From Flavihumibacter soli (GTDB lineage Bacteria; Bacteroidota; Bacteroidia; Sphingobacteriales; Sphingobacteriaceae), in contig NZ_JAAFZB010000096.1 of NCBI RefSeq assembly GCF_010692725.1, positions 186,001 to 250,000 of the forward strand: 64,000 nt of DNA, in the 5' to 3' direction. The notes under the pieces are model-generated. The model saw nothing but the letters and a program-made list of their open reading frames with translations, had not been told where the DNA came from and searched no databases. Of the stretch, positions 1 to 64,000 are shown in pieces. The number at the start of each line of letters is the position of its first letter. The first letter of the stretch is position 1. The translations under genes were made by a program, and so were the position numbers.

Positions 1-78
1 AATTTTGGGCCTGCTTGCAGGGTAATATTTCTAATCTACAGGGCACTATTTATCTGCTCAAAATTGTAAAAATCCACC

Positions 79-105
79 ATTGTGCACAAAACTGATATTA
101 TTGGA
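79..105 (+). promoter_or_regulatory. Shared 27-bp regulatory site, copy 1 (weak)
   Basis: Contains GTGCA (82-86), seven bases, then GATATTAT at 94, in the same spacing as the stronger copies elsewhere in the window. The half-sites are ATTGTG (79-84) and a degenerate ATTGGA (100-105). It lies about 145 bp before the ATG of the AsmA-like gene at 249 and points towards it, as the other copies do. It is the most divergent member of the set, so it is tentative. Confidence 0.4.
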
Positions 106-248
106 TAATATTGTTCGGTCCATTGCCAGTAATTTTAAAAAACGATCAGGCAGCAATTTCCGGGTTAGGCTTCTGCCTATTATTCCGCACATTAAAAGAC
201 TTACTGTTTAGGTCGCGAGGGTTTCCATCTTTCTCAAATTCGCGCTCC

Positions 249-2660
249 ATGCCCCGCTGGACCAGGATCACTTTAATAATTGCCGGAGCACTACTGGCTA
301 TCATCATTATAGCCTGGCTGGCTCTGGCAGCCTATGTTTATACCCATAAAAAGGAATTACTTGGTTCTATTATTGGGCAGCTAAATGAGAATCTCAACGG
401 AACTCTAACCGTCGAAACGATGGATCCTGCCCTTATCAGTGGCTTTCCGGGCGTATCTGTCACTTTAAATAATATTATTCTGCGGGATAGCTTATGGCAG
501 AATCACCGGCATGATGTATTGAATGCTGTAAGTGCATCCATCTCAGTGGATGCCTTTTCCATCCTCCGCGGTAAACCGACCATTAATAATATTACAGTTA
601 ACAAGGGAAAAGTACATTTTTTCACGGATAGCCTTGGAAACTCGAATCTGGCTGTTTTTAGAAAAAAACCTAAAAAGGAAACGTCATCAGAAAAGAAGCG
701 AAAGCAGATAAACCGCTTCGAACTTCACAACGTCAGACTTGTTTTTGAAAATCAAAAGAAAGCTAAGTTTTTCGACTTTGACATTTCAACTATTGACGCA
801 AAGATCAAGTATAATAACAAGGGCTGGGAAGGCAAGGTTAAGATCAATATGCTTGTCAATAGCCTGACCTTTAAGACCCGGCGGGGAAGTTTTCTGAAGA
901 ACAAAAAGCTTGAGACAAACCTGGACCTGGTCTTTGACCGGGGACTAAAGCTGCTCAGATTTCCGATGCAGGACTTTAAGATAGGAGAAGATAAATTTGA
1001 AATTGGCGGCCAGTTTTCGCTGGCAAAAAATTCTTCTGCATTCGGTCTGGATGTAAAAACGAAAAAAATAGCCCTTGGAAACGCGGCTGCCTTGCTAACA
1101 CCTAATATCGGGTCGAAAATCAGCAGGTATAACCTAAGTAAACCGATATCTGCGGGTGCGACTATACGCGGCGGTTTAAAGGCGGGTTCGGATACCCGTA
1201 TCATCGCTAACTGGGAGGTTGAGAATAATACCTTATCACTCTATGACGAAAAAGTAACTAACTGCAGTTTCACAGGTTCCTACAATAATACCGGGCTTGG
1301 CGGGCAATTAAGCTCAGATGAGAATTCCGCTATTCGCATTTACAAAATGAAGGGTGACTGGAATGAGATACCCTTTACCGCTGACTCTATTATTGTGGCC
1401 AACTTAAAGGTACCGGTGCTGACCGGTAAGTTTTTAGCTGATTTTCCGCTAATGAAGCTTAACCCAATCTTTGCACAAACCTTCGCTTTCACCAATGGGA
1501 CCGCTCACCTGGATGTTCTTTATAAAGCACCATTAGATAAGAATGACAGTGTGCGGTATATAAACGGGAAAATACAGGTTAAAGATGCTTCACTGAAATA
1601 CCTTTCCCGGAACCTTGCATTCAATAATGGGAATGCGACGCTAGACTTCCGGGGACAAGATCTTTTTTTACGGGGCATCAATGTACAAAGCGGTGGAAGT
1701 TCCTTACAAATGGAGGGATCGATCCGTAATTTTTTAAAACTTATCTATACTCATCCTGAAAAAATGTTCTTAGACTGGAACATAAGCAGTCGCCAGATCA
1801 ACCTCGGGCAGTTCATGGCCTTCCTTAAACCCCGACAGGCACGTCCGCGCACAGCAGGTAATAGTAAGTTTTCAGCGCGGTTTGATCACATGCTCAGCAG
1901 AACGAATGTAAGAATGAAAGTAAGGGTTGACCGCCTGATCTACAAAAAGTTTGTGGCCCAGGATGTAAACTCAAATTTGACGCTGACAGAAAAAAGAATA
2001 CTTATTCAGAATGTCAGCCTGAAGCATGCTGGGGGAAGTTTTATAATCAACGGAAACCTTGATCAGGGCGGCAGGTCAAACCAGTTCAAAGTGAATACCC
2101 GCATTCGCAATACCAACGTCCAGCAGCTGTTTTATGGATTTGATAATTTTGGCCAAAACGGCATAACAGACAAAAACTTGCGGGGTACACTGAATGCGGA
2201 CTGCAACCTTTCCGGCTCGATATCGGAAAGTGGCAAAATGGCGTCTAAGAGTACCCGCGGGACGGTAGGCTTCTCTTTAACAAATGGCGCGCTTATCAAT
2301 TTCGAGCCGGTTGAGAAGATTGGAAACATTGCTTTTTCTAACCGGGATTTCTCCAATATCACCTTTAAAAAACTGTCAAACACATTCACGATCCGGGGTG
2401 ACAAGATCATCATCCCGCCGATGTTAATTCAATCGAGCGTATTGGAAATTCATGTCGAAGGTGTTTACGGTTTTACTTCAGGTACAAACATGTACATCCA
2501 GGTGCCCTTGCGAAATCCCGAAAAAGAAGAAAAGGCAACTGCTAAGAACAGGAAGAAGAATAAAAAGGAGAAAAAGGAAAAAAAGGGCATTGTTTTAAAT
2601 TTGCAGGCAGTTGACGAAGGCGGACAGGTAAAAATTAAAATGGCTAAGAAAAAAGATTGA
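249..2660 (+). CDS. AsmA-like family envelope protein
   Basis: Encodes 803 aa. The N-terminus has one hydrophobic anchor (about residues 8-30 after MPRWTR), followed by a very long beta-rich, low-hydrophobicity region, which is the layout of AsmA/TamB-type proteins anchored in the inner membrane and spanning the periplasm. Family knowledge links such proteins to outer-membrane assembly or lipid transport; the exact role here is inferred. The last ~60 residues carry a lysine-rich run (KNRKKNKKEKKEKK) before a final beta segment. The frame is open from 111, but the ATG at 249 is preferred because it places a normal membrane anchor at the N-terminus; the upstream 46 codons look non-coding. A copy of the shared regulatory site lies at 79-105. 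The downstream gene is convergent. Confidence 0.8.
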   Translation: MPRWTRITLIIAGALLAIIIIAWLALAAYVYTHKKELLGSIIGQLNENLNGTLTVETMDPALISGFPGVSVTLNNIILRDSLWQNHRHDVLNAVSASISVDAFSILRGKPTINNITVNKGKVHFFTDSLGNSNLAVFRKKPKKETSSEKKRKQINRFELHNVRLVFENQKKAKFFDFDISTIDAKIKYNNKGWEGKVKINMLVNSLTFKTRRGSFLKNKKLETNLDLVFDRGLKLLRFPMQDFKIGEDKFEIGGQFSLAKNSSAFGLDVKTKKIALGNAAALLTPNIGSKISRYNLSKPISAGATIRGGLKAGSDTRIIANWEVENNTLSLYDEKVTNCSFTGSYNNTGLGGQLSSDENSAIRIYKMKGDWNEIPFTADSIIVANLKVPVLTGKFLADFPLMKLNPIFAQTFAFTNGTAHLDVLYKAPLDKNDSVRYINGKIQVKDASLKYLSRNLAFNNGNATLDFRGQDLFLRGINVQSGGSSLQMEGSIRNFLKLIYTHPEKMFLDWNISSRQINLGQFMAFLKPRQARPRTAGNSKFSARFDHMLSRTNVRMKVRVDRLIYKKFVAQDVNSNLTLTEKRILIQNVSLKHAGGSFIINGNLDQGGRSNQFKVNTRIRNTNVQQLFYGFDNFGQNGITDKNLRGTLNADCNLSGSISESGKMASKSTRGTVGFSLTNGALINFEPVEKIGNIAFSNRDFSNITFKKLSNTFTIRGDKIIIPPMLIQSSVLEIHVEGVYGFTSGTNMYIQVPLRNPEKEEKATAKNRKKNKKEKKEKKGIVLNLQAVDEGGQVKIKMAKKKD

Positions 2661-2747
2661 GTTCCGAGAAAAGACTCGTCAAATATGACTTTAGTATCCA
2701 ACCGTCGGAATAGCAAACAAACCCGTGCGAATATTGATACTGCTGTT

Positions 2748-3515
2748 TCAAAATCTGAAACCGACTTGCACTATATACCTGTAGCCAAAGTCCCATGTAT
2801 TAAAATTACCATCCGTTTCCAGTTTCCCTTCTTCGATCACCTTGCTCAAACCCGTAAATTTATTTTTTAGTGCCTGGGCTAGTTTTTCCTGGAGTTCGGT
2901 TCGCTCACCCTGCGGGATGTCACTCGCAAATGTTGCACCAATATCATAATTAGCTACGCCCGGACCTATCATTATCAGGTCAACTGCCAGTCGGTTCCAA
3001 AAAACAAATTGATAACCGATCTCAAAGCCAACGGTATGTATCTTAAGATCCAGGGAAGTTGAGCGTTGGTAGGTTGTTGTACCTGAGGCTACGTCCCATA
3101 TATTCTCCCTGATAACTTGATTATACGAATAATACGGCCCAATATAAACACCGCGCGGCGCGGCATGACGGTTCACACCCCCGAGGTAAAAACGGTAATC
3201 TGCGGAGATGTGAAAGCCCTTTTTATCTCTGTTGCTGGCAATCGAAATTGAATCGTTGTCATTCAATCTAAATTCGGGCAAAGCCATGCGTCCGATATTC
3301 AGCGATGCAGACTGGTTTTCTTTCAAAAGCCGTTCATATCCGAAAACGATATAATCCTGTCCAAATAGTGCAGGCCCGGTAAGGTTATACCGGATCGTGT
3401 TCTTAAATGTTTTCTCCTGGCCGGATTGCTCCTGTGCAAAAGCGGTGTAGGTAAGAATGATCAGCATTATAGCTATAATATAACGCCAGTACTTTGCAGT
3501 TAGCTTCGTTTTCAT
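2748..3515 (-). CDS. Outer-membrane beta-barrel protein (DUF3575-like)
   Basis: Encodes 255 aa with a signal peptide (MKTKLTAKYWRYIIAIMLII, cut after TAFA-Q) and alternating aromatic/polar strands such as GVYIGPYYSYNQ and VGFEIGYQFVFWNRL, ending in VQVGFRF. A C-terminal Phe is typical of outer-membrane barrels. There is a charged insert near residues 200-235 (ELQEKLAQALKNKF). The resemblance to DUF3575 barrels is a judgement from overall pattern, and the ligand is unknown. It is convergent with the AsmA-like gene (87 bp apart). A copy of the shared 27-bp site lies about 95 bp upstream of the ATG, so it probably belongs to the proposed regulon. Confidence 0.7.
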   Translation of the reverse strand: MKTKLTAKYWRYIIAIMLIILTYTAFAQEQSGQEKTFKNTIRYNLTGPALFGQDYIVFGYERLLKENQSASLNIGRMALPEFRLNDNDSISIASNRDKKGFHISADYRFYLGGVNRHAAPRGVYIGPYYSYNQVIRENIWDVASGTTTYQRSTSLDLKIHTVGFEIGYQFVFWNRLAVDLIMIGPGVANYDIGATFASDIPQGERTELQEKLAQALKNKFTGLSKVIEEGKLETDGNFNTWDFGYRYIVQVGFRF

Positions 3516-3607
3516 CGCTGAATTACTGATACAATTAGAATACGGGGCAGGAGTTTAACCACCTGCACTCAATTCAAATTTAAGTCATCCGGCTAGCCCT
3601 ATACTAA

Positions 3608-3634
3608 CACCATACTCTCATGTTATTGCACTAT
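3608..3634 (-). promoter_or_regulatory. Shared 27-bp regulatory site, copy 2
   Basis: Read on the minus strand: half-sites ATAGTG and ATGGTG exactly 21 bp apart, with GTGCA (3627-3631), seven bases, then GAGAGTAT (3612-3619). The spacer ATAACAT is identical to that of copy 3. It lies about 95 bp upstream of the outer-membrane protein gene starting at 3515 and points towards it. Confidence 0.55.
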
Positions 3635-3718
3635 TATAGATATTAGATATTCTCATACTTACTGAATTTCGCCTTTCAACAGATACTCAGCGCGCGGCTA
3701 ATGATGTTAATTCCACCG

Positions 3719-4039
3719 CTAAATGCTTGTAAAAATCTTTACAAGTAAGATGATCAAAAAACCAAAGAAGGGTATGGAAATGCCGAAGAGAAGCAATCGC
3801 AAGGTTTTTCGGTAATATGCAATAGCCCGGTCGGCCGGATAATTCATCTTTAATATGCGAAACAGGGCAAAAAGTAAACAGGCAATGCTTATCGTGATAC
3901 TCACGGAAACAACAATGTCTTTAAACAAATTTGTTGAGAATGCGTTGGGCATCCAGCCGCTTGAATACTCTAGCATGAATCCAAGGAAAATACCCGTGGC
4001 TGTGACCATCGGTTGCCGGAATTGTTGAATCGGATCCAT
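3719..4039 (-). CDS. Small integral membrane protein, unknown
   Basis: Encodes 106 aa. Three hydrophobic stretches are visible (about residues 10-25, 40-62 with VVSVSITISIACLLFALFRIL, and 83-105). Between the last two is a basic, tyrosine-containing loop (NYPADRAIAYYRKTLR). No family is recognised. The downstream gene begins about 200 bp away on the same strand, so it is probably a separate transcription unit. The region upstream of its ATG holds the 35-bp heptad repeat array and a copy of the shared regulatory site in the opposite orientation. Confidence 0.6.
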   Translation of the reverse strand: MDPIQQFRQPMVTATGIFLGFMLEYSSGWMPNAFSTNLFKDIVVSVSITISIACLLFALFRILKMNYPADRAIAYYRKTLRLLLFGISIPFFGFLIILLVKIFTSI

Positions 4040-4047
4040 GTTGAATA

Positions 4048-4142
4048 AGGTATCAGGTGTCAGGTGTCAGGTTTGGGGTAAGAGGTATCAGGTGTCAGGT
4101 GTCAGGTTTGAGGTAAGAGGTATCAGGTGTCAGGGAACAGGT
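4048..4142. repeat. 35-bp tandem repeat built of heptads
   Basis: Three units start at 4048, 4083 and 4118, giving an exact 35-bp period. Each is made of 7-mers of the GGTATCA/GGTGTCA type and ends in a GGTAAGA-like step. The same heptad family appears at 6240-6408 mostly in the reverse orientation. The 4040-4350 interval has no gene; it holds this array and the regulatory site at 4204. Confidence 0.85.
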
Positions 4143-4203
4143 TTAAAGAGTAAAATTAAATACAATTCCCCTAGTAAATCGTCCCTTCAGGTAACAATAG
4201 AGG

Positions 4204-4230
4204 AAAGTGCAATAACATGATAGAATCGTG
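4204..4230 (+). promoter_or_regulatory. Shared 27-bp regulatory site, copy 3
   Basis: GTGCA (4207-4211), seven bases ATAACAT, then GATAGAAT (4219-4226), with half-sites AAAGTG and ATCGTG 21 bp apart. It points towards the gene at 4351 (ATG about 120 bp away). It is also about 165 bp upstream of the divergent small membrane protein at 4039. With copy 4 it forms a subtype in which the perfect ATCGTG-type half is the distal one. Confidence 0.65.
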
Positions 4231-4350
4231 TTTTAACAAAGATTTACAAGGTTAATAAAATGCTGCAATTGCAATTAAAAAATGCGTAAATGATGCTGTT
4301 CTGGAGGATAATGGTTAACTTGTATCGTATTTTTTCATAAGTCTTATATC

Positions 4351-5508
4351 ATGAAAAAACTTTTTTTAGTATGCTTAACAGTTGCAATCAGCCTGTTAAG
4401 CCGGCCGGTTTTCTCCCAGGCTGAAAGTGATTCGACATTGCTGGGATTGCCCGGAGATAACCTGGATCTTTATGCTGTTTTGGACATCTTTCAAAAGTCG
4501 AAAACCATTGAAGATTTTGAGAAATCGTTAAACGATCAAAATACGAAGGTGAACAACCTGGACCTGGACCTGGATAAAAAGGTTGATTTTATAAAAGTAG
4601 TTACCAAGCAGAAGGAATCGTCCTTTACATTTATACTACAGGTAGCCGTCACTGAAAAAGAGACACAGGATGTGGCAGTTATTTTAGTGGATAAAGACAA
4701 AAATGGCAAAATCTCCATGCAGATCGTGGGTGATAAAGAGTTGTATGGAAAAGATTATATTGTTGAGCCAAAATCTACCGTGACTCCGGGCGTTACCGCT
4801 AATCCGGGTTATACGGGACCTGCCCCGGTCACCAAAAGCGTACCAGCTACCACGACCACTACGGTAGTAGTTGAAACAGCACCCATTGTACAGTACGTTT
4901 ATTCGCCTGCATACGTACCCTATTATCCACCTTATCATTACGGATACTATCCGCCCTATTTTGCGGCCTTTACCGTAATGGCCGTCGGCATTTACCGCCA
5001 TAACCATTATCATTATCATGGTGGTGGTTATGGTTACCACCATACAACCGTGATAAATAATAACAATAACTACAATAATTACAACAGCAACAGGAATACC
5101 TCTAACAGGGTGTCGCATAATAATGCGAGCGGCAATTACGGGAACAGATCTGGAAACCGTGCATCAACCGGGGCTTCTGCATCCACACGTCCGTCGACAT
5201 CTGACCGTTCATCACGCGGTACCTCAGCGTCTACACGTCCGTCGGCAAGCACGCGTCCATCAACCGGGGCTTCTGCATCAACACGGCCGTCGACAGCTGA
5301 CCGTTCATCACGCGGTACCTCAGCGTCTACACGTCCATCTACAACCCCTCGTTCTTCAACCGGAGCTTCTGCGTCAAGCAGGCCGTCAACCCGTCAGTCA
5401 GGCGGCTCTGTTTCAAGCCGGCCATCCTCATCTTCAATGGGAGGAGGAGGTCGTACCAGGGGTGGTGGTGGCGGCGGATTCAGCGGTGGCGGAGGCAGAA
5501 GACGCTAA
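4351..5508 (+). CDS. Exported His-, Asn- and Ser/Arg-rich repeat protein
   Basis: Encodes 385 aa with a signal peptide (MKKLFLVCLTVAISLLSRPV, cut near FSQA). Residues ~25-140 form a folded acidic domain, followed by a Pro/Thr linker and a Tyr/Pro-rich hydrophobic stretch (YYPPYHYGYYPPYF) that could insert in a membrane. A His/Tyr/Gly segment (HNHYHYHGGGYGYHH) follows that could bind metal, then an Asn-rich run, then a Ser/Thr/Arg/Pro repeat domain encoded by 96-bp tandem repeats, ending in Gly/Arg. The layout suggests a surface or cell-wall-like low-complexity tail; function is unknown. The +1 frame over the repeats is also open but has no plausible product. It is preceded by a shared regulatory site and followed by an inverted repeat. 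Confidence 0.75.
   Translation: MKKLFLVCLTVAISLLSRPVFSQAESDSTLLGLPGDNLDLYAVLDIFQKSKTIEDFEKSLNDQNTKVNNLDLDLDKKVDFIKVVTKQKESSFTFILQVAVTEKETQDVAVILVDKDKNGKISMQIVGDKELYGKDYIVEPKSTVTPGVTANPGYTGPAPVTKSVPATTTTTVVVETAPIVQYVYSPAYVPYYPPYHYGYYPPYFAAFTVMAVGIYRHNHYHYHGGGYGYHHTTVINNNNNYNNYNSNRNTSNRVSHNNASGNYGNRSGNRASTGASASTRPSTSDRSSRGTSASTRPSASTRPSTGASASTRPSTADRSSRGTSASTRPSTTPRSSTGASASSRPSTRQSGGSVSSRPSSSSMGGGGRTRGGGGGGFSGGGGRRR
5163..5400 (+). repeat. 96-bp coding tandem repeat
   Basis: The ATCAACCGG phrase starts at 5163 and 5259, and a TTCAACCGG variant at 5355, which gives an exact 96-bp (32-residue) period for about 2.5 units. The units encode STGASASTRPST and SDRSSRGTSASTRPS-type segments. The near-identity between units 1 and 2 suggests recent expansion. 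Confidence 0.85.
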
Positions 5509-5521
5509 TTGACCTTTCTAG

Positions 5522-5558
5522 AAAGCGGTTGGCCAAATTCTTTTAGCTCAACCGCTTT
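5522..5558. terminator. Inverted repeat between convergent genes
   Basis: AAAGCGGTTG (5522-5531) pairs perfectly with CAACCGCTTT (5549-5558), with a 17-nt loop. A second hairpin, ACCGCTT-TACTG-AAGCGGT (5551-5569), shares one arm, so the two are mutually exclusive. It lies between convergent genes and overlaps the stop codon of the minus gene. There is no long T-run, so rho-independent termination is likely but not certain. Confidence 0.55.
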
Positions 5559-6042
5559 ACTGAAGCGGTAGGTCAGAAGCACTCATATCCCGGAGGCATA
5601 CATACTTGCCATTTCTTTTTACAAACAAGCTCATGTAATTCCCGGTATTAACGGCTTTATTAGTGGAATCAACTACTGTGAAATAGCCGATCTCCAAAAC
5701 CTGGTTTCCATCGTTTGAAACAAAAACTTCTTTCGTTTTAAACGAGATCTTATTAGAATTTGAACCCAGATCGGATTTCAAAAATTCAGCGATTGCTGCT
5801 TTGCCTTCCAATGGTGCCCTGTTTTGATAAAAGCTGACCGCATCATCTGCATAATAGCCGATATTTTTAAGTACACCGGAATTATAGGTTGCGGCAAACT
5901 CGTCTTCCTTAGCCTGGATCTCCCTTTTTATCTGTTCTTTGTCAATAATTGCTGCTGTGGGTTCTTCCTTTTTCGTATTACAAGCGAACATTATACTTAC
6001 AATACCAACCAATAGTACTCCTTTTACGATCTCGGTTTTCAT
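5557..6042 (-). CDS. SnoaL/DUF4440-like lipoprotein
   Basis: Encodes 161 aa from the ATG at 6042 (MKTEIVKGVLLVGIVSIMFAC). This start gives a clean lipoprotein signal with a lipobox ending at Cys21; the frame extends 19 codons further but with no signal function. The mature part resembles NTF2-like SnoaL/DUF4440 proteins: the helix KEDEFAATYNSG, then YADDAVSFYQNRAPLEGKAAI and closing strands (KISFKTKEVFVS, LEIGYFTV, GNYMSLFVKRNGKY). Such folds serve as small-ligand pockets or polyketide-cyclase-like enzymes; no catalytic residue can be assigned. It sits in tandem with another NTF2-like lipoprotein (6412-6906), separated by the heptad array. Confidence 0.75.
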   Translation of the reverse strand: MKTEIVKGVLLVGIVSIMFACNTKKEEPTAAIIDKEQIKREIQAKEDEFAATYNSGVLKNIGYYADDAVSFYQNRAPLEGKAAIAEFLKSDLGSNSNKISFKTKEVFVSNDGNQVLEIGYFTVVDSTNKAVNTGNYMSLFVKRNGKYVCLRDMSASDLPLQ

Positions 6043-6239
6043 AATTAAAAATTTAAGCCTAATACTTAATGTTTTAAGAAAATACTGCAAGCTTGCCACA
6101 GCTGCGCTTATTAGAAGAATTTTCCTACCGGAAACCTCAAATTTACATATCGCTTTAATTTAAATTAAAGGGTAAATAAATGAATCATTCGTTTCAATCT
6201 TTGACATAAACAAACAAAACATATCCGGGTTTCAGTTAG

Positions 6240-6408
6240 GTATAAGTTGTCAGGTATCAGCGATCAGCTTGAAGTCTCAATCCTGCCCGGGTGCCTGCCA
6301 CCTGATATAATAAACCTATTACCTGGAACCCGATACCTGTTAACTGATACCTGTTACCTGTTACCTGTTACCTGTTACCTGATACCTGTTACCTGCTACC
6401 TAATACCT
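6240..6408. repeat. Heptad repeat array (TTACCTG/GATACCTG)
   Basis: From about 6331 to 6408 the sequence is a run of 7-mers such as GATACCTG-TTACCTG-TTACCTG. A short stretch in the opposite orientation (CAGGTATCAG) is at 6251, so the ends can pair. Relative to the array at 4048-4142 the main run is inverted, and the two arrays bracket about 2.1 kb carrying two genes. Confidence 0.85.
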
Positions 6409-6411
6409 CCT

Positions 6412-6906
6412 TCACTTCTTCGGTGGGACTATGGAATAACCCAGTTGCCGCAGCGCATCGGCTTCATTATAAAAAGTTCTGCTGTGCACGATCTTTCCGT
6501 CTTCGATCCTGTATACAGCATTTACCCATAGATTGACCGGGCCCCTCCCATCTTTATATTTAATGGTTAGATAAGCCCAGTTTAATACCCAGTCGCCTTT
6601 CGCTTCACCATCAGGAACAGTAACAGCTAATTCTTTATGGCGGGTATATTCGATGGATTTATAAAGGTGTTCGGCATTATCCTTCCAGCCCTTAAGCGCT
6701 TCCTGTTTGTTCGTAGAATCGCCAATTGAAGGACCATAGCCCATGTAGTCATCGGCAAGAAGTGAATCCATCATGGCGACATTCTTCGTTTCCACTGCTT
6801 CCATATACTTCTTAGCAATGCCCATGTTTTCCCGTTCCGTTTTGCTTCCACCTGCATTGCAGGAATACAGGCTACAAATGATAATGACAAATAACAGTGG
6901 TTTCAT
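6412..6906 (-). CDS. NTF2/SnoaL-like lipoprotein
   Basis: Encodes 164 aa. The signal ends in a lipobox (IICSLYSC, Cys16). The mature region has the SnoaL/ester-cyclase pattern: KKYMEAVETKNVAMMDSLLA, DDYMGYGPSIGD, a Trp-containing middle (LKGWKDNAEHL), and the paired strands WVLNWAYLTIKY and VNLWVNAVYRIEDGKIV, followed by a C-terminal helix. It is probably a periplasmic or membrane-tethered small-ligand-binding or hydrolase-like protein; the substrate is unknown. The gene stops at the edge of the heptad array. The next gene downstream is another NTF2-like lipoprotein, so the pair may be an old duplication. Confidence 0.75.
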   Translation of the reverse strand: MKPLLFVIIICSLYSCNAGGSKTERENMGIAKKYMEAVETKNVAMMDSLLADDYMGYGPSIGDSTNKQEALKGWKDNAEHLYKSIEYTRHKELAVTVPDGEAKGDWVLNWAYLTIKYKDGRGPVNLWVNAVYRIEDGKIVHSRTFYNEADALRQLGYSIVPPKK

Positions 6907-6983
6907 GACTCTGTAGTTTAGTAGCTTTAAGTTGTTCTAAATCCTGTTAGGCCTAAGTGATATCGAAGTAAGCCTGAAACAGG

Positions 6984-7526
6984 CTATTTGATCGTATATC
7001 CCTTCCCTTCCAGGCATGCTGAAAAACCTTTTATAAAACTGTTTTTTAGCTCCGCTTCCTTATTGGCTGCGTCAGCCTGCGATTGCTGGTTTTGTTGAGC
7101 CTGGGCTTGTTTTCCCCTTCGCCTTCCAGACAGAGCACCTGCTACAGCACCAATGGCTGCCCCTTCACCAGCGTCGCCGGCAATGGCGCCGATGGCCACG
7201 CCAGCCGCTGCGCCCTTCGCTGCACCGACCACGGCACCGCCGGTTGGGCCTGTTTGCTCAGGGGCGGCTTGTACTTTCGGGAGATTCAGGGGATCGATTC
7301 CTGATTGCTCCATCGACCATTTATAGCATTCAAATTCATCCGCTTTCTGCTGCTGTTTGCTTTGCCCTTTTGCCGGATAAACAAATAATTTCAAGCCAGC
7401 CGAGATCTGGTTATAGGTCATTTTTGACGTGTCGGGCAAAGCTGGTGCTTGCTGGGCAACAGCTGATTGAGAAAGACCCAGGGTTAGTAACCCCAAAACT
7501 GCTTGTGTGAAAAAATTTGCTTTCAT
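6984..7526 (-). CDS. Exported glycine-zipper protein
   Basis: Encodes 180 aa from the ATG at 7526 (MKANFFTQAVLGLLTLGLSQ, cut near AVAQ); the frame extends ten codons upstream but this start gives the signal peptide. The middle (about residues 95-140) is a glycine-zipper segment: GGAVVGAAKGAAAGVAIGAI and GEGAAIGAVAGALSGRRRG, with Gly every three to four residues. It is followed by a Gln/Ala-rich coil and a C-terminal helix ending KGYTIK. Glycine-zipper proteins insert in or associate with membranes, often in the outer envelope. It lies 78 bp from the NTF2-like lipoprotein on the same strand and may share its transcript. Confidence 0.75.
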   Translation of the reverse strand: MKANFFTQAVLGLLTLGLSQSAVAQQAPALPDTSKMTYNQISAGLKLFVYPAKGQSKQQQKADEFECYKWSMEQSGIDPLNLPKVQAAPEQTGPTGGAVVGAAKGAAAGVAIGAIAGDAGEGAAIGAVAGALSGRRRGKQAQAQQNQQSQADAANKEAELKNSFIKGFSACLEGKGYTIK

Positions 7527-7640
7527 CGTTTTAGGTTTAGGTTTATTATCCTTCATGTTTGCCTTTGCTCTTGAGAAATCTCTGTCTTATTATTTTGAAT
7601 ATTTAATTCTCTACTTTAAGGTTTAACTCAACAAGGTAAT

Positions 7641-8444
7641 TCAGGGTACGCTTGGGCGGTCACGCATCAGCTTGTCTCTTAATTCAGTTTGAAGAGTCAG
7701 CAGGGGTTTCTGATCGACCTGGGTCACCCCTACTTCTGGTCGGTCGAGATCTAATATTAAAAACATGACCACGGCAAAAATAGTGGCGAGCATAAAGTTG
7801 ATCGTTAAATTTCCTCTTCCTGAAACGCCGAACTGATAGCCAAGAATAAGCATGGAAATAACTCCGATAATAAGCAGACCCCAGAGCACCGCTACCGGAA
7901 TGCGATAAACCAGTACCATGCTTAGTCGTTTGTAATTTGCGTACACCAGTTCATTTAACGCGCTGGTATATAAAGCGTATGCCTCCGAACCGCCATTCTT
8001 TACTGCAAGGGCCTCTGCATATGTCCACAAAGTGTCAAGTATTTCCCGGTTCCGCCTGATCACCTCACGAAGCTTAGAACGGTCGTTGGAGAGACCAACA
8101 ATCAGATCAACATACTCAACAAGGTGTTTCCTGGTGCCCGAGCGGTATGGTTCCGGTATGAGTCCAGCACGCAAATACACCATCCTAATGTTTTTAACTT
8201 CTTCCAGAAGCAACTCCTTTCGTGTTTCATAGCGATTGGCGGAGATCTGGAAAGTAAAAGCAAGCATAAATGCCAATAGGGCATTTGACGTGGCCACTAC
8301 TGACTCAATAGCCGTGTGCTGGATCTCTGCCCGATGCCTGCGATGATACATACCATATCGCTGCCCGATGATCATAGGTACTATCACCGCAAGAAGCGGG
8401 ATAACGAACATTCCTGCGATCTGAAGAAAAATTGGGATGGTCAT
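7641..8444 (-). CDS. DUF4239 (bestrophin-like) membrane protein, paralogue 1
   Basis: Encodes 267 aa with four hydrophobic segments (about 6-26, 48-66, 184-204, 211-233). A cytoplasmic helical stretch between TM2 and TM3 contains the family phrase RYETRKELLLEEVKNIR. A conserved LDLDRPEVG lies after TM4. DUF4239 proteins are described as bestrophin-like, which suggests an anion-channel fold; transport here is inferred only. Two paralogues lie at 8657-9445 and 12085-12894. A regulatory site copy lies about 190 bp upstream of the ATG, in inverted orientation. Confidence 0.8.
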   Translation of the reverse strand: MTIPIFLQIAGMFVIPLLAVIVPMIIGQRYGMYHRRHRAEIQHTAIESVVATSNALLAFMLAFTFQISANRYETRKELLLEEVKNIRMVYLRAGLIPEPYRSGTRKHLVEYVDLIVGLSNDRSKLREVIRRNREILDTLWTYAEALAVKNGGSEAYALYTSALNELVYANYKRLSMVLVYRIPVAVLWGLLIIGVISMLILGYQFGVSGRGNLTINFMLATIFAVVMFLILDLDRPEVGVTQVDQKPLLTLQTELRDKLMRDRPSVP

Positions 8445-8631
8445 ACCTGCGGGTTCTTTTAATTATCGGTATGAAGAATGCCAGACGAATGGCATTATTT
8501 GAAACCGTCGACTGCCTTATAAGATAGATGAAAAACGCAAGAGCAGGTTCGACCGCAACCTGTCAGAATCATACCTTTTAAATTTAATCATAATTAAAAA
8601 TCCACAAAAGCATCCGGCGTTGGTATAGACG

Positions 8632-8658
8632 AAAGTGCAACACATTGATAGAATCGTT
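8632..8658 (+). promoter_or_regulatory. Shared 27-bp regulatory site, copy 4 (inverted)
   Basis: GTGCA (8635-8639), seven bases, then GATAGAAT (8647-8654), with half-sites AAAGTG and ATCGTT. It touches the stop codon of the DUF4239 gene at 8657. It lies about 190 bp upstream of the DUF4239 gene starting at 8444 but faces away from it; it is the only copy in that orientation relative to its nearest target. Confidence 0.55.
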
Positions 8659-9445
8659 ACTCCTCAAACAGGTCCAGCAATTCAACCATCTTCTGGTTGG
8701 CTCTGTCCATATTGATCAATCCGCTGCGTGGCCGGTCCAGATCAATGATGGTAAAAACAGTGCTTGATAACATAATGGCAAGTCCCATTACACCAATCCA
8801 GTCAATTTTATTCTTATTGTCATAACCAAGCAGGAATGCCGAGCAAAAGCAAAGAATAAAAAGAAAGTACATGATAGAATCCGGAATGGTACCCTCGCCC
8901 GCTGCTCTCCGCGTCGTGGTAATATCTATCATCTCATTTAACGCAGGCACCAGTTCGGAGGTTCTTGTGGTAATATTATCCACCTTTGCATACGCTGCCA
9001 TAATGGCCCATATTTCTTTCCCGATACTATCTGCCTTCTGATAGTTTTCCATTGTTTTCTCCATGTCCATTCCGGCCTGGTAATGTGCAATACGTGCCTC
9101 CACATATGCTTTAAAATTGGCCCGCAGCAATCGCCTTATACTGTCAGGATATATATCCGTTCTTAATACCGCGGTGCCGATACTGTTGACCTCCTCTATC
9201 ACTACTTTTCTCCTTGTATCAAACCTTGAATTCGACATGCCGAATGTAAATGCAAGCAATAAACCCAGTAAACCCAGCAGAGTACCGTTCAGCGTTCCGA
9301 GATCCTGGGTTTTGGTTTCCGGGTGTTTAAGAAGCGCCTTCCTTCTCAGCCGGTAACCTAACAGGTAAAAGGCAATGATCAGGATGAGTAAAATGAGAGC
9401 CGTCAGTATTGTAGGTGTTGCCTGCAGAATTGATAGTTTTTGCAT
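8657..9445 (-). CDS. DUF4239 (bestrophin-like) membrane protein, paralogue 2
   Basis: Encodes 262 aa. The layout matches the neighbour at 7641: TM near 12-32, TM near 52-70 followed by SRFDTRRKVVIEEVNSIG, a long soluble helix region, then two TMs near 190-210 and 215-235 and the phrase IDLDRPRSGLINMD. The RRK-VIEE-N and LDRP-G signatures are shared by all three copies in this window. It lies 61 bp downstream of the arylsulfatase on the same strand, so the sulfatase and this gene are probably co-transcribed from the site at 12009. Confidence 0.8.
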   Translation of the reverse strand: MQKLSILQATPTILTALILLILIIAFYLLGYRLRRKALLKHPETKTQDLGTLNGTLLGLLGLLLAFTFGMSNSRFDTRRKVVIEEVNSIGTAVLRTDIYPDSIRRLLRANFKAYVEARIAHYQAGMDMEKTMENYQKADSIGKEIWAIMAAYAKVDNITTRTSELVPALNEMIDITTTRRAAGEGTIPDSIMYFLFILCFCSAFLLGYDNKNKIDWIGVMGLAIMLSSTVFTIIDLDRPRSGLINMDRANQKMVELLDLFEE

Positions 9446-9506
9446 AAGCTATTTTTTAAGCTAACGACGGCGGCAAGCAAATGACAATACCCCTCGTCCT
9501 TTTTGA

Positions 9507-11882
9507 TTATTGCCGCGCCATGGCCACTCGTACGGCCTCCTCGGGTGAGATAAGGTGGTCAGAATTTTCAGCCGCATCGGCAATTGCGATCTGAACGCCC
9601 TTCACGCGGCCCGTGAACTTGTTCCCATGCGGGCCATAATCTTCAGACACGGGTGACCCTGTGTCCAGACCGACATCGCAACCATCGTCGGCGGAGAAAA
9701 TCATCGCCGTGGTGGCGGCGACTTTGCCCTCGCCGACCTTATTGCCATCAACAAACAGCGATACAGTACCTCCTTTGCCAAGTCCTCCGCCATCATAGGC
9801 AAACTCCATTCGTACCTGATGTGCGCCCGCGGACAATGAACTGTCTGCCCCGACATAGAAATAGTGCACGCCGAGCAGGTTGTAACAATACTTCAGCTTG
9901 CTGTCCTTCGCATAGAGGCTCCAGCCGCCAATATTCCCTCCCTGGGCAATGATCACTCCCTCGACTCCGCTATTGGGCACCTCAATCTCAGCGGTAACGG
10001 CGTGAGACTTGTTTTTAATGTTCAGTATCGAATTCTCCGACAGGCGCCCCATTCCCCCAAAAAGGAGTTGGGTATTTCCCTTGATCAAAACCGGTCTTCC
10101 AGCAAGATCCGGATTAATTCGTTCAGCCACCCGGTCATCGAGCGGGAGCACGTTGTAGCGGGTCGCCTCGATCAGCCATAAGCGCTGCATGTGGTGAAGC
10201 TTATCCGGCATCTCCTTAGCGAGATTGTTTGCCTGACTCCAGTCCTTGCTGGTATCATAAAGTTCCCAGTTATCGTCGTCGAAAGCCGGAACTTTTTCTC
10301 CGACGAGAACCCAGGGCGTCTTGTGCCGTGTCACGGCAGTCCAGCCCTTGTGATAGATACCCCGGTTACCGAACATCTCAAAGTATTGGGTCTCGTGTCG
10401 CTCAGCAGCCCCGGCATCGTTGAAGGAGTAGACCATACTAACACCTTCAATAGGTTTCTGCTGTATGCCATTCACTGAAACTGGCTCTGGAAGTCCGGCT
10501 GCTTCCAGGATAGTGGATGCGATGTCGATAACGTGATGGAATTGCGAACGGATCTCACCCTTTGCTTTGATGCCATTAGGCCAATGCACGATAGTTCCAT
10601 TGCGCGTCCCGCCCCAGTGCGAAGCAACCTGCTTGGTCCACTGGTAAGGCGTATTCATGGCATGCGCCCAACCCACCGCAAAGTGATTGTAGGATTCCGG
10701 CCCGCCAAGCTTATCAATCCTTTCCATCAGGAATTCAGGCGTCTCGAGGGCAGCAGCACCGTTGAAGTTGATCATCTCGTTGTAGGTGCCGTTCAGAGTG
10801 CCCTCAGCTGACGCTCCATTGTCGCCGATGATGTAATAAACCAGCGTGTCATCCAGAAGGTTGAGTTTTTCCAGGTTATCAAATAAGCGACCGATGTGGT
10901 GATCAGCATACTCCAAAAATCCCGCATACACTTCCATTTGACGGCCGAGTACAGGCTTGAGATCGTCCGGCATCTCGTCCCAGGAAGGAATTTCTTTATG
11001 GCGTTCGGTGAGCAGGCAGTCCGGCGGAATTACGCCCAGTTCCTTCTGGCGGGCAAAGATTTCTTCGCGAAGCTTGTCCCAACCGGCATCGAACTTACCC
11101 TTATACTTATCGGCCCAGTCGCTGGGAACGTGGTGCGGGGCGTGGGTGGCACCCGGTGCGAAGTATATGAAGAATGGCTTATCCGGGATGAGTGCCTTCT
11201 GCTGCCCGATCCATCCGATAGCCTTGTCGGTCATATCCTCCATAAAGTGGTAGCCTTCCTCAGGCGTCTTTTCCACTTCGATCGGTGTGGTGCCCTCGTA
11301 AAGCGAGGGATACCACTGATGCGCTTCGCCGCCGATGAATCCATAGAAATACTCAAAACCGCCGCCGCCGGTAGGCCATGCGTCGAAAGGCCCAGCGGGA
11401 CTCGTTTCCCATACTGGAACCTCATGACATTTGCCGAACTGAGCCGTCGCATAACCGTTCAATTTCAGTGTCCTGGCGATCGGAGAAACTGAATTAGGCA
11501 GTACCGAGCAGTAGCCTGGCGCGCCGCTCGCAATCTCGGTAATGCCGCCCATACCTACAGAGTGGTGGTTGCGTCCGGTTAGCAATGCCTGCCGTGTCGG
11601 TGAACACAGAGCCGTCGTATGAAAACGATTATATTTCAATCCGCCTGCTGCGAGCCGCACCGCGTTTGGTGTCTGGCAGGGGCCACCAAATGCGCTTGAT
11701 GCGCCGAAGCCCACGTCGTCAAGCAAAATTACCAAAACGTTGGGAGCTCCCTTCGGTGGCCGCAACTGCGCGATCGGCGGATTTTTAGTATCCGGGTCTT
11801 TCGCGTCATAGGTGACCAAATTAGGACGAATGGTGTTCGGCATCGGAAGATGCGACCGGTGATTATTATCTGGTGGACTCAT
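9507..11882 (-). CDS. Large arylsulfatase, no signal peptide
   Basis: Encodes 791 aa. The sulfatase signature is CSPTR (Cys93 is the residue normally oxidised to formylglycine), preceded by the metal-binding LLDDVGFG (Asp55-Asp56) and followed by LTGR. A DNG triplet (IIGDNGASAEG) marks the second metal-site region. The first ~560 residues are the catalytic fold; the C-terminal ~200 are beta-rich. There is no signal peptide, so it should act in the cytoplasm on imported sulfate esters, unlike most Bacteroidota sulfatases, which are exported. By eye the gene is richer in G+C than its neighbours and resembles the long sulfatases of Proteobacteria, which suggests acquisition by transfer. No formylglycine-generating enzyme is in the window. 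A shared regulatory site lies about 130 bp upstream. Confidence 0.88.
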   Translation of the reverse strand: MSPPDNNHRSHLPMPNTIRPNLVTYDAKDPDTKNPPIAQLRPPKGAPNVLVILLDDVGFGASSAFGGPCQTPNAVRLAAGGLKYNRFHTTALCSPTRQALLTGRNHHSVGMGGITEIASGAPGYCSVLPNSVSPIARTLKLNGYATAQFGKCHEVPVWETSPAGPFDAWPTGGGGFEYFYGFIGGEAHQWYPSLYEGTTPIEVEKTPEEGYHFMEDMTDKAIGWIGQQKALIPDKPFFIYFAPGATHAPHHVPSDWADKYKGKFDAGWDKLREEIFARQKELGVIPPDCLLTERHKEIPSWDEMPDDLKPVLGRQMEVYAGFLEYADHHIGRLFDNLEKLNLLDDTLVYYIIGDNGASAEGTLNGTYNEMINFNGAAALETPEFLMERIDKLGGPESYNHFAVGWAHAMNTPYQWTKQVASHWGGTRNGTIVHWPNGIKAKGEIRSQFHHVIDIASTILEAAGLPEPVSVNGIQQKPIEGVSMVYSFNDAGAAERHETQYFEMFGNRGIYHKGWTAVTRHKTPWVLVGEKVPAFDDDNWELYDTSKDWSQANNLAKEMPDKLHHMQRLWLIEATRYNVLPLDDRVAERINPDLAGRPVLIKGNTQLLFGGMGRLSENSILNIKNKSHAVTAEIEVPNSGVEGVIIAQGGNIGGWSLYAKDSKLKYCYNLLGVHYFYVGADSSLSAGAHQVRMEFAYDGGGLGKGGTVSLFVDGNKVGEGKVAATTAMIFSADDGCDVGLDTGSPVSEDYGPHGNKFTGRVKGVQIAIADAAENSDHLISPEEAVRVAMARQ

Positions 11883-12008
11883 TTACATATCTCCTTACCT
11901 GTTGAATGTGGACAAATTGTTAAGCCTTGAACTAAGCAAGGCTCCAGGGATGGAAGCCCATTTTAGACTTAACATGTAAAATTAAAGGCGAAGACTTTAG
12001 CCGTATTA

Positions 12009-12035
12009 CATCATTCTATCTGTTTATTGCACGAT
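12009..12035 (-). promoter_or_regulatory. Shared 27-bp regulatory site, copy 5
   Basis: On the minus strand: ATCGTG, then GTGCA (12028-12032) overlapping it, seven bases ATAAACA, GATAGAAT (12013-12020) and ATGATG, with half-sites 21 bp apart. It lies about 130 bp upstream of the arylsulfatase ATG and points towards it. Confidence 0.7.
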
Positions 12036-12084
12036 GATATGTATCGATTAAAACAGCTTTTCTAAATTAAACGGAGGGCGACTT

Positions 12085-12894
12085 TCAGTCAGGCTGTGCT
12101 GTTGTGTCCACACCTGATCCAGCATTCATTTCTCGCAGTACATTTATCAGGGGCTGTTGCGTAACCGGCATCAGTTTGTCGCCCGGGTGATCAAGCGCAG
12201 CGATCAGCGCAATAACCAATGAGAATGAGATCGCCAGGACCGGCGTTACACGGGACCTCCGCGATTCTGCAATCGCTGTATGGTAACCCACGCCGAGCAT
12301 GCCCAGTATCAACAAACTCAGAAGTACTGCCCAAATGGTTGAGGGAATCCGCGATTGTAAGCCTACATTCACACGCATCGCATGGAGATCAGCGATTTCG
12401 TTCACCGATTCAACAAACAGCGCCCCGATATCCGAGTTCAGATCGGTTTTGCCATGTATCACAGCTATTTCCCAAAGCTGTTGCTGCATACGTATTGCAT
12501 CCCCCAGGGCCTTTCTTACTACTTCAGGATCGCGAACCTGTCCCACAGTGACCCTGTGCTTCAAATATTCTTTCAGCAGCTCCTTTGTTTTGCCCTGGTC
12601 CGGCTCCGGAAGAAAATCTGCACGATGCCAGGTTGTGCGGATCGCATTTGCCTCTTCCCGCACGAGTTCCTTTTTTATATCATAGCGGTCGGAGACGATA
12701 CTAAACGTGAACGCTAGCATAAAGGCCTGGAGCCCGAGAATAACACCTGAAATAGCCGAAGCAGGTGATTCCCGCTCGTCGTACTTTCTGAGGCGAACCT
12801 TGCTCCCTAGCCGGAATCCGATCTCGACTGAGATCAGCACTATGGCTATAGATACCAGAAAAAGTACCCAGACCGGGACTATGTCTATGATCAT
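12085..12894 (-). CDS. DUF4239 (bestrophin-like) membrane protein, paralogue 3
   Basis: Encodes 269 aa. TM segments are near residues 8-28, 50-66, 185-205 and 215-235. The post-TM2 phrase SDRYDIKKELVREEANAIRT matches the family, and ALDHPGDKLMPV replaces the LDRP phrase of the other two copies, a divergent feature. The acidic/Ala-rich C-terminus ends NAGSGVDTTAQPD. The gene has its own upstream site (12979-13005, about 85 bp from the ATG). The downstream neighbour is the sulfatase, 200 bp away behind a further site copy, so the two are probably separate but co-regulated units. Confidence 0.8.
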   Translation of the reverse strand: MIIDIVPVWVLFLVSIAIVLISVEIGFRLGSKVRLRKYDERESPASAISGVILGLQAFMLAFTFSIVSDRYDIKKELVREEANAIRTTWHRADFLPEPDQGKTKELLKEYLKHRVTVGQVRDPEVVRKALGDAIRMQQQLWEIAVIHGKTDLNSDIGALFVESVNEIADLHAMRVNVGLQSRIPSTIWAVLLSLLILGMLGVGYHTAIAESRRSRVTPVLAISFSLVIALIAALDHPGDKLMPVTQQPLINVLREMNAGSGVDTTAQPD

Positions 12895-12978
12895 ATCAGG
12901 CCCCTCATAGCCACGGCCTAAAGCGCATTGGCCTTCGGAGGCAAAACAAATTTAAAGACACGGGCCTATGCCGAATAA

Positions 12979-13005
12979 CAGCATTCTATCAGTTTATTGC
13001 ACGAT
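12979..13005 (-). promoter_or_regulatory. Shared 27-bp regulatory site, copy 6
   Basis: On the minus strand: ATCGTG (13000-13005), GTGCA, seven bases ATAAACT, GATAGAAT (12983-12990) and ATGCTG. It is nearly identical to copy 5. It lies about 85 bp upstream of the DUF4239 gene at 12894. The divergent DUF481 gene starts 110 bp away on the other side and might also be affected. Confidence 0.7.
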
Positions 13006-13114
13006 GTTATGTAAAGACTTTAACGGACCGGAACAAATCCTCTTACAAGAATTTAATTATTATTTTTAATAGTAAATACCTCCAGATTTATAAACCTCGT
13101 TTTAGTTTTTGGCT

Positions 13115-14122
13115 ATGTGCAAAGCCGGATTGAAGATTTCTATGCTGATCATTCTGCAAATGATGTCCCTTATCGCGCAGGCACAAAAAACGGATAAGGT
13201 TTCCCTTAAGAACGGCGATGTAGTTACGGGTGAAATAAAAAGCCTCAAGTTTGCCAAGCTCAGTTTTGATATGACCGGGCCGGGTACCATTCAGATAAAA
13301 TGGGAGGAAGTAATAAAAATAAAATCAAATAAAACCTACCAGGTAACAATGCATAACGGTGAGGTGCACATCACCAGCCTCGACAGCTTTTTTTTAGAAA
13401 GACCACAAATCAACCTGAACGATATTGTGGAAATAGTTCGGATCAAAAAGAAATTTTTTAACAGGCTTTATGGCGATGTCAGCCTGGGCTTTAACTATGC
13501 TAAATCAAATGATAATCTCCAGTTCAACTTCAACGGTTCCACCACTTACCGCAGACCAAAAATAGAGACGACTTTTAAACTAAACTCTGTCATTACGAAC
13601 ACCTCGGTGGATAGTTTTCTTTCAAAAAAACAGAGTGCTGCAATAGACGATTACAGAAGACTAAAAAAAAGTTACTATATAAACACTGTATTAGGGTGGC
13701 AGCAAAATACGGAACTCGGCCTGGATAACCGTTTCCTGCTATCTCTTGCGGGTGGAAAAATTGCAGTTAATAATAACCGGCGGCGGCTATTAAGCGGAGC
13801 AGGGCTCAATTTTACCCGGGAACAATCCAGTGGGGATGCCTCTTATGAAAGTAACCTTGAGGGACTACTGGTCGTCCAGTTTAAAGAATTTCGTTATACA
13901 ACTCCAAACATTTCCATTGATGCAAGACTTGCCCTTCTTCCGGGCCTTTCAAACTGGGGCAGTGTCAGAATGGATTTCGAACTAAATTCAAAGATTGAAA
14001 TTTTTAAAGATTTTAATGTCGGGCTAAACATTTATGATGACTTTGATAATCAACCGCCAGCCGGCTCATCTCAAAACGACTTTGGTATAAACTTTACTCT
14101 CGGGTATCAGTTCGGGAAATAA
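13115..14122 (+). CDS. DUF481 outer-membrane protein
   Basis: Encodes 335 aa from the ATG at 13115; a TTG two codons earlier is less likely. The signal peptide is followed by AQAQKTDKVSL. Residues ~25-105 form a small beta domain (LKNGDVVTGEIKSLKFAKLS, then WEEVIKIKSNKTYQV), typical of the soluble N-terminal repeat of YdiY/DUF481 proteins. The remaining 230 residues are antiparallel strands of a salt-stress-induced outer-membrane type barrel ending FTLGYQFGK. Function is unknown; DUF481 members are envelope proteins. It is divergent from the DUF4239 gene at 12894, and convergent with the channel gene 41 bp beyond its stop. Confidence 0.75.
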   Translation: MCKAGLKISMLIILQMMSLIAQAQKTDKVSLKNGDVVTGEIKSLKFAKLSFDMTGPGTIQIKWEEVIKIKSNKTYQVTMHNGEVHITSLDSFFLERPQINLNDIVEIVRIKKKFFNRLYGDVSLGFNYAKSNDNLQFNFNGSTTYRRPKIETTFKLNSVITNTSVDSFLSKKQSAAIDDYRRLKKSYYINTVLGWQQNTELGLDNRFLLSLAGGKIAVNNNRRRLLSGAGLNFTREQSSGDASYESNLEGLLVVQFKEFRYTTPNISIDARLALLPGLSNWGSVRMDFELNSKIEIFKDFNVGLNIYDDFDNQPPAGSSQNDFGINFTLGYQFGK

Positions 14123-14163
14123 CCTGTTTGCAAACCTTATTTTCCATTAAACCCGTTTTAGCC

Positions 14164-14838
14164 TTATTTCTTCTGGCCCTGACTTGCATATTTACCCACC
14201 AGCATCGCAATAATGACGGTAATATACATCTGTCCGGTAATACCCGTGGCCATGGATGCTGATTTTGCAATCGGGCTTACCGGCATTACATCACCATGGG
14301 TAGCTGTCGTAAATACACCAAAACCATAATACAGGTACTCGTTAAAATTGGATAACAGCTCATCACTGGTCTCAACAGAGCTTTGAAAATGATAGGCCGC
14401 CGGATCAAAAACCATTATCAGGGCTATGATCACGGAATAAAACGTTCCAATAAGCAGGTATCCGTTTATAGATTCCAATATCACAATACTGGTAACGGTT
14501 TTTGAAGAAGCAGCGTGTTTAACAAGCAGGATTGCTATGGTAATATATAAACAGATAACCACTGATTTGGAAATCCCATTTAAAACAATGCCGCCGCTTG
14601 CTATATATGTCCATTGCAATACGATAGCAGCCACAACAAACCATCGCAAATACCGGCGATGCTTTTTATCAATACAAAAAAGGGCGGAAATAAGGATACC
14701 ACCGATACCGAATTGATAAAGCACCATTTGAACCGTTTGCGGGAATAGCATCACAAAAAAAATTGTCAGAAATAAAAATACCATCAGGACAATATTGGCG
14801 ACAGTCAGGGTATAACGGCGGATGAATTTAAGTTCCAT
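14164..14838 (-). CDS. Ion-channel-like protein with unusual filter
   Basis: Encodes 224 aa. Hydrophobic segments are near 13-33, 36-55, 62-80, 88-108, 120-145 and 195-215, with a pore-helix region LSNFNEYLYYGFGVF just before the filter. The sequence at the selectivity-filter position is TATHGD (178-183) instead of the K+-channel signature TxGYGD. The placement of a pore loop between the last two TMs matches the two-TM potassium channel family (Ion_trans_2). With His in place of Gly-Tyr, selectivity is uncertain. It lies downstream of the carbonic anhydrase gene (99 bp) on the same strand. Confidence 0.65.
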   Translation of the reverse strand: MELKFIRRYTLTVANIVLMVFLFLTIFFVMLFPQTVQMVLYQFGIGGILISALFCIDKKHRRYLRWFVVAAIVLQWTYIASGGIVLNGISKSVVICLYITIAILLVKHAASSKTVTSIVILESINGYLLIGTFYSVIIALIMVFDPAAYHFQSSVETSDELLSNFNEYLYYGFGVFTTATHGDVMPVSPIAKSASMATGITGQMYITVIIAMLVGKYASQGQKK

Positions 14839-14937
14839 AATAGCTTCGGATAAAAATATTCGCCTGTTTTAAGCTTAAATTACTAATTCATACTGGATAT
14901 CTGGAGGGGCTTATAGAACCGGAAGAAAGTCAAATGC

Positions 14938-15786
14938 TTAATTTTTAGAACTTAAAGTTTCAATGGTAAGCATCCTCCCATTCAGTGCCTGGACAGGGCG
15001 GTTATTATTTTTCAGTCGGGATGAAAACGCGCTCAACTGTTCCATGCTCATTGCAACCGGGTTCGTCAGTACCAGCCACTGCACATTTTCGGAACAGGGT
15101 GGCGTGGTCAGTGATCCGATATAGTGCCAGGCAGAGAGAATCTCAGGAATATTCATGCTTACATCTATGCTCACGCTATCATGTGTTTTTCTCTCACCCG
15201 CGGCATTCGGCAGGTATTTAATAAGTTGATCAAAATTGGAATTGTGTTTACCCTCCTGCACCAGTACACCAATTACCGCCAAGCTTTTATCATCGGCCTC
15301 GTGTACCAGATGGATTTCCATCGGGTAATGTTTCCCGTTAATTGTATGTTCGCTCGGTGTGTGAAAATGAAATTGTTTCAGGTGATATACTTTGCCGCTG
15401 TATGTAATCGTACTTCCTTCATGGGGGGTAACCTGTATGGTATGCCCGTTATTGATCAACTCTTCCACATGCTCGTGATGGGCAATTTCCAGCGGCGTTT
15501 TTTTGTAATCGATACGCCATTCGGCAGAACCTTTGACTGCGTCAGACAAGATGTTTACAGGTGACTGTGATTTGCCAGACCCACAGAGTGCATAAACCGG
15601 CGACAATTCAGCCCAGCCTGCCGGGCCGCCTTCTTCCGAATAACTCCAATGTGCCGGCCGTTCAGACTGTATCGACGCAGAGTCTGCAGATGCGTTTTCT
15701 TCCTCCCCTGCTCGTTTTGAATTGCAGGACAACATACAGGCAAGAATAAACACAAGCCCCATATGTGAAAATCTTATTTGATTCAT
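14938..15786 (-). CDS. cah: Alpha-type carbonic anhydrase lipoprotein
   Basis: Encodes 282 aa from the ATG at 15786 (MNQIRFSHMGLVFILACMLSC), chosen because it gives a lipoprotein signal with Cys21. The enzyme interconverts CO2 and bicarbonate. The zinc ligands are visible: QFHFHTPSEH gives His140 and His142, and EIHLVH gives His159. HWSY, KSQSPVNI and LTTPPCSENVQW are further alpha-class signatures; Cys68 and the Cys of PPCSENV can form the usual disulfide. It should be tethered in the periplasm or outer membrane, where alpha-CAs buffer the periplasm against acid (known from Helicobacter). It follows the DUF2252 gene by 70 bp, likely in one unit. No site copy lies immediately upstream. Confidence 0.93.
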   Translation of the reverse strand: MNQIRFSHMGLVFILACMLSCNSKRAGEEENASADSASIQSERPAHWSYSEEGGPAGWAELSPVYALCGSGKSQSPVNILSDAVKGSAEWRIDYKKTPLEIAHHEHVEELINNGHTIQVTPHEGSTITYSGKVYHLKQFHFHTPSEHTINGKHYPMEIHLVHEADDKSLAVIGVLVQEGKHNSNFDQLIKYLPNAAGERKTHDSVSIDVSMNIPEILSAWHYIGSLTTPPCSENVQWLVLTNPVAMSMEQLSAFSSRLKNNNRPVQALNGRMLTIETLSSKN

Positions 15787-15856
15787 GGTATTCTTTGGTT
15801 GAAAGTATATTATCAAAATCCCCGATAGCGACCGACATGAGTTCTAAACATTATGA

Positions 15857-17254
15857 TCACTCGCTTACAGCTGCTATTTTTACCCGTCCGCTTTTTCCAG
15901 CTTCAACCAGGGCCTGGTAATCGTTTTCAGTCTGTTCAGCATATGCAAAAGCAAACTGAACCAGTGCTTCCTCAAATTCATCGCCACGGCCAATGTAGCC
16001 CGAGATCATGGCTGCATCACCCGATTTCGCATGGGCCAGTGCCAGCGCCCAGGCGCACAAGGAACAATAGTGCGAAATATTTGCAAAGTCCAGCTTTGAC
16101 GGATCAAACTCAGCACCGCCTTTCATATCACGCAATTGCCGTATGTAAAAATGTTTGCCTGACTGTTCACCCCAGCCAAGAAAAATATCGGGCGCAGCCT
16201 GGAGCAGCCTCTGTCCCTGTACCACCCGCTGGCCGTGATTTTTATAAACTGATCTGGAAAGAAATGGTTCCATCACCGATCGTTCTGCTTCTTTTACCTG
16301 GAGGAATAGAGGATCGCCGGCATTGTTTCCAATAAGAAAAATGATCCAGCTTCTTGTACCCACGCTGCCCACACCAACAACTTTTCTTGCGACATCTACA
16401 ATCCGATAATGCTGAAGGAGGTTTTTCCGGTCGTCTCCAATGGACAGGAAATAAGATTCAAGTAATATGGCCAATGCTTCTTCGATTGGCACGCCAGCCT
16501 GTGTATGGGTTTCATGCACAATAAATGGGGGATCATCACGCAGGCGGTATTCCTGGTCAACGATGTCGGTAAGTTTACCGAGTACCTGCATATGTGTACG
16601 GGTGCGGGCTTTGCCGGTCATTTTTTTTAAGGCTTTCTGTTGTGCAGGCGGAAGGGTTTTCAGGATGTCTTTTTCACTGATAGTGGCGTACCATAATTCC
16701 ATGCTTCCCATATTGGCATATTCCTTCATCCTTTTCCGATAAGAATTTAGTGCTACACGAACTGCGTTTATAGTAGAACGTTTATCGACTCCCAAAAACC
16801 TGCAGCTGGGCACTATACTTGCGACCAGCCGTTTTAGATCCCACTCCCAGGGCCCCGGAAGTGTTTCATCAAAATCATTGATGCCGAAAATAAGATTACG
16901 TTCCACAGAAGCGAATATGCCAAAGTTTGCAACATGCATATCCCCACATGCCTGCACTTGAATGCCTGTGGTTTCGCCGTTTGCAGACAGATCGGCTGCC
17001 ATGATGGCTGCAGCACCCCTAAGGAATGCAAAGGGGGAAGTAAGCATTCTTGCATACCTTACAGGAACCAGGTGTTTAAGGCGCGTTTTACCCTGCTTTT
17101 CTAAAATGGAAACAGGGTCAGCGCGGTTCGCCGCGGGTTTATAAATACCCTGTAGATGATGCGGAATTTTTGTACGCAGCGCCTTGCCTGCTGCAATTCG
17201 TTCTTCCACACTTAAGGGCTTTGAGCGAAAACCAGGTAAGAGGTCAGTTCTCAT
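15857..17254 (-). CDS. DUF2252 family protein
   Basis: Encodes 465 aa. Recognisable DUF2252 phrases are RYARMLTSPFAFLRGAA, then QACGDMHVANFGIF, INDFDETLPGPWEWDLKRL and a C-terminal ALALAHAKSGDAAMISGYIG. The H-x-x-N and D-F-D-E motifs resemble the catalytic loops of kinase-like (aminoglycoside-phosphotransferase-like) folds, so a phosphotransferase role is possible but unproven. There is no signal peptide, so it is cytoplasmic. It lies 70 bp upstream of the carbonic anhydrase on the same strand, and 141 bp downstream of an outer-membrane protein gene. Confidence 0.88.
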   Translation of the reverse strand: MRTDLLPGFRSKPLSVEERIAAGKALRTKIPHHLQGIYKPAANRADPVSILEKQGKTRLKHLVPVRYARMLTSPFAFLRGAAAIMAADLSANGETTGIQVQACGDMHVANFGIFASVERNLIFGINDFDETLPGPWEWDLKRLVASIVPSCRFLGVDKRSTINAVRVALNSYRKRMKEYANMGSMELWYATISEKDILKTLPPAQQKALKKMTGKARTRTHMQVLGKLTDIVDQEYRLRDDPPFIVHETHTQAGVPIEEALAILLESYFLSIGDDRKNLLQHYRIVDVARKVVGVGSVGTRSWIIFLIGNNAGDPLFLQVKEAERSVMEPFLSRSVYKNHGQRVVQGQRLLQAAPDIFLGWGEQSGKHFYIRQLRDMKGGAEFDPSKLDFANISHYCSLCAWALALAHAKSGDAAMISGYIGRGDEFEEALVQFAFAYAEQTENDYQALVEAGKSGRVKIAAVSE

Positions 17255-17395
17255 AACAATAATTTTTAAGATGAAAATGCTCGATTATTATACTTAAGCT
17301 CTAAAAACAACCGGCTGGTTGTAAGGGGAGACCATTTAGGGCCAATTTCTTTTACCACTCTATTTGGATTAAAGCTGATGAATTCCATTCCCTTA

Positions 17396-18217
17396 CTACC
17401 CGCCTTTCTTTTTCTTAAAATTCATTTCCCTGAATAAAAAATAGCGGCCCCCTATATCGGCACTCCATTGATATCGTCCTATGAAATCTCCAAATATTCC
17501 GGCACTTGGTGTAATCCAGATATTGACGCGGCCTGTAGGCGCATAAGCCAACCGGCTTCTCAGGTTCATGGATAGACCGCCGTGAACATAATCGAGATAC
17601 CATTCAGGGGCCACAACCACCCAGCTTCTTTTTGACAAGGCCTTGATACCTATAACCTGCAGTTTCGAAAAACTGATATCACCTCTCGTTTCTTCTCCAC
17701 TTACAGAATTTACTTGCTGTAAAACACAGGCTAGAAGGAACTTTCCTTCCGGTATTATTCTGGAATAGCTGATCACCGGAATTACCAGGTTTTTACCAGT
17801 CCCCAGTAAAGGTGACTGAGCAGTATTCAAACTGATCTCAATAGATGCGGTAAAGGCAGATTTACCCGTTTCAAGGAACTTATAACCAAGCAGGCGAAAT
17901 GAGATGTCGCCGATGCCCGATTGCTTGTAGTTTGCCGGTGTATTCATAGAATTATAAATAAACGGAAGGTCCAGGCGTGTGGTAAATAGCTTCCCTATCT
18001 TCAGAACAGTTCTAAACACCGTCTGATTCAGGTAGAGATCATTGCCATTATTGTCATGGTGCTGCAATTCATTGTAGATCTCTACTCTTGTAATAAATTG
18101 GGAAGGATCGTCAGCGTTTGTCTTAGCCTGCTCTTTCTTGAGTGTATCCGGTGAATTTTGTGCGTGCAGAATACTGGCGTAATTCAAAGAGAAAAATATG
18201 AACAGCAGTTTCTTCAT
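17396..18217 (-). CDS. Outer-membrane beta-barrel, transporter-like
   Basis: Encodes 273 aa with a signal peptide (MKKLLFIFFSLNYASILHAQ). The mature chain is a series of amphipathic strands (RVEIYNELQHHD, TTRLDLPFIYNS, GDISFRLLGYKFL, WVVVAPEWYLDYVHG). The pattern resembles the alpha-oxo-acid/phenol-degradation 'MetA' type barrels, but no specific family can be confirmed. Its C-terminus is basic (FKKKKGG). It is flanked on the same strand by another barrel gene (18337-19062). Confidence 0.65.
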   Translation of the reverse strand: MKKLLFIFFSLNYASILHAQNSPDTLKKEQAKTNADDPSQFITRVEIYNELQHHDNNGNDLYLNQTVFRTVLKIGKLFTTRLDLPFIYNSMNTPANYKQSGIGDISFRLLGYKFLETGKSAFTASIEISLNTAQSPLLGTGKNLVIPVISYSRIIPEGKFLLACVLQQVNSVSGEETRGDISFSKLQVIGIKALSKRSWVVVAPEWYLDYVHGGLSMNLRSRLAYAPTGRVNIWITPSAGIFGDFIGRYQWSADIGGRYFLFREMNFKKKKGG

Positions 18218-18336
18218 CGGACTAATTTCAAAATCGCCTGGTTCATTGCGACGATATCAGAACCTCATCATACCCAGCTGATCAAATGGTGTGTTTACAA
18301 AATCCGGAGGAACATACAGCGGGTACACGAAATAAA

Positions 18337-19062
18337 CTATTGCCCCTGATCAGCCTTTTTCTTAGCAGCGTTTTTCCCAATTGGAATTCCCGCAGTCAGG
18401 TAGAGAACCCTGTTATACTGGCCAGGACTTGAATCGTCAATTACTATATCAATGAGCCCATAATAATACTGGAGATCAAGGTTCATTCCATTACCTTTCA
18501 TCAGCCGGTAACCGATGCCGAATGACGCACCGGCATCCAGCGGATGAAACTGATCTTTTATATTTAGCTTGTATTTCAGGTCATCCTTATCATTGACAGA
18601 TTTTGTAAACTCGTCGAAAACTTTACTGCGCAATCCTAGTTGAATACCGCCTTTCACGAAAAAATTATTTTTGAGTGTGTATTTCATCAACACCGGAACA
18701 TTGAAGTACCTGAGTTTCCGGGTAACGCTCCCGCCGGCAAAGGAGCTGTCGAGGTGCTCATCGTTCAGGGAGTATAAGGGCAGATCATCAGCGCCCATAG
18801 GAGACTTGACAATTACACCCGTATTCAGCATCCAGGACGGGTTCTTAAAAACTTTGATATCAAAATAAAAACCCAGATTAAATCCTGCAAGTTCCTCTGC
18901 TCCCGCAAGATTCCTGATATCGGAGAAGTTGAGCCCGCCCGCTAATCCAAATTCTATCTTGCCCGTATTCAACTCATCGCCCAGTATAATTGATATTAAT
19001 ACCTGTGCATTTGAGGTAGAACCGCAAATCAGTAATCCGGCAATAAGCAGGTACTTCTTCAT
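18337..19062 (-). CDS. PorT-like outer-membrane beta-barrel protein
   Basis: Encodes 241 aa with a signal peptide (MKKYLLIAGLLICGSTSNAQ). Typical phrases of the small Bacteroidota PorT/outer-membrane barrel family are present: KIEFGLAGGLNFSDI, NLGFYFDIKVF, WMLNTGVIVKSPMG, KYTLKNNFFVKGGIQLGL and GIGYRLMKGNGMNLDLQYYYGL. The cargo or role is unknown. It starts 18 bp after the stop of the gene at 19081-20205 and is almost certainly in the same operon. Confidence 0.75.
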   Translation of the reverse strand: MKKYLLIAGLLICGSTSNAQVLISIILGDELNTGKIEFGLAGGLNFSDIRNLAGAEELAGFNLGFYFDIKVFKNPSWMLNTGVIVKSPMGADDLPLYSLNDEHLDSSFAGGSVTRKLRYFNVPVLMKYTLKNNFFVKGGIQLGLRSKVFDEFTKSVNDKDDLKYKLNIKDQFHPLDAGASFGIGYRLMKGNGMNLDLQYYYGLIDIVIDDSSPGQYNRVLYLTAGIPIGKNAAKKKADQGQ

Positions 19063-19080
19063 CTGTTCCCCATTTAGAAA

Positions 19081-20205
19081 CTACAGCCCGAAACGGTATT
19101 GTATGCCTGTTAAAAATTGATCGCGGCTGCCAAGGAAACCGTATTCTGCCCTTAGCATCCAGTGTTTATTTATTTGAAACTGGGTGCCAACGATAAAATT
19201 CCACATATCCTTCACTCTTTTATCTATTGAGTATTGCACCGTGGACGATGCGATGGTACTCAGCGCACCTTCCGCTGTATTTAAAGCATTCCCGGCAGCG
19301 TCCAAAGCACGGTTTGCTGTCTCATACTTCGACTTATTTACCGGGTTGTTTTGCTGAGCAGGTGTCAGGCTCTCCCACCAGGTATCAACCTGAGCTTGTG
19401 TTTCTGCTACTTTCTGCTGGCCCGCGTCAATTCTAGCCCCGGCATCGCCCCCATCGCCCACTACCTCACTTAAGGCAATAGAACCCTTGGTATCACTCGT
19501 AAACTTTACCCGGAAGCCGCCGACCCAAATGGCAATATTCTGCTCGGGTTTTTTAAATTTGAACGACTTTCCCATTCGCGGACCAAATACATAGGTAAAT
19601 ACCGGCTTTTCCAGGGAACTTACATCGGTCCATGCAAAGTTCATATCCAGCGCGAGCCAGCCGCCACCTACACCCATGGTAGGTGTAATTCCAAATCCAA
19701 CAGTTGTCGCAGACAGGTCGGCTTTGGTAGAATAAGCTGCAATTTCATTCCAGGTATTGCTGGTATCGGGTACCCAAACCCCGAATTCAACCGTAGTTGT
19801 CGGTTCGGAAACTCCGAAAATTCCATAAACGTTTAAAAACGGAAGGATCCATACATCAGGTCTAATACTGATGACAGCAGCCTCAGACGTGGCTCCTTTA
19901 AACCGCACAACTTCATCAAGGTCGTAAACGGGGCCGTTATTAAACCCTAACTGAAGGTTTTCGATCACAATGTCCGATTTTTGCCACAGATAATTCACAC
20001 TGATACCCGCTGAATAGGGCAGGTGATAGCCCGCTGCAGCAGCCTTTTTTCCTAAAATCGGAAGCGCATAAGGATACTCTGCACTTTTCAGGCTGTCAAT
20101 CAGCTCTGCATTTTTTTTACCCACTACCTTATTGGTATATACCTGGGCCAGGGCTTGAAAACTTAAGAGCAACAGGCAGGAAAGGAAAATTCCGGAAAGT
20201 TTCAT
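19081..20205 (-). CDS. Outer-membrane barrel with an inserted coiled-coil
   Basis: Encodes 374 aa with a signal peptide (MKLSGIFLSCLLLLSFQALA-Q). Strands such as GISVNYLWQKSDIVIENLQLG and WMLRAEYGFLGSRDQFLTG bracket an Ala/Gln-rich helical insert (about residues 255-325: GQQKVAETQAQVDTWW and NRALDAAGNALNTAEGAL), likely a coiled coil projecting from the barrel. The last residues (GIQYRFGL) are barrel-like. No specific function is recognised. It heads a two-gene unit with 18337-19062; its own upstream 275 bp contains only a tiny open frame. Confidence 0.65.
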   Translation of the reverse strand: MKLSGIFLSCLLLLSFQALAQVYTNKVVGKKNAELIDSLKSAEYPYALPILGKKAAAAGYHLPYSAGISVNYLWQKSDIVIENLQLGFNNGPVYDLDEVVRFKGATSEAAVISIRPDVWILPFLNVYGIFGVSEPTTTVEFGVWVPDTSNTWNEIAAYSTKADLSATTVGFGITPTMGVGGGWLALDMNFAWTDVSSLEKPVFTYVFGPRMGKSFKFKKPEQNIAIWVGGFRVKFTSDTKGSIALSEVVGDGGDAGARIDAGQQKVAETQAQVDTWWESLTPAQQNNPVNKSKYETANRALDAAGNALNTAEGALSTIASSTVQYSIDKRVKDMWNFIVGTQFQINKHWMLRAEYGFLGSRDQFLTGIQYRFGL

Positions 20206-20233
20206 ATCAATATTATTTAAACCAGGTTAATAA

Positions 20234-20350
20234 TTAATTGGTTACTCCGATATTGATGTAAGAATGCTGCCGGGACGCGCGAACAGGAACCGGAAGCCAC
20301 AAAATACTATTGCTGCCAATAAGAAGAGCGAGGTAAAATTTGCGTTTCAT
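20234..20350 (-). CDS. Possible small exported peptide or gene remnant
   Basis: A 38-codon frame from an ATG at 20350 reads like a signal peptide (MKRKFYLALLIGSNSILWLP) followed by VRASRQHSYINIGVTN and a stop. The start context is AT-rich as at other starts here. It occupies the otherwise empty 275-bp interval between the amidohydrolase and the barrel gene. It could be a genuine microprotein or the truncated 5' end of an exported protein gene. Confidence 0.3.
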   Translation of the reverse strand: MKRKFYLALLIGSNSILWLPVPVRASRQHSYINIGVTN

Positions 20351-20480
20351 ATTTTTAAGATTTAATTTTTTAAAATCAACTTTAAATAGCCTCTTTAAAT
20401 ATTCAACCCGTCAGAGCATATGCTCACTCCCGTATCGCATCCAAGTATTTTAATCGTTCCCCCCGGTTTAAATCTGCCGG

Positions 20481-21608
20481 TTATTTTACGATATGCATTG
20501 TTTCCCATGCCCTCACCTTTTTTCTTGCTTCATCAAAAAGGCTGAGATAATTTCCTTTTCTTATTTTTTCGCTTGTTTCAGGTGTCAGAGCTTTCCACAA
20601 GGGTGCATACATCTGGTATACAGCCATGTAAAACTTTTGATCCGGCGGAGCCACTACATCTGTCCCAAAAAGGAAGCGGTCGGGGAACGTGTTCATCAGG
20701 CGGGCGGTGTTCTTAACGGCCCGGGGGCTGGAAATAATATATTTGGCCACCTCATCCCATGAAATATCAAAGTAAACGTGCGACATCGCAGGGTCCTTCA
20801 GGATCTGTGTTACGATCTCAAGATGTGTCGATGATCTTTCGCCGGAGGGAGTTGATGACAGTCCGACTGGGTGAACGATGCGTCCAAGGCCGATATGGGC
20901 CCAGATTATCGTCGTCTTTGGATGGCGCCGTAATACCTCTTTCATTTGTTCGAGATAAACGGGTTCGGTTTTATCTTTTGCCATCGGCATATCCATATCG
21001 TTATGTAAGACAACCACAAGACCCACTTTTCCTGCGAAATCAAGGATACTGTCGAGGGCTGGATTGGTCAGGCTGGCCACTTCTCCTGCTATCTTTGATG
21101 ATACAAATTCCTTATGAATGGAGAACTCGCCAATGCCTGTAAAGACCCCGGGAAATGTTCGCAGCACGCGTTCTATATGCTTCGCCGCGTACATATCAGC
21201 AGGGTTAAAGCCTGTGATCATCGGATCCAGGCGATCCTGCTGCTCTTTGCTTAGCCCCTTGTATTGCATGGCGATATAGGCATCGGTAAAGGAATAATAA
21301 TACAGGGGAGCATCCGATTGCAGGTAATAGCTGGGTGCAAACTTTCCGGAATTCTGAAACGACCATTGCTGCTGTACGGGAATTCCGAATAAGGCAGAGC
21401 GACCTACTTTACTACCCATTATCTGCTCAACGAAATTATCCGCAGTAATGCCTTCCTGTATATAATTGGTCAAATGGAAATGGCTGTCGTTAAACAGGAA
21501 AGACTCAGCGCCTGTTTTTTTGCTTTGAGCAATGCCGCTGCCGGCAATTAGCATCAGCGAAACCGACAAAAAAGAGAACAGGAACAATCTTTTATTTTTC
21601 GTAATCAT
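20481..21608 (-). CDS. Exported amidohydrolase (amidohydrolase-2 type)
   Basis: Encodes 375 aa with a signal peptide (FLFSFLSVSLMLIAGSGIAQ). It has the TIM-barrel metal-dependent hydrolase pattern: NDSHFHLTNY (the HxH pair), FTGIGEFSIHKE, VVLHNDMDMP, TIIWAHIGLG, HVYFDISWDE and FLFGTDVVAPP (the final metal Asp). These match the amidohydrolase_2 family, which hydrolyses or decarboxylates small carboxylates and amides; the substrate is unknown. It lies 67 bp downstream of the porin gene and is the last gene of the glutaminase unit, so an amino-acid-derived amide substrate would fit the context. Confidence 0.8.
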   Translation of the reverse strand: MITKNKRLFLFSFLSVSLMLIAGSGIAQSKKTGAESFLFNDSHFHLTNYIQEGITADNFVEQIMGSKVGRSALFGIPVQQQWSFQNSGKFAPSYYLQSDAPLYYYSFTDAYIAMQYKGLSKEQQDRLDPMITGFNPADMYAAKHIERVLRTFPGVFTGIGEFSIHKEFVSSKIAGEVASLTNPALDSILDFAGKVGLVVVLHNDMDMPMAKDKTEPVYLEQMKEVLRRHPKTTIIWAHIGLGRIVHPVGLSSTPSGERSSTHLEIVTQILKDPAMSHVYFDISWDEVAKYIISSPRAVKNTARLMNTFPDRFLFGTDVVAPPDQKFYMAVYQMYAPLWKALTPETSEKIRKGNYLSLFDEARKKVRAWETMHIVK

Positions 21609-21675
21609 AATCCAGATTTGAAAAGGCAGAGCCTTATTTCACCAAAAGGTCACAATTAATATTGTTCCCATTATT

Positions 21676-23007
21676 TTAAAAATTGATCTCTAAATCAAGG
21701 TTAAAAGCAACGCCGTTGCCACCGACCGCATAAGGGTAAGCAAGGCCCCCAACCGGGGATTCATCCAAAAAAATACATTGCGCATTCAGACGAGTGTAAT
21801 TTGTTTTCTTAAACGGAAAAAAGTTAAGGCCCAGCCTCACCTCTGATGGATCACCGTATTCGCCATTGATCTTGGAGTAGGCTGTATAGAATTGAAGTTT
21901 TTTTGGAAAAACCATTGCTGAAGCCAGCAGCTGGAAACCGTTATCGTTAAGTTGACTCTGCGGAATGGCAGAACCGATCGTCTTGAAATCATCAATCTTC
22001 CGCCAATAGTATTCACCTTCAAGCGCAAAGCCCTTATATTTGGCACCGGCATCCACAGAAGTCATCATGTACCTGGCTTCGTCAATTTGCGATCCGGGAG
22101 CAAATAAGTTGGCTGTGAAAATAGAAGTTCCATCTGAAATGCGGAGCTGTACGTTCTCAAATGCATCTGTAGAAGGCTGACCTTGCCGCGTTTCAACGCT
22201 TCGGCTGAAATGGCCACCAAGCCTGGTAGCTACTTTCTGGTGATTATCATAATCACCATAACTACCGTTGAACATACCATACTCTCCGGTGGTTGGCAAC
22301 CAATACAATGCGGATGCAAAGGTATTGAGCCCGTTGTCAAGCTGGCCGGCATCTACCCCTAAGGTGCTCATATTATTCCCGAGCATGACACTATAAAACA
22401 TGCTTTTGAAAACCTCACCCCGGGCTTGAATTCCCGAGGTATAAGAAGGACGCATAAATTCATCAGCTATCATACGGTTATCAACCGATAACCAGAAGGG
22501 AAAATTCCCTTCGGTGGTTCGCACGCCGGGTAAAGACATAATCCCGCCGGTAAGTTTGAAATGCTTATTAAAAGTGTATGACAGATTACCGGCCACAACC
22601 ACCTGGGCATCCTGCCCCTGGGAGGCATTGGTTGTCCACACATATAAAAAATAAGCGAATTTTGGGTCAAAAGCCCAGCCAGTGAAATAAATACTCACTT
22701 TTTGTAGCTGAATATCCTGGCGATCGTCAAATGCCACGGTCTGCCCGGAGCTATTGGTGTAGCTTGAATCAAGCCCCAGTTGATTAAGGTAACGCAGGTA
22801 AGTATAAGCCCTGATGTTGAGTTCACCAAATTTAGACTTTGCCACGGTATGACCTATCATCGGCCGGTATGTATCACCCGATTTGGTGGTGTCGGCATCG
22901 GTTTTAGTCGAATCCGGGGGGATGCCCTGTGCCTTCAGAACCACTACTGATAAAAACAATATACACATCGCACAAAAAATTCCCTTTACTCTGAATGAAA
23001 GTCTCAC
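21676..23007 (-). CDS. Porin-like outer-membrane protein of the glutaminase operon
   Basis: Encodes 443 aa. The likely start is a GTG at 23007 (VRLSFRVKGIFCAMCIL), giving the signal peptide that ends VLKAQG; no ATG upstream of the signal fits. The mature chain is rich in barrel strands (FGELNIRAYTYLRYLNQLGL, KVSIYFTGWAFDPKFAYFLY, LEGEYYWRKID, LQFYTAYSKINGEYG) and ends NLDLEINF with a C-terminal Phe. It resembles phosphate-selective-porin-like channels of Bacteroidota. It starts 46 bp after the glutaminase stop and probably provides outer-membrane passage for that pathway. Confidence 0.75.
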   Translation of the reverse strand: MRLSFRVKGIFCAMCILFLSVVVLKAQGIPPDSTKTDADTTKSGDTYRPMIGHTVAKSKFGELNIRAYTYLRYLNQLGLDSSYTNSSGQTVAFDDRQDIQLQKVSIYFTGWAFDPKFAYFLYVWTTNASQGQDAQVVVAGNLSYTFNKHFKLTGGIMSLPGVRTTEGNFPFWLSVDNRMIADEFMRPSYTSGIQARGEVFKSMFYSVMLGNNMSTLGVDAGQLDNGLNTFASALYWLPTTGEYGMFNGSYGDYDNHQKVATRLGGHFSRSVETRQGQPSTDAFENVQLRISDGTSIFTANLFAPGSQIDEARYMMTSVDAGAKYKGFALEGEYYWRKIDDFKTIGSAIPQSQLNDNGFQLLASAMVFPKKLQFYTAYSKINGEYGDPSEVRLGLNFFPFKKTNYTRLNAQCIFLDESPVGGLAYPYAVGGNGVAFNLDLEINF

Positions 23008-23053
23008 AGGTAATCGATTTAAAAGTTAAACAATAGGTATCAAGCGCCTGTCC

Positions 23054-24100
23054 TCATTTTGTTTTCGGACTGATCAGGTAAGGATTCATTTTAAGCTCAT
23101 TTACAATCGCAGTGATCGTCTTCCGTGCTTTTACACTGTTACCTGCAGCGTCAAGTGGCGGAGCAATTACCGCGACACCAAATTTGCCCGGACAAACGGC
23201 TATAATTCCACCTCCCACGCCGCTCTTACCGGGCAGGCCAACTTCATACAGCCACTGACCGGAATCGTCATACAAGCCTGCCGTAGACATTACCGACAAG
23301 GTAAATGCACATGTCGGCGGGGATACCACTTTCACTTTGGTTACCGGGTTGATACCTCCATTGGCCAGGGTAGCAGCCATTACAGCCAAATCTTTGGCGT
23401 TGACGTTGATGGCACACTGGCGGGTATATATATCCGTAGAAACAACAGGGTCGAAATACATACGACCATAAGCCTTAAGGAGGTGTGCAATAGCCTGGTT
23501 CCTTAGATTGTCGCCGGCTTCACTGACGTAGACGGGATCGTTTACAGCTAACTTGGCGCCGGCAAAATCTTCGTGGGTTTTTAAAATGTTGTGCCACTTC
23601 GCTGCAGAATCGGCCCCGCCGATCATGCTGACAGCAGCAATAGCTCCGGGATTCACCAGGGGATTGATTTCTTTACCCCTCTGTAATTCAATGGCAACAA
23701 TGGAGTTGAACCGAAGACCGGTAGCATCCACACCAATCTTTTGCTCTACGGCCTTTGCGCCCTGCTCTTCTATCACTTTTGCAAGGGTAAATACCTTGGA
23801 TATAGACTGGATCGATACACGGGAACTCAGATCACCTTTTGTAAACACCTGGCCATCCGCGGTGACTATGGCAATGCCGTAGATATTTGGATCAACATTG
23901 GCCAGTTCCTTAATGTAATCCGCATTCTTACCTTCCTTCAGGTTTTTGAACTGCTCATATGCTTTGTCAATTGCGGCCTGGTATGCCGGGCTTGCCTGCG
24001 CGCTTGTTTTCGTTTTTTGCTGGCCAAGGGCGGCAGTTAGGGTGCCAACGGATAGCATGAGTCCGGAAATCATACCAGCCAGATAAATTGTCTTTTTCAT
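23054..24100 (-). CDS. glsA: Exported glutaminase
   Basis: Encodes 348 aa from the ATG at 24100 (MKKTIYLAGMISGLMLSVGT), chosen because it gives a signal peptide cut near ALGQ. It hydrolyses L-glutamine to glutamate and ammonia. It has the serine-dependent glutaminase motifs: QSISKVF with Ser99 and Lys102 (SxxK), VSIQSIS, FNSIVAIELQ, NPLVNPGAIA, YDDSGQWLYEVGLPGKSGVGGG and a Y-x-R-QCAINV segment. The family is usually cytoplasmic (YbaS/YneH), so the exported version is notable. It is followed by a porin and an amidohydrolase on the same strand. Upstream lie a porin gene remnant and a regulatory site (24354-24380). Confidence 0.93.
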   Translation of the reverse strand: MKKTIYLAGMISGLMLSVGTLTAALGQQKTKTSAQASPAYQAAIDKAYEQFKNLKEGKNADYIKELANVDPNIYGIAIVTADGQVFTKGDLSSRVSIQSISKVFTLAKVIEEQGAKAVEQKIGVDATGLRFNSIVAIELQRGKEINPLVNPGAIAAVSMIGGADSAAKWHNILKTHEDFAGAKLAVNDPVYVSEAGDNLRNQAIAHLLKAYGRMYFDPVVSTDIYTRQCAINVNAKDLAVMAATLANGGINPVTKVKVVSPPTCAFTLSVMSTAGLYDDSGQWLYEVGLPGKSGVGGGIIAVCPGKFGVAVIAPPLDAAGNSVKARKTITAIVNELKMNPYLISPKTK

Positions 24101-24184
24101 TTTAGGGTAGTTTAAATTTTTGATCATTATCCTGTATTTTCAGAATTATCAATACTTCAGCCACCTGCTTTATTAAAAACATAA

Positions 24185-24282
24185 AGTGAACTGTGCATAT
24201 TTGAAATAATTGGATGCCCTTCAAATTGTATCGGTGCAACTCGCCATAGCCATAAATAACCTCAATCTGCAGAATCTTTTGT
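24185..24282 (-). pseudogene. Remnant of a porin gene C-terminus
   Basis: On the minus strand one frame reads KILQIEVIYGYGELHRYNLK, closely matching KIMRMEFIYGYGELDRYNLK at the end of the porin at 25930-27249. After the match the frame drifts (QLFQICTVHFMF against NLFQTRIQFTVM) without the proper stop. The fragment lies between the glutaminase start and its upstream regulatory site, so a porin gene was probably once there and was lost. The rest of 24101-24549 holds the promoter region and nothing else recognised. Confidence 0.75.
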
Positions 24283-24320
24283 CTTTGAAACAGATGTTTC
24301 CCTGAGTTGTATCCTCTCGT

Positions 24321-24408
24321 TAAAATTAACAGGCCTTAGGGAATGTACGTCTACACAATTCTATCATGTTTTTGCACGATGTTAGTAATCGGGATTCTAT
24401 CCGTTCAG
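24321..24408 (-). promoter_or_regulatory. Promoter region shared with the asparaginase operon; site copy 7
   Basis: About 85 bp here match 31299-31386 at roughly 80 percent by eye. The match covers a TAAAATTAACA block, the TCTACACAATTCTATCATG stretch and GCACGATGTTAGTAATCG. The 27-bp site is 24354-24380: ATCGTG, GTGCA, AAAACAT, GATAGAAT, ATTGTG. It lies about 250 bp upstream of the glutaminase ATG and points to it. Confidence 0.75.
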
Positions 24409-24549
24409 GGAGTGCATAATCGTCCCTGTCAACCTTCATTTTATGGAAAAAAGCGCAATAGCTTATATTCAAGCCGGTCGGGCTAACGAGGTGTACTATC
24501 TGTTTTTACAAGTCAATTTTGTCCGGTCAACATCGAGTCAACTGGCAGA

Positions 24550-25836
24550 TTACCGAATCGTGAATGCAATGCGGCTTTGCAGAAAATGCGTAGCACCTTT
24601 TAAATTGAACCGGTCAAGAACGCCATAGCCGTATGACAGCTCAAACCGCAAAAAATCCGCAAGGTACCAGTTGACCGTCGGCGTTACTCTCCAAAATTTG
24701 CCAGCCTGGACAAGGCCATCATTCATATTGAATATTGAATATCTCAGTCCGGCCTCCCATGTTCCGGGGCCGCCTTTAAAAACAGATTTTTTTACCGGTA
24801 CAAACCCATAAATATTACCACCCGCCGTTGTGTATGGCCGCGACTCGCCGCCGAAGAGGTAAGTTACCACCACTTCGCCGCCATTAAAGACCGGATCCCC
24901 TTTTTCTGGCGAACTGAACTTGTGCCAGAAGTATTCGGTTCCTAGCATCCATGGGCCTGAACTATAATATATTTCCCACCCCAAGTAAGTGGACTGATCA
25001 GATCGGAATTTTCCGCTATCCATAAAGAAGGGGGCAGGATTCGCTTCCGGCCTCGATTTAATACGAATGGTATCGTTAACGGGGTGGCCGAGTCGGATAT
25101 TAGCGGCAATGTGTAAATGGGTTTTAGTAGCTTCCGAATATACCGGCAACCAGCCAAGGCGGGAAGCAAATTGCCAGCTATCTGTTGAGAATGATTGTCC
25201 TTTGGAAAGCCAATCTGCATATATACCGAGGTTCCAAAAAATACGTTGTTTTGGAAGAAAACCCATCCACTTTACTCCATCTGCAAGAATGGGAATCGGA
25301 TCACTGGCCATATGTCTTTCCAACATCTCTACTGCGTACCCGCTCATAACTTTACTGAGGGACACGCCCTCTTTGGTTCGCCCAACAAAAATATGACCCC
25401 ACAATTCCGGAACAGCTATCATGATACCCGATTCACGCAAAAACCATGAATTTAGCGAGCCATCATACATTACGCCGGCCTTCCAGGTGACCGTCCTTTT
25501 CGTTTTCAATTTCCCGCTGAAAAAAAGGCGGGTATCCCGAACATCAAATCCCGGATCAAGACTAACATTAGCTGAATCCATCTGTCTTTTGCCTTCATCA
25601 TCCTGTGAAAACCCGGCATATTCATAGAGGAATGCGACTCCAATCTTAAACGAAGTGAAGCCCAGGTTAAATGAGTTAAAAGGCTTCTTTTTAGTGGTGC
25701 TATCAATCAAGGGCAAGGTCTCTCCCTCCGTTCCATCGGGTATAACCTTAATGGTGTCCTGGCCGAAGCCTCGATCCGGCAATATTAGCATCAGACAACC
25801 CAATATACATCCCCAGGGCAGGTATCTGATTTTCAT
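24550..25836 (-). CDS. Phosphate-selective-porin-like protein, paralogue A
   Basis: Encodes 428 aa with a signal peptide (MKIRYLPWGCILGCLMLILP). It is paralogous along its length to the adjacent 25930-27249 protein: shared phrases include IPDGTEG, FVGRTKEG, PIPILADGVKW, FWNLGIY, GFVPVKKSVFKGG and LSYGYGVLDRFNLKG. It belongs to the porin O/P-like barrel group with C-terminal FTIR. It is the last gene of the porin-asparaginase-aspartase-porin-porin series (93 bp after paralogue B). The substrate is unknown; its position suggests amino acids or dicarboxylates. Confidence 0.8.
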   Translation of the reverse strand: MKIRYLPWGCILGCLMLILPDRGFGQDTIKVIPDGTEGETLPLIDSTTKKKPFNSFNLGFTSFKIGVAFLYEYAGFSQDDEGKRQMDSANVSLDPGFDVRDTRLFFSGKLKTKRTVTWKAGVMYDGSLNSWFLRESGIMIAVPELWGHIFVGRTKEGVSLSKVMSGYAVEMLERHMASDPIPILADGVKWMGFLPKQRIFWNLGIYADWLSKGQSFSTDSWQFASRLGWLPVYSEATKTHLHIAANIRLGHPVNDTIRIKSRPEANPAPFFMDSGKFRSDQSTYLGWEIYYSSGPWMLGTEYFWHKFSSPEKGDPVFNGGEVVVTYLFGGESRPYTTAGGNIYGFVPVKKSVFKGGPGTWEAGLRYSIFNMNDGLVQAGKFWRVTPTVNWYLADFLRFELSYGYGVLDRFNLKGATHFLQSRIAFTIR

Positions 25837-25929
25837 CTCCAGTAATTTTTTAATGTTTCCGGCCTTTTAAAGCCAATTTTCCTGTCGAAGGTTTCCTGGA
25901 TTTGTGAATTGCAGGGCCGGTTTGATGTA

Positions 25930-27249
25930 CTACATAACTGTAAATTGAATACGGGTCTGGAATAGATTGACGCCACCCTTCAAATTATACCGGTCCAGTT
26001 CGCCATAGCCATAAATAAACTCCATCCGCATGATCTTTGTCATATACCAGTTCACCATCGGAGTAATACGCCAGAATTTCCCTCCCTGTACAGATTTATC
26101 ATTCAGATCCAGGCTGGATAAGCGGAGAACCGCTTCCCATTCCCCCCACCCGCCGTTAAAAACAGATTTTTTTACAGGTACAAATCCAAAAACACTCGAA
26201 ACAGTCGTGTAAGGACGTTTGGTGGGCGTTAAAAACAAACTCACGACTGCATCTCCGCCATAGAATGTATGATCCTCAAAGTCATCTGATTTAAAACTAT
26301 GCATCATCACTTCCGAACCGATCATGAATCTCCCGCTGCTGTAGTATAATTCGGCACCGATATGGGTGGAATGATCCGCTTGAAACGAGCCGGTATTAAT
26401 AATCTGCGGAGCAGGATTAGATTCAGGTCGCGACTTTAAGGTAATTTGCCCATCCACAGGCTTACCATAACGGAGATTGGCGGCTACATGTACTACTTTG
26501 TTGTTTTCTTTTTCATAATAGGGCAACCACCCAACCCGACCTGCCAATTGCCAGGCAAAAGTGGAGAACCCCTGGCCTTCCGAAAAAACATCATTGTAGT
26601 ACCCCAGGTTCCAGAAGACTCTCGGTTTTGGCAGGGAACCAAACCATTTTATGCCATCTGCCAAAATCGGGATAACATCCAGCGCCATCTGTCTTTCCCC
26701 GGTCCATGGAGAATGGCCATTCATCACTTTGACCATCGAATATCCTTCCTTGGTACGGCCGATAAAAATATTCCCGGCCAATTCAGGCACACCGATAGTA
26801 AGCCCGGTTTCACGCAGCATCCAGATCTTATCATCGCCTTCATACATGTAAGCGACTTTCCATGAGAGGGACCTTTTTTTGTTTTTTAGTACCCCGCTCA
26901 TCAGGAGCCGGGCATCCCTTGTCTCGAACTTAGATTCAAAATTTAACCCGGCTGTATCCATCTGCTGGCTGAACACGTCACTTTGGCTGAATGCAGCAAG
27001 ATCCCCGATATACCCGAAGCCAATCTTTAAGGTCGAAAAACGACCATCAAATTCATTCCATGGTAGTTTTTTCACCAGCGAATCCTCAGGCGGAATGGTG
27101 AGAACTAATCCTTCAGTACCGTCAGGAACGGTTTTTTTTTCCTGACCAAAGGATTGAAAAGGCAGACAATAGATCGCCACCAAAAGGAGAATCAGGAGCG
27201 GCAGAGTTCTGGATTGTTGCCTTCGGCCTTGAATGCTTAAGTTTTCCAT
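25930..27249 (-). CDS. Phosphate-selective-porin-like protein, paralogue B
   Basis: Encodes 439 aa. A basic N-region (MENLSIQGRRQQSRTLP) precedes the hydrophobic signal core LLILLLVAIYCLPFQSFGQ. It is followed by the same modules as paralogue A (FIGRTKEGYSMVKVMNGH, PILADGIKWFGSLPKPRV, YYSSGRFMIGSEVMMHSF, FIYGYGELDRYNLKGG), ending IQFTVM. It starts 42 bp after the aspartase stop, so the two genes are co-transcribed. A fragment of a third paralogue survives at 24185-24282. Confidence 0.8.
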   Translation of the reverse strand: MENLSIQGRRQQSRTLPLLILLLVAIYCLPFQSFGQEKKTVPDGTEGLVLTIPPEDSLVKKLPWNEFDGRFSTLKIGFGYIGDLAAFSQSDVFSQQMDTAGLNFESKFETRDARLLMSGVLKNKKRSLSWKVAYMYEGDDKIWMLRETGLTIGVPELAGNIFIGRTKEGYSMVKVMNGHSPWTGERQMALDVIPILADGIKWFGSLPKPRVFWNLGYYNDVFSEGQGFSTFAWQLAGRVGWLPYYEKENNKVVHVAANLRYGKPVDGQITLKSRPESNPAPQIINTGSFQADHSTHIGAELYYSSGRFMIGSEVMMHSFKSDDFEDHTFYGGDAVVSLFLTPTKRPYTTVSSVFGFVPVKKSVFNGGWGEWEAVLRLSSLDLNDKSVQGGKFWRITPMVNWYMTKIMRMEFIYGYGELDRYNLKGGVNLFQTRIQFTVM

Positions 27250-27291
27250 AGGTGATTTCAGGCGGCTGATCTCAAACGAAGGTTAAATCCT

Positions 27292-28755
27292 TTACTGTTT
27301 CTGGCCGGTCAAAGTAGCAGGGTTCATTAGCTTCTTGATCTCGTCTTCAGTCATCAACTTCTTTTCACGTATCAACTCAAGAATTCCTTTACCGGATGCC
27401 AGAGCTTCCTTCGCCAGTTCTGTCGTTTTTTCATATCCGAGCACCGGGTTCAATGCGGTTACAATCCCCACTGTCGTTTCTATATAACGTTCCAGAACTT
27501 TCTCATTAGCGGTGATCCCATCGATACAATTTTTACGGAACAAAGGCAGTGACTTATAAAAAAGCGCTTGCGATTCCATGATAGCGACGGCAACCACGGG
27601 CTCGTATGCATTTAATTGCAGCAAACCATCCTGTGAAGCTATGGTCACCGTTACATCATTACCGATAACTTTAAAGCATATCTGGTTCATTAGCTCGGGC
27701 ATAACAGGATTTACCTTCCCGGGCATAATCGAAGAGCCTGGCTGAAGTGCAGGCAAATTGATCTCAAAAATACCGTTGCGCGGACCCGATGCCAGGAAGA
27801 TCAGGTCGCTGCTGATCTTAGATAAGGCAACAGCATAATTTTTCAACGCGGCAGAGTACATGACAAAGGCCTGCATGCTGCTGGTTGCGGCAACCAGATC
27901 CTTGGCTAAGTGCATAGGTTTACCGGTGATTTTCGCGAGATGAACCGCACATTTTTCAGCATAGCCGGGAGATGCCGTTAAACCAGTACCAATAGCTGTG
28001 GCACCCATATTCTCTTCGTACAAATAGGCTTCCGTTTTGCGGAGAATGTCAATGGCGGCATCAAGCTGGTTGCCAAAACCATGAAATTCCTGGCCAAGCG
28101 TCATTGGCACCGCGTCCTGGCCTTCTGTACGACCCATCTTCAGCAGGTCTTTAAACTGATCTCCTTTTTTGTGAAAAGCCTGTGAGAGCGCCTGCGCTTC
28201 TTTTATCAATTTATCATTATGTAATAACAGGGCGACATGAATGGTGGTAGGGTACACATCATTAGTTGACTGACCCATGTTCAGATCATCATGGGGTTCA
28301 ATAAACTGGTACTCGCCTTTTTTCTTGCCCATCATTTCGAGGGCAATATTTGCCAGTACTTCATTGGCATTCATATTAGCGGATGTTCCGGCACCACCCT
28401 GGTACAGATCAGTCAGAAACTGGTCATGATATTTTCCATCGATCACAGCCTGGCAGGCTTTTTCAATGGCGGCAAGCCTGTCCTTTTTTAATCTTCCTAC
28501 ATCCGCATTAGCACGGGCAGCAGCCAGCTTGACCATCGCATAAGCCCGTACATAGTCGGGATAAAAATTTGTTTTTACACCGCTGACCTGGAAATTCTCA
28601 AGTGCCCTGAGTGTTTGCACGCCATAATAGGCATCAAAAGGAATTTCCTTCTTACCCAGCAAGTCACTTTCTGTGCGGGTTTTTTGAGCCTGCGTAGCCT
28701 GAACGCTAACCAGCAACAATAACGGCAATAGCTGTATATATTTTAGCTGTTTCAT
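27292..28755 (-). CDS. aspA: Aspartate ammonia-lyase with a signal peptide
   Basis: Encodes 487 aa. It catalyses L-aspartate to fumarate plus ammonia. The fumarase/aspartase signature GSSIMPGKVNP is at residues 340-350, with HDDLNMGQSTNDVYPT (substrate-binding region), GRTEGQDAVPMTLGQEF and MGATAIGTGLTASPGY, which point to aspartase rather than fumarase. Unusually, the N-terminus is a signal peptide (MKQLKYIQLLPLLLLVSVQA, cut at TQA-Q), followed directly by the normal aspartase start (RTESDLLGKKEIPFDAYYGV). The enzyme should therefore act in the periplasm. It lies 99 bp downstream of the exported asparaginase, which would supply its substrate. Confidence 0.94.
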   Translation of the reverse strand: MKQLKYIQLLPLLLLVSVQATQAQKTRTESDLLGKKEIPFDAYYGVQTLRALENFQVSGVKTNFYPDYVRAYAMVKLAAARANADVGRLKKDRLAAIEKACQAVIDGKYHDQFLTDLYQGGAGTSANMNANEVLANIALEMMGKKKGEYQFIEPHDDLNMGQSTNDVYPTTIHVALLLHNDKLIKEAQALSQAFHKKGDQFKDLLKMGRTEGQDAVPMTLGQEFHGFGNQLDAAIDILRKTEAYLYEENMGATAIGTGLTASPGYAEKCAVHLAKITGKPMHLAKDLVAATSSMQAFVMYSAALKNYAVALSKISSDLIFLASGPRNGIFEINLPALQPGSSIMPGKVNPVMPELMNQICFKVIGNDVTVTIASQDGLLQLNAYEPVVAVAIMESQALFYKSLPLFRKNCIDGITANEKVLERYIETTVGIVTALNPVLGYEKTTELAKEALASGKGILELIREKKLMTEDEIKKLMNPATLTGQKQ

Positions 28756-28854
28756 GTTATCAAATTTTTAGTCTCAAGAAAGAACCGGTAACCAGACAAT
28801 TACGCCCGGATCACAAACCTGGTCGCGATTGGCTTCAGTGAATCCGTTCAGAAA

Positions 28855-29904
28855 TTAATACTTAAAGAACAGATCCTGGAGCTGCTTTTTGTCTTTTGAC
28901 CTTGTCAGACCAAGCATTAATAAGATCCTTGCTTTTTGAGGCGTAAGATCATCCGAAACGATGGTCCCCAGCTGGTCATCATTGATCTCATCGTGCAGCA
29001 CAACCCTGCCTGACGGAGTACGGCTCGCACGGCATACAATCACGCCTGCGGCTACAGCACGCTTTACAGCCTCAGTATAAGCCTTGTTAAAGTTTCCGTT
29101 TCCGACACCTGCAATGACAATTCCGTCGACTTTTTTCCCAACCAGCATATCGATCTGGTCAGATGGTGCATCGGCATACATATAGACGATATCCACGCGT
29201 GGCAATTTGGTATCGGCTGTTATTTGAATAGGTTTTACCGGTTGCACTTCCCGGGTTGAAGTAGCATAATATTCTACCCTGCCATCGTAAGCCTGGCCCA
29301 CCGGTCCTGTGTTGGGTGAACCGAAAGCATTTGTCTTGGTTGTACTTAATTTCATAACGTCCCGGGCATCGAAGATCCCTTCGTTAAAACTCACCAATAC
29401 ACCCCTGCCTTTGCTTTTAGGGTTGGCAGCGATAGTGATCGCGTCGTAAAGATTCTTCGGACCATCGGCGCTGATCGCGGTGGCCGGACGCATGGAACCG
29501 GTAAGTACAACGGGCTTATCGGACGTTAGAACCAGGTCGAGGAAATAGCCGGTTTCTTCCTGTGTATCTGTGCCATGTGTGACTACAATTCCCTCCGCTT
29601 CGTTATTCTTGAAAATTTGATTCGCACGGATTGCCAGCTTTTTCCAGATATCCACGGTCATGTCCTGACTACCCACGGATGCTATTTGCTCACCCGTAAT
29701 ATCGGCAACCTTTTTTATACTGGGTATGGTACCTATCAAATCCTCGATTGGAATTTTCCCGGCTTCATAACCAGCCCTGTCGGCGGATGCGCCTGCGCCT
29801 GCAATAGTCCCCCCGGTTGCTAAAATAATCACCCTGGGTAACTTCTGGGCCCAGGCCGGAGCTATGATTGTGCAAATGATTAATATTACAAATAGCTTTT
29901 TCAT
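28855..29904 (-). CDS. ansB: Type II (periplasmic) asparaginase
   Basis: Encodes 349 aa from the ATG at 29904 (MKKLFVILIICTIIAPAWAQ), which gives the signal peptide; 13 upstream in-frame codons are ignored. It hydrolyses asparagine to aspartate and ammonia. Catalytic motifs are LATGGTIAG (Thr33) and VVTHGTDTQEET (Thr112, Asp113), with VLTGSMRPATAISADGPKNL and the C-terminal RTPSGRV. Length and motifs fit the type II enzymes. It lies 44 bp after the porin gene and before the exported aspartase, so Asn to Asp to fumarate is encoded in consecutive genes. Confidence 0.95.
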   Translation of the reverse strand: MKKLFVILIICTIIAPAWAQKLPRVIILATGGTIAGAGASADRAGYEAGKIPIEDLIGTIPSIKKVADITGEQIASVGSQDMTVDIWKKLAIRANQIFKNNEAEGIVVTHGTDTQEETGYFLDLVLTSDKPVVLTGSMRPATAISADGPKNLYDAITIAANPKSKGRGVLVSFNEGIFDARDVMKLSTTKTNAFGSPNTGPVGQAYDGRVEYYATSTREVQPVKPIQITADTKLPRVDIVYMYADAPSDQIDMLVGKKVDGIVIAGVGNGNFNKAYTEAVKRAVAAGVIVCRASRTPSGRVVLHDEINDDQLGTIVSDDLTPQKARILLMLGLTRSKDKKQLQDLFFKY

Positions 29905-29948
29905 AACTTTTAATTTTAGGTTGATTCTATAGTTTTTTGACAAGCGGT

Positions 29949-31151
29949 CTAGTCGTTAGATTTAAAAAACGACTGCGAGAAGTTGTACTTGAATGAAAAC
30001 TGGATCTTTGAAATGTCTGTACTCCAGCCATCGCTGAAATTTTCGCGGTCACCCCACTGGAACTCTGCGCCTACCATGGCGTTTTTAACCGGGTAATACA
30101 TGAGATTACCGACTATGTATTGTCCTTTCTTGAATGCATTAGGGGCCTGGGCATCCGAATTATCAATGTCGATCATAGAGTACCCGATAGCGGTGCTGAA
30201 TTTTTCATTCCAGTTATGATCAATGAAAGCGGAAATTCCTGTAACGGGCAAAGCAACACCTTCTACAGGTGAGAGCGTATTCCCTGGATTATTTTTGATG
30301 CCCACATCGACCGGGGCATCATTCATGTAGTTCTGTACACCTTCGCCGTAAAGGACCGAGCCCCGGAAAACGGTAGTGGTCCCCAACTTCAGGTTGGTGC
30401 TCAGGTTCAGGCCCCAGCCCAGCGCATCGCCCGACAGGTCGAATGCGTCCGTCCCAAGATCTTCCCATTCGATACTGCGCAGGATCCCGGCCAACTCGAC
30501 ATAACCAAATGCACCCCCGTGGCGGTATTCAGCCGAAAAATCGGGCAACTTAAATCGCGGTCTAACATCCGCTAATTCAATCCGACCTGCGTAGACCCCC
30601 TGGTCGGCACTGGCGCCGGGTCTTTCCAGGGCAAAGGTCAAGCGGCTATCCCCCTGGATGGGCATAAAGCGTACCTGTACGTTACGGAAAAAGGCCATCC
30701 CGGTAGGTCCCCAGTATTCGACTGTGTTGGGGAAGACATCAATATCCATGAAGGGACTCCAGTATTGGCCTGCACCCCATTTTCCGAGTTCCGCATAGGC
30801 ATGCCGTAAACGGATGGTGGTTTGCCCGGCATCAACCCCTGTACCAAACATCTCAAACTCGAAATGTGTCCGCAATTCCCCCAGATCGGTCTGAAAATAG
30901 TTCTTGAAACCCAACCGAGTCTGACGCACGGAGAAATAGGTATTCCCATCCGTTCCGAATTCATTTTCAAAGGACGCCAGTTTAGTAGGACGAACCACAT
31001 CAAACCAGTCAGGATGGATCTGGCCAAAATTGTACCCGGCGTCCATCATGATGAACCCATAGATCTCCATGGTTTTCTGTTTTTGTTCGTCCTGCGAATA
31101 TGCATGCAGTGTGACGACCATGCATATCAAAAATCCAAATAATCTTTTCAT
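29949..31151 (-). CDS. Outer-membrane porin heading the asparaginase operon
   Basis: Encodes 400 aa from the ATG at 31151 (MKRLFGFLICMVVTLHAYSQ); the frame is open 21 codons further but without signal function. The mature chain is a 16-strand-like porin: EIYGFIMMDAGYNFGQIHPD, FSVRQTRLGFKNYFQTDLG, LRTHFEFEMFG, YAELGKWGAGQYWSPFMDID, MVGAEFQWGDRENF and the C-terminal IQFSFKYNFSQSFF. This resembles DcaP-like/trimeric porins with an NYFQ-type N-terminal strand. The substrate is unknown; the operon suggests asparagine or aspartate/fumarate. It is the first gene after regulatory site copy 8. Confidence 0.8.
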   Translation of the reverse strand: MKRLFGFLICMVVTLHAYSQDEQKQKTMEIYGFIMMDAGYNFGQIHPDWFDVVRPTKLASFENEFGTDGNTYFSVRQTRLGFKNYFQTDLGELRTHFEFEMFGTGVDAGQTTIRLRHAYAELGKWGAGQYWSPFMDIDVFPNTVEYWGPTGMAFFRNVQVRFMPIQGDSRLTFALERPGASADQGVYAGRIELADVRPRFKLPDFSAEYRHGGAFGYVELAGILRSIEWEDLGTDAFDLSGDALGWGLNLSTNLKLGTTTVFRGSVLYGEGVQNYMNDAPVDVGIKNNPGNTLSPVEGVALPVTGISAFIDHNWNEKFSTAIGYSMIDIDNSDAQAPNAFKKGQYIVGNLMYYPVKNAMVGAEFQWGDRENFSDGWSTDISKIQFSFKYNFSQSFFKSND

Positions 31152-31332
31152 GACATTGATTTTGTATAAGATGTTCATAAGCTTGATATTATAGACAAGG
31201 ATCCGGAAGACCAACAGATGTACGTTGTGACGACTCTTACCGGATAAAAAGAGGATCAGAATTAAGCCCTACAGAGTAGGTGAATAGTATTTGCCTGAAT
31301 AAAATTAACAAGCCTTAAAGCAAGTACATCTA

Positions 31333-31359
31333 CACAATTCTATCATGTTTGTGCACGAT
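31333..31359 (-). promoter_or_regulatory. Shared 27-bp regulatory site, copy 8
   Basis: On the minus strand: ATCGTG (31354-31359), GTGCA, CAAACAT, GATAGAAT (31337-31344) and ATTGTG (31333-31338). It lies about 180 bp upstream of the porin ATG at 31151 and is almost identical over 85 bp to the region before the glutaminase. The remaining bases of the 377-bp gap (31152-31528) show no gene. Confidence 0.78.
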
Positions 31360-31528
31360 GTTAGTAATCGAAACTTTAGCCATTCGAATTACCGGACTAA
31401 GGCCTCCAGCGTCGAAACCTGTATCTCAAAAGTTTTACCGAGCCAAATATTTTTGACAAGAGATAAAGGATCAGGAATGTCATTGTCAAAATTGATCCTG
31501 CCGTCGGTTTGACTAATTGATGATCGTT

Positions 31529-32149
31529 TTAAAAAGCCAGCCCAAGAGTAAAGGCGAAATGCTGCCAGCTGTCCTGGTCATTGAATATTTCAGAGCCGAC
31601 GGTATTATAGTTGTATGAAACATTCAAAAAGGCGCCGATGTCGGAATTAAACTGTTTTATCAGACCAACCTCCGGCTTGACCACGAAGCCCCAGCTCTCG
31701 GCTGAAAACTGGTAAATATTCGCGAAGTGCCTTTCATCGCTGTACTGGGTACCAAGGCCCAGTCCTACATAAGGAGTCACACCTGTTGCGGGCTTGTAGT
31801 AATGAACAGTGGCCGTGATAGGTACGGTATAGAAAGTGCGTATCAGGTCGCTGGTAACGGCACCGGTTCCGTCAGGCTTTTGATAGGTTGTAGGAGGAAT
31901 GTATTCCTCAAAGGAATTCCAGCTGGCGCTGATACCAACAGATAAATTTGGTTTGATCATTCGCCGGTAATCGAGGGTACCGCCCCGCCAGCTTGTTTCC
32001 GACAGGAAGTCTCCATTGGATGGAAGCCCTACCTGGTAACCGACCAGGAACTGATCAGTCTTTAGTTTGCTGGTGCTCAACTCCGGTTGCGCATAGGCAA
32101 TATTAATGATCGAGCAGATAGTCAATATAAAAAGGATTGCTGTTTTCAT
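31529..32149 (-). CDS. Outer-membrane beta-barrel protein
   Basis: Encodes 206 aa from the ATG at 32149 (MKTAILFILTICSIINIAYA-Q), chosen for the signal peptide; the longer frame overlaps the upstream gene. The strand pattern (QFLVGYQVGLPSNGDFLS, LSVGISASWNSFEEYI, VTPYVGLGLGTQYSD, FVVKPEVGLIKQFN, GAFLNVSYNYNTVG) and the C-terminal FALTLGLAF fit a small eight-strand OmpA/OmpW-like barrel. It lies 85 bp after the DUF4136 lipoprotein gene and is probably in the same unit. Confidence 0.72.
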   Translation of the reverse strand: MKTAILFILTICSIINIAYAQPELSTSKLKTDQFLVGYQVGLPSNGDFLSETSWRGGTLDYRRMIKPNLSVGISASWNSFEEYIPPTTYQKPDGTGAVTSDLIRTFYTVPITATVHYYKPATGVTPYVGLGLGTQYSDERHFANIYQFSAESWGFVVKPEVGLIKQFNSDIGAFLNVSYNYNTVGSEIFNDQDSWQHFAFTLGLAF

Positions 32150-32234
32150 AACTTTAGTGTTAATGAGTGTGATTTGGAGCACCGCGTAGGTGTCCGAAAT
32201 AGTGATCGTGTAATTCTGAGATTCTGAGATATTA

Positions 32235-32864
32235 TTAATTCGTGGATAGGTATTCAGACTGGGCAAAAGCCTGGTCAACGGCATTAATTCCGCGCTGCAC
32301 ATTGGCGTCAAGGCTGTCGCCTATGATACCAAGAGAGGTAATATTCCATACCGCCTTGTACTGCTGATTGATGGCCGCGTTTTTCAGGTCATACATATCG
32401 ACGATCAGCGTCCCGGTATTATAGACATAGGTTGTCGACCACCCATAGTAATAAGGGTAGTAGGATCCCCAATACCATGGATCATACCAGCCGTAATAAC
32501 CACCCCACCAGCCGGGATAATAGTATGATTCAATATTCAGAACCTTAACAATACCGATCTGGATCCCAAGGTCGGCCTGCCTTCTTATGTTAGTAACTGT
32601 ATAGCCTCTGGCGACCATGTTCGCCCTGACACTCTCTACGAGTTGCTGGGCACTCGGCCCGGTCAGGATACTGTCCTCATCTGTTCCCCCGAGGTTGGCG
32701 ACCGTGTCGGAGATATAGAAGGTTTCATACGTATTGAACTGGGCGGTCGGATCAACATTCGTGGAGACTATCAGATCGGAGGATAGGTCATCGAAGTCCG
32801 GATCTTTTCGACAGGAGGTGGCAGCGATAACAATTGACACCCCGATAAGGAAATACTTTTTCAT
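32235..32864 (-). CDS. DUF4136 lipoprotein
   Basis: Encodes 209 aa. The lipobox is at AATSC (Cys18). The mature chain has DUF4136 features: FNTYETFYISD, a conserved VESVRANMVARGYTV and the C-terminal GTLIVDMYDLKNAAINQQYK followed by IQRGINAVDQAF-like helices. A Tyr/Trp/Gly/Pro-rich insert (YYYPGWWGGYYGWYDPWYWG) sits in the middle. Function is unknown; the family is lipid-anchored in the envelope. A site copy lies about 215 bp upstream. Confidence 0.82.
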   Translation of the reverse strand: MKKYFLIGVSIVIAATSCRKDPDFDDLSSDLIVSTNVDPTAQFNTYETFYISDTVANLGGTDEDSILTGPSAQQLVESVRANMVARGYTVTNIRRQADLGIQIGIVKVLNIESYYYPGWWGGYYGWYDPWYWGSYYPYYYGWSTTYVYNTGTLIVDMYDLKNAAINQQYKAVWNITSLGIIGDSLDANVQRGINAVDQAFAQSEYLSTN

Positions 32865-33079
32865 ATGTATTATATTTAGTAGTTTATTTCATTCGATTGT
32901 GCGCCCTTAGCCCTGGTAAGGATCTTTGGGATCAATGAGCTTAGCAATCTTGTCTTTCATGTCAAGCAGGCTGTACTTTCTTTGTTATTAGAATTTCTAA
33001 TAAGCAAATGATCCTTTAACTGCTTTCCTGATGGTGTTTGCTCCTATCAAAATTAGCGGTTTGCCAGAGTGGACATTTA

Positions 33080-33106
33080 CACGATATTCTCTAATTATTG
33101 CACGAT
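33080..33106 (-). promoter_or_regulatory. Shared 27-bp regulatory site, copy 9
   Basis: On the minus strand this copy has two perfect ATCGTG half-sites exactly 21 bp apart (33101-33106 and 33080-33085). GTGCA is present but the inner box reads GAGAATAT instead of GATAGAAT. It lies about 215 bp upstream of the DUF4136 gene. This copy defines the direct-repeat structure of the motif. Confidence 0.65.
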
Positions 33107-33125
33107 GATAGTAAGGAGGCGGAAG

Positions 33126-33215
33126 GATGGAAGATGGAGATGGAAGATGGAGATGGAAGATGGAAGTTAAAAGCTGAGAGCCGAAAGCTGAAAGCAGAGA
33201 GCTGAAACCTGATAA
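33126..33215. repeat. 13-bp tandem repeat and GAAAGCTG-type array
   Basis: Three perfect 13-mers GATGGAAGATGGA start at 33126, 33139 and 33152. They run into an imperfect array of AAGCTGA/GAAAGC steps up to about 33210. Together with site copy 9 and an open frame, this fills the 560-bp interval 32865-33424. A 25-codon open stretch ending KIAKLIDPKDPYQG at about 32909 may be the tail of a lost gene. Confidence 0.8.
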
Positions 33216-33240
33216 GGTTGAAGCATGGCGGTAAATCAAT

Positions 33241-33450
33241 TCAACCGCCGAATGCATCCGTCTTTTCCCTGACCATCCTGCGCATACGCGCTTTCTCCAG
33301 GGTGAAGGGAGAGTCTTCTGCGTCTGCAAGCTTTTCGGAACTTTGCACGTGTTTTTGTTCTTTATCCTGCCTGGCGATCAATAGCCGTGTAGCCTGTCCG
33401 CTGAATCCTTCCTTGTCAGAGTATCTAATTTCTCTGTGCAGGTGTAATAT
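33241..33450 (-). other. Open frame in +1 overlap with the HtrA-like gene
   Basis: Directly behind the protease gene and overlapping its last bases, the +1 frame is open for 69 codons with protein-like composition (RLLIARQDKEQKHVQSSEK, then SPFTLEKARMRRMVREK) and stops at 33241. It has no ATG; TTG (33379-33381) or GTG (33346-33348) are the only starts. It may be a small gene with a rare start, or a C-terminal tail severed from the protease by a frameshift. No homologue is recognised. Confidence 0.35.
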
Positions 33451-34345
33451 CTAATTCTGTCTTCGCAAAACGACGCAGGATCACTAAATGCTGGCGTTGC
33501 CCGATCTTATCTTCGGTAAGCTGTTTGTATAAATGATCAGCCGTTTGTATCGCATCATTATTAAAGGCGACCAGGATGTCGCCGCTTAAGATACCCGCTT
33601 TTTCAGCCGGGCTTCCCTCAGCTACATCTGTAATGAACAGGGCGGTTTTATTCGACAACTCGTTGATCGCACGTAGTTTCGGCACGAGATCAATTTGCTG
33701 CATGGAGAATCCAAGCCAGGCTCTTTTCACTTTTCCAAAACGAATCAACTGATCCGCAACTTCCTTTGCCGTATTGATGCTGATGGCAAAGCAAAGTCCT
33801 TGGGCTCCCCTGATGATCGCCGTATTGATCCCAACGACTTCACCGTCTGAGTTGATCAGCGGGCCACCCGAATTACCGGGGTTAAGTGCCGCATCGATCT
33901 GGATCATTCCATCCATCATCCGACCGGATTTCGACTGAAGCGAACGACCCAATGCACTCACTACACCGGCTGTTACCGTGTGTTGAAAACCCAGCGGGTT
34001 GCCGATGGCAATAACTAACTGACCGATCTGCAGATCTCCGGAATCTCCCAATACTGCCGGCTTGAATTCCAGGGCAGAAATTTTAAGAATGGCAAGGTCT
34101 GTTTCAGCATCCTGTCCTATTAAATAAGCCGGATACTGGCTGCCATCATAAAGCATCACCTGGATATGCGGTCCACTATCCACAACATGGCTATTTGTAA
34201 ACAGGTAACCATCCGAAGAGAATAAAAATCCGGAACCCGTTCCTGCTACCGTCCGTTTATCCGGTTGTTTGTATGTTTCAATTTTAACCACCGCTGTCTT
34301 TACTTTCGCTATTGCATCGATGATCGTTGAAGAATAAGCATCCAT
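33425..34345 (-). CDS. HtrA/DegP-like serine protease with one PDZ domain, no signal peptide
   Basis: Encodes 306 aa. The chymotrypsin-like fold has its catalytic triad: His53 (NSHVVDSG), Asp83 (ETDLAILKI) and Ser159 (NPGNSGGPL). Strand signatures GSGFLFSSDGYLFTN and IGNPLGFQHTVTAGVVSALG match HtrA proteases. A single PDZ domain (about 215-300) includes TDVAEGSPAEKAGILSGDIL. No signal peptide or anchor is visible, so the protein would be cytosolic, unlike periplasmic DegP; compact cytosolic HtrA-like proteins exist in other bacteria. The stop codon is followed by an open +1 frame. Confidence 0.9.
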   Translation of the reverse strand: MDAYSSTIIDAIAKVKTAVVKIETYKQPDKRTVAGTGSGFLFSSDGYLFTNSHVVDSGPHIQVMLYDGSQYPAYLIGQDAETDLAILKISALEFKPAVLGDSGDLQIGQLVIAIGNPLGFQHTVTAGVVSALGRSLQSKSGRMMDGMIQIDAALNPGNSGGPLINSDGEVVGINTAIIRGAQGLCFAISINTAKEVADQLIRFGKVKRAWLGFSMQQIDLVPKLRAINELSNKTALFITDVAEGSPAEKAGILSGDILVAFNNDAIQTADHLYKQLTEDKIGQRQHLVILRRFAKTELDITPAQRN

Positions 34346-34484
34346 AATACACTTTTGGAATACACTACAAAACTTATTCCCGTGCCAAATTGGCCCTGCT
34401 TGAGCAATTCGCCATTCTGGTTCCCGTCAATTTGTCCTGCGTTGATCGTGCCCACTTATATAGGACATGCAGCACTCAGGTAAA

Positions 34485-34513
34485 GGTTAGTCCGCTAAAT
34501 TAGTGGACTAACC
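34485..34513. promoter_or_regulatory. Perfect inverted repeat in an empty interval
   Basis: GGTTAGTCC (34485-34493) and GGACTAACC (34505-34513) form a 9-bp perfect stem around GCTAAATTAGT, which can add CTA/TAG pairs. No T-run follows on either side, so it looks more like an operator than a terminator. It is the only structure seen in the 499-bp gap 34346-34844 between the GNAT gene and the protease. Confidence 0.45.
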
Positions 34514-34844
34514 CCTAGCAGACCCTAACCATTTCGCACCAATCCGTCACGGGTTTCCAAAAATTAACCAACCTATTTTGATGACTTTTTACAGTTTTTT
34601 ATGGCTATTCAATTAAATACAACATATACGGGCCGGGTTTGAGGATCTCATCTATACAAACGAACAAAAGTGAGCAGATTAAGCAGGCAGGTTTATGCCG
34701 GCGGAGATTGCAGCGGCTGGAAAGTCCGGGTAGTTCTCAGAGCGCACATTTAAAAGTCTATTCAAGATGAACAGGAAAAACGGGCCGGAAATTTTTTAAT
34801 AGTATTTGTGCTAATCTTTTGTTCTGAGAAGAAAAACTTGTTGA

Positions 34845-35291
34845 TTATTCCTTTCTATAAACCTGAGGATTATAACGTTCCATATATATTTCTGGTCTGG
34901 GCAATTTTTCAAACCCATATTTTTCATATAACCAATCAGCAGTCGAAGTCAATAAAATCCAACGTCTCAAACCCTGTAGTTCGGGATGTTTCATAACGAC
35001 ATCCATAAGTTTTCGGGAAAGTCCCTGCCCGCGATAATTGTCCAATATATAGATGTCTCCCAAATAGGCAATTGTAGAAAAATCGGATATAACCCGGGCA
35101 AACCCTATTTGCTTTTCTCTATGAAATAAGCCAAAATTCAAGGAGTTATCAATTGACTTTTTCACTCTATCTAATGGAATATGGTCGCTCCAACCTGAAT
35201 GGTTGGATAAAAAATCATGAACAGAATAGATGTCTATTTTACTTCTGTCTGTCGTAATCAGGTAGTCCTGGAATCTCACTTCAATGATCAT
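34845..35291 (-). CDS. GNAT family N-acetyltransferase
   Basis: Encodes 148 aa. The GNAT core is visible: IGFARVISDFSTIAYLGDIY (beta4), then the acetyl-CoA-binding NYRGQGLSRKLMDVVMKH (motif A, RGQGLS) and the C-terminal RRWILLTSTADWLYEKYGFE. The substrate is unknown. The single gene is flanked by long non-coding stretches on both sides, and no operon partner is apparent. Confidence 0.88.
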   Translation of the reverse strand: MIIEVRFQDYLITTDRSKIDIYSVHDFLSNHSGWSDHIPLDRVKKSIDNSLNFGLFHREKQIGFARVISDFSTIAYLGDIYILDNYRGQGLSRKLMDVVMKHPELQGLRRWILLTSTADWLYEKYGFEKLPRPEIYMERYNPQVYRKE

Positions 35292-35524
35292 ATTATCTTT
35301 TATTGTAAAGTACTTCTCAATAATCCTTTCTCTTCACGTACTTTAATTTCGGGCATAACAATATCGCACTAATTTCTTTATTGCCAGGAACGCTACGATT
35401 AACAAACTTTATTTTCCACCAGCTGAATCAATGTTGCTTTCACTGTATCAAAGCTTTAACTGCAAGCCCAAACTAAGTTTTTAGAACTATATAATGCTAT
35501 TGAGCTTGCCAAAAAAGTGTGAAT

Positions 35525-35605
35525 GGTAGGAATTATCGAGGGAACGGTAAATTGTCGGGAACTGTGATTGGGATGATTGAATGATAGCTATGATTTAAAG
35601 CGCTC
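35525..35605. repeat. Dispersed intergenic repeat, copy 1
   Basis: Core GGAATTATCGAGGGAACGG followed by TAAATTGTCGGGAACTGTG, then GATTG and CTATGATTTAAAGCGCT. The same sequence recurs at 36228-36310 (longest match), 38785-38860 (short) and 45152-45212. It lies 90 bp beyond the stop of the lipocalin-like gene at 35694; the rest of 35292-35693 shows nothing else. Confidence 0.75.
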
Positions 35606-35693
35606 GTCAATAGCGCGTTGATCCGATCTAACTTCAACCTGTTATGGGCATAGGCTTATACCGGGATTGACAAATGAGACTCTACTTAACATT

Positions 35694-36134
35694 TCACCTA
35701 GTTTCCAGAATTGGATCCTTCACTCGCTCATAGATCGTCGTAGTTTCATCCGGTACTTCTGAACCAGAATACATAGTGAGTTTATTATCTTCAATTTTAA
35801 AGAAACGAGGAGTGTTACTAACGTCGAAATTAATCATGTATAGCCTATCTCGCTCTGACCCCTTAACACCAACAGTATAGCTCCCAGAAGAAACAATATT
35901 TTTCTCACGAATGAAAGCATAGTTCTTTTCTGTAAATTGGAACATAGTTCCATTTCCTGCAGCATAATAAAGGGGAACACCGAATACTCCGGCTCCCGTC
36001 ATTTCTCTGATCTCCCAGCTACCGACAAGGGATTGCTCTATGTCTGCGAGGTTCTCTTTTTTACAGCCTGCTGAAGTCATTAGTAACGCTAATAAAATAA
36101 TAAACGGGTGGAGCTTGTTCATACGGTTCTTCAT
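35694..36134 (-). CDS. Lipocalin-like lipoprotein, copy 1
   Basis: Encodes 146 aa. The N-terminus MKNRMNKLHPFIILLALLMT ends in a lipobox at SAGC (Cys24). The mature chain, beginning with SLVGSWEIREMTG, resembles lipocalin-like/DUF5004 small beta-barrels: the SW-motif, YYAAGNGTMFQFTEKNY, SGSYTVGVKGS and FKIEDNKLTMYSG. It is a clear paralogue of the gene at 37265-37717, with matching 5' flank. It is probably an envelope protein of unknown ligand. Confidence 0.8.
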   Translation of the reverse strand: MKNRMNKLHPFIILLALLMTSAGCKKENLADIEQSLVGSWEIREMTGAGVFGVPLYYAAGNGTMFQFTEKNYAFIREKNIVSSGSYTVGVKGSERDRLYMINFDVSNTPRFFKIEDNKLTMYSGSEVPDETTTIYERVKDPILETR

Positions 36135-36227
36135 TAATGTGAGGTTTTAGTATCGATATGAATATATTAATTAAACGTAACACAACTTTTCTCGGTGGAT
36201 AAAATAGGATATTAAAAGGGTGAACTT

Positions 36228-36310
36228 CAAGAATTATTGAGGGAACGGTAAAATTGTCGGGAACTGTTATTGGACTGATTAAATGAGGGGCTATGATTTA
36301 GAGCGCTAGT
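36228..36310. repeat. Dispersed intergenic repeat, copy 2
   Basis: GAATTATTGAGGGAACGGT followed by AAAATTGTCGGGAACTGTT, ATTGGACTGATT and GGCTATGATTTAGAGCGCT matches copy 1 almost throughout, with the same tail. It lies between the lipocalin-like gene copy 1 and the tRNA-like relics. Confidence 0.78.
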
Positions 36311-36326
36311 ATTACTTGACTTGCGG

Positions 36327-36356
36327 TTTCGTAGGCGGGAATCGAACACGCACTCG
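36327..36356 (-). tRNA. tRNA 3'-end-like relic A
   Basis: On the minus strand, GTGCGTGTTCGATTCCCGC with the following CTACGAAAC has the T-arm consensus (GTTCGATTC) and a stem with four of five pairs. No 5' half of a tRNA precedes it, so it is a fragment or a look-alike. It is of interest because it lies 35 bp from relic B. Confidence 0.35.
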
Positions 36357-36390
36357 GTTTCCAGAATTCTACAGGTTTTTAAAAAATTAT

Positions 36391-36422
36391 TGTTGTGGAG
36401 CCGGAGGGATTCGAACCCTTCA
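36391..36422 (-). tRNA. tRNA/tmRNA 3'-end-like relic B
   Basis: The minus strand reads AAGGGTTCGAATCCCTCC then GGCTCCACAACAA, a strong T-arm (GTTCGAATC with AGGG/CCCT stem) and acceptor 3' strand with discriminator A. The sequence upstream is coding remnant, so only the 3' end of a tRNA or of tmRNA (ssrA, whose 3' end is GCTCCACCA) is present. This is what integration of a mobile element at a tRNA/ssrA leaves behind. Confidence 0.45.
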
Positions 36423-36424
36423 GA

Positions 36425-37072
36425 CTATCGAAGTTCAGAAGGCCGGCAGTTATTTTCTAAAGCCTGAAATTGGTTAAATATTTTGCAAATGTTATTTATA
36501 TTGTTTGGAGTCGTAAAGTTGTCATCAATGATATATTCAAAATTCCTGAATCTATTCCGATATTTTATCTCAAAATAACCGATAACGCTGGAATCCAAAA
36601 CAATTAAAATTTTTCAATTCTTCTTTGGTTAAGGCCCCCTTGCCTTTCATTTGGAAAAAACTATTTTCTTTTAATTGTTCTAGCATGAAACAAAGTGAAT
36701 CAGGTAAGACTTTATTCTGAGTTTTAACGTTAAAAAAATACCCTGTCTTAGTTTTAGAAACAACATCAAACTTTTCCTTTTCAAGCGACGCATATCTCGA
36801 AATAATCAGCTTTTTAGTCGAAATAATTATTGAATCCTTGATGCTCTGAAAAATCAGGTGCCAGTCTTATAAAACCGAAACTCCACATCAAAGTTGCTTA
36901 GTTTTATGTTTGACACTACATTGTTTTCAACAAAACGATTGTTAAAGGTGGCAACTGAATCACTGGCAAAAGGTATATCTTCCTTATACAATACCCTGCA
37001 GTCGTTGCTTTGGGCAAACGAAAATAAGCTAATCGAACTCATAATAAACACTGAGAGTAGATATTTAAACAT
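36425..37072 (-). pseudogene. Exported protein gene broken by two frameshifts
   Basis: The first 70 codons encode a signal peptide and mature start (MFKYLLSVFIMSSISLFSFA, then QSNDCRVLYKEDIPFASDSV). At about 36871 one base is lost (FYKTG-stop where the next frame continues DWHLIFQSIKDSII). The second frame runs to about 36612, where the reading again shifts into ILIVLDSSVIGYFEIKYRNR and on to CRPSELR and a stop at 36425. Both shifts are next to short homopolymers. The intact product would be about 210 aa; no family is recognised. The end abuts tRNA-like relic B. Confidence 0.8.
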
Positions 37073-37264
37073 AGTACACAGTTTGCCCCTTCCACGAGGA
37101 AATATGGAAGGTAACCAAGGTATATTTTTTTAATCAACCCTCTAGTAAGTATCAAAAAACTTTACTTTCTATGGTAAGTATATGGGACAGATTTATTTTC
37201 AAAAGGGTTTTGAGTTATTACTCTATTTATTTGTCTGCGTCCGCTGGAGTAGTGGCACTCAACG

Positions 37265-37717
37265 TTAATTCCTTTCCAAAACCGGATCTTTCACCCGCTC
37301 ATAGATGGCCGGAGTTGCATCCTGTAATTCGCCCTGTAATTCTGGATCAGAATACATAGTGAGTTTATTATCTTCGATTTTGAAGAAGGTTTGAGTGCCC
37401 AAATCCCTGTAATTAATTATGTATTCTCTATCTCGCCCTGAGCCCCTAACATCAACAGTGTAGCTTCCTGAAGTAGCAATTTTGTTTGCTAGAATATGAG
37501 TAACGTTCCTTTCTGTAAATTGCATGATATTTCCATTCCCTGCAGCATAATGACTGGAAATACCGAATATTTCGCCTCCACTTATCTCCCTGAGCTCCCA
37601 GCTACCAACAAGGGATTGCTCCATCTTTTCCAACCGCGCTTTTTTACAGCTTCCAAAAGTGATTACGAACAATAATAAAATAATAAAAGAGTAGAGCTTG
37701 TTCATACGGTTCTTCAT
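37265..37717 (-). CDS. Lipocalin-like lipoprotein, copy 2
   Basis: Encodes 150 aa. The lipobox is at GSC (Cys24) after MKNRMNKLYSFIILLLFVIT. It shares with copy 1 the phrases QSLVGSWE, AAGNG, FTE, SGSYTV, FKIEDNKLTMYS and the C-terminal YERVKDPVLE, and differs by a short acidic insert (QGELQDATP). The duplicated unit includes about 100 bp of 5' flank. Confidence 0.8.
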   Translation of the reverse strand: MKNRMNKLYSFIILLLFVITFGSCKKARLEKMEQSLVGSWELREISGGEIFGISSHYAAGNGNIMQFTERNVTHILANKIATSGSYTVDVRGSGRDREYIINYRDLGTQTFFKIEDNKLTMYSDPELQGELQDATPAIYERVKDPVLERN

Positions 37718-37840
37718 TTAATGTGAGGTTTTAGTATCGATACGAATGTATTAATTAAAGCGTAACACACCTTTCTCGGTGGACAAAAGATAGGATATTT
37801 AAAGGGCGAACGGTAGAAATAATTAAGGAATCTAGGGAAA
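37718..37840. repeat. Duplicated 5' flank of the lipocalin-like genes, plus repeat fragment
   Basis: Upstream of copy 2, GTGAGGTTTTAGTATCGATA, then TTAATTAAAGCGTAACACA and TTTCTCGGTGGACAAAA match the flank of copy 1 at 36135-36230 with small changes. The segment ends in a degenerate copy of the dispersed repeat (GGGCGAACGGTAGAAATAAT). The rest of the 357-bp gap to 38074 holds the terminator hairpin. Confidence 0.75.
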
Positions 37841-38016
37841 TGTGCAGATGACGAAATGTACATATAAAGGATTTGTTATCAGAGAAATTCTGCCTCTTCA
37901 TTGGGTTGGGCAAGCTTGAATTTCTGGGGATAAACATCATATTGAAGTCCAGGATTTCAGTGGGAAAATCTAATTAGTCCTTCGCCAAAGGGGTGAACTT
38001 TCTAGTAGCTAAAAAT

Positions 38017-38055
38017 GATAACGCTGCCATGGTTTCAATTCCTGACAGCGTTATC
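38017..38055 (-). terminator. Rho-independent-type terminator of the lipoprotein gene
   Basis: GATAACGCTG (38017-38026) and CAGCGTTATC (38046-38055) form a perfect 10-bp stem with a 19-nt loop. On the minus strand it is followed by ATTTTTAG. It lies 20 bp past the stop of the gene ending at 38075. Confidence 0.75.
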
Positions 38056-38074
38056 CAATAAACTAAATTCATTT

Positions 38075-38611
38075 TTAATATACCACCCCACTGATTCTCA
38101 TAGTTTTCCAGGGGCCTTCAAACCCTTTTCCCTTAATATAAGTCACAGTATGCGGATGACCTTTAAAATTAGGATGATACACCATATCCATTTCAAACAC
38201 TCGCTTATCCGCTGTTTTCTCAATTAATTTAACCTTGTAATCGTTCACGGACTGGTCATTAAGTGTAAAAAACGTATCATTAACGTTGGCATCGAACTTA
38301 GCCTTCAAGTATTCCTTGCCTGGGTCACGGGGGTATCCTTCCCAAAGCTGGTTGTTGGCATCCAGTCGCATATATGTGGTTGAATGAACATCACCCCCTG
38401 TAAGTCCGAAGAACTTGTAATATAAATGATCCCCAAACCTCACCGTGTCCTGAATTTCGATATAATCCTGCGTTCCTATTCTCCAATAGTTACCAATTTC
38501 CATTGGAAGAAATGATTCGGTGGAACTGAACTTTTCTAGTTCCAGGGGTTTCTTTTCGCAGGATGTTAGCATCAGCGAGAAAAGTAAGAAGGGTAAAATT
38601 AATTGCTTCAT
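38075..38611 (-). CDS. Lipoprotein, unknown function
   Basis: Encodes 178 aa. The lipobox is at LTSC (Cys18: MKQLILPFLLFSLMLTSC). The mature part is beta-rich: SFLPMEIGNYWRIG, IEIQDTVRFGDHLYYKFFG, STTYMRLDANNQLWEG and HPHTVTYIKGKGFEG. The NYWRIG start and YIKGKG-G end resemble the phrase patterns of small Bacteroidota lipoproteins, but no named family is recognised. It is a single-gene unit with its own terminator (38017-38055). Confidence 0.75.
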   Translation of the reverse strand: MKQLILPFLLFSLMLTSCEKKPLELEKFSSTESFLPMEIGNYWRIGTQDYIEIQDTVRFGDHLYYKFFGLTGGDVHSTTYMRLDANNQLWEGYPRDPGKEYLKAKFDANVNDTFFTLNDQSVNDYKVKLIEKTADKRVFEMDMVYHPNFKGHPHTVTYIKGKGFEGPWKTMRISGVVY

Positions 38612-38784
38612 ATATATTTATTTTTAGACAATACGATGAATATTCGGATAACGCTACAATTAAATTTATCGGATTCATCAATCATGACAACGGCTATCCG
38701 ATGTAAATCTGAAAAGTTAGCTGATAATAGAGAAAGTACACGATTGTCCAAGATAGAACTATCGGTATTATCGAAGCTACAAAA

Positions 38785-38860
38785 AGGGTGAACGGTAGGA
38801 TTTATTGAGGGAACGGTAGTTAATGTGCTAATATGTAAATGAGGTAATGTGCTAATGAAG
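38785..38860. repeat. Dispersed intergenic repeat, copy 3, with low-complexity tail
   Basis: AGGGTGAACGGTAGGATTT, then ATTGAGGGAACGGTAG matches the core of copies 1, 2 and 4. It runs into GTGCTAATATGTAAATGAGG steps, a low-complexity array with a similar stretch near 51290-51330. The 468-bp gap 38612-39079 also holds the terminator at 38985 and a gene fragment at 39046. Confidence 0.65.
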
Positions 38861-38984
38861 GAAATGGAAAAAGAATAAAGAATTAATTCTATCCTATTGC
38901 AAAAAATATCTAACTCAATTCCAACTACCCATTATTTGTTCTTATTATTGGACTTTAGTCGATCCAGTCTAATAAAAACGCAAG

Positions 38985-39009
38985 CCCGTCAGGACTTGCT
39001 CCTGCCGGG
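38985..39009. terminator. Bidirectional terminator
   Basis: CCCG-T-CAGGA (38985-38994) pairs with TCCTG-C-CGGG (39000-39009) around a 5-nt loop with one mismatch. It is followed by TTTTAATTT on the plus strand and by a five-T run a few bases after the stem on the minus strand. It lies 70 bp beyond the histidine kinase stop. Confidence 0.72.
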
Positions 39010-39045
39010 TTTTAATTTGATTGGCGACTCTCTATGAGATTTATT

Positions 39046-39084
39046 TTAGTTCGTTTCCAACACCGGGCCTTTCACCCGCTCATG
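39046..39084 (-). pseudogene. C-terminal fragment of a third lipocalin-like gene
   Basis: One minus-strand frame reads HERVKGPVLETN-stop, against YERVKDPVLERN-stop at the end of copy 2 (37265). The nucleotide match covers almost the whole 39 bp. The histidine kinase reading frame runs into this fragment and ends at a TGA inside it (39080-39082), so the kinase gene's 3' end was rebuilt on a piece of the lipoprotein gene. Confidence 0.75.
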
Positions 39085-41515
39085 GACTTTTGACTTTGTC
39101 CTCAGAACTAATTGGCAGACTGAAATAAAATGTCGACCCCTTGCCGCTTTCACTTTCTACCCAAATGTCTCCATGGTGAGCCCGAATAATTTCTGCACTG
39201 AGATACAATCCGATACCAAAACCGGAAATATGCTGCGTCGTGTTGCTTTCCACACGGAAATATCGTTCAAATATCTTTTCTTTATCTTGCGATTGTATAC
39301 CCATTCCTTCATCTTTAACGCTGACCAGCGCCTTACCATCCATCTTTTTACAAACCACTTCGATCGCTTTTCCTTTAGGTGAGTATTTAGCGGCGTTACT
39401 AACCAGGTTGGTAATTACGGATCCGATCTTGTCGTGATCAGCCTCTACTATAATACTGTCATCGCATGGTTGGAAATGAAGCACATGAGCAGGTGCCGTT
39501 AGTGCTGTTTCCTTTATTATTTCTTCGATCAGTTGGTCCAGACGGAAATCTTTCTTCTCCAGTAGTAGTTTTGCAGAAGCCAGGCGGGAAACATTCAGAA
39601 AACCGTTGATCATCGTGCCCATTCGGTTGACCTGCAGGTTTGCTTTCTCCATTGCCCCGGCAAGAAACGAATTTTCACTGTGGTTCAGTTTGGAATTGGC
39701 GACCTGGATAATTGCGCTGAGTGTAGTTAGCGGGGTCTTCAACTCATGGCTGACCATGCCGATAAAATCGTTTTTTCGCTGCTCGTCCTCCATTTGTTCG
39801 GTAATATCCATTACAACACCGGTAAATGCAGAGAAGTCACCCGAAGGATCTGCTTTCAGGTTGCCAATGGCGCGCAGCCAGCGCATCCGGTTATCATGCA
39901 GGCCAACGACGGGATAGGTCACGTCATAATCGCCGTGTTCATATATAGCCTTTTCGAGCTTTTCTGCTACAAATCCGCGGTATTCCTCTGTGATCTGAGC
40001 GAGAGCCTGCTCAATTGAAAGGTCTTCATCAGGGTAGTAACCGAATAATTCCTTTAAACGCGCATCGGTAATAAATTCTCGTGTAACCGATTGAAGATAC
40101 CAGGTGCCAAAATTGGCGGCACTTATCGCCAATCGCAGAGCGACTTCACTTTCCTCAATTTTTTGCCGGGCAGCCAGCAATTGCTGATTGACGGACTGTA
40201 GCTCCTCATTGGCAGCGATCAATTTTTCATTGGCCGCCATATGCTTTTCGTTGGCTTCAGCGAGTTCCTCGTTAATGGCCTGCAACTCTTCCGAACTTTC
40301 GGCAAGCGCCTGTTCCATTTGCTTGCGTTCAGTGACATCGCGGGTGGTGCCTGCAACGGCTTCCACCTCACCGTTTTCATTAAGCACCGGAATCAAAATA
40401 TAATCGTAGATCCGCTTTCCCAGGATCGCATGTGGGAAAGCGACTTCACCGCGAACGGGTTGTTTGTTTAATCGTACCCAGTCGATTTCCAGTTCATGCA
40501 TTTCGGCATGCCAGGGTTCGTAGCCATTTTCGAGCAAGCTTTTACCAATAGCCGTATCCCAGGTTTTTCCCCACATCGTAAGCAGGGCGCTGTTTGCATA
40601 TGTAAACCGATAATTCAGATCCCATACGTACATCAGATCGGGTGTGCCGGAGGTGATCGTTTCGTAGACCCTTTTCTGCTGGTCAGATTTTTCCCTTGCT
40701 TCCCTCAGTTCGTGTTGCACATCGATCATTGCGGATACATCAAAGACGATAGCCAATATACCATCCACCTGGCCATTTTCGTTCCGCCAGGGCTGGTAAC
40801 TGAAGCTGAAATAGCGGTCTTGTGTCGGCCCGTCCTCGTATTCGGCAATAGGAATCAGTAGTTCGTTCATCTCATACGGTTCCCCATTGTGATAAACGTT
40901 TATTAAAATCTCCTGTAAGGGCGTACCGATGAGTTCCGGCAGCGCCTCGAAGATCGGTCGATTCAATAAGTTTCGTCCGGGCAACAGTTGTTGGTAGGCC
41001 GGGTTGACCAGTTCGTATATCAGCTGTGGACCGCGCAGGATACAGATTCCTGCAGGTGCCTGCATAAAGAAGCTTTTGAACCGATCGCGTTCCTGTTGAA
41101 AAGCGACTTTCGCAGCAATTTCTTTTTGCCGTTCAGTCACTTGCTTGGTATTTTCCAGCACCCAAACGGCCACTTTCGTTATCTGGTCCGCTTTATTTTT
41201 GATGGGTGCATAAACAAACGTGACGAAGATCCTTTCTTCCCGGCCATGCCGAATCAGCATCAGTTCAACTTCGTCTGCGTAGTATGCTTCGCCGGAAGCA
41301 ACGACTCCCGAGAGAGCCGCTTCATAATATGCCCGGGCTTCTGCGAAGGCGTCCCAATAAAATTTTCCAAAGATTGTATCGTAAGGTTTACCGGCGACTT
41401 CCAGGAATTTGTCGTTTACAATTTCTGCAACCAGTGTTTCAGCATTTAATATGCAAATCCCGATCGGTGCATTAAGCACTGTGTTATGTAAGTCTGTCTC
41501 ATCGGTAAATTGCAT
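39080..41515 (-). CDS. Multi-PAS sensor histidine kinase A
   Basis: Encodes 811 aa without a membrane anchor. PAS-type segments occupy roughly residues 5-135, 140-270, 280-395 and 460-575, each with the N-C-F/DVTE-type ends (AGTTRDVTERKQ, GVVMDITEQMED). A coiled coil of EELAEANEKHMAANEKL-type repeats sits at about 398-455. The dimerisation domain has phosphoacceptor His590 (MVSHELKTPLTTLSA), and the catalytic domain has NLVSNAAKYSP, DEGMGI and GFGIGLYLS, ending EDKVKSP. There is no receiver domain. It is a paralogue of the kinase at 52716-54728. No response regulator is nearby. Confidence 0.9.
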   Translation of the reverse strand: MQFTDETDLHNTVLNAPIGICILNAETLVAEIVNDKFLEVAGKPYDTIFGKFYWDAFAEARAYYEAALSGVVASGEAYYADEVELMLIRHGREERIFVTFVYAPIKNKADQITKVAVWVLENTKQVTERQKEIAAKVAFQQERDRFKSFFMQAPAGICILRGPQLIYELVNPAYQQLLPGRNLLNRPIFEALPELIGTPLQEILINVYHNGEPYEMNELLIPIAEYEDGPTQDRYFSFSYQPWRNENGQVDGILAIVFDVSAMIDVQHELREAREKSDQQKRVYETITSGTPDLMYVWDLNYRFTYANSALLTMWGKTWDTAIGKSLLENGYEPWHAEMHELEIDWVRLNKQPVRGEVAFPHAILGKRIYDYILIPVLNENGEVEAVAGTTRDVTERKQMEQALAESSEELQAINEELAEANEKHMAANEKLIAANEELQSVNQQLLAARQKIEESEVALRLAISAANFGTWYLQSVTREFITDARLKELFGYYPDEDLSIEQALAQITEEYRGFVAEKLEKAIYEHGDYDVTYPVVGLHDNRMRWLRAIGNLKADPSGDFSAFTGVVMDITEQMEDEQRKNDFIGMVSHELKTPLTTLSAIIQVANSKLNHSENSFLAGAMEKANLQVNRMGTMINGFLNVSRLASAKLLLEKKDFRLDQLIEEIIKETALTAPAHVLHFQPCDDSIIVEADHDKIGSVITNLVSNAAKYSPKGKAIEVVCKKMDGKALVSVKDEGMGIQSQDKEKIFERYFRVESNTTQHISGFGIGLYLSAEIIRAHHGDIWVESESGKGSTFYFSLPISSEDKVKSP

Positions 41516-41746
41516 ATATAGGCAGCTGTAAAAGTTGAAATAGCAAATTAACTAATAATTCCCGAGGTTATTATTTGCCAAAGGATTGGTTAGATTAAGA
41601 GTCACATATACCTATCGGCCTAGGGCTGTTTGCAGCACTTGAAATGGCCTTATGAAAAAGGAACACCCAGCTTTGGCACTGATTCATCATTCTGACCGCA
41701 GCTCGCAATATTGCAGCAAAAGCCAATGTTGTGTGTTTCATTGTGA

Positions 41747-43123
41747 TTACTGCACCTTTATCGCTTCAATATCTTTTCCATGTTCATGAATAATTACCTT
41801 CTCAATAGTTCCACTACTGTTTTTTATGAACTGTAAAGAAGTATTAAAATTCTGCAAGTAAAAGGAATTCTCACTTTCTGCAAAAAGTGGTAATTCCATA
41901 CCATTAGGTAATATTTCATAAAGCTGACTATCTTTCATAATGAAAGTAATTGATATTTTGCCTGCAGCATATTTGCCTTCCTTTTGCCTGAGTATATTAT
42001 CGGGTAATTTTATTTCAACTCTCATTTTCCACAAGTCATAAGGCATCCCGAAAACAATATTTGATAGCCCCATCGTAACAGGCCATACATCTTCTCCATA
42101 GTCGCCAGAGTTTTTAAGAAGTATTATCGTAACCTTATCTTTAGGGTAATAAATAAATTCTGAAACAAAGCCGGGATAACCGCCTGAATGCTTTATATAA
42201 CTTTTGCCAAAAAAATTATTAATACGAAAGCCAAATCCATAATCATCGGCCTTACGTTTAAAAGCATACTTCCATGACGCGGATGAAAGCAACTGCTTTT
42301 TGGCAATAGCCTCTGTCCATTTGTACATATCTGTTGTGGTACTGTAAATAGATCCCGCTGAATAACTGACCGTTGAATCGAGATATGTATAGGTCTTTTT
42401 CTGCTTTGCTGTCAGGAATTGGTAGCCCTTAGCTTTAATACCTTCATCAAGGTTATTAAAATCAAAACCAGAATGTTTCATATCCAGGGGCTCAAAAATC
42501 AGCTCTCTGACATTTTGCTCATAGGATTTACCGGTAACCTTTTCAATCACCAACCCTGCCAGGTAGAAACCCGAATTATTATATCCAAAGCCCTCACCAG
42601 GTGGATAATCAAAAGGTTTTTTGGAAATAAAATCCAGCATGAATTGCTTTGTAACAGGGTGGTTAACCAAAGCAGAGTCTTCTTCGCCGATATCATCTGT
42701 GAAATTGTGTATACCGGATGTGTGCGTTATTAAATTTGCGATCGTTATTTTATCTTCATTTGGAAAATCCGGCAAGTATTTATTTAACTTATCACTCACG
42801 GCCAATTTCTTTTGTTCCTGGAGTTTTAAGATGACCATGGCCGTAAATGACTTTGTTATAGAAAGAATTGGAAACACAGTGAGCGTATCATTATAAGACC
42901 GGGTTTCAACGTTTCGCCATCCATAAGCTTTATGAAATATTACTTTTCCATCTTTAGCTATCAAAGCAACGCCATTGAATTTATTGGCTTCAACCGCAGA
43001 AATCAGGTAACTATTTATTTCTTCAGTTAGGCTATTTGACTCTTTGTTTAAAGTAGTTTGAGCTTGCAGTCTTGCGGAAAGAATAACTAATATTAAAAGG
43101 ATTTTAAACTTTAACACTTTCAT
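41747..43123 (-). CDS. Serine hydrolase, class-C beta-lactamase-like
   Basis: Encodes 458 aa from the ATG at 43123 (MKVLKFKILLILVILSARLQ, cut at AQ); the ATG is preferred to a TTG three codons earlier. The penicillin-binding fold is shown by the SxxK motif SITKSFTAM, then the YxN triad YNNSGFYLAG and the HSGGYPGF box in place of KTG. The C-terminal ~110 residues (KLPDNILRQKEGKYAAGKIS onwards) are a small beta domain. This family includes D-aminopeptidases, esterases and beta-lactamases; the substrate cannot be deduced. It is exported to the periplasm. It is a lone gene between non-operonic neighbours. Confidence 0.88.
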   Translation of the reverse strand: MKVLKFKILLILVILSARLQAQTTLNKESNSLTEEINSYLISAVEANKFNGVALIAKDGKVIFHKAYGWRNVETRSYNDTLTVFPILSITKSFTAMVILKLQEQKKLAVSDKLNKYLPDFPNEDKITIANLITHTSGIHNFTDDIGEEDSALVNHPVTKQFMLDFISKKPFDYPPGEGFGYNNSGFYLAGLVIEKVTGKSYEQNVRELIFEPLDMKHSGFDFNNLDEGIKAKGYQFLTAKQKKTYTYLDSTVSYSAGSIYSTTTDMYKWTEAIAKKQLLSSASWKYAFKRKADDYGFGFRINNFFGKSYIKHSGGYPGFVSEFIYYPKDKVTIILLKNSGDYGEDVWPVTMGLSNIVFGMPYDLWKMRVEIKLPDNILRQKEGKYAAGKISITFIMKDSQLYEILPNGMELPLFAESENSFYLQNFNTSLQFIKNSSGTIEKVIIHEHGKDIEAIKVQ

Positions 43124-43233
43124 TTTTCTCAAATTTACTGTTGCACCTGATTAATAGGAAGTCTAATGATGGTACAAATACTAGAGAGAATCTGTAGAAA
43201 GTCGCATAACAAATGTACCTTCACAGGTGATAC

Positions 43234-45024
43234 TTATAGTTGTTTCAGTGGCAGGATTTTACTTTCTATCCACTTATCTATTTGTCTTTCGAGAATTAAC
43301 AAGGGTAAACATCCGTCCTTAAGGACCTGGGCGTGGAATTCCCTTATGTCAAACTTATCGCCTAAAGCTTTTTGAGCCTTGTTGCGCAGCGCAATAATTT
43401 TCAGTTCACCGACCTTATAGCTTACACCCTGGCCCGGAACGACCATGTATCTTTCAATGCGTTGTTCGGCAACCTGGTCGGTGACGGGCTGATTGTCGAG
43501 CACATAGGCTATTGCCTGCTCCCGGGTCCATCCCTTATGATGCATTCCCGCATCCACTACCAGTCTCACTGCACGTTCCATCTCGTTACTCAACCTGCCC
43601 ATATATTGATAAGGGTCTGTAAACATTCCGAGGGAAGTTCCCAGGCTTTCTGCATATAAACCCCAGCCCTCCGCGAAGGCACTATTGATCAGTTTTTTAC
43701 GAAACTCCGGGATGTTTGCTTCCTGCTGAATAGCCAATTGATAGTGATGGCCGGGAATCGCTTCATGTAAGAATAAGGTTTCCATCTCAAAGCTATTATA
43801 CTTCAGTGGATCGCGTACCGTTTCATAAAAAATACCGGGCTTTTGACCATCTCTTGAAGGGGGAAGATACTGTGCGTTCGCAGCGGCTTCCCTGAATTTT
43901 TCGGTGGCCCGCACTTCAAACTTCGATGCGGGTCTCAGTTGAAATAAAGTTTCAAGATGCGGCTCCATTCGGGCTTCAAAGCTTCGGTAGCGGTGGAGTA
44001 TCTCAGCTTCTGTTTTGAACGGGAAAAACTTCGGGTCGGTTTTGATGAACTGGAAGAAGGCCTTTAAATCGTCTTTAAATCCAGCTACGGTTTTAATCGA
44101 ATCCATTTCTTTCCGGATACGCGCCACTTCAGCAAGCCCGAGTTCGAAAACTTCATCAGCCGTAATATCACTCGATGTATAGTACTTCAGCCAATAGGCA
44201 TATTCCGCCTTCCCGTTTTGATTGCCGGTTAATCCTGCCGATCTGCGTGTGCGGGGAATGTAGCTGGTTTCGAGGAAATGGTTTAGCCTCTTATAGGCAG
44301 GTCTTACGTAAGTGTTTATTGCTGCCGTATAGTCGGCAGTCAGCTTTTCCTTTGCCGCATTGTCCAAATCGGCTGGTAAAGCGAGGAGAGGTTTATAGAA
44401 AATGTTTTTGTCGCCATCCAGTTCAAATAAAGGCTTTAATTGTGCAGGCACTTTTGCCATACTCGCCGCCGGATTGGTATTGCCGATTTCCAGGCCCTTT
44501 TGCATATTCTTAATGGCCTGGTCGACCCATACTCCGAACAATTTCATTCTACTGATGAAATTGCGATAGTCAGTCTCCGTTTTAAAAGTCACATAGCCGG
44601 CACCTGAACCCAGTAATGCAAAACGCTGCGGAAAACTAAAAACAAACTGGTCTACAGGGCGGTAAAAACCATAGTGGTTGCGAAGACCTTCGTTCTGTAA
44701 GGAGAGCTGGTACTTTAAAATATCCGCACTTAACCTGTCCGACTCCGACAGGTCTCGGTAATTAATCCGCTTGAGTTTAGCCAGGTAAAGGTTATTCAGG
44801 GTAATGGATCGCTGAACATATGCTTCGCTGATATTGATGGCCAGCTGGTCATTGTAAGTATTGATATTATTAGCTGTCGCGTTTAAGGGATTGAGGGCAT
44901 AAAACTCCCGGGAATATCCCTCAAGAACACTATTTAAATCTGTCCCGGGGTTCTTATTTCCCCTGAGGGAGAAACACCCTGTAAGCAGCAGGAGCGCCAA
45001 TACCGGTAAGGTAAATTTCCGCAT
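43234..45024 (-). CDS. DUF885 zinc-peptidase-like lipoprotein
   Basis: Encodes 596 aa. The lipobox is at LTGC (Cys17: MRKFTLPVLALLLLTGC). DUF885 proteins are mostly helical with an HEXXH-like motif: LFLHEAIPGHHYQLAIQ fits. GVGYVTFKTETDYRNFISR-like helices, NSAFAEGWGLYAESLG and the C-terminal GCLPLLILERQIDKW agree with the family. A peptidase role is inferred from the motif only. It lies 110 bp upstream of the beta-lactamase-like gene on the same strand. Confidence 0.88.
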   Translation of the reverse strand: MRKFTLPVLALLLLTGCFSLRGNKNPGTDLNSVLEGYSREFYALNPLNATANNINTYNDQLAINISEAYVQRSITLNNLYLAKLKRINYRDLSESDRLSADILKYQLSLQNEGLRNHYGFYRPVDQFVFSFPQRFALLGSGAGYVTFKTETDYRNFISRMKLFGVWVDQAIKNMQKGLEIGNTNPAASMAKVPAQLKPLFELDGDKNIFYKPLLALPADLDNAAKEKLTADYTAAINTYVRPAYKRLNHFLETSYIPRTRRSAGLTGNQNGKAEYAYWLKYYTSSDITADEVFELGLAEVARIRKEMDSIKTVAGFKDDLKAFFQFIKTDPKFFPFKTEAEILHRYRSFEARMEPHLETLFQLRPASKFEVRATEKFREAAANAQYLPPSRDGQKPGIFYETVRDPLKYNSFEMETLFLHEAIPGHHYQLAIQQEANIPEFRKKLINSAFAEGWGLYAESLGTSLGMFTDPYQYMGRLSNEMERAVRLVVDAGMHHKGWTREQAIAYVLDNQPVTDQVAEQRIERYMVVPGQGVSYKVGELKIIALRNKAQKALGDKFDIREFHAQVLKDGCLPLLILERQIDKWIESKILPLKQL

Positions 45025-45151
45025 GATTATCGATGTTGATTTCTGTCGCTAAATAGATCTGTTTAAATAAGTACGGCGCAACAAATGTTTAACTCCCGAT
45101 AATACAGGAAATCAATGAAATAATCAAAAGATGACCAGGTACTGTGTAGAA

Positions 45152-45212
45152 GACAGGAATTATTGAGGGAGTGGGTAAAATTGTCGGGAACTGTATTGGA
45201 ATGATGTAATGC
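45152..45212. repeat. Dispersed intergenic repeat, copy 4
   Basis: ACAGGAATTATTGAGGGAG followed by TGGGTAAAATTGTCGGGAAC and TGTATTGGAATGATGTAATG matches copies 1 and 2. It lies in the 233-bp gap between the third histidine kinase and the DUF885 gene, on the 3' side of the kinase, as copies 1 and 3 lie on the 3' side of other minus-strand genes. Confidence 0.72.
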
Positions 45213-45257
45213 CAGGCAGTGATCGAGTAATTCACATTCTGATTATTTAGGCTTCGA

Positions 45258-47825
45258 CTATAACGGCAGTATAATAACAAACTCACTTCCTTCCCCCTCC
45301 TTCGTTTGCACCTGCAACTCGCCACCATGTGCTTTGATGATATCATAACTTAATGATAAGCCTAAACCGGTTCCTTGTCCGGCAGGTTTGGTAGTGAAAA
45401 AAGGCTGGAAAATTTTATCCGCAATTTGTTGAGGGATACCGATACCGTTATCTTTTACTGAAATTGAGATCTTGTCTTCTGTCTTTTTGGTGGATACTGA
45501 TACAAGGGGTTCAAAGTTTTCGGATCGTTGTTTCTTTTTCTCGGTAACGGCATAAAAAGCATTGTTAATTATGTTAAGCATTGCCCGGCTGATGTCCTGG
45601 GGAATAATATTGATTTTACTGATTGACTTATCAAAATCAGTTTTCATGGTTACACAGAGATCTTTATTCTTTGCACGAAGACCATGATAAGCTAAGCTAA
45701 AATACTCCTCTGCTAATGCATTGATATCTGTAGGCTCCTTTTTGCCAGTGCTGCTGCGGGCGTGTTGCAGCATGCCTTTTATAATGGCATCCGCCCGTTG
45801 GCCGTGATGAAGAATTTTTTCGAGGTTTTGCTTGATATCTGATACGAGGGCAGCTCCTTCTTCTTTATTTCCAGATGTGAATTCTTTCTCCATCTCATCC
45901 AACATTTCTGTGGTGACTTCCGAAAAGTTATTCACGAAGTTTATCGGATTCTGTATCTCGTGTGCGACACCAGCTGTGAGTTGGCCGAGCGAAGCCATTT
46001 TTTCGGACTGGATCAACTGAGATTGGGTGGCTTTCAGATCAGTAAGTGTTTTTTCAACCTGGCCTTTCGCTTCTTCTAACTTTGTAAAATCTTCATAACG
46101 GGCATAAGCAACTGAGAAAGCATCTGCGAGCGCTTTTACTAGTTCAAGCTGCGTTTCGGAAAGCGGATTGGCACTGCCCACATAAAGCATCCCCTGTATA
46201 AACGGGACAAACTGCAATGACAATAATTCGGGAGGTTCATCTCCGGCCTGGTAAATATCAGCGTCTTTTATTTGTCCCTGCCCGATTAATGATTGTGTCC
46301 ATGTGCTGAATTGTTCCCGGTTCCAATGTTCCGCATAAACTTTTTGTTGACGCCAGTGATCTGCTACATGGCGGGTAACTTCCGAACTGGTAAAATCAAG
46401 ATGAAGCACCCCAAGCGGTTTACCATCGGGCGTTGATAAGTAAGAATGAATTTTTTGTTCTTTTTCATTGATGATGAAAATGCCGCATCGGAAAAAAGGC
46501 AATCCCAAAGTAGTCAGCTCTCTCCATATTGACGTGCCTATGCGTTGAAGGTCTCCGGACGTTCGCATCGAAGCAATTTCTGCCCGGATGCGATCCTGTG
46601 ATGAGGCTTTGATGGCTTCCCTTGCCTGGGTTTCGGCTAGTTTTAGATCATTGAAACGGGTATAGGTCATCTCGAAAACTTTTGCAAAACGAATGATGAC
46701 CTGTTCCACTTTCGGCGAAAAAAGCTCTGTAGAGAGGATAAATAAATAGCCGTTTGAAAAATTTGCGCAGTAGAAAATGATCCGGTCGGGAATGTGTGAA
46801 AAAACATCTTCCACAACAAATGCGGGGACATGATTTGCAAGGAACCGGTGATGCTCCTTATTTTCTTCACCTTCCAGTTCGCAGATATGGAGGGGTTTTT
46901 TCTCCTTCCACGCCTCGTAGCGTTCATCCATTACGCGGTCGCCGGTTAATGGAAAATCGATATAGTTAGGAAGCAAAGTACCATCAGGAAGTACGACCCA
47001 CGCTGTCTGAATATTCCTTGCTTCATCTATGAACAAATACCCGCAGGTAAATGTATTGATGCCTAATTTTCCAAATTCATGATAAAGCAATTCTGCTGCT
47101 TCCGCCAGCTCATCACTTTTTTGCATCCTCATTGCCCTCGCCCTCACTCTTTCCAATCCTAATTCAATCTGTGCTTCTCTTCCCTGGGCTTCGGCTTTTT
47201 GTAGATCAAGGAAACGCGTGTAGATTAAACCAAATACTTGCGAAAACCGGATCATAATATTGCATTCCTCTTCTGTGAGAGCATGCAGGGTATTAACATT
47301 AATGGCACCCTCGGTGAAAAAGAAGGAATAGAAATATTCCTGCGGGTTAAAATTCGGTTGTTGAGCTAAAAATGTATAGGTAGACATCGTTTCATAGTAA
47401 TGTCTTACCTGTTCTCCATTAAGTATGGTTAGGGCAAAAGGATGATGTTGTTTCCGGGCCGGAATAATATTTTCATAGACCGGGTGGATATGTAAATTAA
47501 CATAATCAAGGATACGGATCACTTCCTGGCTGTGAGACAAAGTTGTCAGCCAGATCTCCATTGCATCATTGGGATCGTCAAAAATCCCTACACCAGTACG
47601 TAGTGCTTTAATGTTGAGCTCATTTAGTTGCTGAAACAGCACAGCTGACGTTTCTGCCAGCTCCGAACTGATGCGCATTGCAGTTGCCCGTATTCGGACT
47701 TTTTCTAAAGCGGCCTCGATTTCAAGTTGCCGGTTTTTACTTTGCAATTCAATAATTACAGCATTCAGCCGCTCTGTCAGTGAGGTATTTAAGTCCGTAA
47801 GATCTTGTTCCTGATGGCTATCCAT
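45258..47825 (-). CDS. Histidine kinase with three repeated N-terminal sensor modules
   Basis: Encodes 855 aa without a clear transmembrane helix. The N-terminal ~600 residues contain three related GAF-like modules, each introduced by a charged helix (LEAALEKVRIRATAMRI, IELGLERVRARAMRMQ, EAIKASSQDRIRAEIASMRT). Cys and aromatic residues such as GYLFIDEARN suggest ligand-binding sensor modules. A coiled coil (about 590-615) precedes the HisKA domain with His622 (AGVAHEIQNP). The ATPase domain has NAFYAVTEKK, KDNGIGI and GTGLGLSLS and ends EGSEFVIILPL. There is no receiver domain. It is a soluble kinase of unknown partner. Confidence 0.88.
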   Translation of the reverse strand: MDSHQEQDLTDLNTSLTERLNAVIIELQSKNRQLEIEAALEKVRIRATAMRISSELAETSAVLFQQLNELNIKALRTGVGIFDDPNDAMEIWLTTLSHSQEVIRILDYVNLHIHPVYENIIPARKQHHPFALTILNGEQVRHYYETMSTYTFLAQQPNFNPQEYFYSFFFTEGAINVNTLHALTEEECNIMIRFSQVFGLIYTRFLDLQKAEAQGREAQIELGLERVRARAMRMQKSDELAEAAELLYHEFGKLGINTFTCGYLFIDEARNIQTAWVVLPDGTLLPNYIDFPLTGDRVMDERYEAWKEKKPLHICELEGEENKEHHRFLANHVPAFVVEDVFSHIPDRIIFYCANFSNGYLFILSTELFSPKVEQVIIRFAKVFEMTYTRFNDLKLAETQAREAIKASSQDRIRAEIASMRTSGDLQRIGTSIWRELTTLGLPFFRCGIFIINEKEQKIHSYLSTPDGKPLGVLHLDFTSSEVTRHVADHWRQQKVYAEHWNREQFSTWTQSLIGQGQIKDADIYQAGDEPPELLSLQFVPFIQGMLYVGSANPLSETQLELVKALADAFSVAYARYEDFTKLEEAKGQVEKTLTDLKATQSQLIQSEKMASLGQLTAGVAHEIQNPINFVNNFSEVTTEMLDEMEKEFTSGNKEEGAALVSDIKQNLEKILHHGQRADAIIKGMLQHARSSTGKKEPTDINALAEEYFSLAYHGLRAKNKDLCVTMKTDFDKSISKINIIPQDISRAMLNIINNAFYAVTEKKKQRSENFEPLVSVSTKKTEDKISISVKDNGIGIPQQIADKIFQPFFTTKPAGQGTGLGLSLSYDIIKAHGGELQVQTKEGEGSEFVIILPL

Positions 47826-48009
47826 TTGTATTCAAATTAAGAATCGGTGTGCGAAGCTTACATGTACCCGAATCAGTTTGAAGTAGAGTAATTTTCGGAG
47901 TGCCATGAGGTTTTCGTATGGTTCTCCCAATCTCAATAAACCATCTGTCTCGTTTTAACGGATCCAACATTCAGATCTCTGTTATTAAAAACAGAAATAA
48001 TAGATGGAT

Positions 48010-48282
48010 TTATTCTGCAGTAGAAGGATCAATAATAGTTGCTATTTCCGTTATAGTATTCACAGGAAATCCACCTAATCTGGCATGTTCACGAATCAAC
48101 TCTTCATTAGGCGCCAGATAGATACAATAGATTTTGTCGCCCGCCACATAACTGTGGATCCATTGAATGCTGGAACCTAAAGTACTAAGTACTTCCCTTG
48201 ATTTTTGTGACATTGCTTTCAGGCTTTCTGCTGAGAGGTCTCCGGCTCCTGGCACCTGCCTCTCTATGATGAATTTTGGCAT
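48010..48282 (-). CDS. DUF4242 family small protein
   Basis: Encodes 90 aa. It matches the DUF4242 pattern: MPKFIIERQVPGAG at the start, WIHSYVAGDKIYCIYLAPNE in the middle and LIREHARLGGFPVNTITEI at the end. The His and acidic residues are candidates for metal binding, and the family is sometimes described as nickel-binding. It lies 184 bp upstream of the third kinase; no operon partner is evident. Confidence 0.85.
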   Translation of the reverse strand: MPKFIIERQVPGAGDLSAESLKAMSQKSREVLSTLGSSIQWIHSYVAGDKIYCIYLAPNEELIREHARLGGFPVNTITEIATIIDPSTAE

Positions 48283-48619
48283 AACTGGTATTTAATTTAT
48301 GATTTTCAGAAAGAGTGTCGGTTTAGAGCAGCCTATATCGTTTGCTTACCCTAATATAACGAATCAGGTTTTACATTGTAAATAGGGTTGATGGGAAAAA
48401 CACTGAAAATGATTGATTACCACTACCAGGATAGGCTACGAGCAAAAAAAACTAGAATGAATGAGCTAGACTTAGGATGCCTCTCGGTTAAGGTTCTAGA
48501 AGTACAAGGTTTATAAGTTTCAAGAGGCAAAAGCTCTCTGCTGACGGAGGCTACGGTTCTACCGAGCAAGCGATCCGAACGTGCTGTAAGCAGTCCAGCT
48601 TGCAGAATGAAGATGACGG
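48283..48619. other. Non-coding interval
   Basis: A 337-bp gap between the DUF4242 gene and the receptor gene. No gene, terminator or repeat with convincing structure was seen. The stretch around 48530-48600 is slightly richer in G+C and has short unpaired inverted segments only. Confidence 0.5.
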
Positions 48620-51046
48620 TTAATTTTCTATTCTTCTCTTTTCCTCTTCATTGCTTAGTTCTATTCTCTTTTCGCTGAATTTCTTACCCGAACGAAAGTT
48701 ATAGCTGAAATACAGCCCGACGGTGCGGGTTGGCCGCTTTTGATAAAAGTCGATCCTGGTGTCGGTATATTCTGTATAGTCCTTTTCTCTTGCAGTATTA
48801 AATATATCAGACACCACTAGCCGGAGCAGCACCTGTTTTTGGTAAAGTCTTTTAGAAAAGCCGATATCCGTAGTGAATTGTTCAGCAACATGCCTGTTTG
48901 CATTCACATAAGGCGAACGATAATCAATCGCGGTATCAAAATTGAAAGCATTCCGTACGATAACTGAATGCTGGGATCTGCTGTATAATGAGGATTGGCG
49001 AATTCTAAAATCATTGATCACATACGAAAGATTATAAAGTGCAAGACTATTGTTTGTACTCCACCAGGAGGTGATTTTAATAGGTGCATTCAACGAAATC
49101 CCATAGCCGTTACTATTATTAAAATTTCTGGTTTGATATTCTATTGAATTATCAGCCATTGGACTGCCCAGCTGAGCGATCTTATCTGTTGTGACTTCAT
49201 AATATAAATCTGCAGAAAACCCTTTCATAAATACTGTACCCAGCTCAAGTTTATGAGTGTATTCAGGAAGAAGGTTGGGATTACCAAGTTGGGTAAGATA
49301 GTCGTCAAACTTAAGCCGGTAAGGATTTAAGTCTCCGAAGGAAGGTCGCTGTAACCTGCGGGCGTAATTAAAGAAGACAGAGCTCCCCTTCGCCTCATTC
49401 AGGTGTTGCCTCAAAAATAGAGATGGGAACAGACTGAAATACTTTCTTTTGAATTTCTCATTGCCCGTGACAGAATTTCCTTCCATTCGGGTTTCTTCAG
49501 CTCTTAGGCCAAACTTAACACTTAACTTATGAATATCTTTCCCTAAAGAGGCATAAACCATTGAAAGATGCTCTTGATAAATAAACCGGTTGCTCAACCC
49601 GGAATTACGCACCCAGTTTTCTGATATGTAATTCTCATTGATAACCTCATTATCTCTTTCCGGCGCCGCAAATTTCAGACCTGATTTAAACTCCCATTTA
49701 TTAGACAATATTTTAGTAAAGTCTGCCTGCAAACTGTACAGGTTTGTGATATTGGGAGTATTATTGCGGTAAATGGAATTTTTTTCCGCATCCGAATAGA
49801 CGGAAACAAAATTATTGAGCTCTGTTTTTTTACTATAGGTATAGTCGCCGATAATCTTTAAACCCGAGCCAAGGCTGTCCAGCTTTAAGGCATAATTTAT
49901 AGTTGAGCTACTTGATTGTGGTTTCCTGAACCATTCCGAACGGGCAGATCCCGTCAAAGGCTGGCGGTCATCAAAAACAGTTATGTTAGTGTTAAAATAC
50001 TGATCCAGCTTATTTAATGTTTGCATGCTCTGTAAACTAAGAAACTGATTTTTTGAAAGATCATAGGTTGCTCCGAGCCGGTACATCAATCTGCTGTTAT
50101 CATTATACCTGTTTGTAGCGCTTGCGTAATGGCCCTGATCCGGATAGATTATTTCGGTATTGGCTATATAGTCACTCTCCTCCTTTCCTGCAGAAATATT
50201 GGCATACAGCAATAGACCTTTACTTTTATAATTAAGAGACAAACCTCCATTGTAAGCGGGACGCTTTACTTGCTGGCGGTATTGGGTGAATACAGAACCT
50301 ACAATTCCATCCTGCCGGTTTTTTTTCAGCAGAATATGAACTATCCCACCAGAACCTGCCGCTTCAAACTCCGAAGGCGGACTGGAAATAATTTCAATTT
50401 TACTGATATCCTCAGATCGCAGCGTCCGGAGATATTCTGCCAGATCAGTTTCAGACATTCTTTGCACCACATCATTGATCATTACCATGACAGACTGGTT
50501 GCCTTTAATTTTTATGGAGCCATCATTGCTTACCCATATCCCTGGCGATTTCTGCAATACCTCCAGTCCGGTATTCCCATTAGCGAGCATACTTCCTTCC
50601 ACGTTTACAATGTAACGATCAGTTTTTCTTTCAACCAGCGGTCTGGCAGCAGTTATACTTACTGTGTTGAGGGTATTTTGATCTGCTATTAATTCGATAT
50701 GTTTTAACACCGCGGTATCGGGATAAACAAACTTTAACAACAAGGGCTTATAACCCACAGAAGATACCTTAAGTGCATACTTGATTTGGTCTTTGAATTC
50801 ATAGGATAGAACAAAATGGCCCTGTTCATCGCTCATAACGCCAAGTACAAAAAGACCATCATGGCTCAGACCAATGGAAGCAAAAGGTACACGATTGTTT
50901 TTCTGGTCAGTCAGTACTCCGGATAAACGGCTTTTTGATTCATCATCTCCATCTTTATTTACAGGTATTGATATTTTTCGATCTTGCGCCTGCAAGGTCA
51001 GGCAACTCAGCAGCAGAGCAACTGCGATAAAAATCTTATTCCGCAT
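48620..51046 (-). CDS. TonB-dependent receptor-type outer-membrane protein
   Basis: Encodes 808 aa with a signal peptide (MRNKIFIAVALLLSCLTLQA). Residues ~38-115 form a carboxypeptidase-regulatory-like domain (LSGVLTDQKNNRVPFASIGL, FVLSYEFKDQ). The plug region follows (about 125-235: SITAARPLVERKTDRYIVN, GLEVLQKSPGIWVSNDGS). The C-terminal ~570 residues form the barrel, with aromatic strands and the end FSYNFRSGKKFSEKR, then a charged tail. It matches the Bacteroidota outer-membrane beta-barrel receptor group that lacks a clear SusC fingerprint. The ligand is unknown; there is no SusD partner. Confidence 0.88.
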   Translation of the reverse strand: MRNKIFIAVALLLSCLTLQAQDRKISIPVNKDGDDESKSRLSGVLTDQKNNRVPFASIGLSHDGLFVLGVMSDEQGHFVLSYEFKDQIKYALKVSSVGYKPLLLKFVYPDTAVLKHIELIADQNTLNTVSITAARPLVERKTDRYIVNVEGSMLANGNTGLEVLQKSPGIWVSNDGSIKIKGNQSVMVMINDVVQRMSETDLAEYLRTLRSEDISKIEIISSPPSEFEAAGSGGIVHILLKKNRQDGIVGSVFTQYRQQVKRPAYNGGLSLNYKSKGLLLYANISAGKEESDYIANTEIIYPDQGHYASATNRYNDNSRLMYRLGATYDLSKNQFLSLQSMQTLNKLDQYFNTNITVFDDRQPLTGSARSEWFRKPQSSSSTINYALKLDSLGSGLKIIGDYTYSKKTELNNFVSVYSDAEKNSIYRNNTPNITNLYSLQADFTKILSNKWEFKSGLKFAAPERDNEVINENYISENWVRNSGLSNRFIYQEHLSMVYASLGKDIHKLSVKFGLRAEETRMEGNSVTGNEKFKRKYFSLFPSLFLRQHLNEAKGSSVFFNYARRLQRPSFGDLNPYRLKFDDYLTQLGNPNLLPEYTHKLELGTVFMKGFSADLYYEVTTDKIAQLGSPMADNSIEYQTRNFNNSNGYGISLNAPIKITSWWSTNNSLALYNLSYVINDFRIRQSSLYSRSQHSVIVRNAFNFDTAIDYRSPYVNANRHVAEQFTTDIGFSKRLYQKQVLLRLVVSDIFNTAREKDYTEYTDTRIDFYQKRPTRTVGLYFSYNFRSGKKFSEKRIELSNEEEKRRIEN

Positions 51047-51423
51047 CTTTTAGAATCGGCTTATTGTTCAGGAATTAGTAAAGGAGAATTTAATGTTTAC
51101 AGGGGCTGCGAGACTCTCTACACCTTTAACCCCCTCTACCTATATTTTCTTATTTCTTTTTATTGATTTATGCCTTTGATACCTGGCATGTCACCATGAA
51201 TGGATACAGATATTCGCCAAACGTAAGTTTTTTAACTGGGGTTGGCAATTAAGAATGATAAAAGGATAACGGATTCAAAAATATGGTAGAACGATGTGTG
51301 CGAATGAGTAAATGTGCAGAAGAAATTCTTAATGGTTGGATAAGGGAGTGTAACAACCCGCGCTTGTGCGAAACTTCTTGTTGGCAGTTCGTCGTCAGTT
51401 AGCTCGCTTAATTGGACATACAA
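51047..51423. other. Non-coding interval with low-complexity stretch
   Basis: A 377-bp gap. Around 51290-51330 is a run of GATGTGTGCGAATGAG- and TAAATGTGCAG-like steps similar to the tail of the dispersed repeat at 38820-38860. Nothing that looks like a gene was seen. Confidence 0.5.
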
Positions 51424-51948
51424 TTATCGCCCCAAATTTTCAATAAACTTCGTCATTAACACGATCTGTCCGAAGTGATAATACCAATGCTGGATGTATC
51501 CATGCAAATTTATATAAACACTGGAATAGTCTTTTAATATGGGTCTGTCCAGGCTTTCGTCGGATAGATTTTGTAATTCCCGTATAATCTCCTTCTTATT
51601 TTCTTTAATTGCATTTACCGTGTCGATCCATTTGAAATTTATTTTGTCGGCAGGTATCCAATTTTCCTCGTCTGTTAATTTATAGTCAATTCCCTGAAGT
51701 CGTTTTACAACCACAAAATCGGTAAGCAAATGTCGGGCAATCTGATGAATAGTGTGATTGAAATTAGGCAACTTCAGATTCGCGGAATGCTCAGTAATTC
51801 CGTCTAAAATCTCATAAAGGTTAATCCCTACCCAATTATTATTGTGTAGTTGCTCTATCTGGTCAATGATTCTGTTTATTTCAAGATTTCTCATTTCTTT
51901 CATGTCCGCTTGTCTGTTATTATAACTGCCAGGCTGCAGACTTCTCAT
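51424..51948 (-). CDS. DinB-like four-helix protein
   Basis: Encodes 174 aa from the ATG at 51948 (2 bp after the stop of the upstream gene), which suggests translational coupling; a Met at residue 16 is an alternative start. Helical sequence with the DinB metal-site pattern: His in FNHTIHQIARHLLTDFVVVK, then WYYHFGQIVLMTKF (the terminal His-x-x-Q-type helix). Such proteins bind metal ions and some are thiol transferases or are DNA-damage induced. It is co-transcribed with the alpha/beta hydrolase before it. Confidence 0.82.
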   Translation of the reverse strand: MRSLQPGSYNNRQADMKEMRNLEINRIIDQIEQLHNNNWVGINLYEILDGITEHSANLKLPNFNHTIHQIARHLLTDFVVVKRLQGIDYKLTDEENWIPADKINFKWIDTVNAIKENKKEIIRELQNLSDESLDRPILKDYSSVYINLHGYIQHWYYHFGQIVLMTKFIENLGR

Positions 51949-51950
51949 GA

Positions 51951-52616
51951 TTAGTCTCTGCTTTTTATTTTCTTATCTATCCAGGTTCTGGTGGTATCTG
52001 TAAGTATCGGCATGAGATCTTGTTTTCCTGCTTTAAATGCATGATTCGCTCCTTCAATCGTTATGAGTGTTGCTAACGGAAGGGAAGCGCACACTTTCTC
52101 TACAAGGTCATAGGATGCCAGCTCATCTCTGGTACCCTGCAAAAAAAGCATAGGTACTGCGACACTCTTAAGATGTTCGGCTCTTTCTATAGATGGTTTT
52201 CCAGATTGATGAAGCGGAAATCCGAAAAAAATAATTCCCTGTACATCAGCCGATGGTTGCGCTGCCAAATATTGTGAACTCATTCTTCCTCCAAAGGATT
52301 TTCCCGATGCAAACACCGGAAGAGAAGGAAACAGTTCCCGGGCCTTATTGATCGCCGCTTCGATCGTTTTGTGCGCTACAGCGGGAGAGTCAGGTCTTCG
52401 TTTTCGCTTTTCCATAAATGGGAAATTGAATCGAAGAGTCGCAATGTCTTTTTCGGCAAGTAATTTGGAAATGGTCACCATGAACTCATGATTCATTCCC
52501 GCTCCTGCTCCATGGGCTAATGTCATTACACAGATTGGGTGATCAGGTGTAATCAACTCGGCTGAAACGTCTCCGATTTCAGACGACACGGGAAGGGATA
52601 GCGATCGGGTCTTCAT
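51951..52616 (-). CDS. Alpha/beta hydrolase (dienelactone-hydrolase/Tex30-like)
   Basis: Encodes 221 aa. Motifs: MTLAHGAGAGMNHEFM (oxyanion region), the nucleophile elbow GKSFGGRMSSQY with the catalytic Ser, LFLQGTRDELASYD (Asp) and EGANHAFKAG (His), which complete the triad. The HGAGAGMNH and KSFGGRMSS phrases match the KANL3/Tex30 branch of alpha/beta hydrolases; the substrate is unknown. It is cytoplasmic with no signal peptide. It is co-transcribed with the DinB-like gene. Confidence 0.88.
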   Translation of the reverse strand: MKTRSLSLPVSSEIGDVSAELITPDHPICVMTLAHGAGAGMNHEFMVTISKLLAEKDIATLRFNFPFMEKRKRRPDSPAVAHKTIEAAINKARELFPSLPVFASGKSFGGRMSSQYLAAQPSADVQGIIFFGFPLHQSGKPSIERAEHLKSVAVPMLFLQGTRDELASYDLVEKVCASLPLATLITIEGANHAFKAGKQDLMPILTDTTRTWIDKKIKSRD

Positions 52617-52715
52617 ATGTAAAGAAATAAGAGCTCAAGTTAGCTCGTAAAAATTCCTGATGGTTGTCCTGATTTAGAAGTGCCTATATATTACCTTTAT
52701 CACCATTGCCGGGTA

Positions 52716-54728
52716 TTACCTGAGAGGTAATTTAAAGTGAAAGGTTGACCCTTCACCTATTTCACTTTCAGCCCAAATTTGTCCGTTGTGCCGTTTTATA
52801 ATTTCAGCACTTAAATAGAGGCCGATTCCGAAGCCTGATATGTGTTGATTATCGTGAGATTCTACTCTATAATAGCGCTCGAACAGCCGTGAGAGGTCCT
52901 GAGAAGTTATTCCACGCCCCTGATCCCTGACACTTAAATGAATTTCATTATCAACTTTTTCACAGCGAACTTCAATTGGTTTACCAGCACCTGAGTATTT
53001 GAGGGCGTTACTTAAAAAGTTTGATATGACGGACCCTATCTTGTCCTTATCTGCGTGTATAGTATGATACTCACAAGGATGAAAAACTATTTCGCGGTGT
53101 TCGAAATTTAATACAGCTTCCTCAATAATCTCTCTTACCAGCTCAGCAATTTCAAAATCTTCCTTGTTCAGGTGGATTTTACCAGATTCCAATCTTGACA
53201 CATTCAGGAACCCATTTATCAGGGTACTCATCTTTTTAACCTGCTGGTTAGCCTTTGACAGGGCTTCCGCAGTAAAACTATCATCATTTCGGTTTGCCCT
53301 GCCCGTGAGCATTTGTACATACGCACTTAAAGAAGTTAGCGGAGTTTTCAATTCATGACTTACCATCCCGATAAAATCATTTTTTCTTATCTCGTCCAGT
53401 TTTTGCTCAGTAATGTCCAGCACCGAACCGATAAAGCGTTGTGCAACCTCCTGGTTATCAAAATAAACCTTACCTTTTGCTCTTACCCAACGAACTTTTT
53501 TATCCTCTGCTCCAATTGTACGATATTCCACATCGTAATCTCCATCGCTTCTTGACTTGATAAAAGAGTCATTAATTATCTGAATGATCCTTTCCCGATC
53601 TTCGGGATGCAAACCGGTCACAAAATCCTTTTCGTAGGTTACCGTTTCCTTGTGTGTAATTCCAAAAAGCGTTCTGCATCGATCATCCCAATCCATCGTT
53701 CCCTTTTTCAAATCCATGTCAAAGGTGCCGAGTTCAGCAGCGGTAATGGCCAGCTTTAGCTTATCTTTCTCTCTTTGCAATTCAAACCTGGCCAAAACCA
53801 TGTCAGTCACTTCAAAGACAAAAACCAGGATTCCGTCAACTTTTCCTTCAGAATTATGCCTGGCCTGGTATATAAAATTAAAATATCTGTCCTCAATGAG
53901 GTTATTATCGTGTTTCGCCAGAGGAACATAAAGTTCATTGCCTTCAAAGGTTTTACCTGTTTCGTAGACATGGCTTAGAATTTCCTCTATGGCCGTTCCC
54001 TTAAGTTCAGGCAAAGCTTCCAGAACTGGCTTTCCCAATATATTCCGACCCGGAAAGAGTTCCTGGTAGGGCGGGTTTATGAGTTCAAAAACCAGATCCG
54101 GTCCATCTAAAATGCAAACCGGTGCAGGTGCCTGCATGAAAAACCTTTTGAGCCTGTCGCGTTCAGCTTCTGTTTGCGCCTTGGCTATTTCAAGTTCTTC
54201 TTTCGTCTTTTTTAGTGCACTTAACGCTTGTACTTTCTCTGTGGTCTCGTGGCAGATTACCTGCACGCCTGCGGCCTCACCGTGTTCGTCCAGAACCTGG
54301 CTATAACTAAAGGTCCAATAGACGTCCTCAAGGCGACCGTTCCGATAGATGGGAATTAACTGGTCTTCACTCCAGGTTGATTCTCCGGTTAATAATACAC
54401 TATCAATTAACGGTTTAATAATGGACCAGATCTCCGGCCAGCAATCTTCAGCTCTTTGTCCAAGGGCAGCAGGATGCTTTCCTTCATTCCCCAGGCTTGG
54501 CCGGTATGCATCGTTATAAAACTGGATAAGTTCCGGCCCCCACCAAAGAAACATTGGAAATTTTGCGTTCAAAATAGTCCTGATTGTGGAGAGCAAAGTC
54601 GTAGACCAATTTTCGGGAGTGCCGAGGATAGACTGTGACCAATCATACGAACGTGTCAGCATACCCATCTCGCCCCCACCTTTTAGATATTTTTGGTATG
54701 GCAGTGAAAAACGGTCATCTAAAAGCAT
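52716..54728 (-). CDS. PAS sensor histidine kinase B
   Basis: Encodes 670 aa. It starts with a PAS-like segment containing SYDWSQSILGTPENWSTTLL (about 25-50, a motif common in orphan Bacteroidota kinases). Two further PAS domains follow (about 185-315 and 320-445, the latter with a PAC-like end FIGSVLDITEQK). HisKA has His458 (MVSHELKTPLTSLSAYVQML). HATPase has NFLSNALKYSGAG, DQGRGI and GFGIGLYLS. It shares long stretches with kinase A (AGICIL/APVCILDGPDLVFELINP, GRNILGKPVLEALPELKGT). There is no receiver or transmembrane helix. It is an orphan kinase. Confidence 0.9.
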   Translation of the reverse strand: MLLDDRFSLPYQKYLKGGGEMGMLTRSYDWSQSILGTPENWSTTLLSTIRTILNAKFPMFLWWGPELIQFYNDAYRPSLGNEGKHPAALGQRAEDCWPEIWSIIKPLIDSVLLTGESTWSEDQLIPIYRNGRLEDVYWTFSYSQVLDEHGEAAGVQVICHETTEKVQALSALKKTKEELEIAKAQTEAERDRLKRFFMQAPAPVCILDGPDLVFELINPPYQELFPGRNILGKPVLEALPELKGTAIEEILSHVYETGKTFEGNELYVPLAKHDNNLIEDRYFNFIYQARHNSEGKVDGILVFVFEVTDMVLARFELQREKDKLKLAITAAELGTFDMDLKKGTMDWDDRCRTLFGITHKETVTYEKDFVTGLHPEDRERIIQIINDSFIKSRSDGDYDVEYRTIGAEDKKVRWVRAKGKVYFDNQEVAQRFIGSVLDITEQKLDEIRKNDFIGMVSHELKTPLTSLSAYVQMLTGRANRNDDSFTAEALSKANQQVKKMSTLINGFLNVSRLESGKIHLNKEDFEIAELVREIIEEAVLNFEHREIVFHPCEYHTIHADKDKIGSVISNFLSNALKYSGAGKPIEVRCEKVDNEIHLSVRDQGRGITSQDLSRLFERYYRVESHDNQHISGFGIGLYLSAEIIKRHNGQIWAESEIGEGSTFHFKLPLR

Positions 54729-54905
54729 TGAGAGAAGGTATGTTGAGGTAAAACTATAAACGGCTTTTTAACAAGCTAAATTATAATTTTATTTTTTACT
54801 TCTACTTTACCTCTCTTCACATCTCAAAATATGCTGGTTCAGAAGCAATGCCAGCGATAAGGCTTATATCCCTCTTGATTATAAACTACCAAAAATCCCC
54901 GCCCC

Positions 54906-56081
54906 TTACTTCCAGGGGTCAAGTACCACTTTGACACAATCTTCTTCTTTTTCTTTAAAGATCTTATACCCGTGAGCCACCTCCGATAAAGGCAAGCGGT
55001 GTGTAATAATATCATCCAGTTTAACCCGGCCTTCCACAACGTATCGTAGTAATTCATCAATGTATTTATGAGCAGGCGCCTGCCCTCCTTTTAAAGTGAT
55101 GCCCTTATCAAAAAATTGCCCGATCGGGAAATTGTCGTAGGTAGTGGGATAAACACCTAGTACCGAAACAATACCGCCACGTCGTACCGCACTCATACAG
55201 GCTTCCAATACTTTGGTCGAGCCTGCTTCTAAATTGACAACTGCCTTGGCTCGGTCCAGCAAACTGCGGTCGGGCTCGAAACCGACAGCTTCAACGCACA
55301 CATCGGCACCCCGGCCATCAGTCAGATCGCGGATCTGTTCCACAACACCTTTTGCACCATTTTCCCATAGGACCGTTTCGCCCCCAGCCGTTGTTTTCGC
55401 TTTGGCCAAACGGTATTCAAGGGTATCTATGATTATTACTTTTTCCGCTCCCCTGAGCCAGGCACTTTTTGCAGCCATAATACCCACAGGGCCTGATCCG
55501 AAAATAGCCACCGTTTCGCCGCCTTTTACTTCTCCCCAATCGATCCCGGTATAACCGGTAGGGAATATATCCGTCAGGAATAATACCTGTTCATCGCTTA
55601 AGTTATCCGGAACAAGCCTCGGACCGAAATCTGCATAGGGTACCCGGACGTATTCCGCCTGCCCGCCGTCATATCCTCCATACAGATCTGTATAGCCAAA
55701 TAAGGCTCCGCCTTTTTGGGTAAGCAGGCCACCTTCCGGACCGTAATGTTCAGGATTTGAATTTTCGCAGTGACCAGGCAGCTGATGATTGCAGAAATAG
55801 CAGGTCCCGCAGGCTATCGGAAAAGGAACCACCACACGGTCACCTCTTTTAAGGTTTCTAACCTCAGAACCCACTTCTTCGACAATACCCATAAACTCAT
55901 GGCCCATGGTCATTGCCCTGGGCTGTGGCAAGCCACCTGAATAAATATGTAAATCAGATCCGCAAATAGCGGTGGACGTTACTTTCAAAATAATATCCCG
56001 GTTCTGTTCAATCTTTGGGTCGTCGACGGTATCATACGATATCATTCGCGGACCATGAATTCTTGCTGCTTTCATAGGCAT
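54906..56081 (-). CDS. Zinc-dependent alcohol dehydrogenase, formaldehyde-dehydrogenase-like
   Basis: Encodes 391 aa (start MPMKAARI; the second ATG at 56075 is also possible). Catalytic zinc motifs: AICGSDLHIYSGG (Cys39-type), MTMGHEFMGIVEE. The structural zinc lobe is CGTCYFCNHQLPGHC with four Cys. The Rossmann domain has AIFGSGPVGIMAAKSA (GSGPVG). The chain matches the glutathione-independent formaldehyde dehydrogenase branch of the MDR family, which oxidises aldehydes or alcohols with NAD(P). It is soluble, cytoplasmic and monocistronic. Confidence 0.88.
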   Translation of the reverse strand: MPMKAARIHGPRMISYDTVDDPKIEQNRDIILKVTSTAICGSDLHIYSGGLPQPRAMTMGHEFMGIVEEVGSEVRNLKRGDRVVVPFPIACGTCYFCNHQLPGHCENSNPEHYGPEGGLLTQKGGALFGYTDLYGGYDGGQAEYVRVPYADFGPRLVPDNLSDEQVLFLTDIFPTGYTGIDWGEVKGGETVAIFGSGPVGIMAAKSAWLRGAEKVIIIDTLEYRLAKAKTTAGGETVLWENGAKGVVEQIRDLTDGRGADVCVEAVGFEPDRSLLDRAKAVVNLEAGSTKVLEACMSAVRRGGIVSVLGVYPTTYDNFPIGQFFDKGITLKGGQAPAHKYIDELLRYVVEGRVKLDDIITHRLPLSEVAHGYKIFKEKEEDCVKVVLDPWK

Positions 56082-56564
56082 AGGTGCTTGTTACCAGGTA
56101 CTCGCTCAACGGATTACAGACCACAGAGATTCGATAACATTTCTCGATGATGGCATAAATATTTAAGCCGGATCAAATTGATCCGCTAGCGGTTAACTGA
56201 TAATTGTCATTAGATGTAGATGTAGAGAGATAACACCGTCTCTTAGCTCTGGTTTTCTTAATGTGAAAGTTTTAGCGCTTCTCGTCATTTATACCTCGTC
56301 AGATAACATCATGAAAACGGTGATAACATTTTTCAAGTTCGAGCAGTAAATCGAATAAGCGAGGCCGTCCGACTTAAATGGAACGCCTCTGAGTATGATA
56401 GGTAGATGAATTATACTGACAATGCGACTTTTCAATGGTTGAGCTTAATCAGCTAATATCCTTAAGCTACAAACACATCTAATTTATACTGTTCAGCTTC
56501 TCTCTATGACGAAAACATTTGGCTGGCTTCGGTTCTGCTCACCCACAAACCCCTTTTGCCAATA
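56082..56564. other. Non-coding interval
   Basis: A 483-bp gap between the dehydrogenase and the glycosidase. No long reading frame in keeping with a gene, no repeat copy and no site of the 27-bp family was seen. Part of it presumably carries the dehydrogenase promoter. Confidence 0.5.
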
Positions 56565-58538
56565 TTATTTATCAGGGCTTAATTTGATCAGGAAGCCACC
56601 CCCGGGGGCCATATGTACCGGTAAAGATTCTGCGTTGGTTATACTGGTAGTTTGCAATATATAGTCCGCCGCATTTTTTTCAGCATTAATTCCATCCTTA
56701 CAGATTGTTGCCTGATAACGTGCTTCAGGTAAGAAGCCCAGGTTGATCGTGATATCTTTGGCTTTATCGCCGGTCATGCCGGCAATATACCAGCTCTCGC
56801 CGGACTGCCTGGCCGTAACAATGTACTCGGCTACCCGGGCATCAAGTATGAGGGTGTTATCCCAGGTAGTTGGTATACCGCCTAACAGTTTCATAAAATC
56901 AGGCTCCAAAAAGGCCTGCGAGGGATTGCCCGAAAACATCTGCAGGGGACTGTCATAAACGACAAACATCGCTAATTGCTGGCTTCTTGTCGTCTGGCTC
57001 ATCACTTTCCCTTTTATGGCCGCGAATTGAGCCGGCGTGGCATTGTCAAGCAGTCCCGGTTCATAATCCATCGGGCCTGCAAGCATTCTCGTAAAGGGTA
57101 TTGTCACATTATGCCGGGCCGTTACCTTATCGCTCCAGATATTGTATTCGCTGCCCAGAACGCCTTCGCGGGTTAAATCGTTCGGGTATGTACGGTTAAA
57201 CCCTTTCTGGGGGTAAGATCCGTGAAACATGAGCATGATCTGCGCATCGGCGCAGGCTTTTGTGATCCGCTCGTGAAAATTGACCATCTTCTGATCATCG
57301 CGGTCAATAAAGTCGGTCATGATGAAGTCCACTCCCCACTTATTAAATTGCTTCAATGCCCCGTCGAGCTGCCTGTCAAGTGTTAAGGCAAGGGTCCACA
57401 TGCTTAATCTGATACCCTTTGATCGGGCATATGCGGCAATGCTGTCCATGTTCATCGCCGGGTTGATCTTAAACAGGTCACTGTAATCGCTCCAGCCGGC
57501 ATCCATCATAATGCGGTCAAGCCCGTATGCCTTAGCAAAGTCGATGTAATACTTGTAGGTTGCCGTGTTTATACCCGACTTAAAAGGCACATTAAATAAA
57601 TTAATGTCGATGATCCACTCTTCGGTACTTTTACCCGGACTTAGCCATGAAACATCCTTCAGTTTTGAGGGAGGCGCCAAACGGTATACCAGGTCGTTAG
57701 ACGGCAGTTCCTTATCCTCACGTGAAAGTATCAGCACCCGCCATGGGAAACTTCGGGAGCCCCGGGTTTTTGCTATATAGTCTGCCCGTTTTGTTACTAT
57801 AGATTGCGGAAATTCTCCCGTTGCAACGGATTCTTCCAAAGGATAGCCGGCAAAGGTGGCAGTTAACGATGGACCTCCGGTGCCCTTTAAATGCATGCCG
57901 GGATAATCATCCAGATCTGATTCGATAATACCTATCTTAACGTTTTCTGCAGCCGCAATTAATACAGGTGAATACATCTGATCATTAACAGTCAGGCTGT
58001 CTAAGGCTTTGAAGGAATAGAGTTCTTCAAAACTGGTGTGAAATATATCCTGATCTGTTCTCTTCTGAATGATCGGAGCATACGCATGATATCCTTGAGG
58101 AAAATTAAAAATAGCTTTCTCGTTCCCGACCAATACATCGCCTTTAAATTTACTTGTGATGCGATAGGCCACACCATCATTATAAGCGCGAAATATCACC
58201 CCAAACTTATTAGCGAACCCGAGTGCCAGCTCATTAAAAACATTGGCTATGGGCTTCCTTTTCTCGGGTATGAGCGACAGGATGGTTTCATTTACACTGG
58301 CGGTTTTTTGCTTACTGATCTTGAGGCCTGCACTCAGTTTCTGACCACTAAGCAAATGCATATCGATAAGCGAGGGAATAATAACCGGTTTATTGTCTAT
58401 AAAAACTTCATATTTCAGCTCTGAGCCTAAAGAAATATTAACCTTAATCTTTTTATCCGGCGAGTGAAGTGTCAACAGCTGAGCGAAGCCAGGAATCGAC
58501 AGGAAAGCACAGCAGATAAATAAAACAATCGTTTTCAT
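56565..58538 (-). CDS. Glycoside hydrolase family 97 (SusB-like)
   Basis: Encodes 657 aa with a signal peptide (MKTIVLFICCAFLSIPGFAQ). The N-terminal beta-sandwich (about 20-290) is followed by the TIM barrel: DRIMMDAGWSDYSDLF, the catalytic stretch FIMTDFIDRDDQKMVNFHER, GSYPQKGFNRTYPNDLTREG, and GSEYNIWSDKVTARHNVTIP. The DFIDRDDQ Asp suggests the retaining (galactosidase-like) subtype rather than inverting SusB, but this needs an alignment. A C-terminal jelly-roll-like domain follows from about 550. It hydrolyses alpha-linked oligosaccharides, in the periplasm. It is a lone gene with no SusC/SusD pair beside it. Confidence 0.92.
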   Translation of the reverse strand: MKTIVLFICCAFLSIPGFAQLLTLHSPDKKIKVNISLGSELKYEVFIDNKPVIIPSLIDMHLLSGQKLSAGLKISKQKTASVNETILSLIPEKRKPIANVFNELALGFANKFGVIFRAYNDGVAYRITSKFKGDVLVGNEKAIFNFPQGYHAYAPIIQKRTDQDIFHTSFEELYSFKALDSLTVNDQMYSPVLIAAAENVKIGIIESDLDDYPGMHLKGTGGPSLTATFAGYPLEESVATGEFPQSIVTKRADYIAKTRGSRSFPWRVLILSREDKELPSNDLVYRLAPPSKLKDVSWLSPGKSTEEWIIDINLFNVPFKSGINTATYKYYIDFAKAYGLDRIMMDAGWSDYSDLFKINPAMNMDSIAAYARSKGIRLSMWTLALTLDRQLDGALKQFNKWGVDFIMTDFIDRDDQKMVNFHERITKACADAQIMLMFHGSYPQKGFNRTYPNDLTREGVLGSEYNIWSDKVTARHNVTIPFTRMLAGPMDYEPGLLDNATPAQFAAIKGKVMSQTTRSQQLAMFVVYDSPLQMFSGNPSQAFLEPDFMKLLGGIPTTWDNTLILDARVAEYIVTARQSGESWYIAGMTGDKAKDITINLGFLPEARYQATICKDGINAEKNAADYILQTTSITNAESLPVHMAPGGGFLIKLSPDK

Positions 58539-58680
58539 AATATCGTGTTTGGGTATGGAGCTCTCAGAAATACAGTCAGTGTATGAAGATCAGAAATGTA
58601 AGCGGAGATTTCAAATAGCTGTCGACCGGATCAGGGTGCATTGCATCATTAACAAATTGACGTATTGCCGAATTGTCAAA

Positions 58681-59469
58681 TTACTTCATCAGTATTTTCT
58701 GAATTGCGGTGCGGTATTCCGGATTACTTGTCATTCCGTTATGCGACTGTGGGTCAAGGGTTATTAGGGTGTCTGTCGTTTTCATGATCTTTCTCAGCTT
58801 AACGGATGAACGGTGATAGATGATCTCATCCTGCCGGCCATGAAAAAGGACGATCGGCATCCGGCAGCTGATGATATATTCATTCGTCTCGAGTTTATAC
58901 TTTAAAAGCGCTGTGGGAATGATGGGATAAGTATTTTTCATAAGATCGGTCATGCTGTAATAAGGTGCTTGCAGAATCAACATTTCCGGATTATTCGATG
59001 AAGCAAGTTTTGCTGCAAGTCCGGAGCCGACCGAGTATCCTAAAACTACTATCTGATCTTCACTGTACCTTGCCTTCATCTCGTCATAAGCCAGCTGTAC
59101 GTCCTGATGTAATTCAGCCTGGTTGGATATAGAGCCTTCACTTTTTCCAAAACCACGATAATCTATCATAAAGACGTCGTAATTTAAGTCAGTATAAGTT
59201 TGGGCGACCTCCCCCCATGACCTCAGGGATCCGGCGTTCCCATGCAGGTAAAATATGAGTCCATTGGAGTTCTCAGCCTTAAACAAGAGTCCGTGTAATA
59301 ATTTCTGGTCCTTCGCCTTAATAAATATTTCTTCAAACTTTTGATTAAAGCCGAATTGATGATCCCTGTCTAATTTCTCCGGAAAGAAGATCAGGTGTTC
59401 CTGGAAGAAGAACAGCAGGCCGCAGATAAGCAGGTAGAAACATGCCAGGAATATGAGCAGTTTTAACAT
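58681..59469 (-). CDS. Alpha/beta hydrolase, membrane-anchored (ABHD17/BEM46-like)
   Basis: Encodes 262 aa. The N-terminus is an uncleaved signal anchor (MLKLLIFLACFYLLICGLLF) followed by FQEHLIFFPEKLDRDHQFG, typical of this group. Hydrolase motifs: YLHGNAGSLRSWGEV (oxyanion), MIDYRGFGKSEG, the elbow VLGYSVGSGLAAKL (Ser), LFHGRQDEIIYH (Asp) and DPQSHNGMTS (His). It is probably a lipase/esterase acting at the outer face of the inner membrane. The same strand has GH97 downstream, 142 bp away. Confidence 0.87.
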   Translation of the reverse strand: MLKLLIFLACFYLLICGLLFFFQEHLIFFPEKLDRDHQFGFNQKFEEIFIKAKDQKLLHGLLFKAENSNGLIFYLHGNAGSLRSWGEVAQTYTDLNYDVFMIDYRGFGKSEGSISNQAELHQDVQLAYDEMKARYSEDQIVVLGYSVGSGLAAKLASSNNPEMLILQAPYYSMTDLMKNTYPIIPTALLKYKLETNEYIISCRMPIVLFHGRQDEIIYHRSSVKLRKIMKTTDTLITLDPQSHNGMTSNPEYRTAIQKILMK

Positions 59470-59870
59470 TATGCAGGTATTAGCTACGGGTCAGACGAGA
59501 ATAAGCCTGTTAACACTAAGCAAATGATGAACTTACACGTACAACCTTAGTCTGTGTAATGAGATATAAACACAGAAAACTTATTGACTGTTCGCCAAAT
59601 GAGTGAAAATTTGCCGGCCGATCCAATGGATCTTTTCATTTAAATTTCGCAAAATCTCGTTTACAGCTTCGTTACCCGAATGACCTGTCCGCCATCGGCC
59701 CTGGTCACGGTTTTAGCTTGCCTGCTTAAATGATTGGTTTTTTTTCGGCATCGCCGGTATCAGTGTAAAGTTCGGGCTATAATTAACGTTATTAGTAAAG
59801 GCTTGAATTAAATCGTCAATCAGATTTTTTTGAAAAAAAGAAACATATTTGTTAAAAATACTCTCAAAAA
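59470..59870. other. Divergent promoter interval
   Basis: A 401-bp gap between two divergent genes. No copy of the 27-bp site and no other convincing structure was seen. The last 60 bp before 59871 are A-rich, as is usual upstream of starts here. Confidence 0.5.
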
Positions 59871-60272
59871 ATGATAGATAAAGTATCCGAGTTGCAATCC
59901 CGGTATGATACTTCAGATGATGTCTGGTTTTTTGTGAAATCCAATTACAGGATCATACACTTTAATAAAAGGGCAGCAAAAAATAGTATTGCATTACACA
60001 ATAAAGAAATTGCCGCTGGAGACAGTATCCTGGATTATGCCCGTGACACCAGCAATAAGATAGATAGTGATTTTATTACTTGCTTTGGTAAAGCTGCTGC
60101 AGGACAGAACATAGAAGTGGATCTAAAGATCTGTTACAAGGAACGTGAAATCTGGACCAGAAGTTCATATACACCAGTTTACAAGGGAGATATTTTATTG
60201 GGCATTTCTATCCTGGTTACAGATATTACGCATTTAAGGGTTTCGACGACAACCGATCTTATTGATCAGTAA
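59871..60272 (+). CDS. Stand-alone PAS-domain protein
   Basis: Encodes 133 aa, a single PAS fold without an output domain: DVWFFVKSNYRIIHFNKRAA (the N-C-F start), NIEVDLKICYKEREIWTRSS and TPVYKGDILLGISILVTDIT (the end of PAS). Such proteins may bind a small ligand or act as an adaptor for a kinase. Three PAS/GAF kinases lie in the same window but not beside it. It is convergent with the GYD gene (18 bp). Confidence 0.8.
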   Translation: MIDKVSELQSRYDTSDDVWFFVKSNYRIIHFNKRAAKNSIALHNKEIAAGDSILDYARDTSNKIDSDFITCFGKAAAGQNIEVDLKICYKEREIWTRSSYTPVYKGDILLGISILVTDITHLRVSTTTDLIDQ

Positions 60273-60290
60273 AATTCGAATTAACAATAA

Positions 60291-60617
60291 CTAAGCACCC
60301 GGCGCTCGGTAGGCGACTGCCCCGGAGCGGCTCAGAGCCTCAAGGGTTTCCTCTACTGTAAGCAGTACGGTTGTTTCACATTTCGACAAGGCGCCGCCGC
60401 CGTAGATTGCTATGATGGCAGCAGCAACTGAAACATTGTCTGGCGCTTCCCATATATTGTAACCGTCATATTCACCAAGGGCATACCAGAAGCCATGCAA
60501 CTTACCTCCTACTGACTCGATATACTTTCGGGCAGCCTCGCGGCGGTCTTCAGGTTTTTTTGTCAACCGGGCCCAGGTTTCGGGCGTATAGCTGAAGCGT
60601 GTTAAATAGAGTGCCAT
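60291..60617 (-). CDS. GYD-domain protein
   Basis: Encodes 108 aa. It has the GYD pattern: MALYLTRFSYTPETWARLTK, then GGKLHGFWYALGEYDGYNIW (the GYD triad of the name) and SVAAAIIAIYGGGALSKCET. Function is unknown; it is a small soluble dimeric alpha/beta fold. It lies 120 bp downstream of the aquaporin gene on the same strand and is convergent with the PAS gene. Confidence 0.88.
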   Translation of the reverse strand: MALYLTRFSYTPETWARLTKKPEDRREAARKYIESVGGKLHGFWYALGEYDGYNIWEAPDNVSVAAAIIAIYGGGALSKCETTVLLTVEETLEALSRSGAVAYRAPGA

Positions 60618-60736
60618 TGTCTGAGTTATTAATAATTCTAGCCGACCTCTTTTCCGTTTTTGGCGGCATAATACGACAGTGTGGCGTACAACTCATCCTT
60701 AAAGCGTTGATGCCATCTGCCGACCATCGGCAGGTT

Positions 60737-61414
60737 TTAATTAGATCTAAAATATTTATATACCATTCCGGCCAGTGCGCCACCGGCAACCGGAATTAAA
60801 ATAAAGAGCCAAAGTTGAGATAATGCCCAGTCACCGACAAATACAGCCTGACTGATACTTCTTGCTGGATTAACGGAAGTATTTGTTACAGGAATGCTGA
60901 TTAAATGGATTAGTGTTAATCCTAGTCCAATTGCAATGCCTGCAAAGCCTTGTGGCGCCTTTTCATCCGTTGCACCTAAAATTATAAGTAAAAACATAAA
61001 TGTCATTACAAATTCAGTTAAAATAGCAGCTATCATACTATATTGTCCGGGGGAGTGATCTCCATATCCGTTGGCTGCAAAGTCTCCAATCGGACTTCCA
61101 TTGCCTGTCACAATAATGTATAAAACAGCGGCAGCCACTATTCCCCCCGCTACTTGTGAGACGATATAAGGTAAAATTTCTTTTGAACTAATTCTGCCAC
61201 CCATCCATAATCCAACAGTAACGGCTGGGTTTAAGTGAGCCCCAGAAATATGTCCAAATGAATAAGCAATGGTCAAAACGGTTAAACCGAAAGCAAATGA
61301 AACTCCTAAAAGCCCGATGCCTACATTTGGAAAACCAGCGGCTAACATTGCACTCCCGCATCCTCCTAAAACGAGCCAAAAAGTCCCGATAAATTCTGCT
61401 AAGTTCTTTTTCAT
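60737..61414 (-). CDS. aqpZ: Aquaporin Z
   Basis: Encodes 225 aa with six TM segments and the two NPA boxes: [11 protein letters not shown] (NPA at residues 62-64) and [11 protein letters not shown]. The first TM has the AQP signature [17 protein letters not shown] and the selectivity-filter region GHISGAH. It conducts water rather than glycerol, judging by the AqpZ-like context. The N-terminus [10 protein letters not shown] is typical. It is monocistronic, upstream of the GYD gene. Confidence 0.95.
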
Positions 61415-61812
61415 GTTAATTGATTTAAATTTCTACCCATTTGTCCTTTCGGTGAAGCCTCTTTTTGAGGTTTCTGGCCGTCTTTTGTTTTATTTCAGAT
61501 GTCGCTGGTGAAAGTTTGTGAATGTCCTGGTATAACCGCTGTGTTGGTTCTATCCTGAACTTGCCTGTAACGTGTGGGTTCTTGCTTGCAGGTATTTCAT
61601 GCGCTCCCTATATCTTCCGATGCAAATAGCTCGCTATATAAAATTAAACAAAAAAGTACTGTGTTTGAATGCCGCAGTTGAAACTTGTCTATTACCAATT
61701 GAAGCAAAGACAATCCAATTTCCTAACCATTTGATAACTTATCCTTTAATCAGGAGTTCAGGATGTCTTAAAATTTTCATTATTGAAAAATTATTATCAT
61801 ATTGAATTTTAA
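61415..61812. other. Divergent promoter interval
   Basis: A 398-bp gap. It presumably carries the promoters of the aquaporin and of the gene at 61813, but no copy of the 27-bp site or other recognisable element was found. An open frame at 61572-61805 has no start context or protein-like composition. Confidence 0.5.
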
Positions 61813-62358
61813 TTGAAAAAAATAACGGCCATACTGCTTTTAGTTCTATTCCTATTTAATATAGTAGGATACAAGGCCTTGTTTCTTTATCTCTCTCAAA
61901 AAGCCGATCGGCATATCGAGGCATTAATCCAGGATGCAACAAAGGAAGATGACAGGTTTATAACTTTTAAAATCCCGCTCAACCTGCCTTACCTACCTGA
62001 TGGGAATGATTTTGAAACTCTGGAAGGAGAACTAAATGTAAAAGGAACGATCTATAAGCTGATAAAAAAGAAGATTTCAAGGGATACACTTATTGTTTTA
62101 TGCATTAATCATCCAGAAAAGACCAGGATCGAAAAAGATGGCAACGATTATTTCAAAAAAGTAAATGATCTCACATCTGATACCTCAAAGAAGCCCGAAT
62201 CGAAGGTTAAAACCGATTACGTCCTTCAGGATAAACTTGTAAACGTCTGTCTGATTGCCATATTTCATAAAACTGCCTTTTCTACATTCGTTTCAAATTC
62301 ATTATTAAAAGGTCACTACCCTCTCATAACCTCCCCGCCCGAACTTCCGGTTTCCTGA
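61813..62358 (+). CDS. Hypothetical protein with N-terminal anchor, TTG start
   Basis: Encodes 181 aa. The start is a TTG at 61813 (no ATG is near), giving the hydrophobic segment MKKITAILLLVLFLFNIVGY. A basic/acidic soluble part follows (KADRHIEALIQDATKEDDRF, FKIPLNLPYLPDGNDFETLE), and the C-terminal half is lysine-rich. No family is recognised. It is the first gene of a plus-strand series that continues with the AhpD-like gene and the TonB receptor. Confidence 0.55.
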   Translation: MKKITAILLLVLFLFNIVGYKALFLYLSQKADRHIEALIQDATKEDDRFITFKIPLNLPYLPDGNDFETLEGELNVKGTIYKLIKKKISRDTLIVLCINHPEKTRIEKDGNDYFKKVNDLTSDTSKKPESKVKTDYVLQDKLVNVCLIAIFHKTAFSTFVSNSLLKGHYPLITSPPELPVS

Positions 62359-62517
62359 TCCAAATCATGATTTCTTGTTTGATTCTGCAAAACAGCGAAT
62401 TACTGTCGCTGATCTTGCTGCAATAGCAGAATTCTCATCAAATCATGATGGGAGCCTTAAAACTGATGTTTTAAGATCCTTAGTGTTTAAATTATCCAGG
62501 ATTAAATAAGAACCGAC

Positions 62518-63078
62518 ATGCCTCATATTTCTTTAGAAGAGCATTTGCCCGGCATTACCGGCCTGCTCGAATATCGTTTGGATACAGCATATCCTATTCG
62601 TGATCTAACACAAATTCTGTTAAGAGGTCCCTCGACCTTAAGCCAGGCAGAAAGAGAACTGATTGCCACGGTTGTTTCAGCCGGCAACCAATGCCAGTTT
62701 TGTACCGCTGCACACACGGCTGCTGCAGATATCCTGTTAGGCGAGAGCCATACCAGTGATATGGTTAAAAATGATCTGTCTGAAGCGCCGGTGAGCGAAA
62801 AGATGAAAGCCTTGCTTGAGATCGCAAAGTGCGTACAGGTCTCCGGCAAAAAGGTTAGTCCTGAGCTTATCCAGAGAGCTAAAAGCCTGGAGGCAAGCGA
62901 CCTCGAAATTCATGACACCGTACTGATAGCCGCTTTATTTTGCCTGTACAATAAATATGTTGACGGGCTTGCCAGCGTTACCCCTACCGACCCTGCGTTC
63001 TACCAAACTTTGGGAAACAAAATTGTAAACCTGGGATACCTCAGATCTCAACCTAAACCTGACAAACAAACCATTTAA
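62518..63078 (+). CDS. AhpD-like / peroxidase-related protein
   Basis: Encodes 186 aa. The carboxymuconolactone-decarboxylase fold shows GNQCQFCTAAHTAAADILL: CQFC-x3-H is the AhpD active-site motif (two Cys and one His). LSQAERELIATVVSAGNQC and FYQTLGNKIVNLGYL complete the family pattern. A peroxiredoxin/alkylhydroperoxide-type redox role is likely. It precedes the TonB receptor by 11 bp and may be in the same unit. Confidence 0.87.
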   Translation: MPHISLEEHLPGITGLLEYRLDTAYPIRDLTQILLRGPSTLSQAERELIATVVSAGNQCQFCTAAHTAAADILLGESHTSDMVKNDLSEAPVSEKMKALLEIAKCVQVSGKKVSPELIQRAKSLEASDLEIHDTVLIAALFCLYNKYVDGLASVTPTDPAFYQTLGNKIVNLGYLRSQPKPDKQTI

Positions 63079-63089
63079 TCAAAGATCAA

Positions 63090-64000
63090 ATGAAAGCAAC
63101 CATACTCATTTTATTATTTGCCGCATTTCTCATTCCCGGAATTTCATATTCTCAAACGGTTTCGCAAACGGGGAGTATTGGAGGAACTATCACGGATGCC
63201 GCAACTAATCAACCGCTGGCAGGAGCCAGTATTAATATTAAAGACCTGATGGTAGGTACCATTACTGACAGCAAAGGTAAATTCAGGCTTAAAACCTCAG
63301 TACCCTTACCCTATAAAATTATTGTTTCCGGTATGGGATATATCCGACAGGAAATTTTAATAGAAAAATCCTCTGACGATATTACGATCACATTGTCCCC
63401 GCGGCTAACGTTAATGGACGAAGTAGTGGTTGCGGCTTCCAGAGTAGAAGAAAATATAATGCAATCTCCCGTAACGGTCGAAAAAATGAATAACAGGGCC
63501 ATACGGGAAACACCTTCCATGAGTTTTTACGATGGTCTCCAAAATTTGAAATCGCTGGATGTCGTTACAAGCGGTTTGACTTTTACCTCTGTCAATACAC
63601 GAGGTTTTGGAGGGATTGGAACCGGACGATTTCTGCAGCTGGTTGACGGGGTGGACAATCAAACCCCGGGCTTAAACTTTTCCGTCGGCAATTTATTTGG
63701 TTTGTCGGACCTGGATGCTGAAAGCGCCGAATTAATCCCCGGTGCCGCATCAGCGCTTTACGGTCCGGTGGCCTTTAACGGCGTGTTGATGCTAAGGAGT
63801 AAAGATCCTTTTCAATACCAGGGTTTGAGCGTTCAGAGCAAGGTGGGGGCTAATCATTTGAACGATACTTATACTGAAACATCCCCATTGTATGACCTTT
63901 CTGTCCGCTTTGCGAAAGCCTTTAATAATAAATTCGCGATCAAGTCGAACGTTTCTTATTTCAAAGGCCTGGACTGGTATGCCACCAATTATTCGGATGT
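63090..64000 (+). CDS. TonB-dependent receptor, cut by the window edge
   Basis: A start ATG at 63090 follows the AhpD-like stop by 11 bp; the frame stays open to the end of the window (303 codons seen). The signal peptide is MKATILILLFAAFLIPGISY (cut at SQ). Residues ~30-110 are a carboxypeptidase-regulatory-like domain (GSIGGTITDAATNQPLAGAS, GKFRLKTSVPLPY). The plug follows (VVAASRVEENIMQSPVTVEK, TRGFGGIGTGRFLQLVDGVD, IPGAASALYGPVAFNGVLM). The barrel has just begun. The substrate is unknown, and no SusD gene can be seen. Confidence 0.93.
   Translation, partial: MKATILILLFAAFLIPGISYSQTVSQTGSIGGTITDAATNQPLAGASINIKDLMVGTITDSKGKFRLKTSVPLPYKIIVSGMGYIRQEILIEKSSDDITITLSPRLTLMDEVVVAASRVEENIMQSPVTVEKMNNRAIRETPSMSFYDGLQNLKSLDVVTSGLTFTSVNTRGFGGIGTGRFLQLVDGVDNQTPGLNFSVGNLFGLSDLDAESAELIPGAASALYGPVAFNGVLMLRSKDPFQYQGLSVQSKVGANHLNDTYTETSPLYDLSVRFAKAFNNKFAIKSNVSYFKGLDWYATNYSD

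Follow-up and report, generated by a model that had tools for sequence, protein, structure and literature searches.

The window, by which we mean the whole 64,000-nucleotide stretch of Flavihumibacter soli DNA that was analyzed, carries nine copies of an asymmetric element in intergenic DNA, each followed by a -7 box and assigned to a gene or probable operon. The features are listed below, with operons drawn at their predicted extents.

76..108, +, operator copy 1, forward (class A); matrix and search R1
130..137, +, -7 box TAATTTTA, 28 nt past the core of copy 1
252..2660, +, AsmA-like envelope protein (ORF 111-2660, the Met downstream of the promoter being the assumed start); Pfam PF05170
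3605..3637, -, operator copy 2, forward (class A); matrix and R1
3575..3582, -, -7 box TAAATTTG, 29 nt past the core of copy 2
2748..3515, -, 255-aa protein with a signal-peptide-like start, lacking a Pfam match and resembling an OMP by eye
4201..4233, +, operator copy 3, class B (opposite in orientation to its promoter); alignment and matrix
4151..4158, -, -7 box TAATTTTA, 48 nt from the core of copy 3
3719..4039, -, membrane-like protein of 106 aa, assigned to copy 3
8629..8661, +, operator copy 4, class B (opposite in orientation to its promoter); alignment and matrix
8579..8586, -, -7 box TAAATTTA, 48 nt from the core of copy 4
5557..8444, -, probable operon (predicted extent): bestrophin-like (7641-8444), glycine-zipper (6984-7556) and two SnoaL-like proteins; Pfam
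12006..12038, -, operator copy 5, forward (class A); matrix and R1
11977..11984, -, -7 box TAATTTTA, 28 nt past the core of copy 5
8657..11882, -, probable operon: sulfatase (9507-11882) and bestrophin-like protein (8657-9445); Pfam
12976..13008, -, operator copy 6, forward (class A); matrix and R1
12947..12954, -, -7 box TAAATTTG, 28 nt past the core of copy 6
12085..12894, -, bestrophin-like protein; Pfam PF14023
24351..24383, -, operator copy 7, forward (class A), the best match; profile and matrix
24321..24328, -, -7 box TAATTTTA, 29 nt past the core of copy 7
14164..24127, -, probable operon of copy 7 (predicted extent)
23054-24127, -, glutaminase with a signal-peptide-like start, copy 7 operon
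14938-15816, -, alpha-carbonic anhydrase with a lipoprotein-like start, copy 7 operon
14164-14838, -, weak ion-channel match, copy 7 operon
within 14164..24127, -, other copy 7 operon members: 443-aa porin-like protein, amidohydrolase, OMP-like proteins, DUF2252
31330..31362, -, operator copy 8, forward (class A); profile and matrix
31300..31307, -, -7 box TAATTTTA, 29 nt past the core of copy 8
24550..31214, -, probable operon of copy 8 (predicted extent), including a DcaP-like porin and two OprO/P-like porins
28855-29943, -, type II asparaginase with a signal-peptide-like start, copy 8 operon
27292-28755, -, aspartate ammonia-lyase with a signal-peptide-like start, copy 8 operon
33077..33109, -, operator copy 9, class A (forward), both halves ATCGTG; matrix
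33048..33055, -, -7 box TAATTTTG, 28 nt past the core of copy 9
31529..32864, -, DUF4136 lipoprotein-like and OmpW-like proteins; Pfam (OmpW just below the cutoff)

The element and its promoters

Scans of the window by search R1 and by matrix each yielded exactly these nine copies, which scored 30 to 45 with the matrix, relative to 9.1 for the runner-up. Since R1 and the matrix were both built from these nine sites, the fair figure is the leave-one-out score, which was at least 19.7 at all nine places (copy 1 dropped from 30.0 to 19.7 when left out), compared with a maximum of 13.8 in shuffled DNA. The scans thus confirm the nine-copy layout proposed by the first-pass annotation, including the absence of a copy from the last 30 kb of the window, and alignment of the copies bears out its 21-bp GTG-to-GTG spacing with GTGCA-N7-GATAGAAT inside. 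Copies 1, 2, and 9 are indeed weaker in the inner box, and copy 9 does have two ATCGTG halves.

The operator core is non-palindromic, consisting of TGCA, 7 bases, and GATAGAAT, with a GTG that recurs after 21 bp. This GTGCA-N7-GATAGAAT-like core, with its two boxes approximately one helical turn apart, is present in 15 aligned sites from the genome and in a sixteenth. In the aligned sites, GTG repeats at 21 bp and the second box of the second repeat is not conserved, the strongest conserved block, GATAGAAT, falls between the GTG repeats, and the flanks show no conserved sequence past the promoter. The operator is a direct repeat; a test for dyad symmetry of the LuxR/GerE type came out against it.

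Two promoter arrangements were observed. In class A (forward), the -7 box lies 28 to 29 nt after the core at 10/10 sites, and in class B (reversed), it lies exactly 48 nt from the core at 5/5 sites; no shuffle matched either result (0/5000 each), albeit with a narrow margin for class B (4.8, the best shuffle reaching 4.6). C96:269816, a later find and the sixth site of class B, likewise has its box at 48 nt. The orientation rule therefore holds for 10 forward sites near the promoter and 6 reversed sites further upstream. At the class distance, 4 to 6 of the 6 letters of the Bacteroidota -7 consensus TANNTTTG/TAHHTTTG, as given in an excerpt of PMC6847099, are matched in 15/15 sites and 5/6 in the sixteenth, whereas the class position on the opposite strand matches at most 3/6 letters at the nine window sites.

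These arrangements revise several of the earlier claims. Seven rather than eight of the nine copies point at the gene they serve, as copies 3 and 4 (at 4204 and 8632) run opposite to their own promoters, whose -7 box lies on the minus strand at a distance of exactly 48 nt from the core. The proposed distance of 90 to 250 bp from the ATG becomes ~89 to 231 bp from the core to the likely start codon by the coordinates, where the assumed starts are the internal Met at 252 for the copy at 79 and the first start codon of the ORF elsewhere (TTG for the copy at 31333). The suggestion that this is not the usual Bacteroidota promoter does not hold: since a Bacteroidota -7 box follows every copy, the sites lie upstream on ordinary promoters rather than on a foreign promoter type.

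At -33, TTTG was found in 0/10 class A promoters (3 of 4 letters in three) and in 1/5 class B promoters, and a TTT run occurs near -33 in four of the first five class B sites; the class B -33 elements are only suggestive. Since Flavobacterium johnsoniae promoters also show little -33 motif in the PMC6847099 excerpt, the -33 TTTG is a weak feature. Class A sites end beside a -33 region lacking TTTG and would place an activator beside RNA polymerase, while class B sites, on the same face of the DNA, would sit further upstream by two helical turns.

Distribution in the genome and among relatives

A profile search of the 4.44-Mb genome gave 13 strong matches (E ≤ 6e-5), 12 of them within C96:186-285 kb; those beyond the window lie at C96:256824, C96:270937, C96:285001, and C93:293259. 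Of six weak matches, three with the reversed layout (C96:269816, C93:377514, and C93:379457) were accepted, the two C93 sites after their neighbors were seen and C96:269816 after the box test, and three with no class layout (C92:12104, C96:103719, and C86:81771) were dropped. This yields 16 accepted sites, 13 of which fall inside 100 kb, a count that rests on scoring the best 150 of 3,012 first-look candidates. Rather than the dozens of genome-wide matches that had been expected, these numbers describe a regulon of about 16 sites or operons, most of them local.

The site was not found in relatives: no accepted site occurs in 19 congeners, no site in 398 family genomes (congeners included), and no R1 match at E ≤ 10 in 79 loci with an orthologous glutaminase, although the same search recovered the sites in their own DNA. 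The exact class A pattern, which is strict, had 0 matches in contigs of 84,980 species, a set that possibly does not include the source genome. Three R1 matches in three congeners lie inside coding DNA recognized by eye as nuoL and were therefore read as chance; two of these are among the exact-core matches in six relatives outside the source genome.

The genes fared differently. Homologs in at least 2 of the 79 loci were found for 21/35 site-driven genes versus 4/27 unsited neighbors, entries that are not independent because paralogs (bestrophin-like proteins, porins, DUF1254, and sulfatases) match the same places. The 255-aa protein has homologs in 6/79 loci; the carbonic anhydrase, ion channel, glycine-zipper, and AsmA proteins have none in the 79.

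Repeated elements were sought in 35 distinct loci (44 locus runs, the window apart). Cluster-linked elements were clear in L085, L104, and L077 and marginal in L148, and several loci had no repeats above shuffles. Repeats are also present in L079, L080, L082, L088, L091, L096, L099, and L142, among others. Extension to the whole genome, which covered L085, L104, and L148, showed that in these three genomes the gene set carries different dyads that are largely confined to such genes. In the Bacteroidales genome G440, dyad and -7 box are separated by exactly 21 nt at 8/8 promoter-proximal sites, one of which faces no same-strand ORF of at least 90 aa. No constant operator to -7 box distance was found in G443 (L148) or Paraflavisolibacter (L085), which confines the 21-nt result to G440. 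The dyads lie beside GerE genes in G440 and G443. Thus, the conservation in orthologous upstream regions that had been predicted fails for the site sequence in the congeners, the family genomes, and the 79 loci but holds for the principle, other shared operators taking its place.

The operator seems to be private to this lineage, with other lineages using other operators and, in at least some cases, other regulators. Since related bacteria keep the gene set yet apparently switch it by unrelated DNA sites, the circuit seems to have been rewired. We see even chances for a broader reading, namely, that a conserved envelope, ammonia-release, and channel regulon, probably responding to acid or pH, has kept its gene set and activator logic while its operator and regulator family were repeatedly replaced. 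The series would run from an AraC-like direct repeat here to a LuxR-type dyad in Bacteroidales and another palindrome in Paraflavisolibacter, and in Flavobacterium and Chitinophagaceae it may include a TPR-type regulator. The TPR-type family is present in 15/79 glutaminase loci; here it has no N-terminal match and only a 24% C-terminal match on contig C88.

Regulator and function

The findings support the original proposal of a dedicated regulatory site with 21-bp periodicity ahead of envelope and deamination genes. In our view, the copies are probably the operators of one dedicated activator, of the AraC/XylS type by indication, that would control a largely clustered regulon through a seemingly lineage-private site and switch on envelope, channel, and ammonia-releasing genes from ordinary Bacteroidota promoters. 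Activation as the mode of control is deduced from sequence, and the AraC/XylS type is our best guess given the non-palindromic core and the forward-near, reversed-far rule. One of the 12 AraC genes in the genome (C96:257816-258778) lies inside the region and encodes the only DNA-binding regulator recognized among the scanned proteins there, although one could be missed since short ORFs were scanned in part. The nearest regulated gene is ~250 bp away, with a hairpin in between. This gene is an unproven candidate: none of the 16 accepted sites is its own, and it has no homolog in the 79 glutaminase loci. MerR sites lie inside the promoter spacer, and a MerR-type regulator near the C93 sites was set aside for this reason.

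LytTR targets are likewise direct repeats with a 21-bp period. This resemblance, the 12 LytTR genes in the genome, and the histidine kinases in the window would suit a LytTR-type or other tandem-binding (e.g., OmpR-type) response regulator signaling from a regional kinase, and AgrA binds two direct repeats according to an excerpt of PMC4227749. However, none of the LytTR genes lies inside C96:186-285 kb, and the placement of the strongest block, GATAGAAT, between the repeats also argues against such a regulator, which we regard as unlikely. Nor are we aware of any LytTR or OmpR sites that occur in two orientations, each with its own distance. Still less probable is that the sites are repressor operators or silence the regulon by divergent control. 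Sites 4204 and 12979 do lie between divergent genes, and the divergent genes p385 and DUF481 have homologs in 8/79 and 19/79 glutaminase loci. Nevertheless, the sites lie upstream of the -7 box at two discrete distances without overlapping it, the class A promoters lack TTTG at -33 as fits a need for an activator, and the opposite strand has no partner box at the class distance. The clustering of 12/13 strong sites in 100 kb might also be expected of a locally spread mobile or repeated non-regulatory element, such as a small insertion element or an uptake or partition signal. We consider this highly improbable given the class-distance box at 16/16 accepted sites (three accepted partly for the box), the intergenic placement, the lack of a conserved flank past the promoter, and the different sequences that other lineages carry ahead of the same genes.

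An exported glutaminase, asparaginase, and aspartase (exported as judged by sequence), together with a carbonic anhydrase and channels, make an acid or pH response by periplasmic ammonia release the leading, albeit unproven, function. The enzymes could instead let the cell draw nitrogen or carbon from Asn, Gln, Asp, and Glu, with a regulator that senses amino acids or ammonium. The DcaP-like porin, glutaminase, asparaginase, and aspartase are often adjacent, and proteins resembling dicarboxylate symporters by eye lie beside aspA-ansB in L094 and L125. Since it leaves the bestrophin-like proteins, carbonic anhydrase, ion channel, sulfatases, and DUF4136 under the same site unexplained, we hold amino acid use to be possible but the weaker account. 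It is compatible with the operator reading.

Relation to known systems

Our literature search, which covered titles and the openings of abstracts, found no published description of the gene set. A stress-like regulon of about 16 operons, promoters included, is defined here from sequence alone, and it supplies a shared context for DUF4136, DUF2252, DUF1254/1214, bestrophin-like proteins, and an apparently exported aspartase. The comparative set places one gene set behind unrelated operators, making directly testable how whole regulons change hands; if true, the replacement of operators and regulators would amount to a naturally occurring series in which whole regulons were rewired.

Acid acclimation in Helicobacter pylori involves a periplasmic alpha-carbonic anhydrase, asparaginase, and ammonia release. 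In contrast, no urease was found among the scanned regulon proteins here, and the phylum, regulator, and site all differ. In the Bacteroides glutaminase-GAD system, a glutaminase occurs with a potassium channel and is linked to acid tolerance (PMC8082179, in excerpt). The glutaminase here also accompanies a weak ion-channel match, whereas no glutamate decarboxylase was found among the proteins scanned, the enzymes have signal-peptide-like starts, and a carbonic anhydrase, asparaginase, and aspartase are present.

The direct repeats of XylS at Pm have a 21-bp period. The XylS half-site is TGCA-6 bp-GGTA in 15-bp direct repeats (PMC5481539, in excerpt). As described there, XylS/Pm shares with our element a TGCA box, a GGTA/GATA-like box approximately one turn on, and direct repeats, but the spacing is 7 here and 6 there, and the second repeat here is reduced to GTG. 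The site here is also used in both orientations.

Excerpted descriptions of MarA, SoxS, and RamA place reverse sites 53 to 73 bp and forward sites 30 to 42 bp upstream of the start, at class II promoters with no recognizable -35 (PMC10268841), and RamA binds in opposite orientations (an excerpt of PMC8811837). So far as those excerpts go, the enterobacterial MarA/SoxS/Rob/RamA group and the present system have in common an asymmetric site, forward when near and reversed further up, and a near class without a recognizable -35. By our own reckoning, core centers here fall near -50 and -70, while the commonest MarA-type positions given are 41, 62, and 72 bp upstream. The present system differs in its Bacteroidota -7 box, in a longer site where GTG recurs after 21 bp, in its mostly local regulon, and in a regulator that is a candidate only. 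From this comparison, the orientation rule of MarA-type activators, near versus far, seems to apply also with the very different sigma factor of Bacteroidota.

Distribution of the operator in the source genome

The 27-bp repeat (GTG half-sites 21 bp apart, with a TGCA-N7 core) is a real site and, as predicted here, the dedicated operator of a regulon that is largely local. All nine copies that the first-pass annotation placed in the window were found, and the window spans C96:186001-250000 in a 4.44-Mb genome of 96 contigs, which homologs and promoters place in the Bacteroidota. When R1, a sequence profile built from eleven operator sites, was run over this whole genome, the best 150 of 3,012 first-look candidates yielded 19 matches at E ≤ 10, 13 of them at E ≤ 6e-5 and the next one at E 0.08. 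Twelve of the 13 strong sites fell within C96:186-285 kb; eleven were training members, and the two new ones, C96:270937 and C93:293259, are fair predictions. Leave-one-out matrix scores, which are not circular, were 19.7 to 43.1 for 15 accepted sites; the matrix maximum was 13.8 in 1.36 Mb of letter-shuffled DNA and 12.7 in 79 loci carrying glutaminase homologs. The accepted sites now number 16, with 13 in the 100 kb of C96 and 3 on C93.

Two promoter classes

Aligning the sites with their promoters gave two classes. In class A (n = 10), the site is forward and the -7 box, the Bacteroidota primary-sigma element, starts 28 or 29 nt past the 20-bp core, matching 5 or 6 of the six fixed letters of TANNTTTG. 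In class B (n = 6), the site is reversed and carries an additional TTTCSTCTA-like extension, and the box (4 or 5 of six letters) starts exactly 48 nt from the core, about two helical turns from the class A position.

Class B sites (all reversed relative to the promoter)
4204 (window coordinate)
8632 (window coordinate)
C96:285001
C93:377514: weak (R1 E 0.42), precedes a SulP-type transporter (by eye)
C93:379457: weak (R1 E 0.08), precedes a gene 69% identical to the region's FGE-domain protein
C96:269816: weak (R1 E 0.67), faces two sulfatase genes

The two weak C93 sites were accepted after inspection because of their neighboring genes and class B layout, and C96:269816 was accepted on its extension and exact box distance; the remaining three of the six weak R1 matches lacked this layout and were dropped. 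About 2 kb from C93:377514, at L159:1640-7522 (C93:369.6-375.5 kb), a MerR-type regulator that probably includes a B12-binding part adjoins a carotenoid gene run (by eye, phytoene desaturase, phytoene synthase, hydroxylase, cyclase, and isopentenyl isomerase).

The mean box score of each class was unreached in 5,000 shuffles of the downstream bases, with a narrow margin for class B (4.8 versus 4.6, five sites tested). The class position on the other strand, scored for the nine window sites, matched at most 3 of six letters. At -33, TTTG was found in 0 of 10 class A promoters; among five class B promoters, it occurred in one and a TTT run in four. Since the -33 motif is weak in F. johnsoniae as well (PMC6847099), the class B elements are only suggestive. 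The earlier view that this is not the usual Bacteroidota promoter is half correct: it fails for the -7 box, which is usual, and stands for -33, where the motif is either absent or found alongside the site.

A conserved gene set with varying operators

The gene set is conserved and its operators vary by lineage. With one mismatch allowed, the class A pattern had no match in the 398 other family genomes, congeners among them, and its exact form had none in the genome_contigs records. Three R1 matches at E ≤ 0.01 in 19 congeners were rejected as sites, all lying within coding DNA read as nuoL. Glutaminase (E ≤ 1e-60) was absent from 97 of 99 relatives; its relatives elsewhere occupied 84 stretches, from which 79 distinct loci were retained, and near these we found a DcaP-like porin (45/79), an amidohydrolase (38/79), a 443-aa porin (35/79), aspartase and asparaginase (15/79 each), and, more rarely, other genes. 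Homologs in at least 2 of the 79 loci were found for 21 of 35 site-driven genes (glutaminase query excluded) versus 4 of 27 unsited neighbors, although paralogs match the same places, so that entries are not independent. Three genes behind C96:269816, counted as unsited at the time, belong to neither group: two sulfatases had homologs in 3 loci each and the FGE-domain gene in none. The carbonic anhydrase, ion channel, AsmA, glycine-zipper, and AraC genes had no homolog in the 79 loci, which counts against this reading.

Other operators precede the same genes. In Paraflavisolibacter caeni (7 Mb), TGCCANNATTNTNAATNNTTGGCA, a pattern taken from that genome's own cluster, had three matches with ≤1 mismatch, all at 172.7-186.5 kb of the cluster contig (backward control, 0). 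ATACYYANNNATARGTATT had 12 matches at 10 distinct sites (C7, C37, C39, and C67) in the Bacteroidales MAG G440 (4.9 Mb; control, 1) and 8 matches at 5 distinct sites, all in C23:36-58 kb, in the Bacteroidetes MAG G443 (3.8 Mb; control, 1). They lie before genes or operons with homologs of the proteins p165 and p385, MscS-like, DUF4136b-like, sulfatase, Omp85-like, DcaP-glutaminase, and DUF2252 genes, and part of the sites lie on contigs other than that of the glutaminase. At all eight promoter-proximal G440 sites, TAATTTTG, TAACTTTG, or TAATTTTA begins at a downstream distance of exactly 21 nt; the two remaining sites are tandem copies 32 bp upstream. Seven of the eight point at an ORF belonging to the set or at an operon that contains one, and the eighth, C39:1473, has no ORF of ≥90 aa facing on its strand. 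A constant distance was not seen in G443 or Paraflavisolibacter. At L077:1662, 2008, and 10409, a ATTTAACCGTTATTAACCC-like repeat lies before DcaP-like and Omp85-like genes of the cluster and is possibly another lineage-private operator.

Close to ATACYYANNNATARGTATT sites in both MAGs are GerE (LuxR-type) regulators, of which some match PAS. A TPR-type regulator-like family near the cluster in 15 of 79 loci is, at a guess, DNA binding. The family, conserved in Flavobacterium and Chitinophagaceae (for example L080:6556-8130 and L109:927-1796), has an N-terminal part without a Pfam match, and some members carry TPRs.

Predicted function and candidate regulator

With operon extents inferred, site-driven products include AsmA-like, OMP-like, OmpW-like, and Omp85-like proteins, porins, and the DcaP-like porin; three bestrophin-like proteins and a weak ion-channel match; sulfatases, alpha-carbonic anhydrase, glutaminase A, type II asparaginase, and aspartate ammonia-lyase; and DUF1254/1214, DUF4136, and DUF2252 proteins. 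Five DUF1254/DUF1214 genes in a run and two large sulfatases (L020:6928-18642) follow the single reversed site C96:285001. Two similar lipoprotein-like ORFs (window:35694-36134 and 37265-37717) both begin MKNRMNKL and have no Pfam match.

By eye, the N termini of glutaminase, asparaginase, and aspartase are signal-peptide-like and that of carbonic anhydrase is lipoprotein-like. Aspartate ammonia-lyase, here with an apparent signal peptide (window:27292-28755), is normally cytoplasmic. Periplasmic ammonia release combined with carbonic anhydrase and channels suggests that the regulon may serve pH or acid control, and an acid system of glutaminase, potassium channel, and GAD is described for Bacteroides (PMC8082179). 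It is nearly as likely that the regulon instead lets the cell feed on amides and aspartate.

The operator is most likely bound by an AraC-type activator. By HTH_18, 12 genes of the genome are AraC-type, and one of these (C96:257816-258778) lies in the region, whereas all 12 LytTR genes lie outside it; no further DNA-binding domain scored above cut-off in the region proteins scanned with Pfam, which covered part of the short ORFs. Between this AraC gene and the site-driven DUF4136-like gene ahead of it lies a gap of ~250 bp with a hairpin, so the AraC gene is a candidate only; it has homologs in 9 of 99 relatives (E ≤ 1e-30), at ≤45% identity.

The components each belong to a familiar type; what is new to us is how they are combined and the lineage-private operators, neither of which was met among the titles and abstract openings listed by term searches of the literature. 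Studies of MarA, SoxS, and RamA describe forward sites near the promoter, reversed sites far from it, and a near class without a -35 element (PMC10268841; PMC8811837). The layout here is the same, with a near class that lacks TTTG at -33, and the core resembles the XylS half-site, given as TGCA-6 bp-GGTA (PMC5481539).
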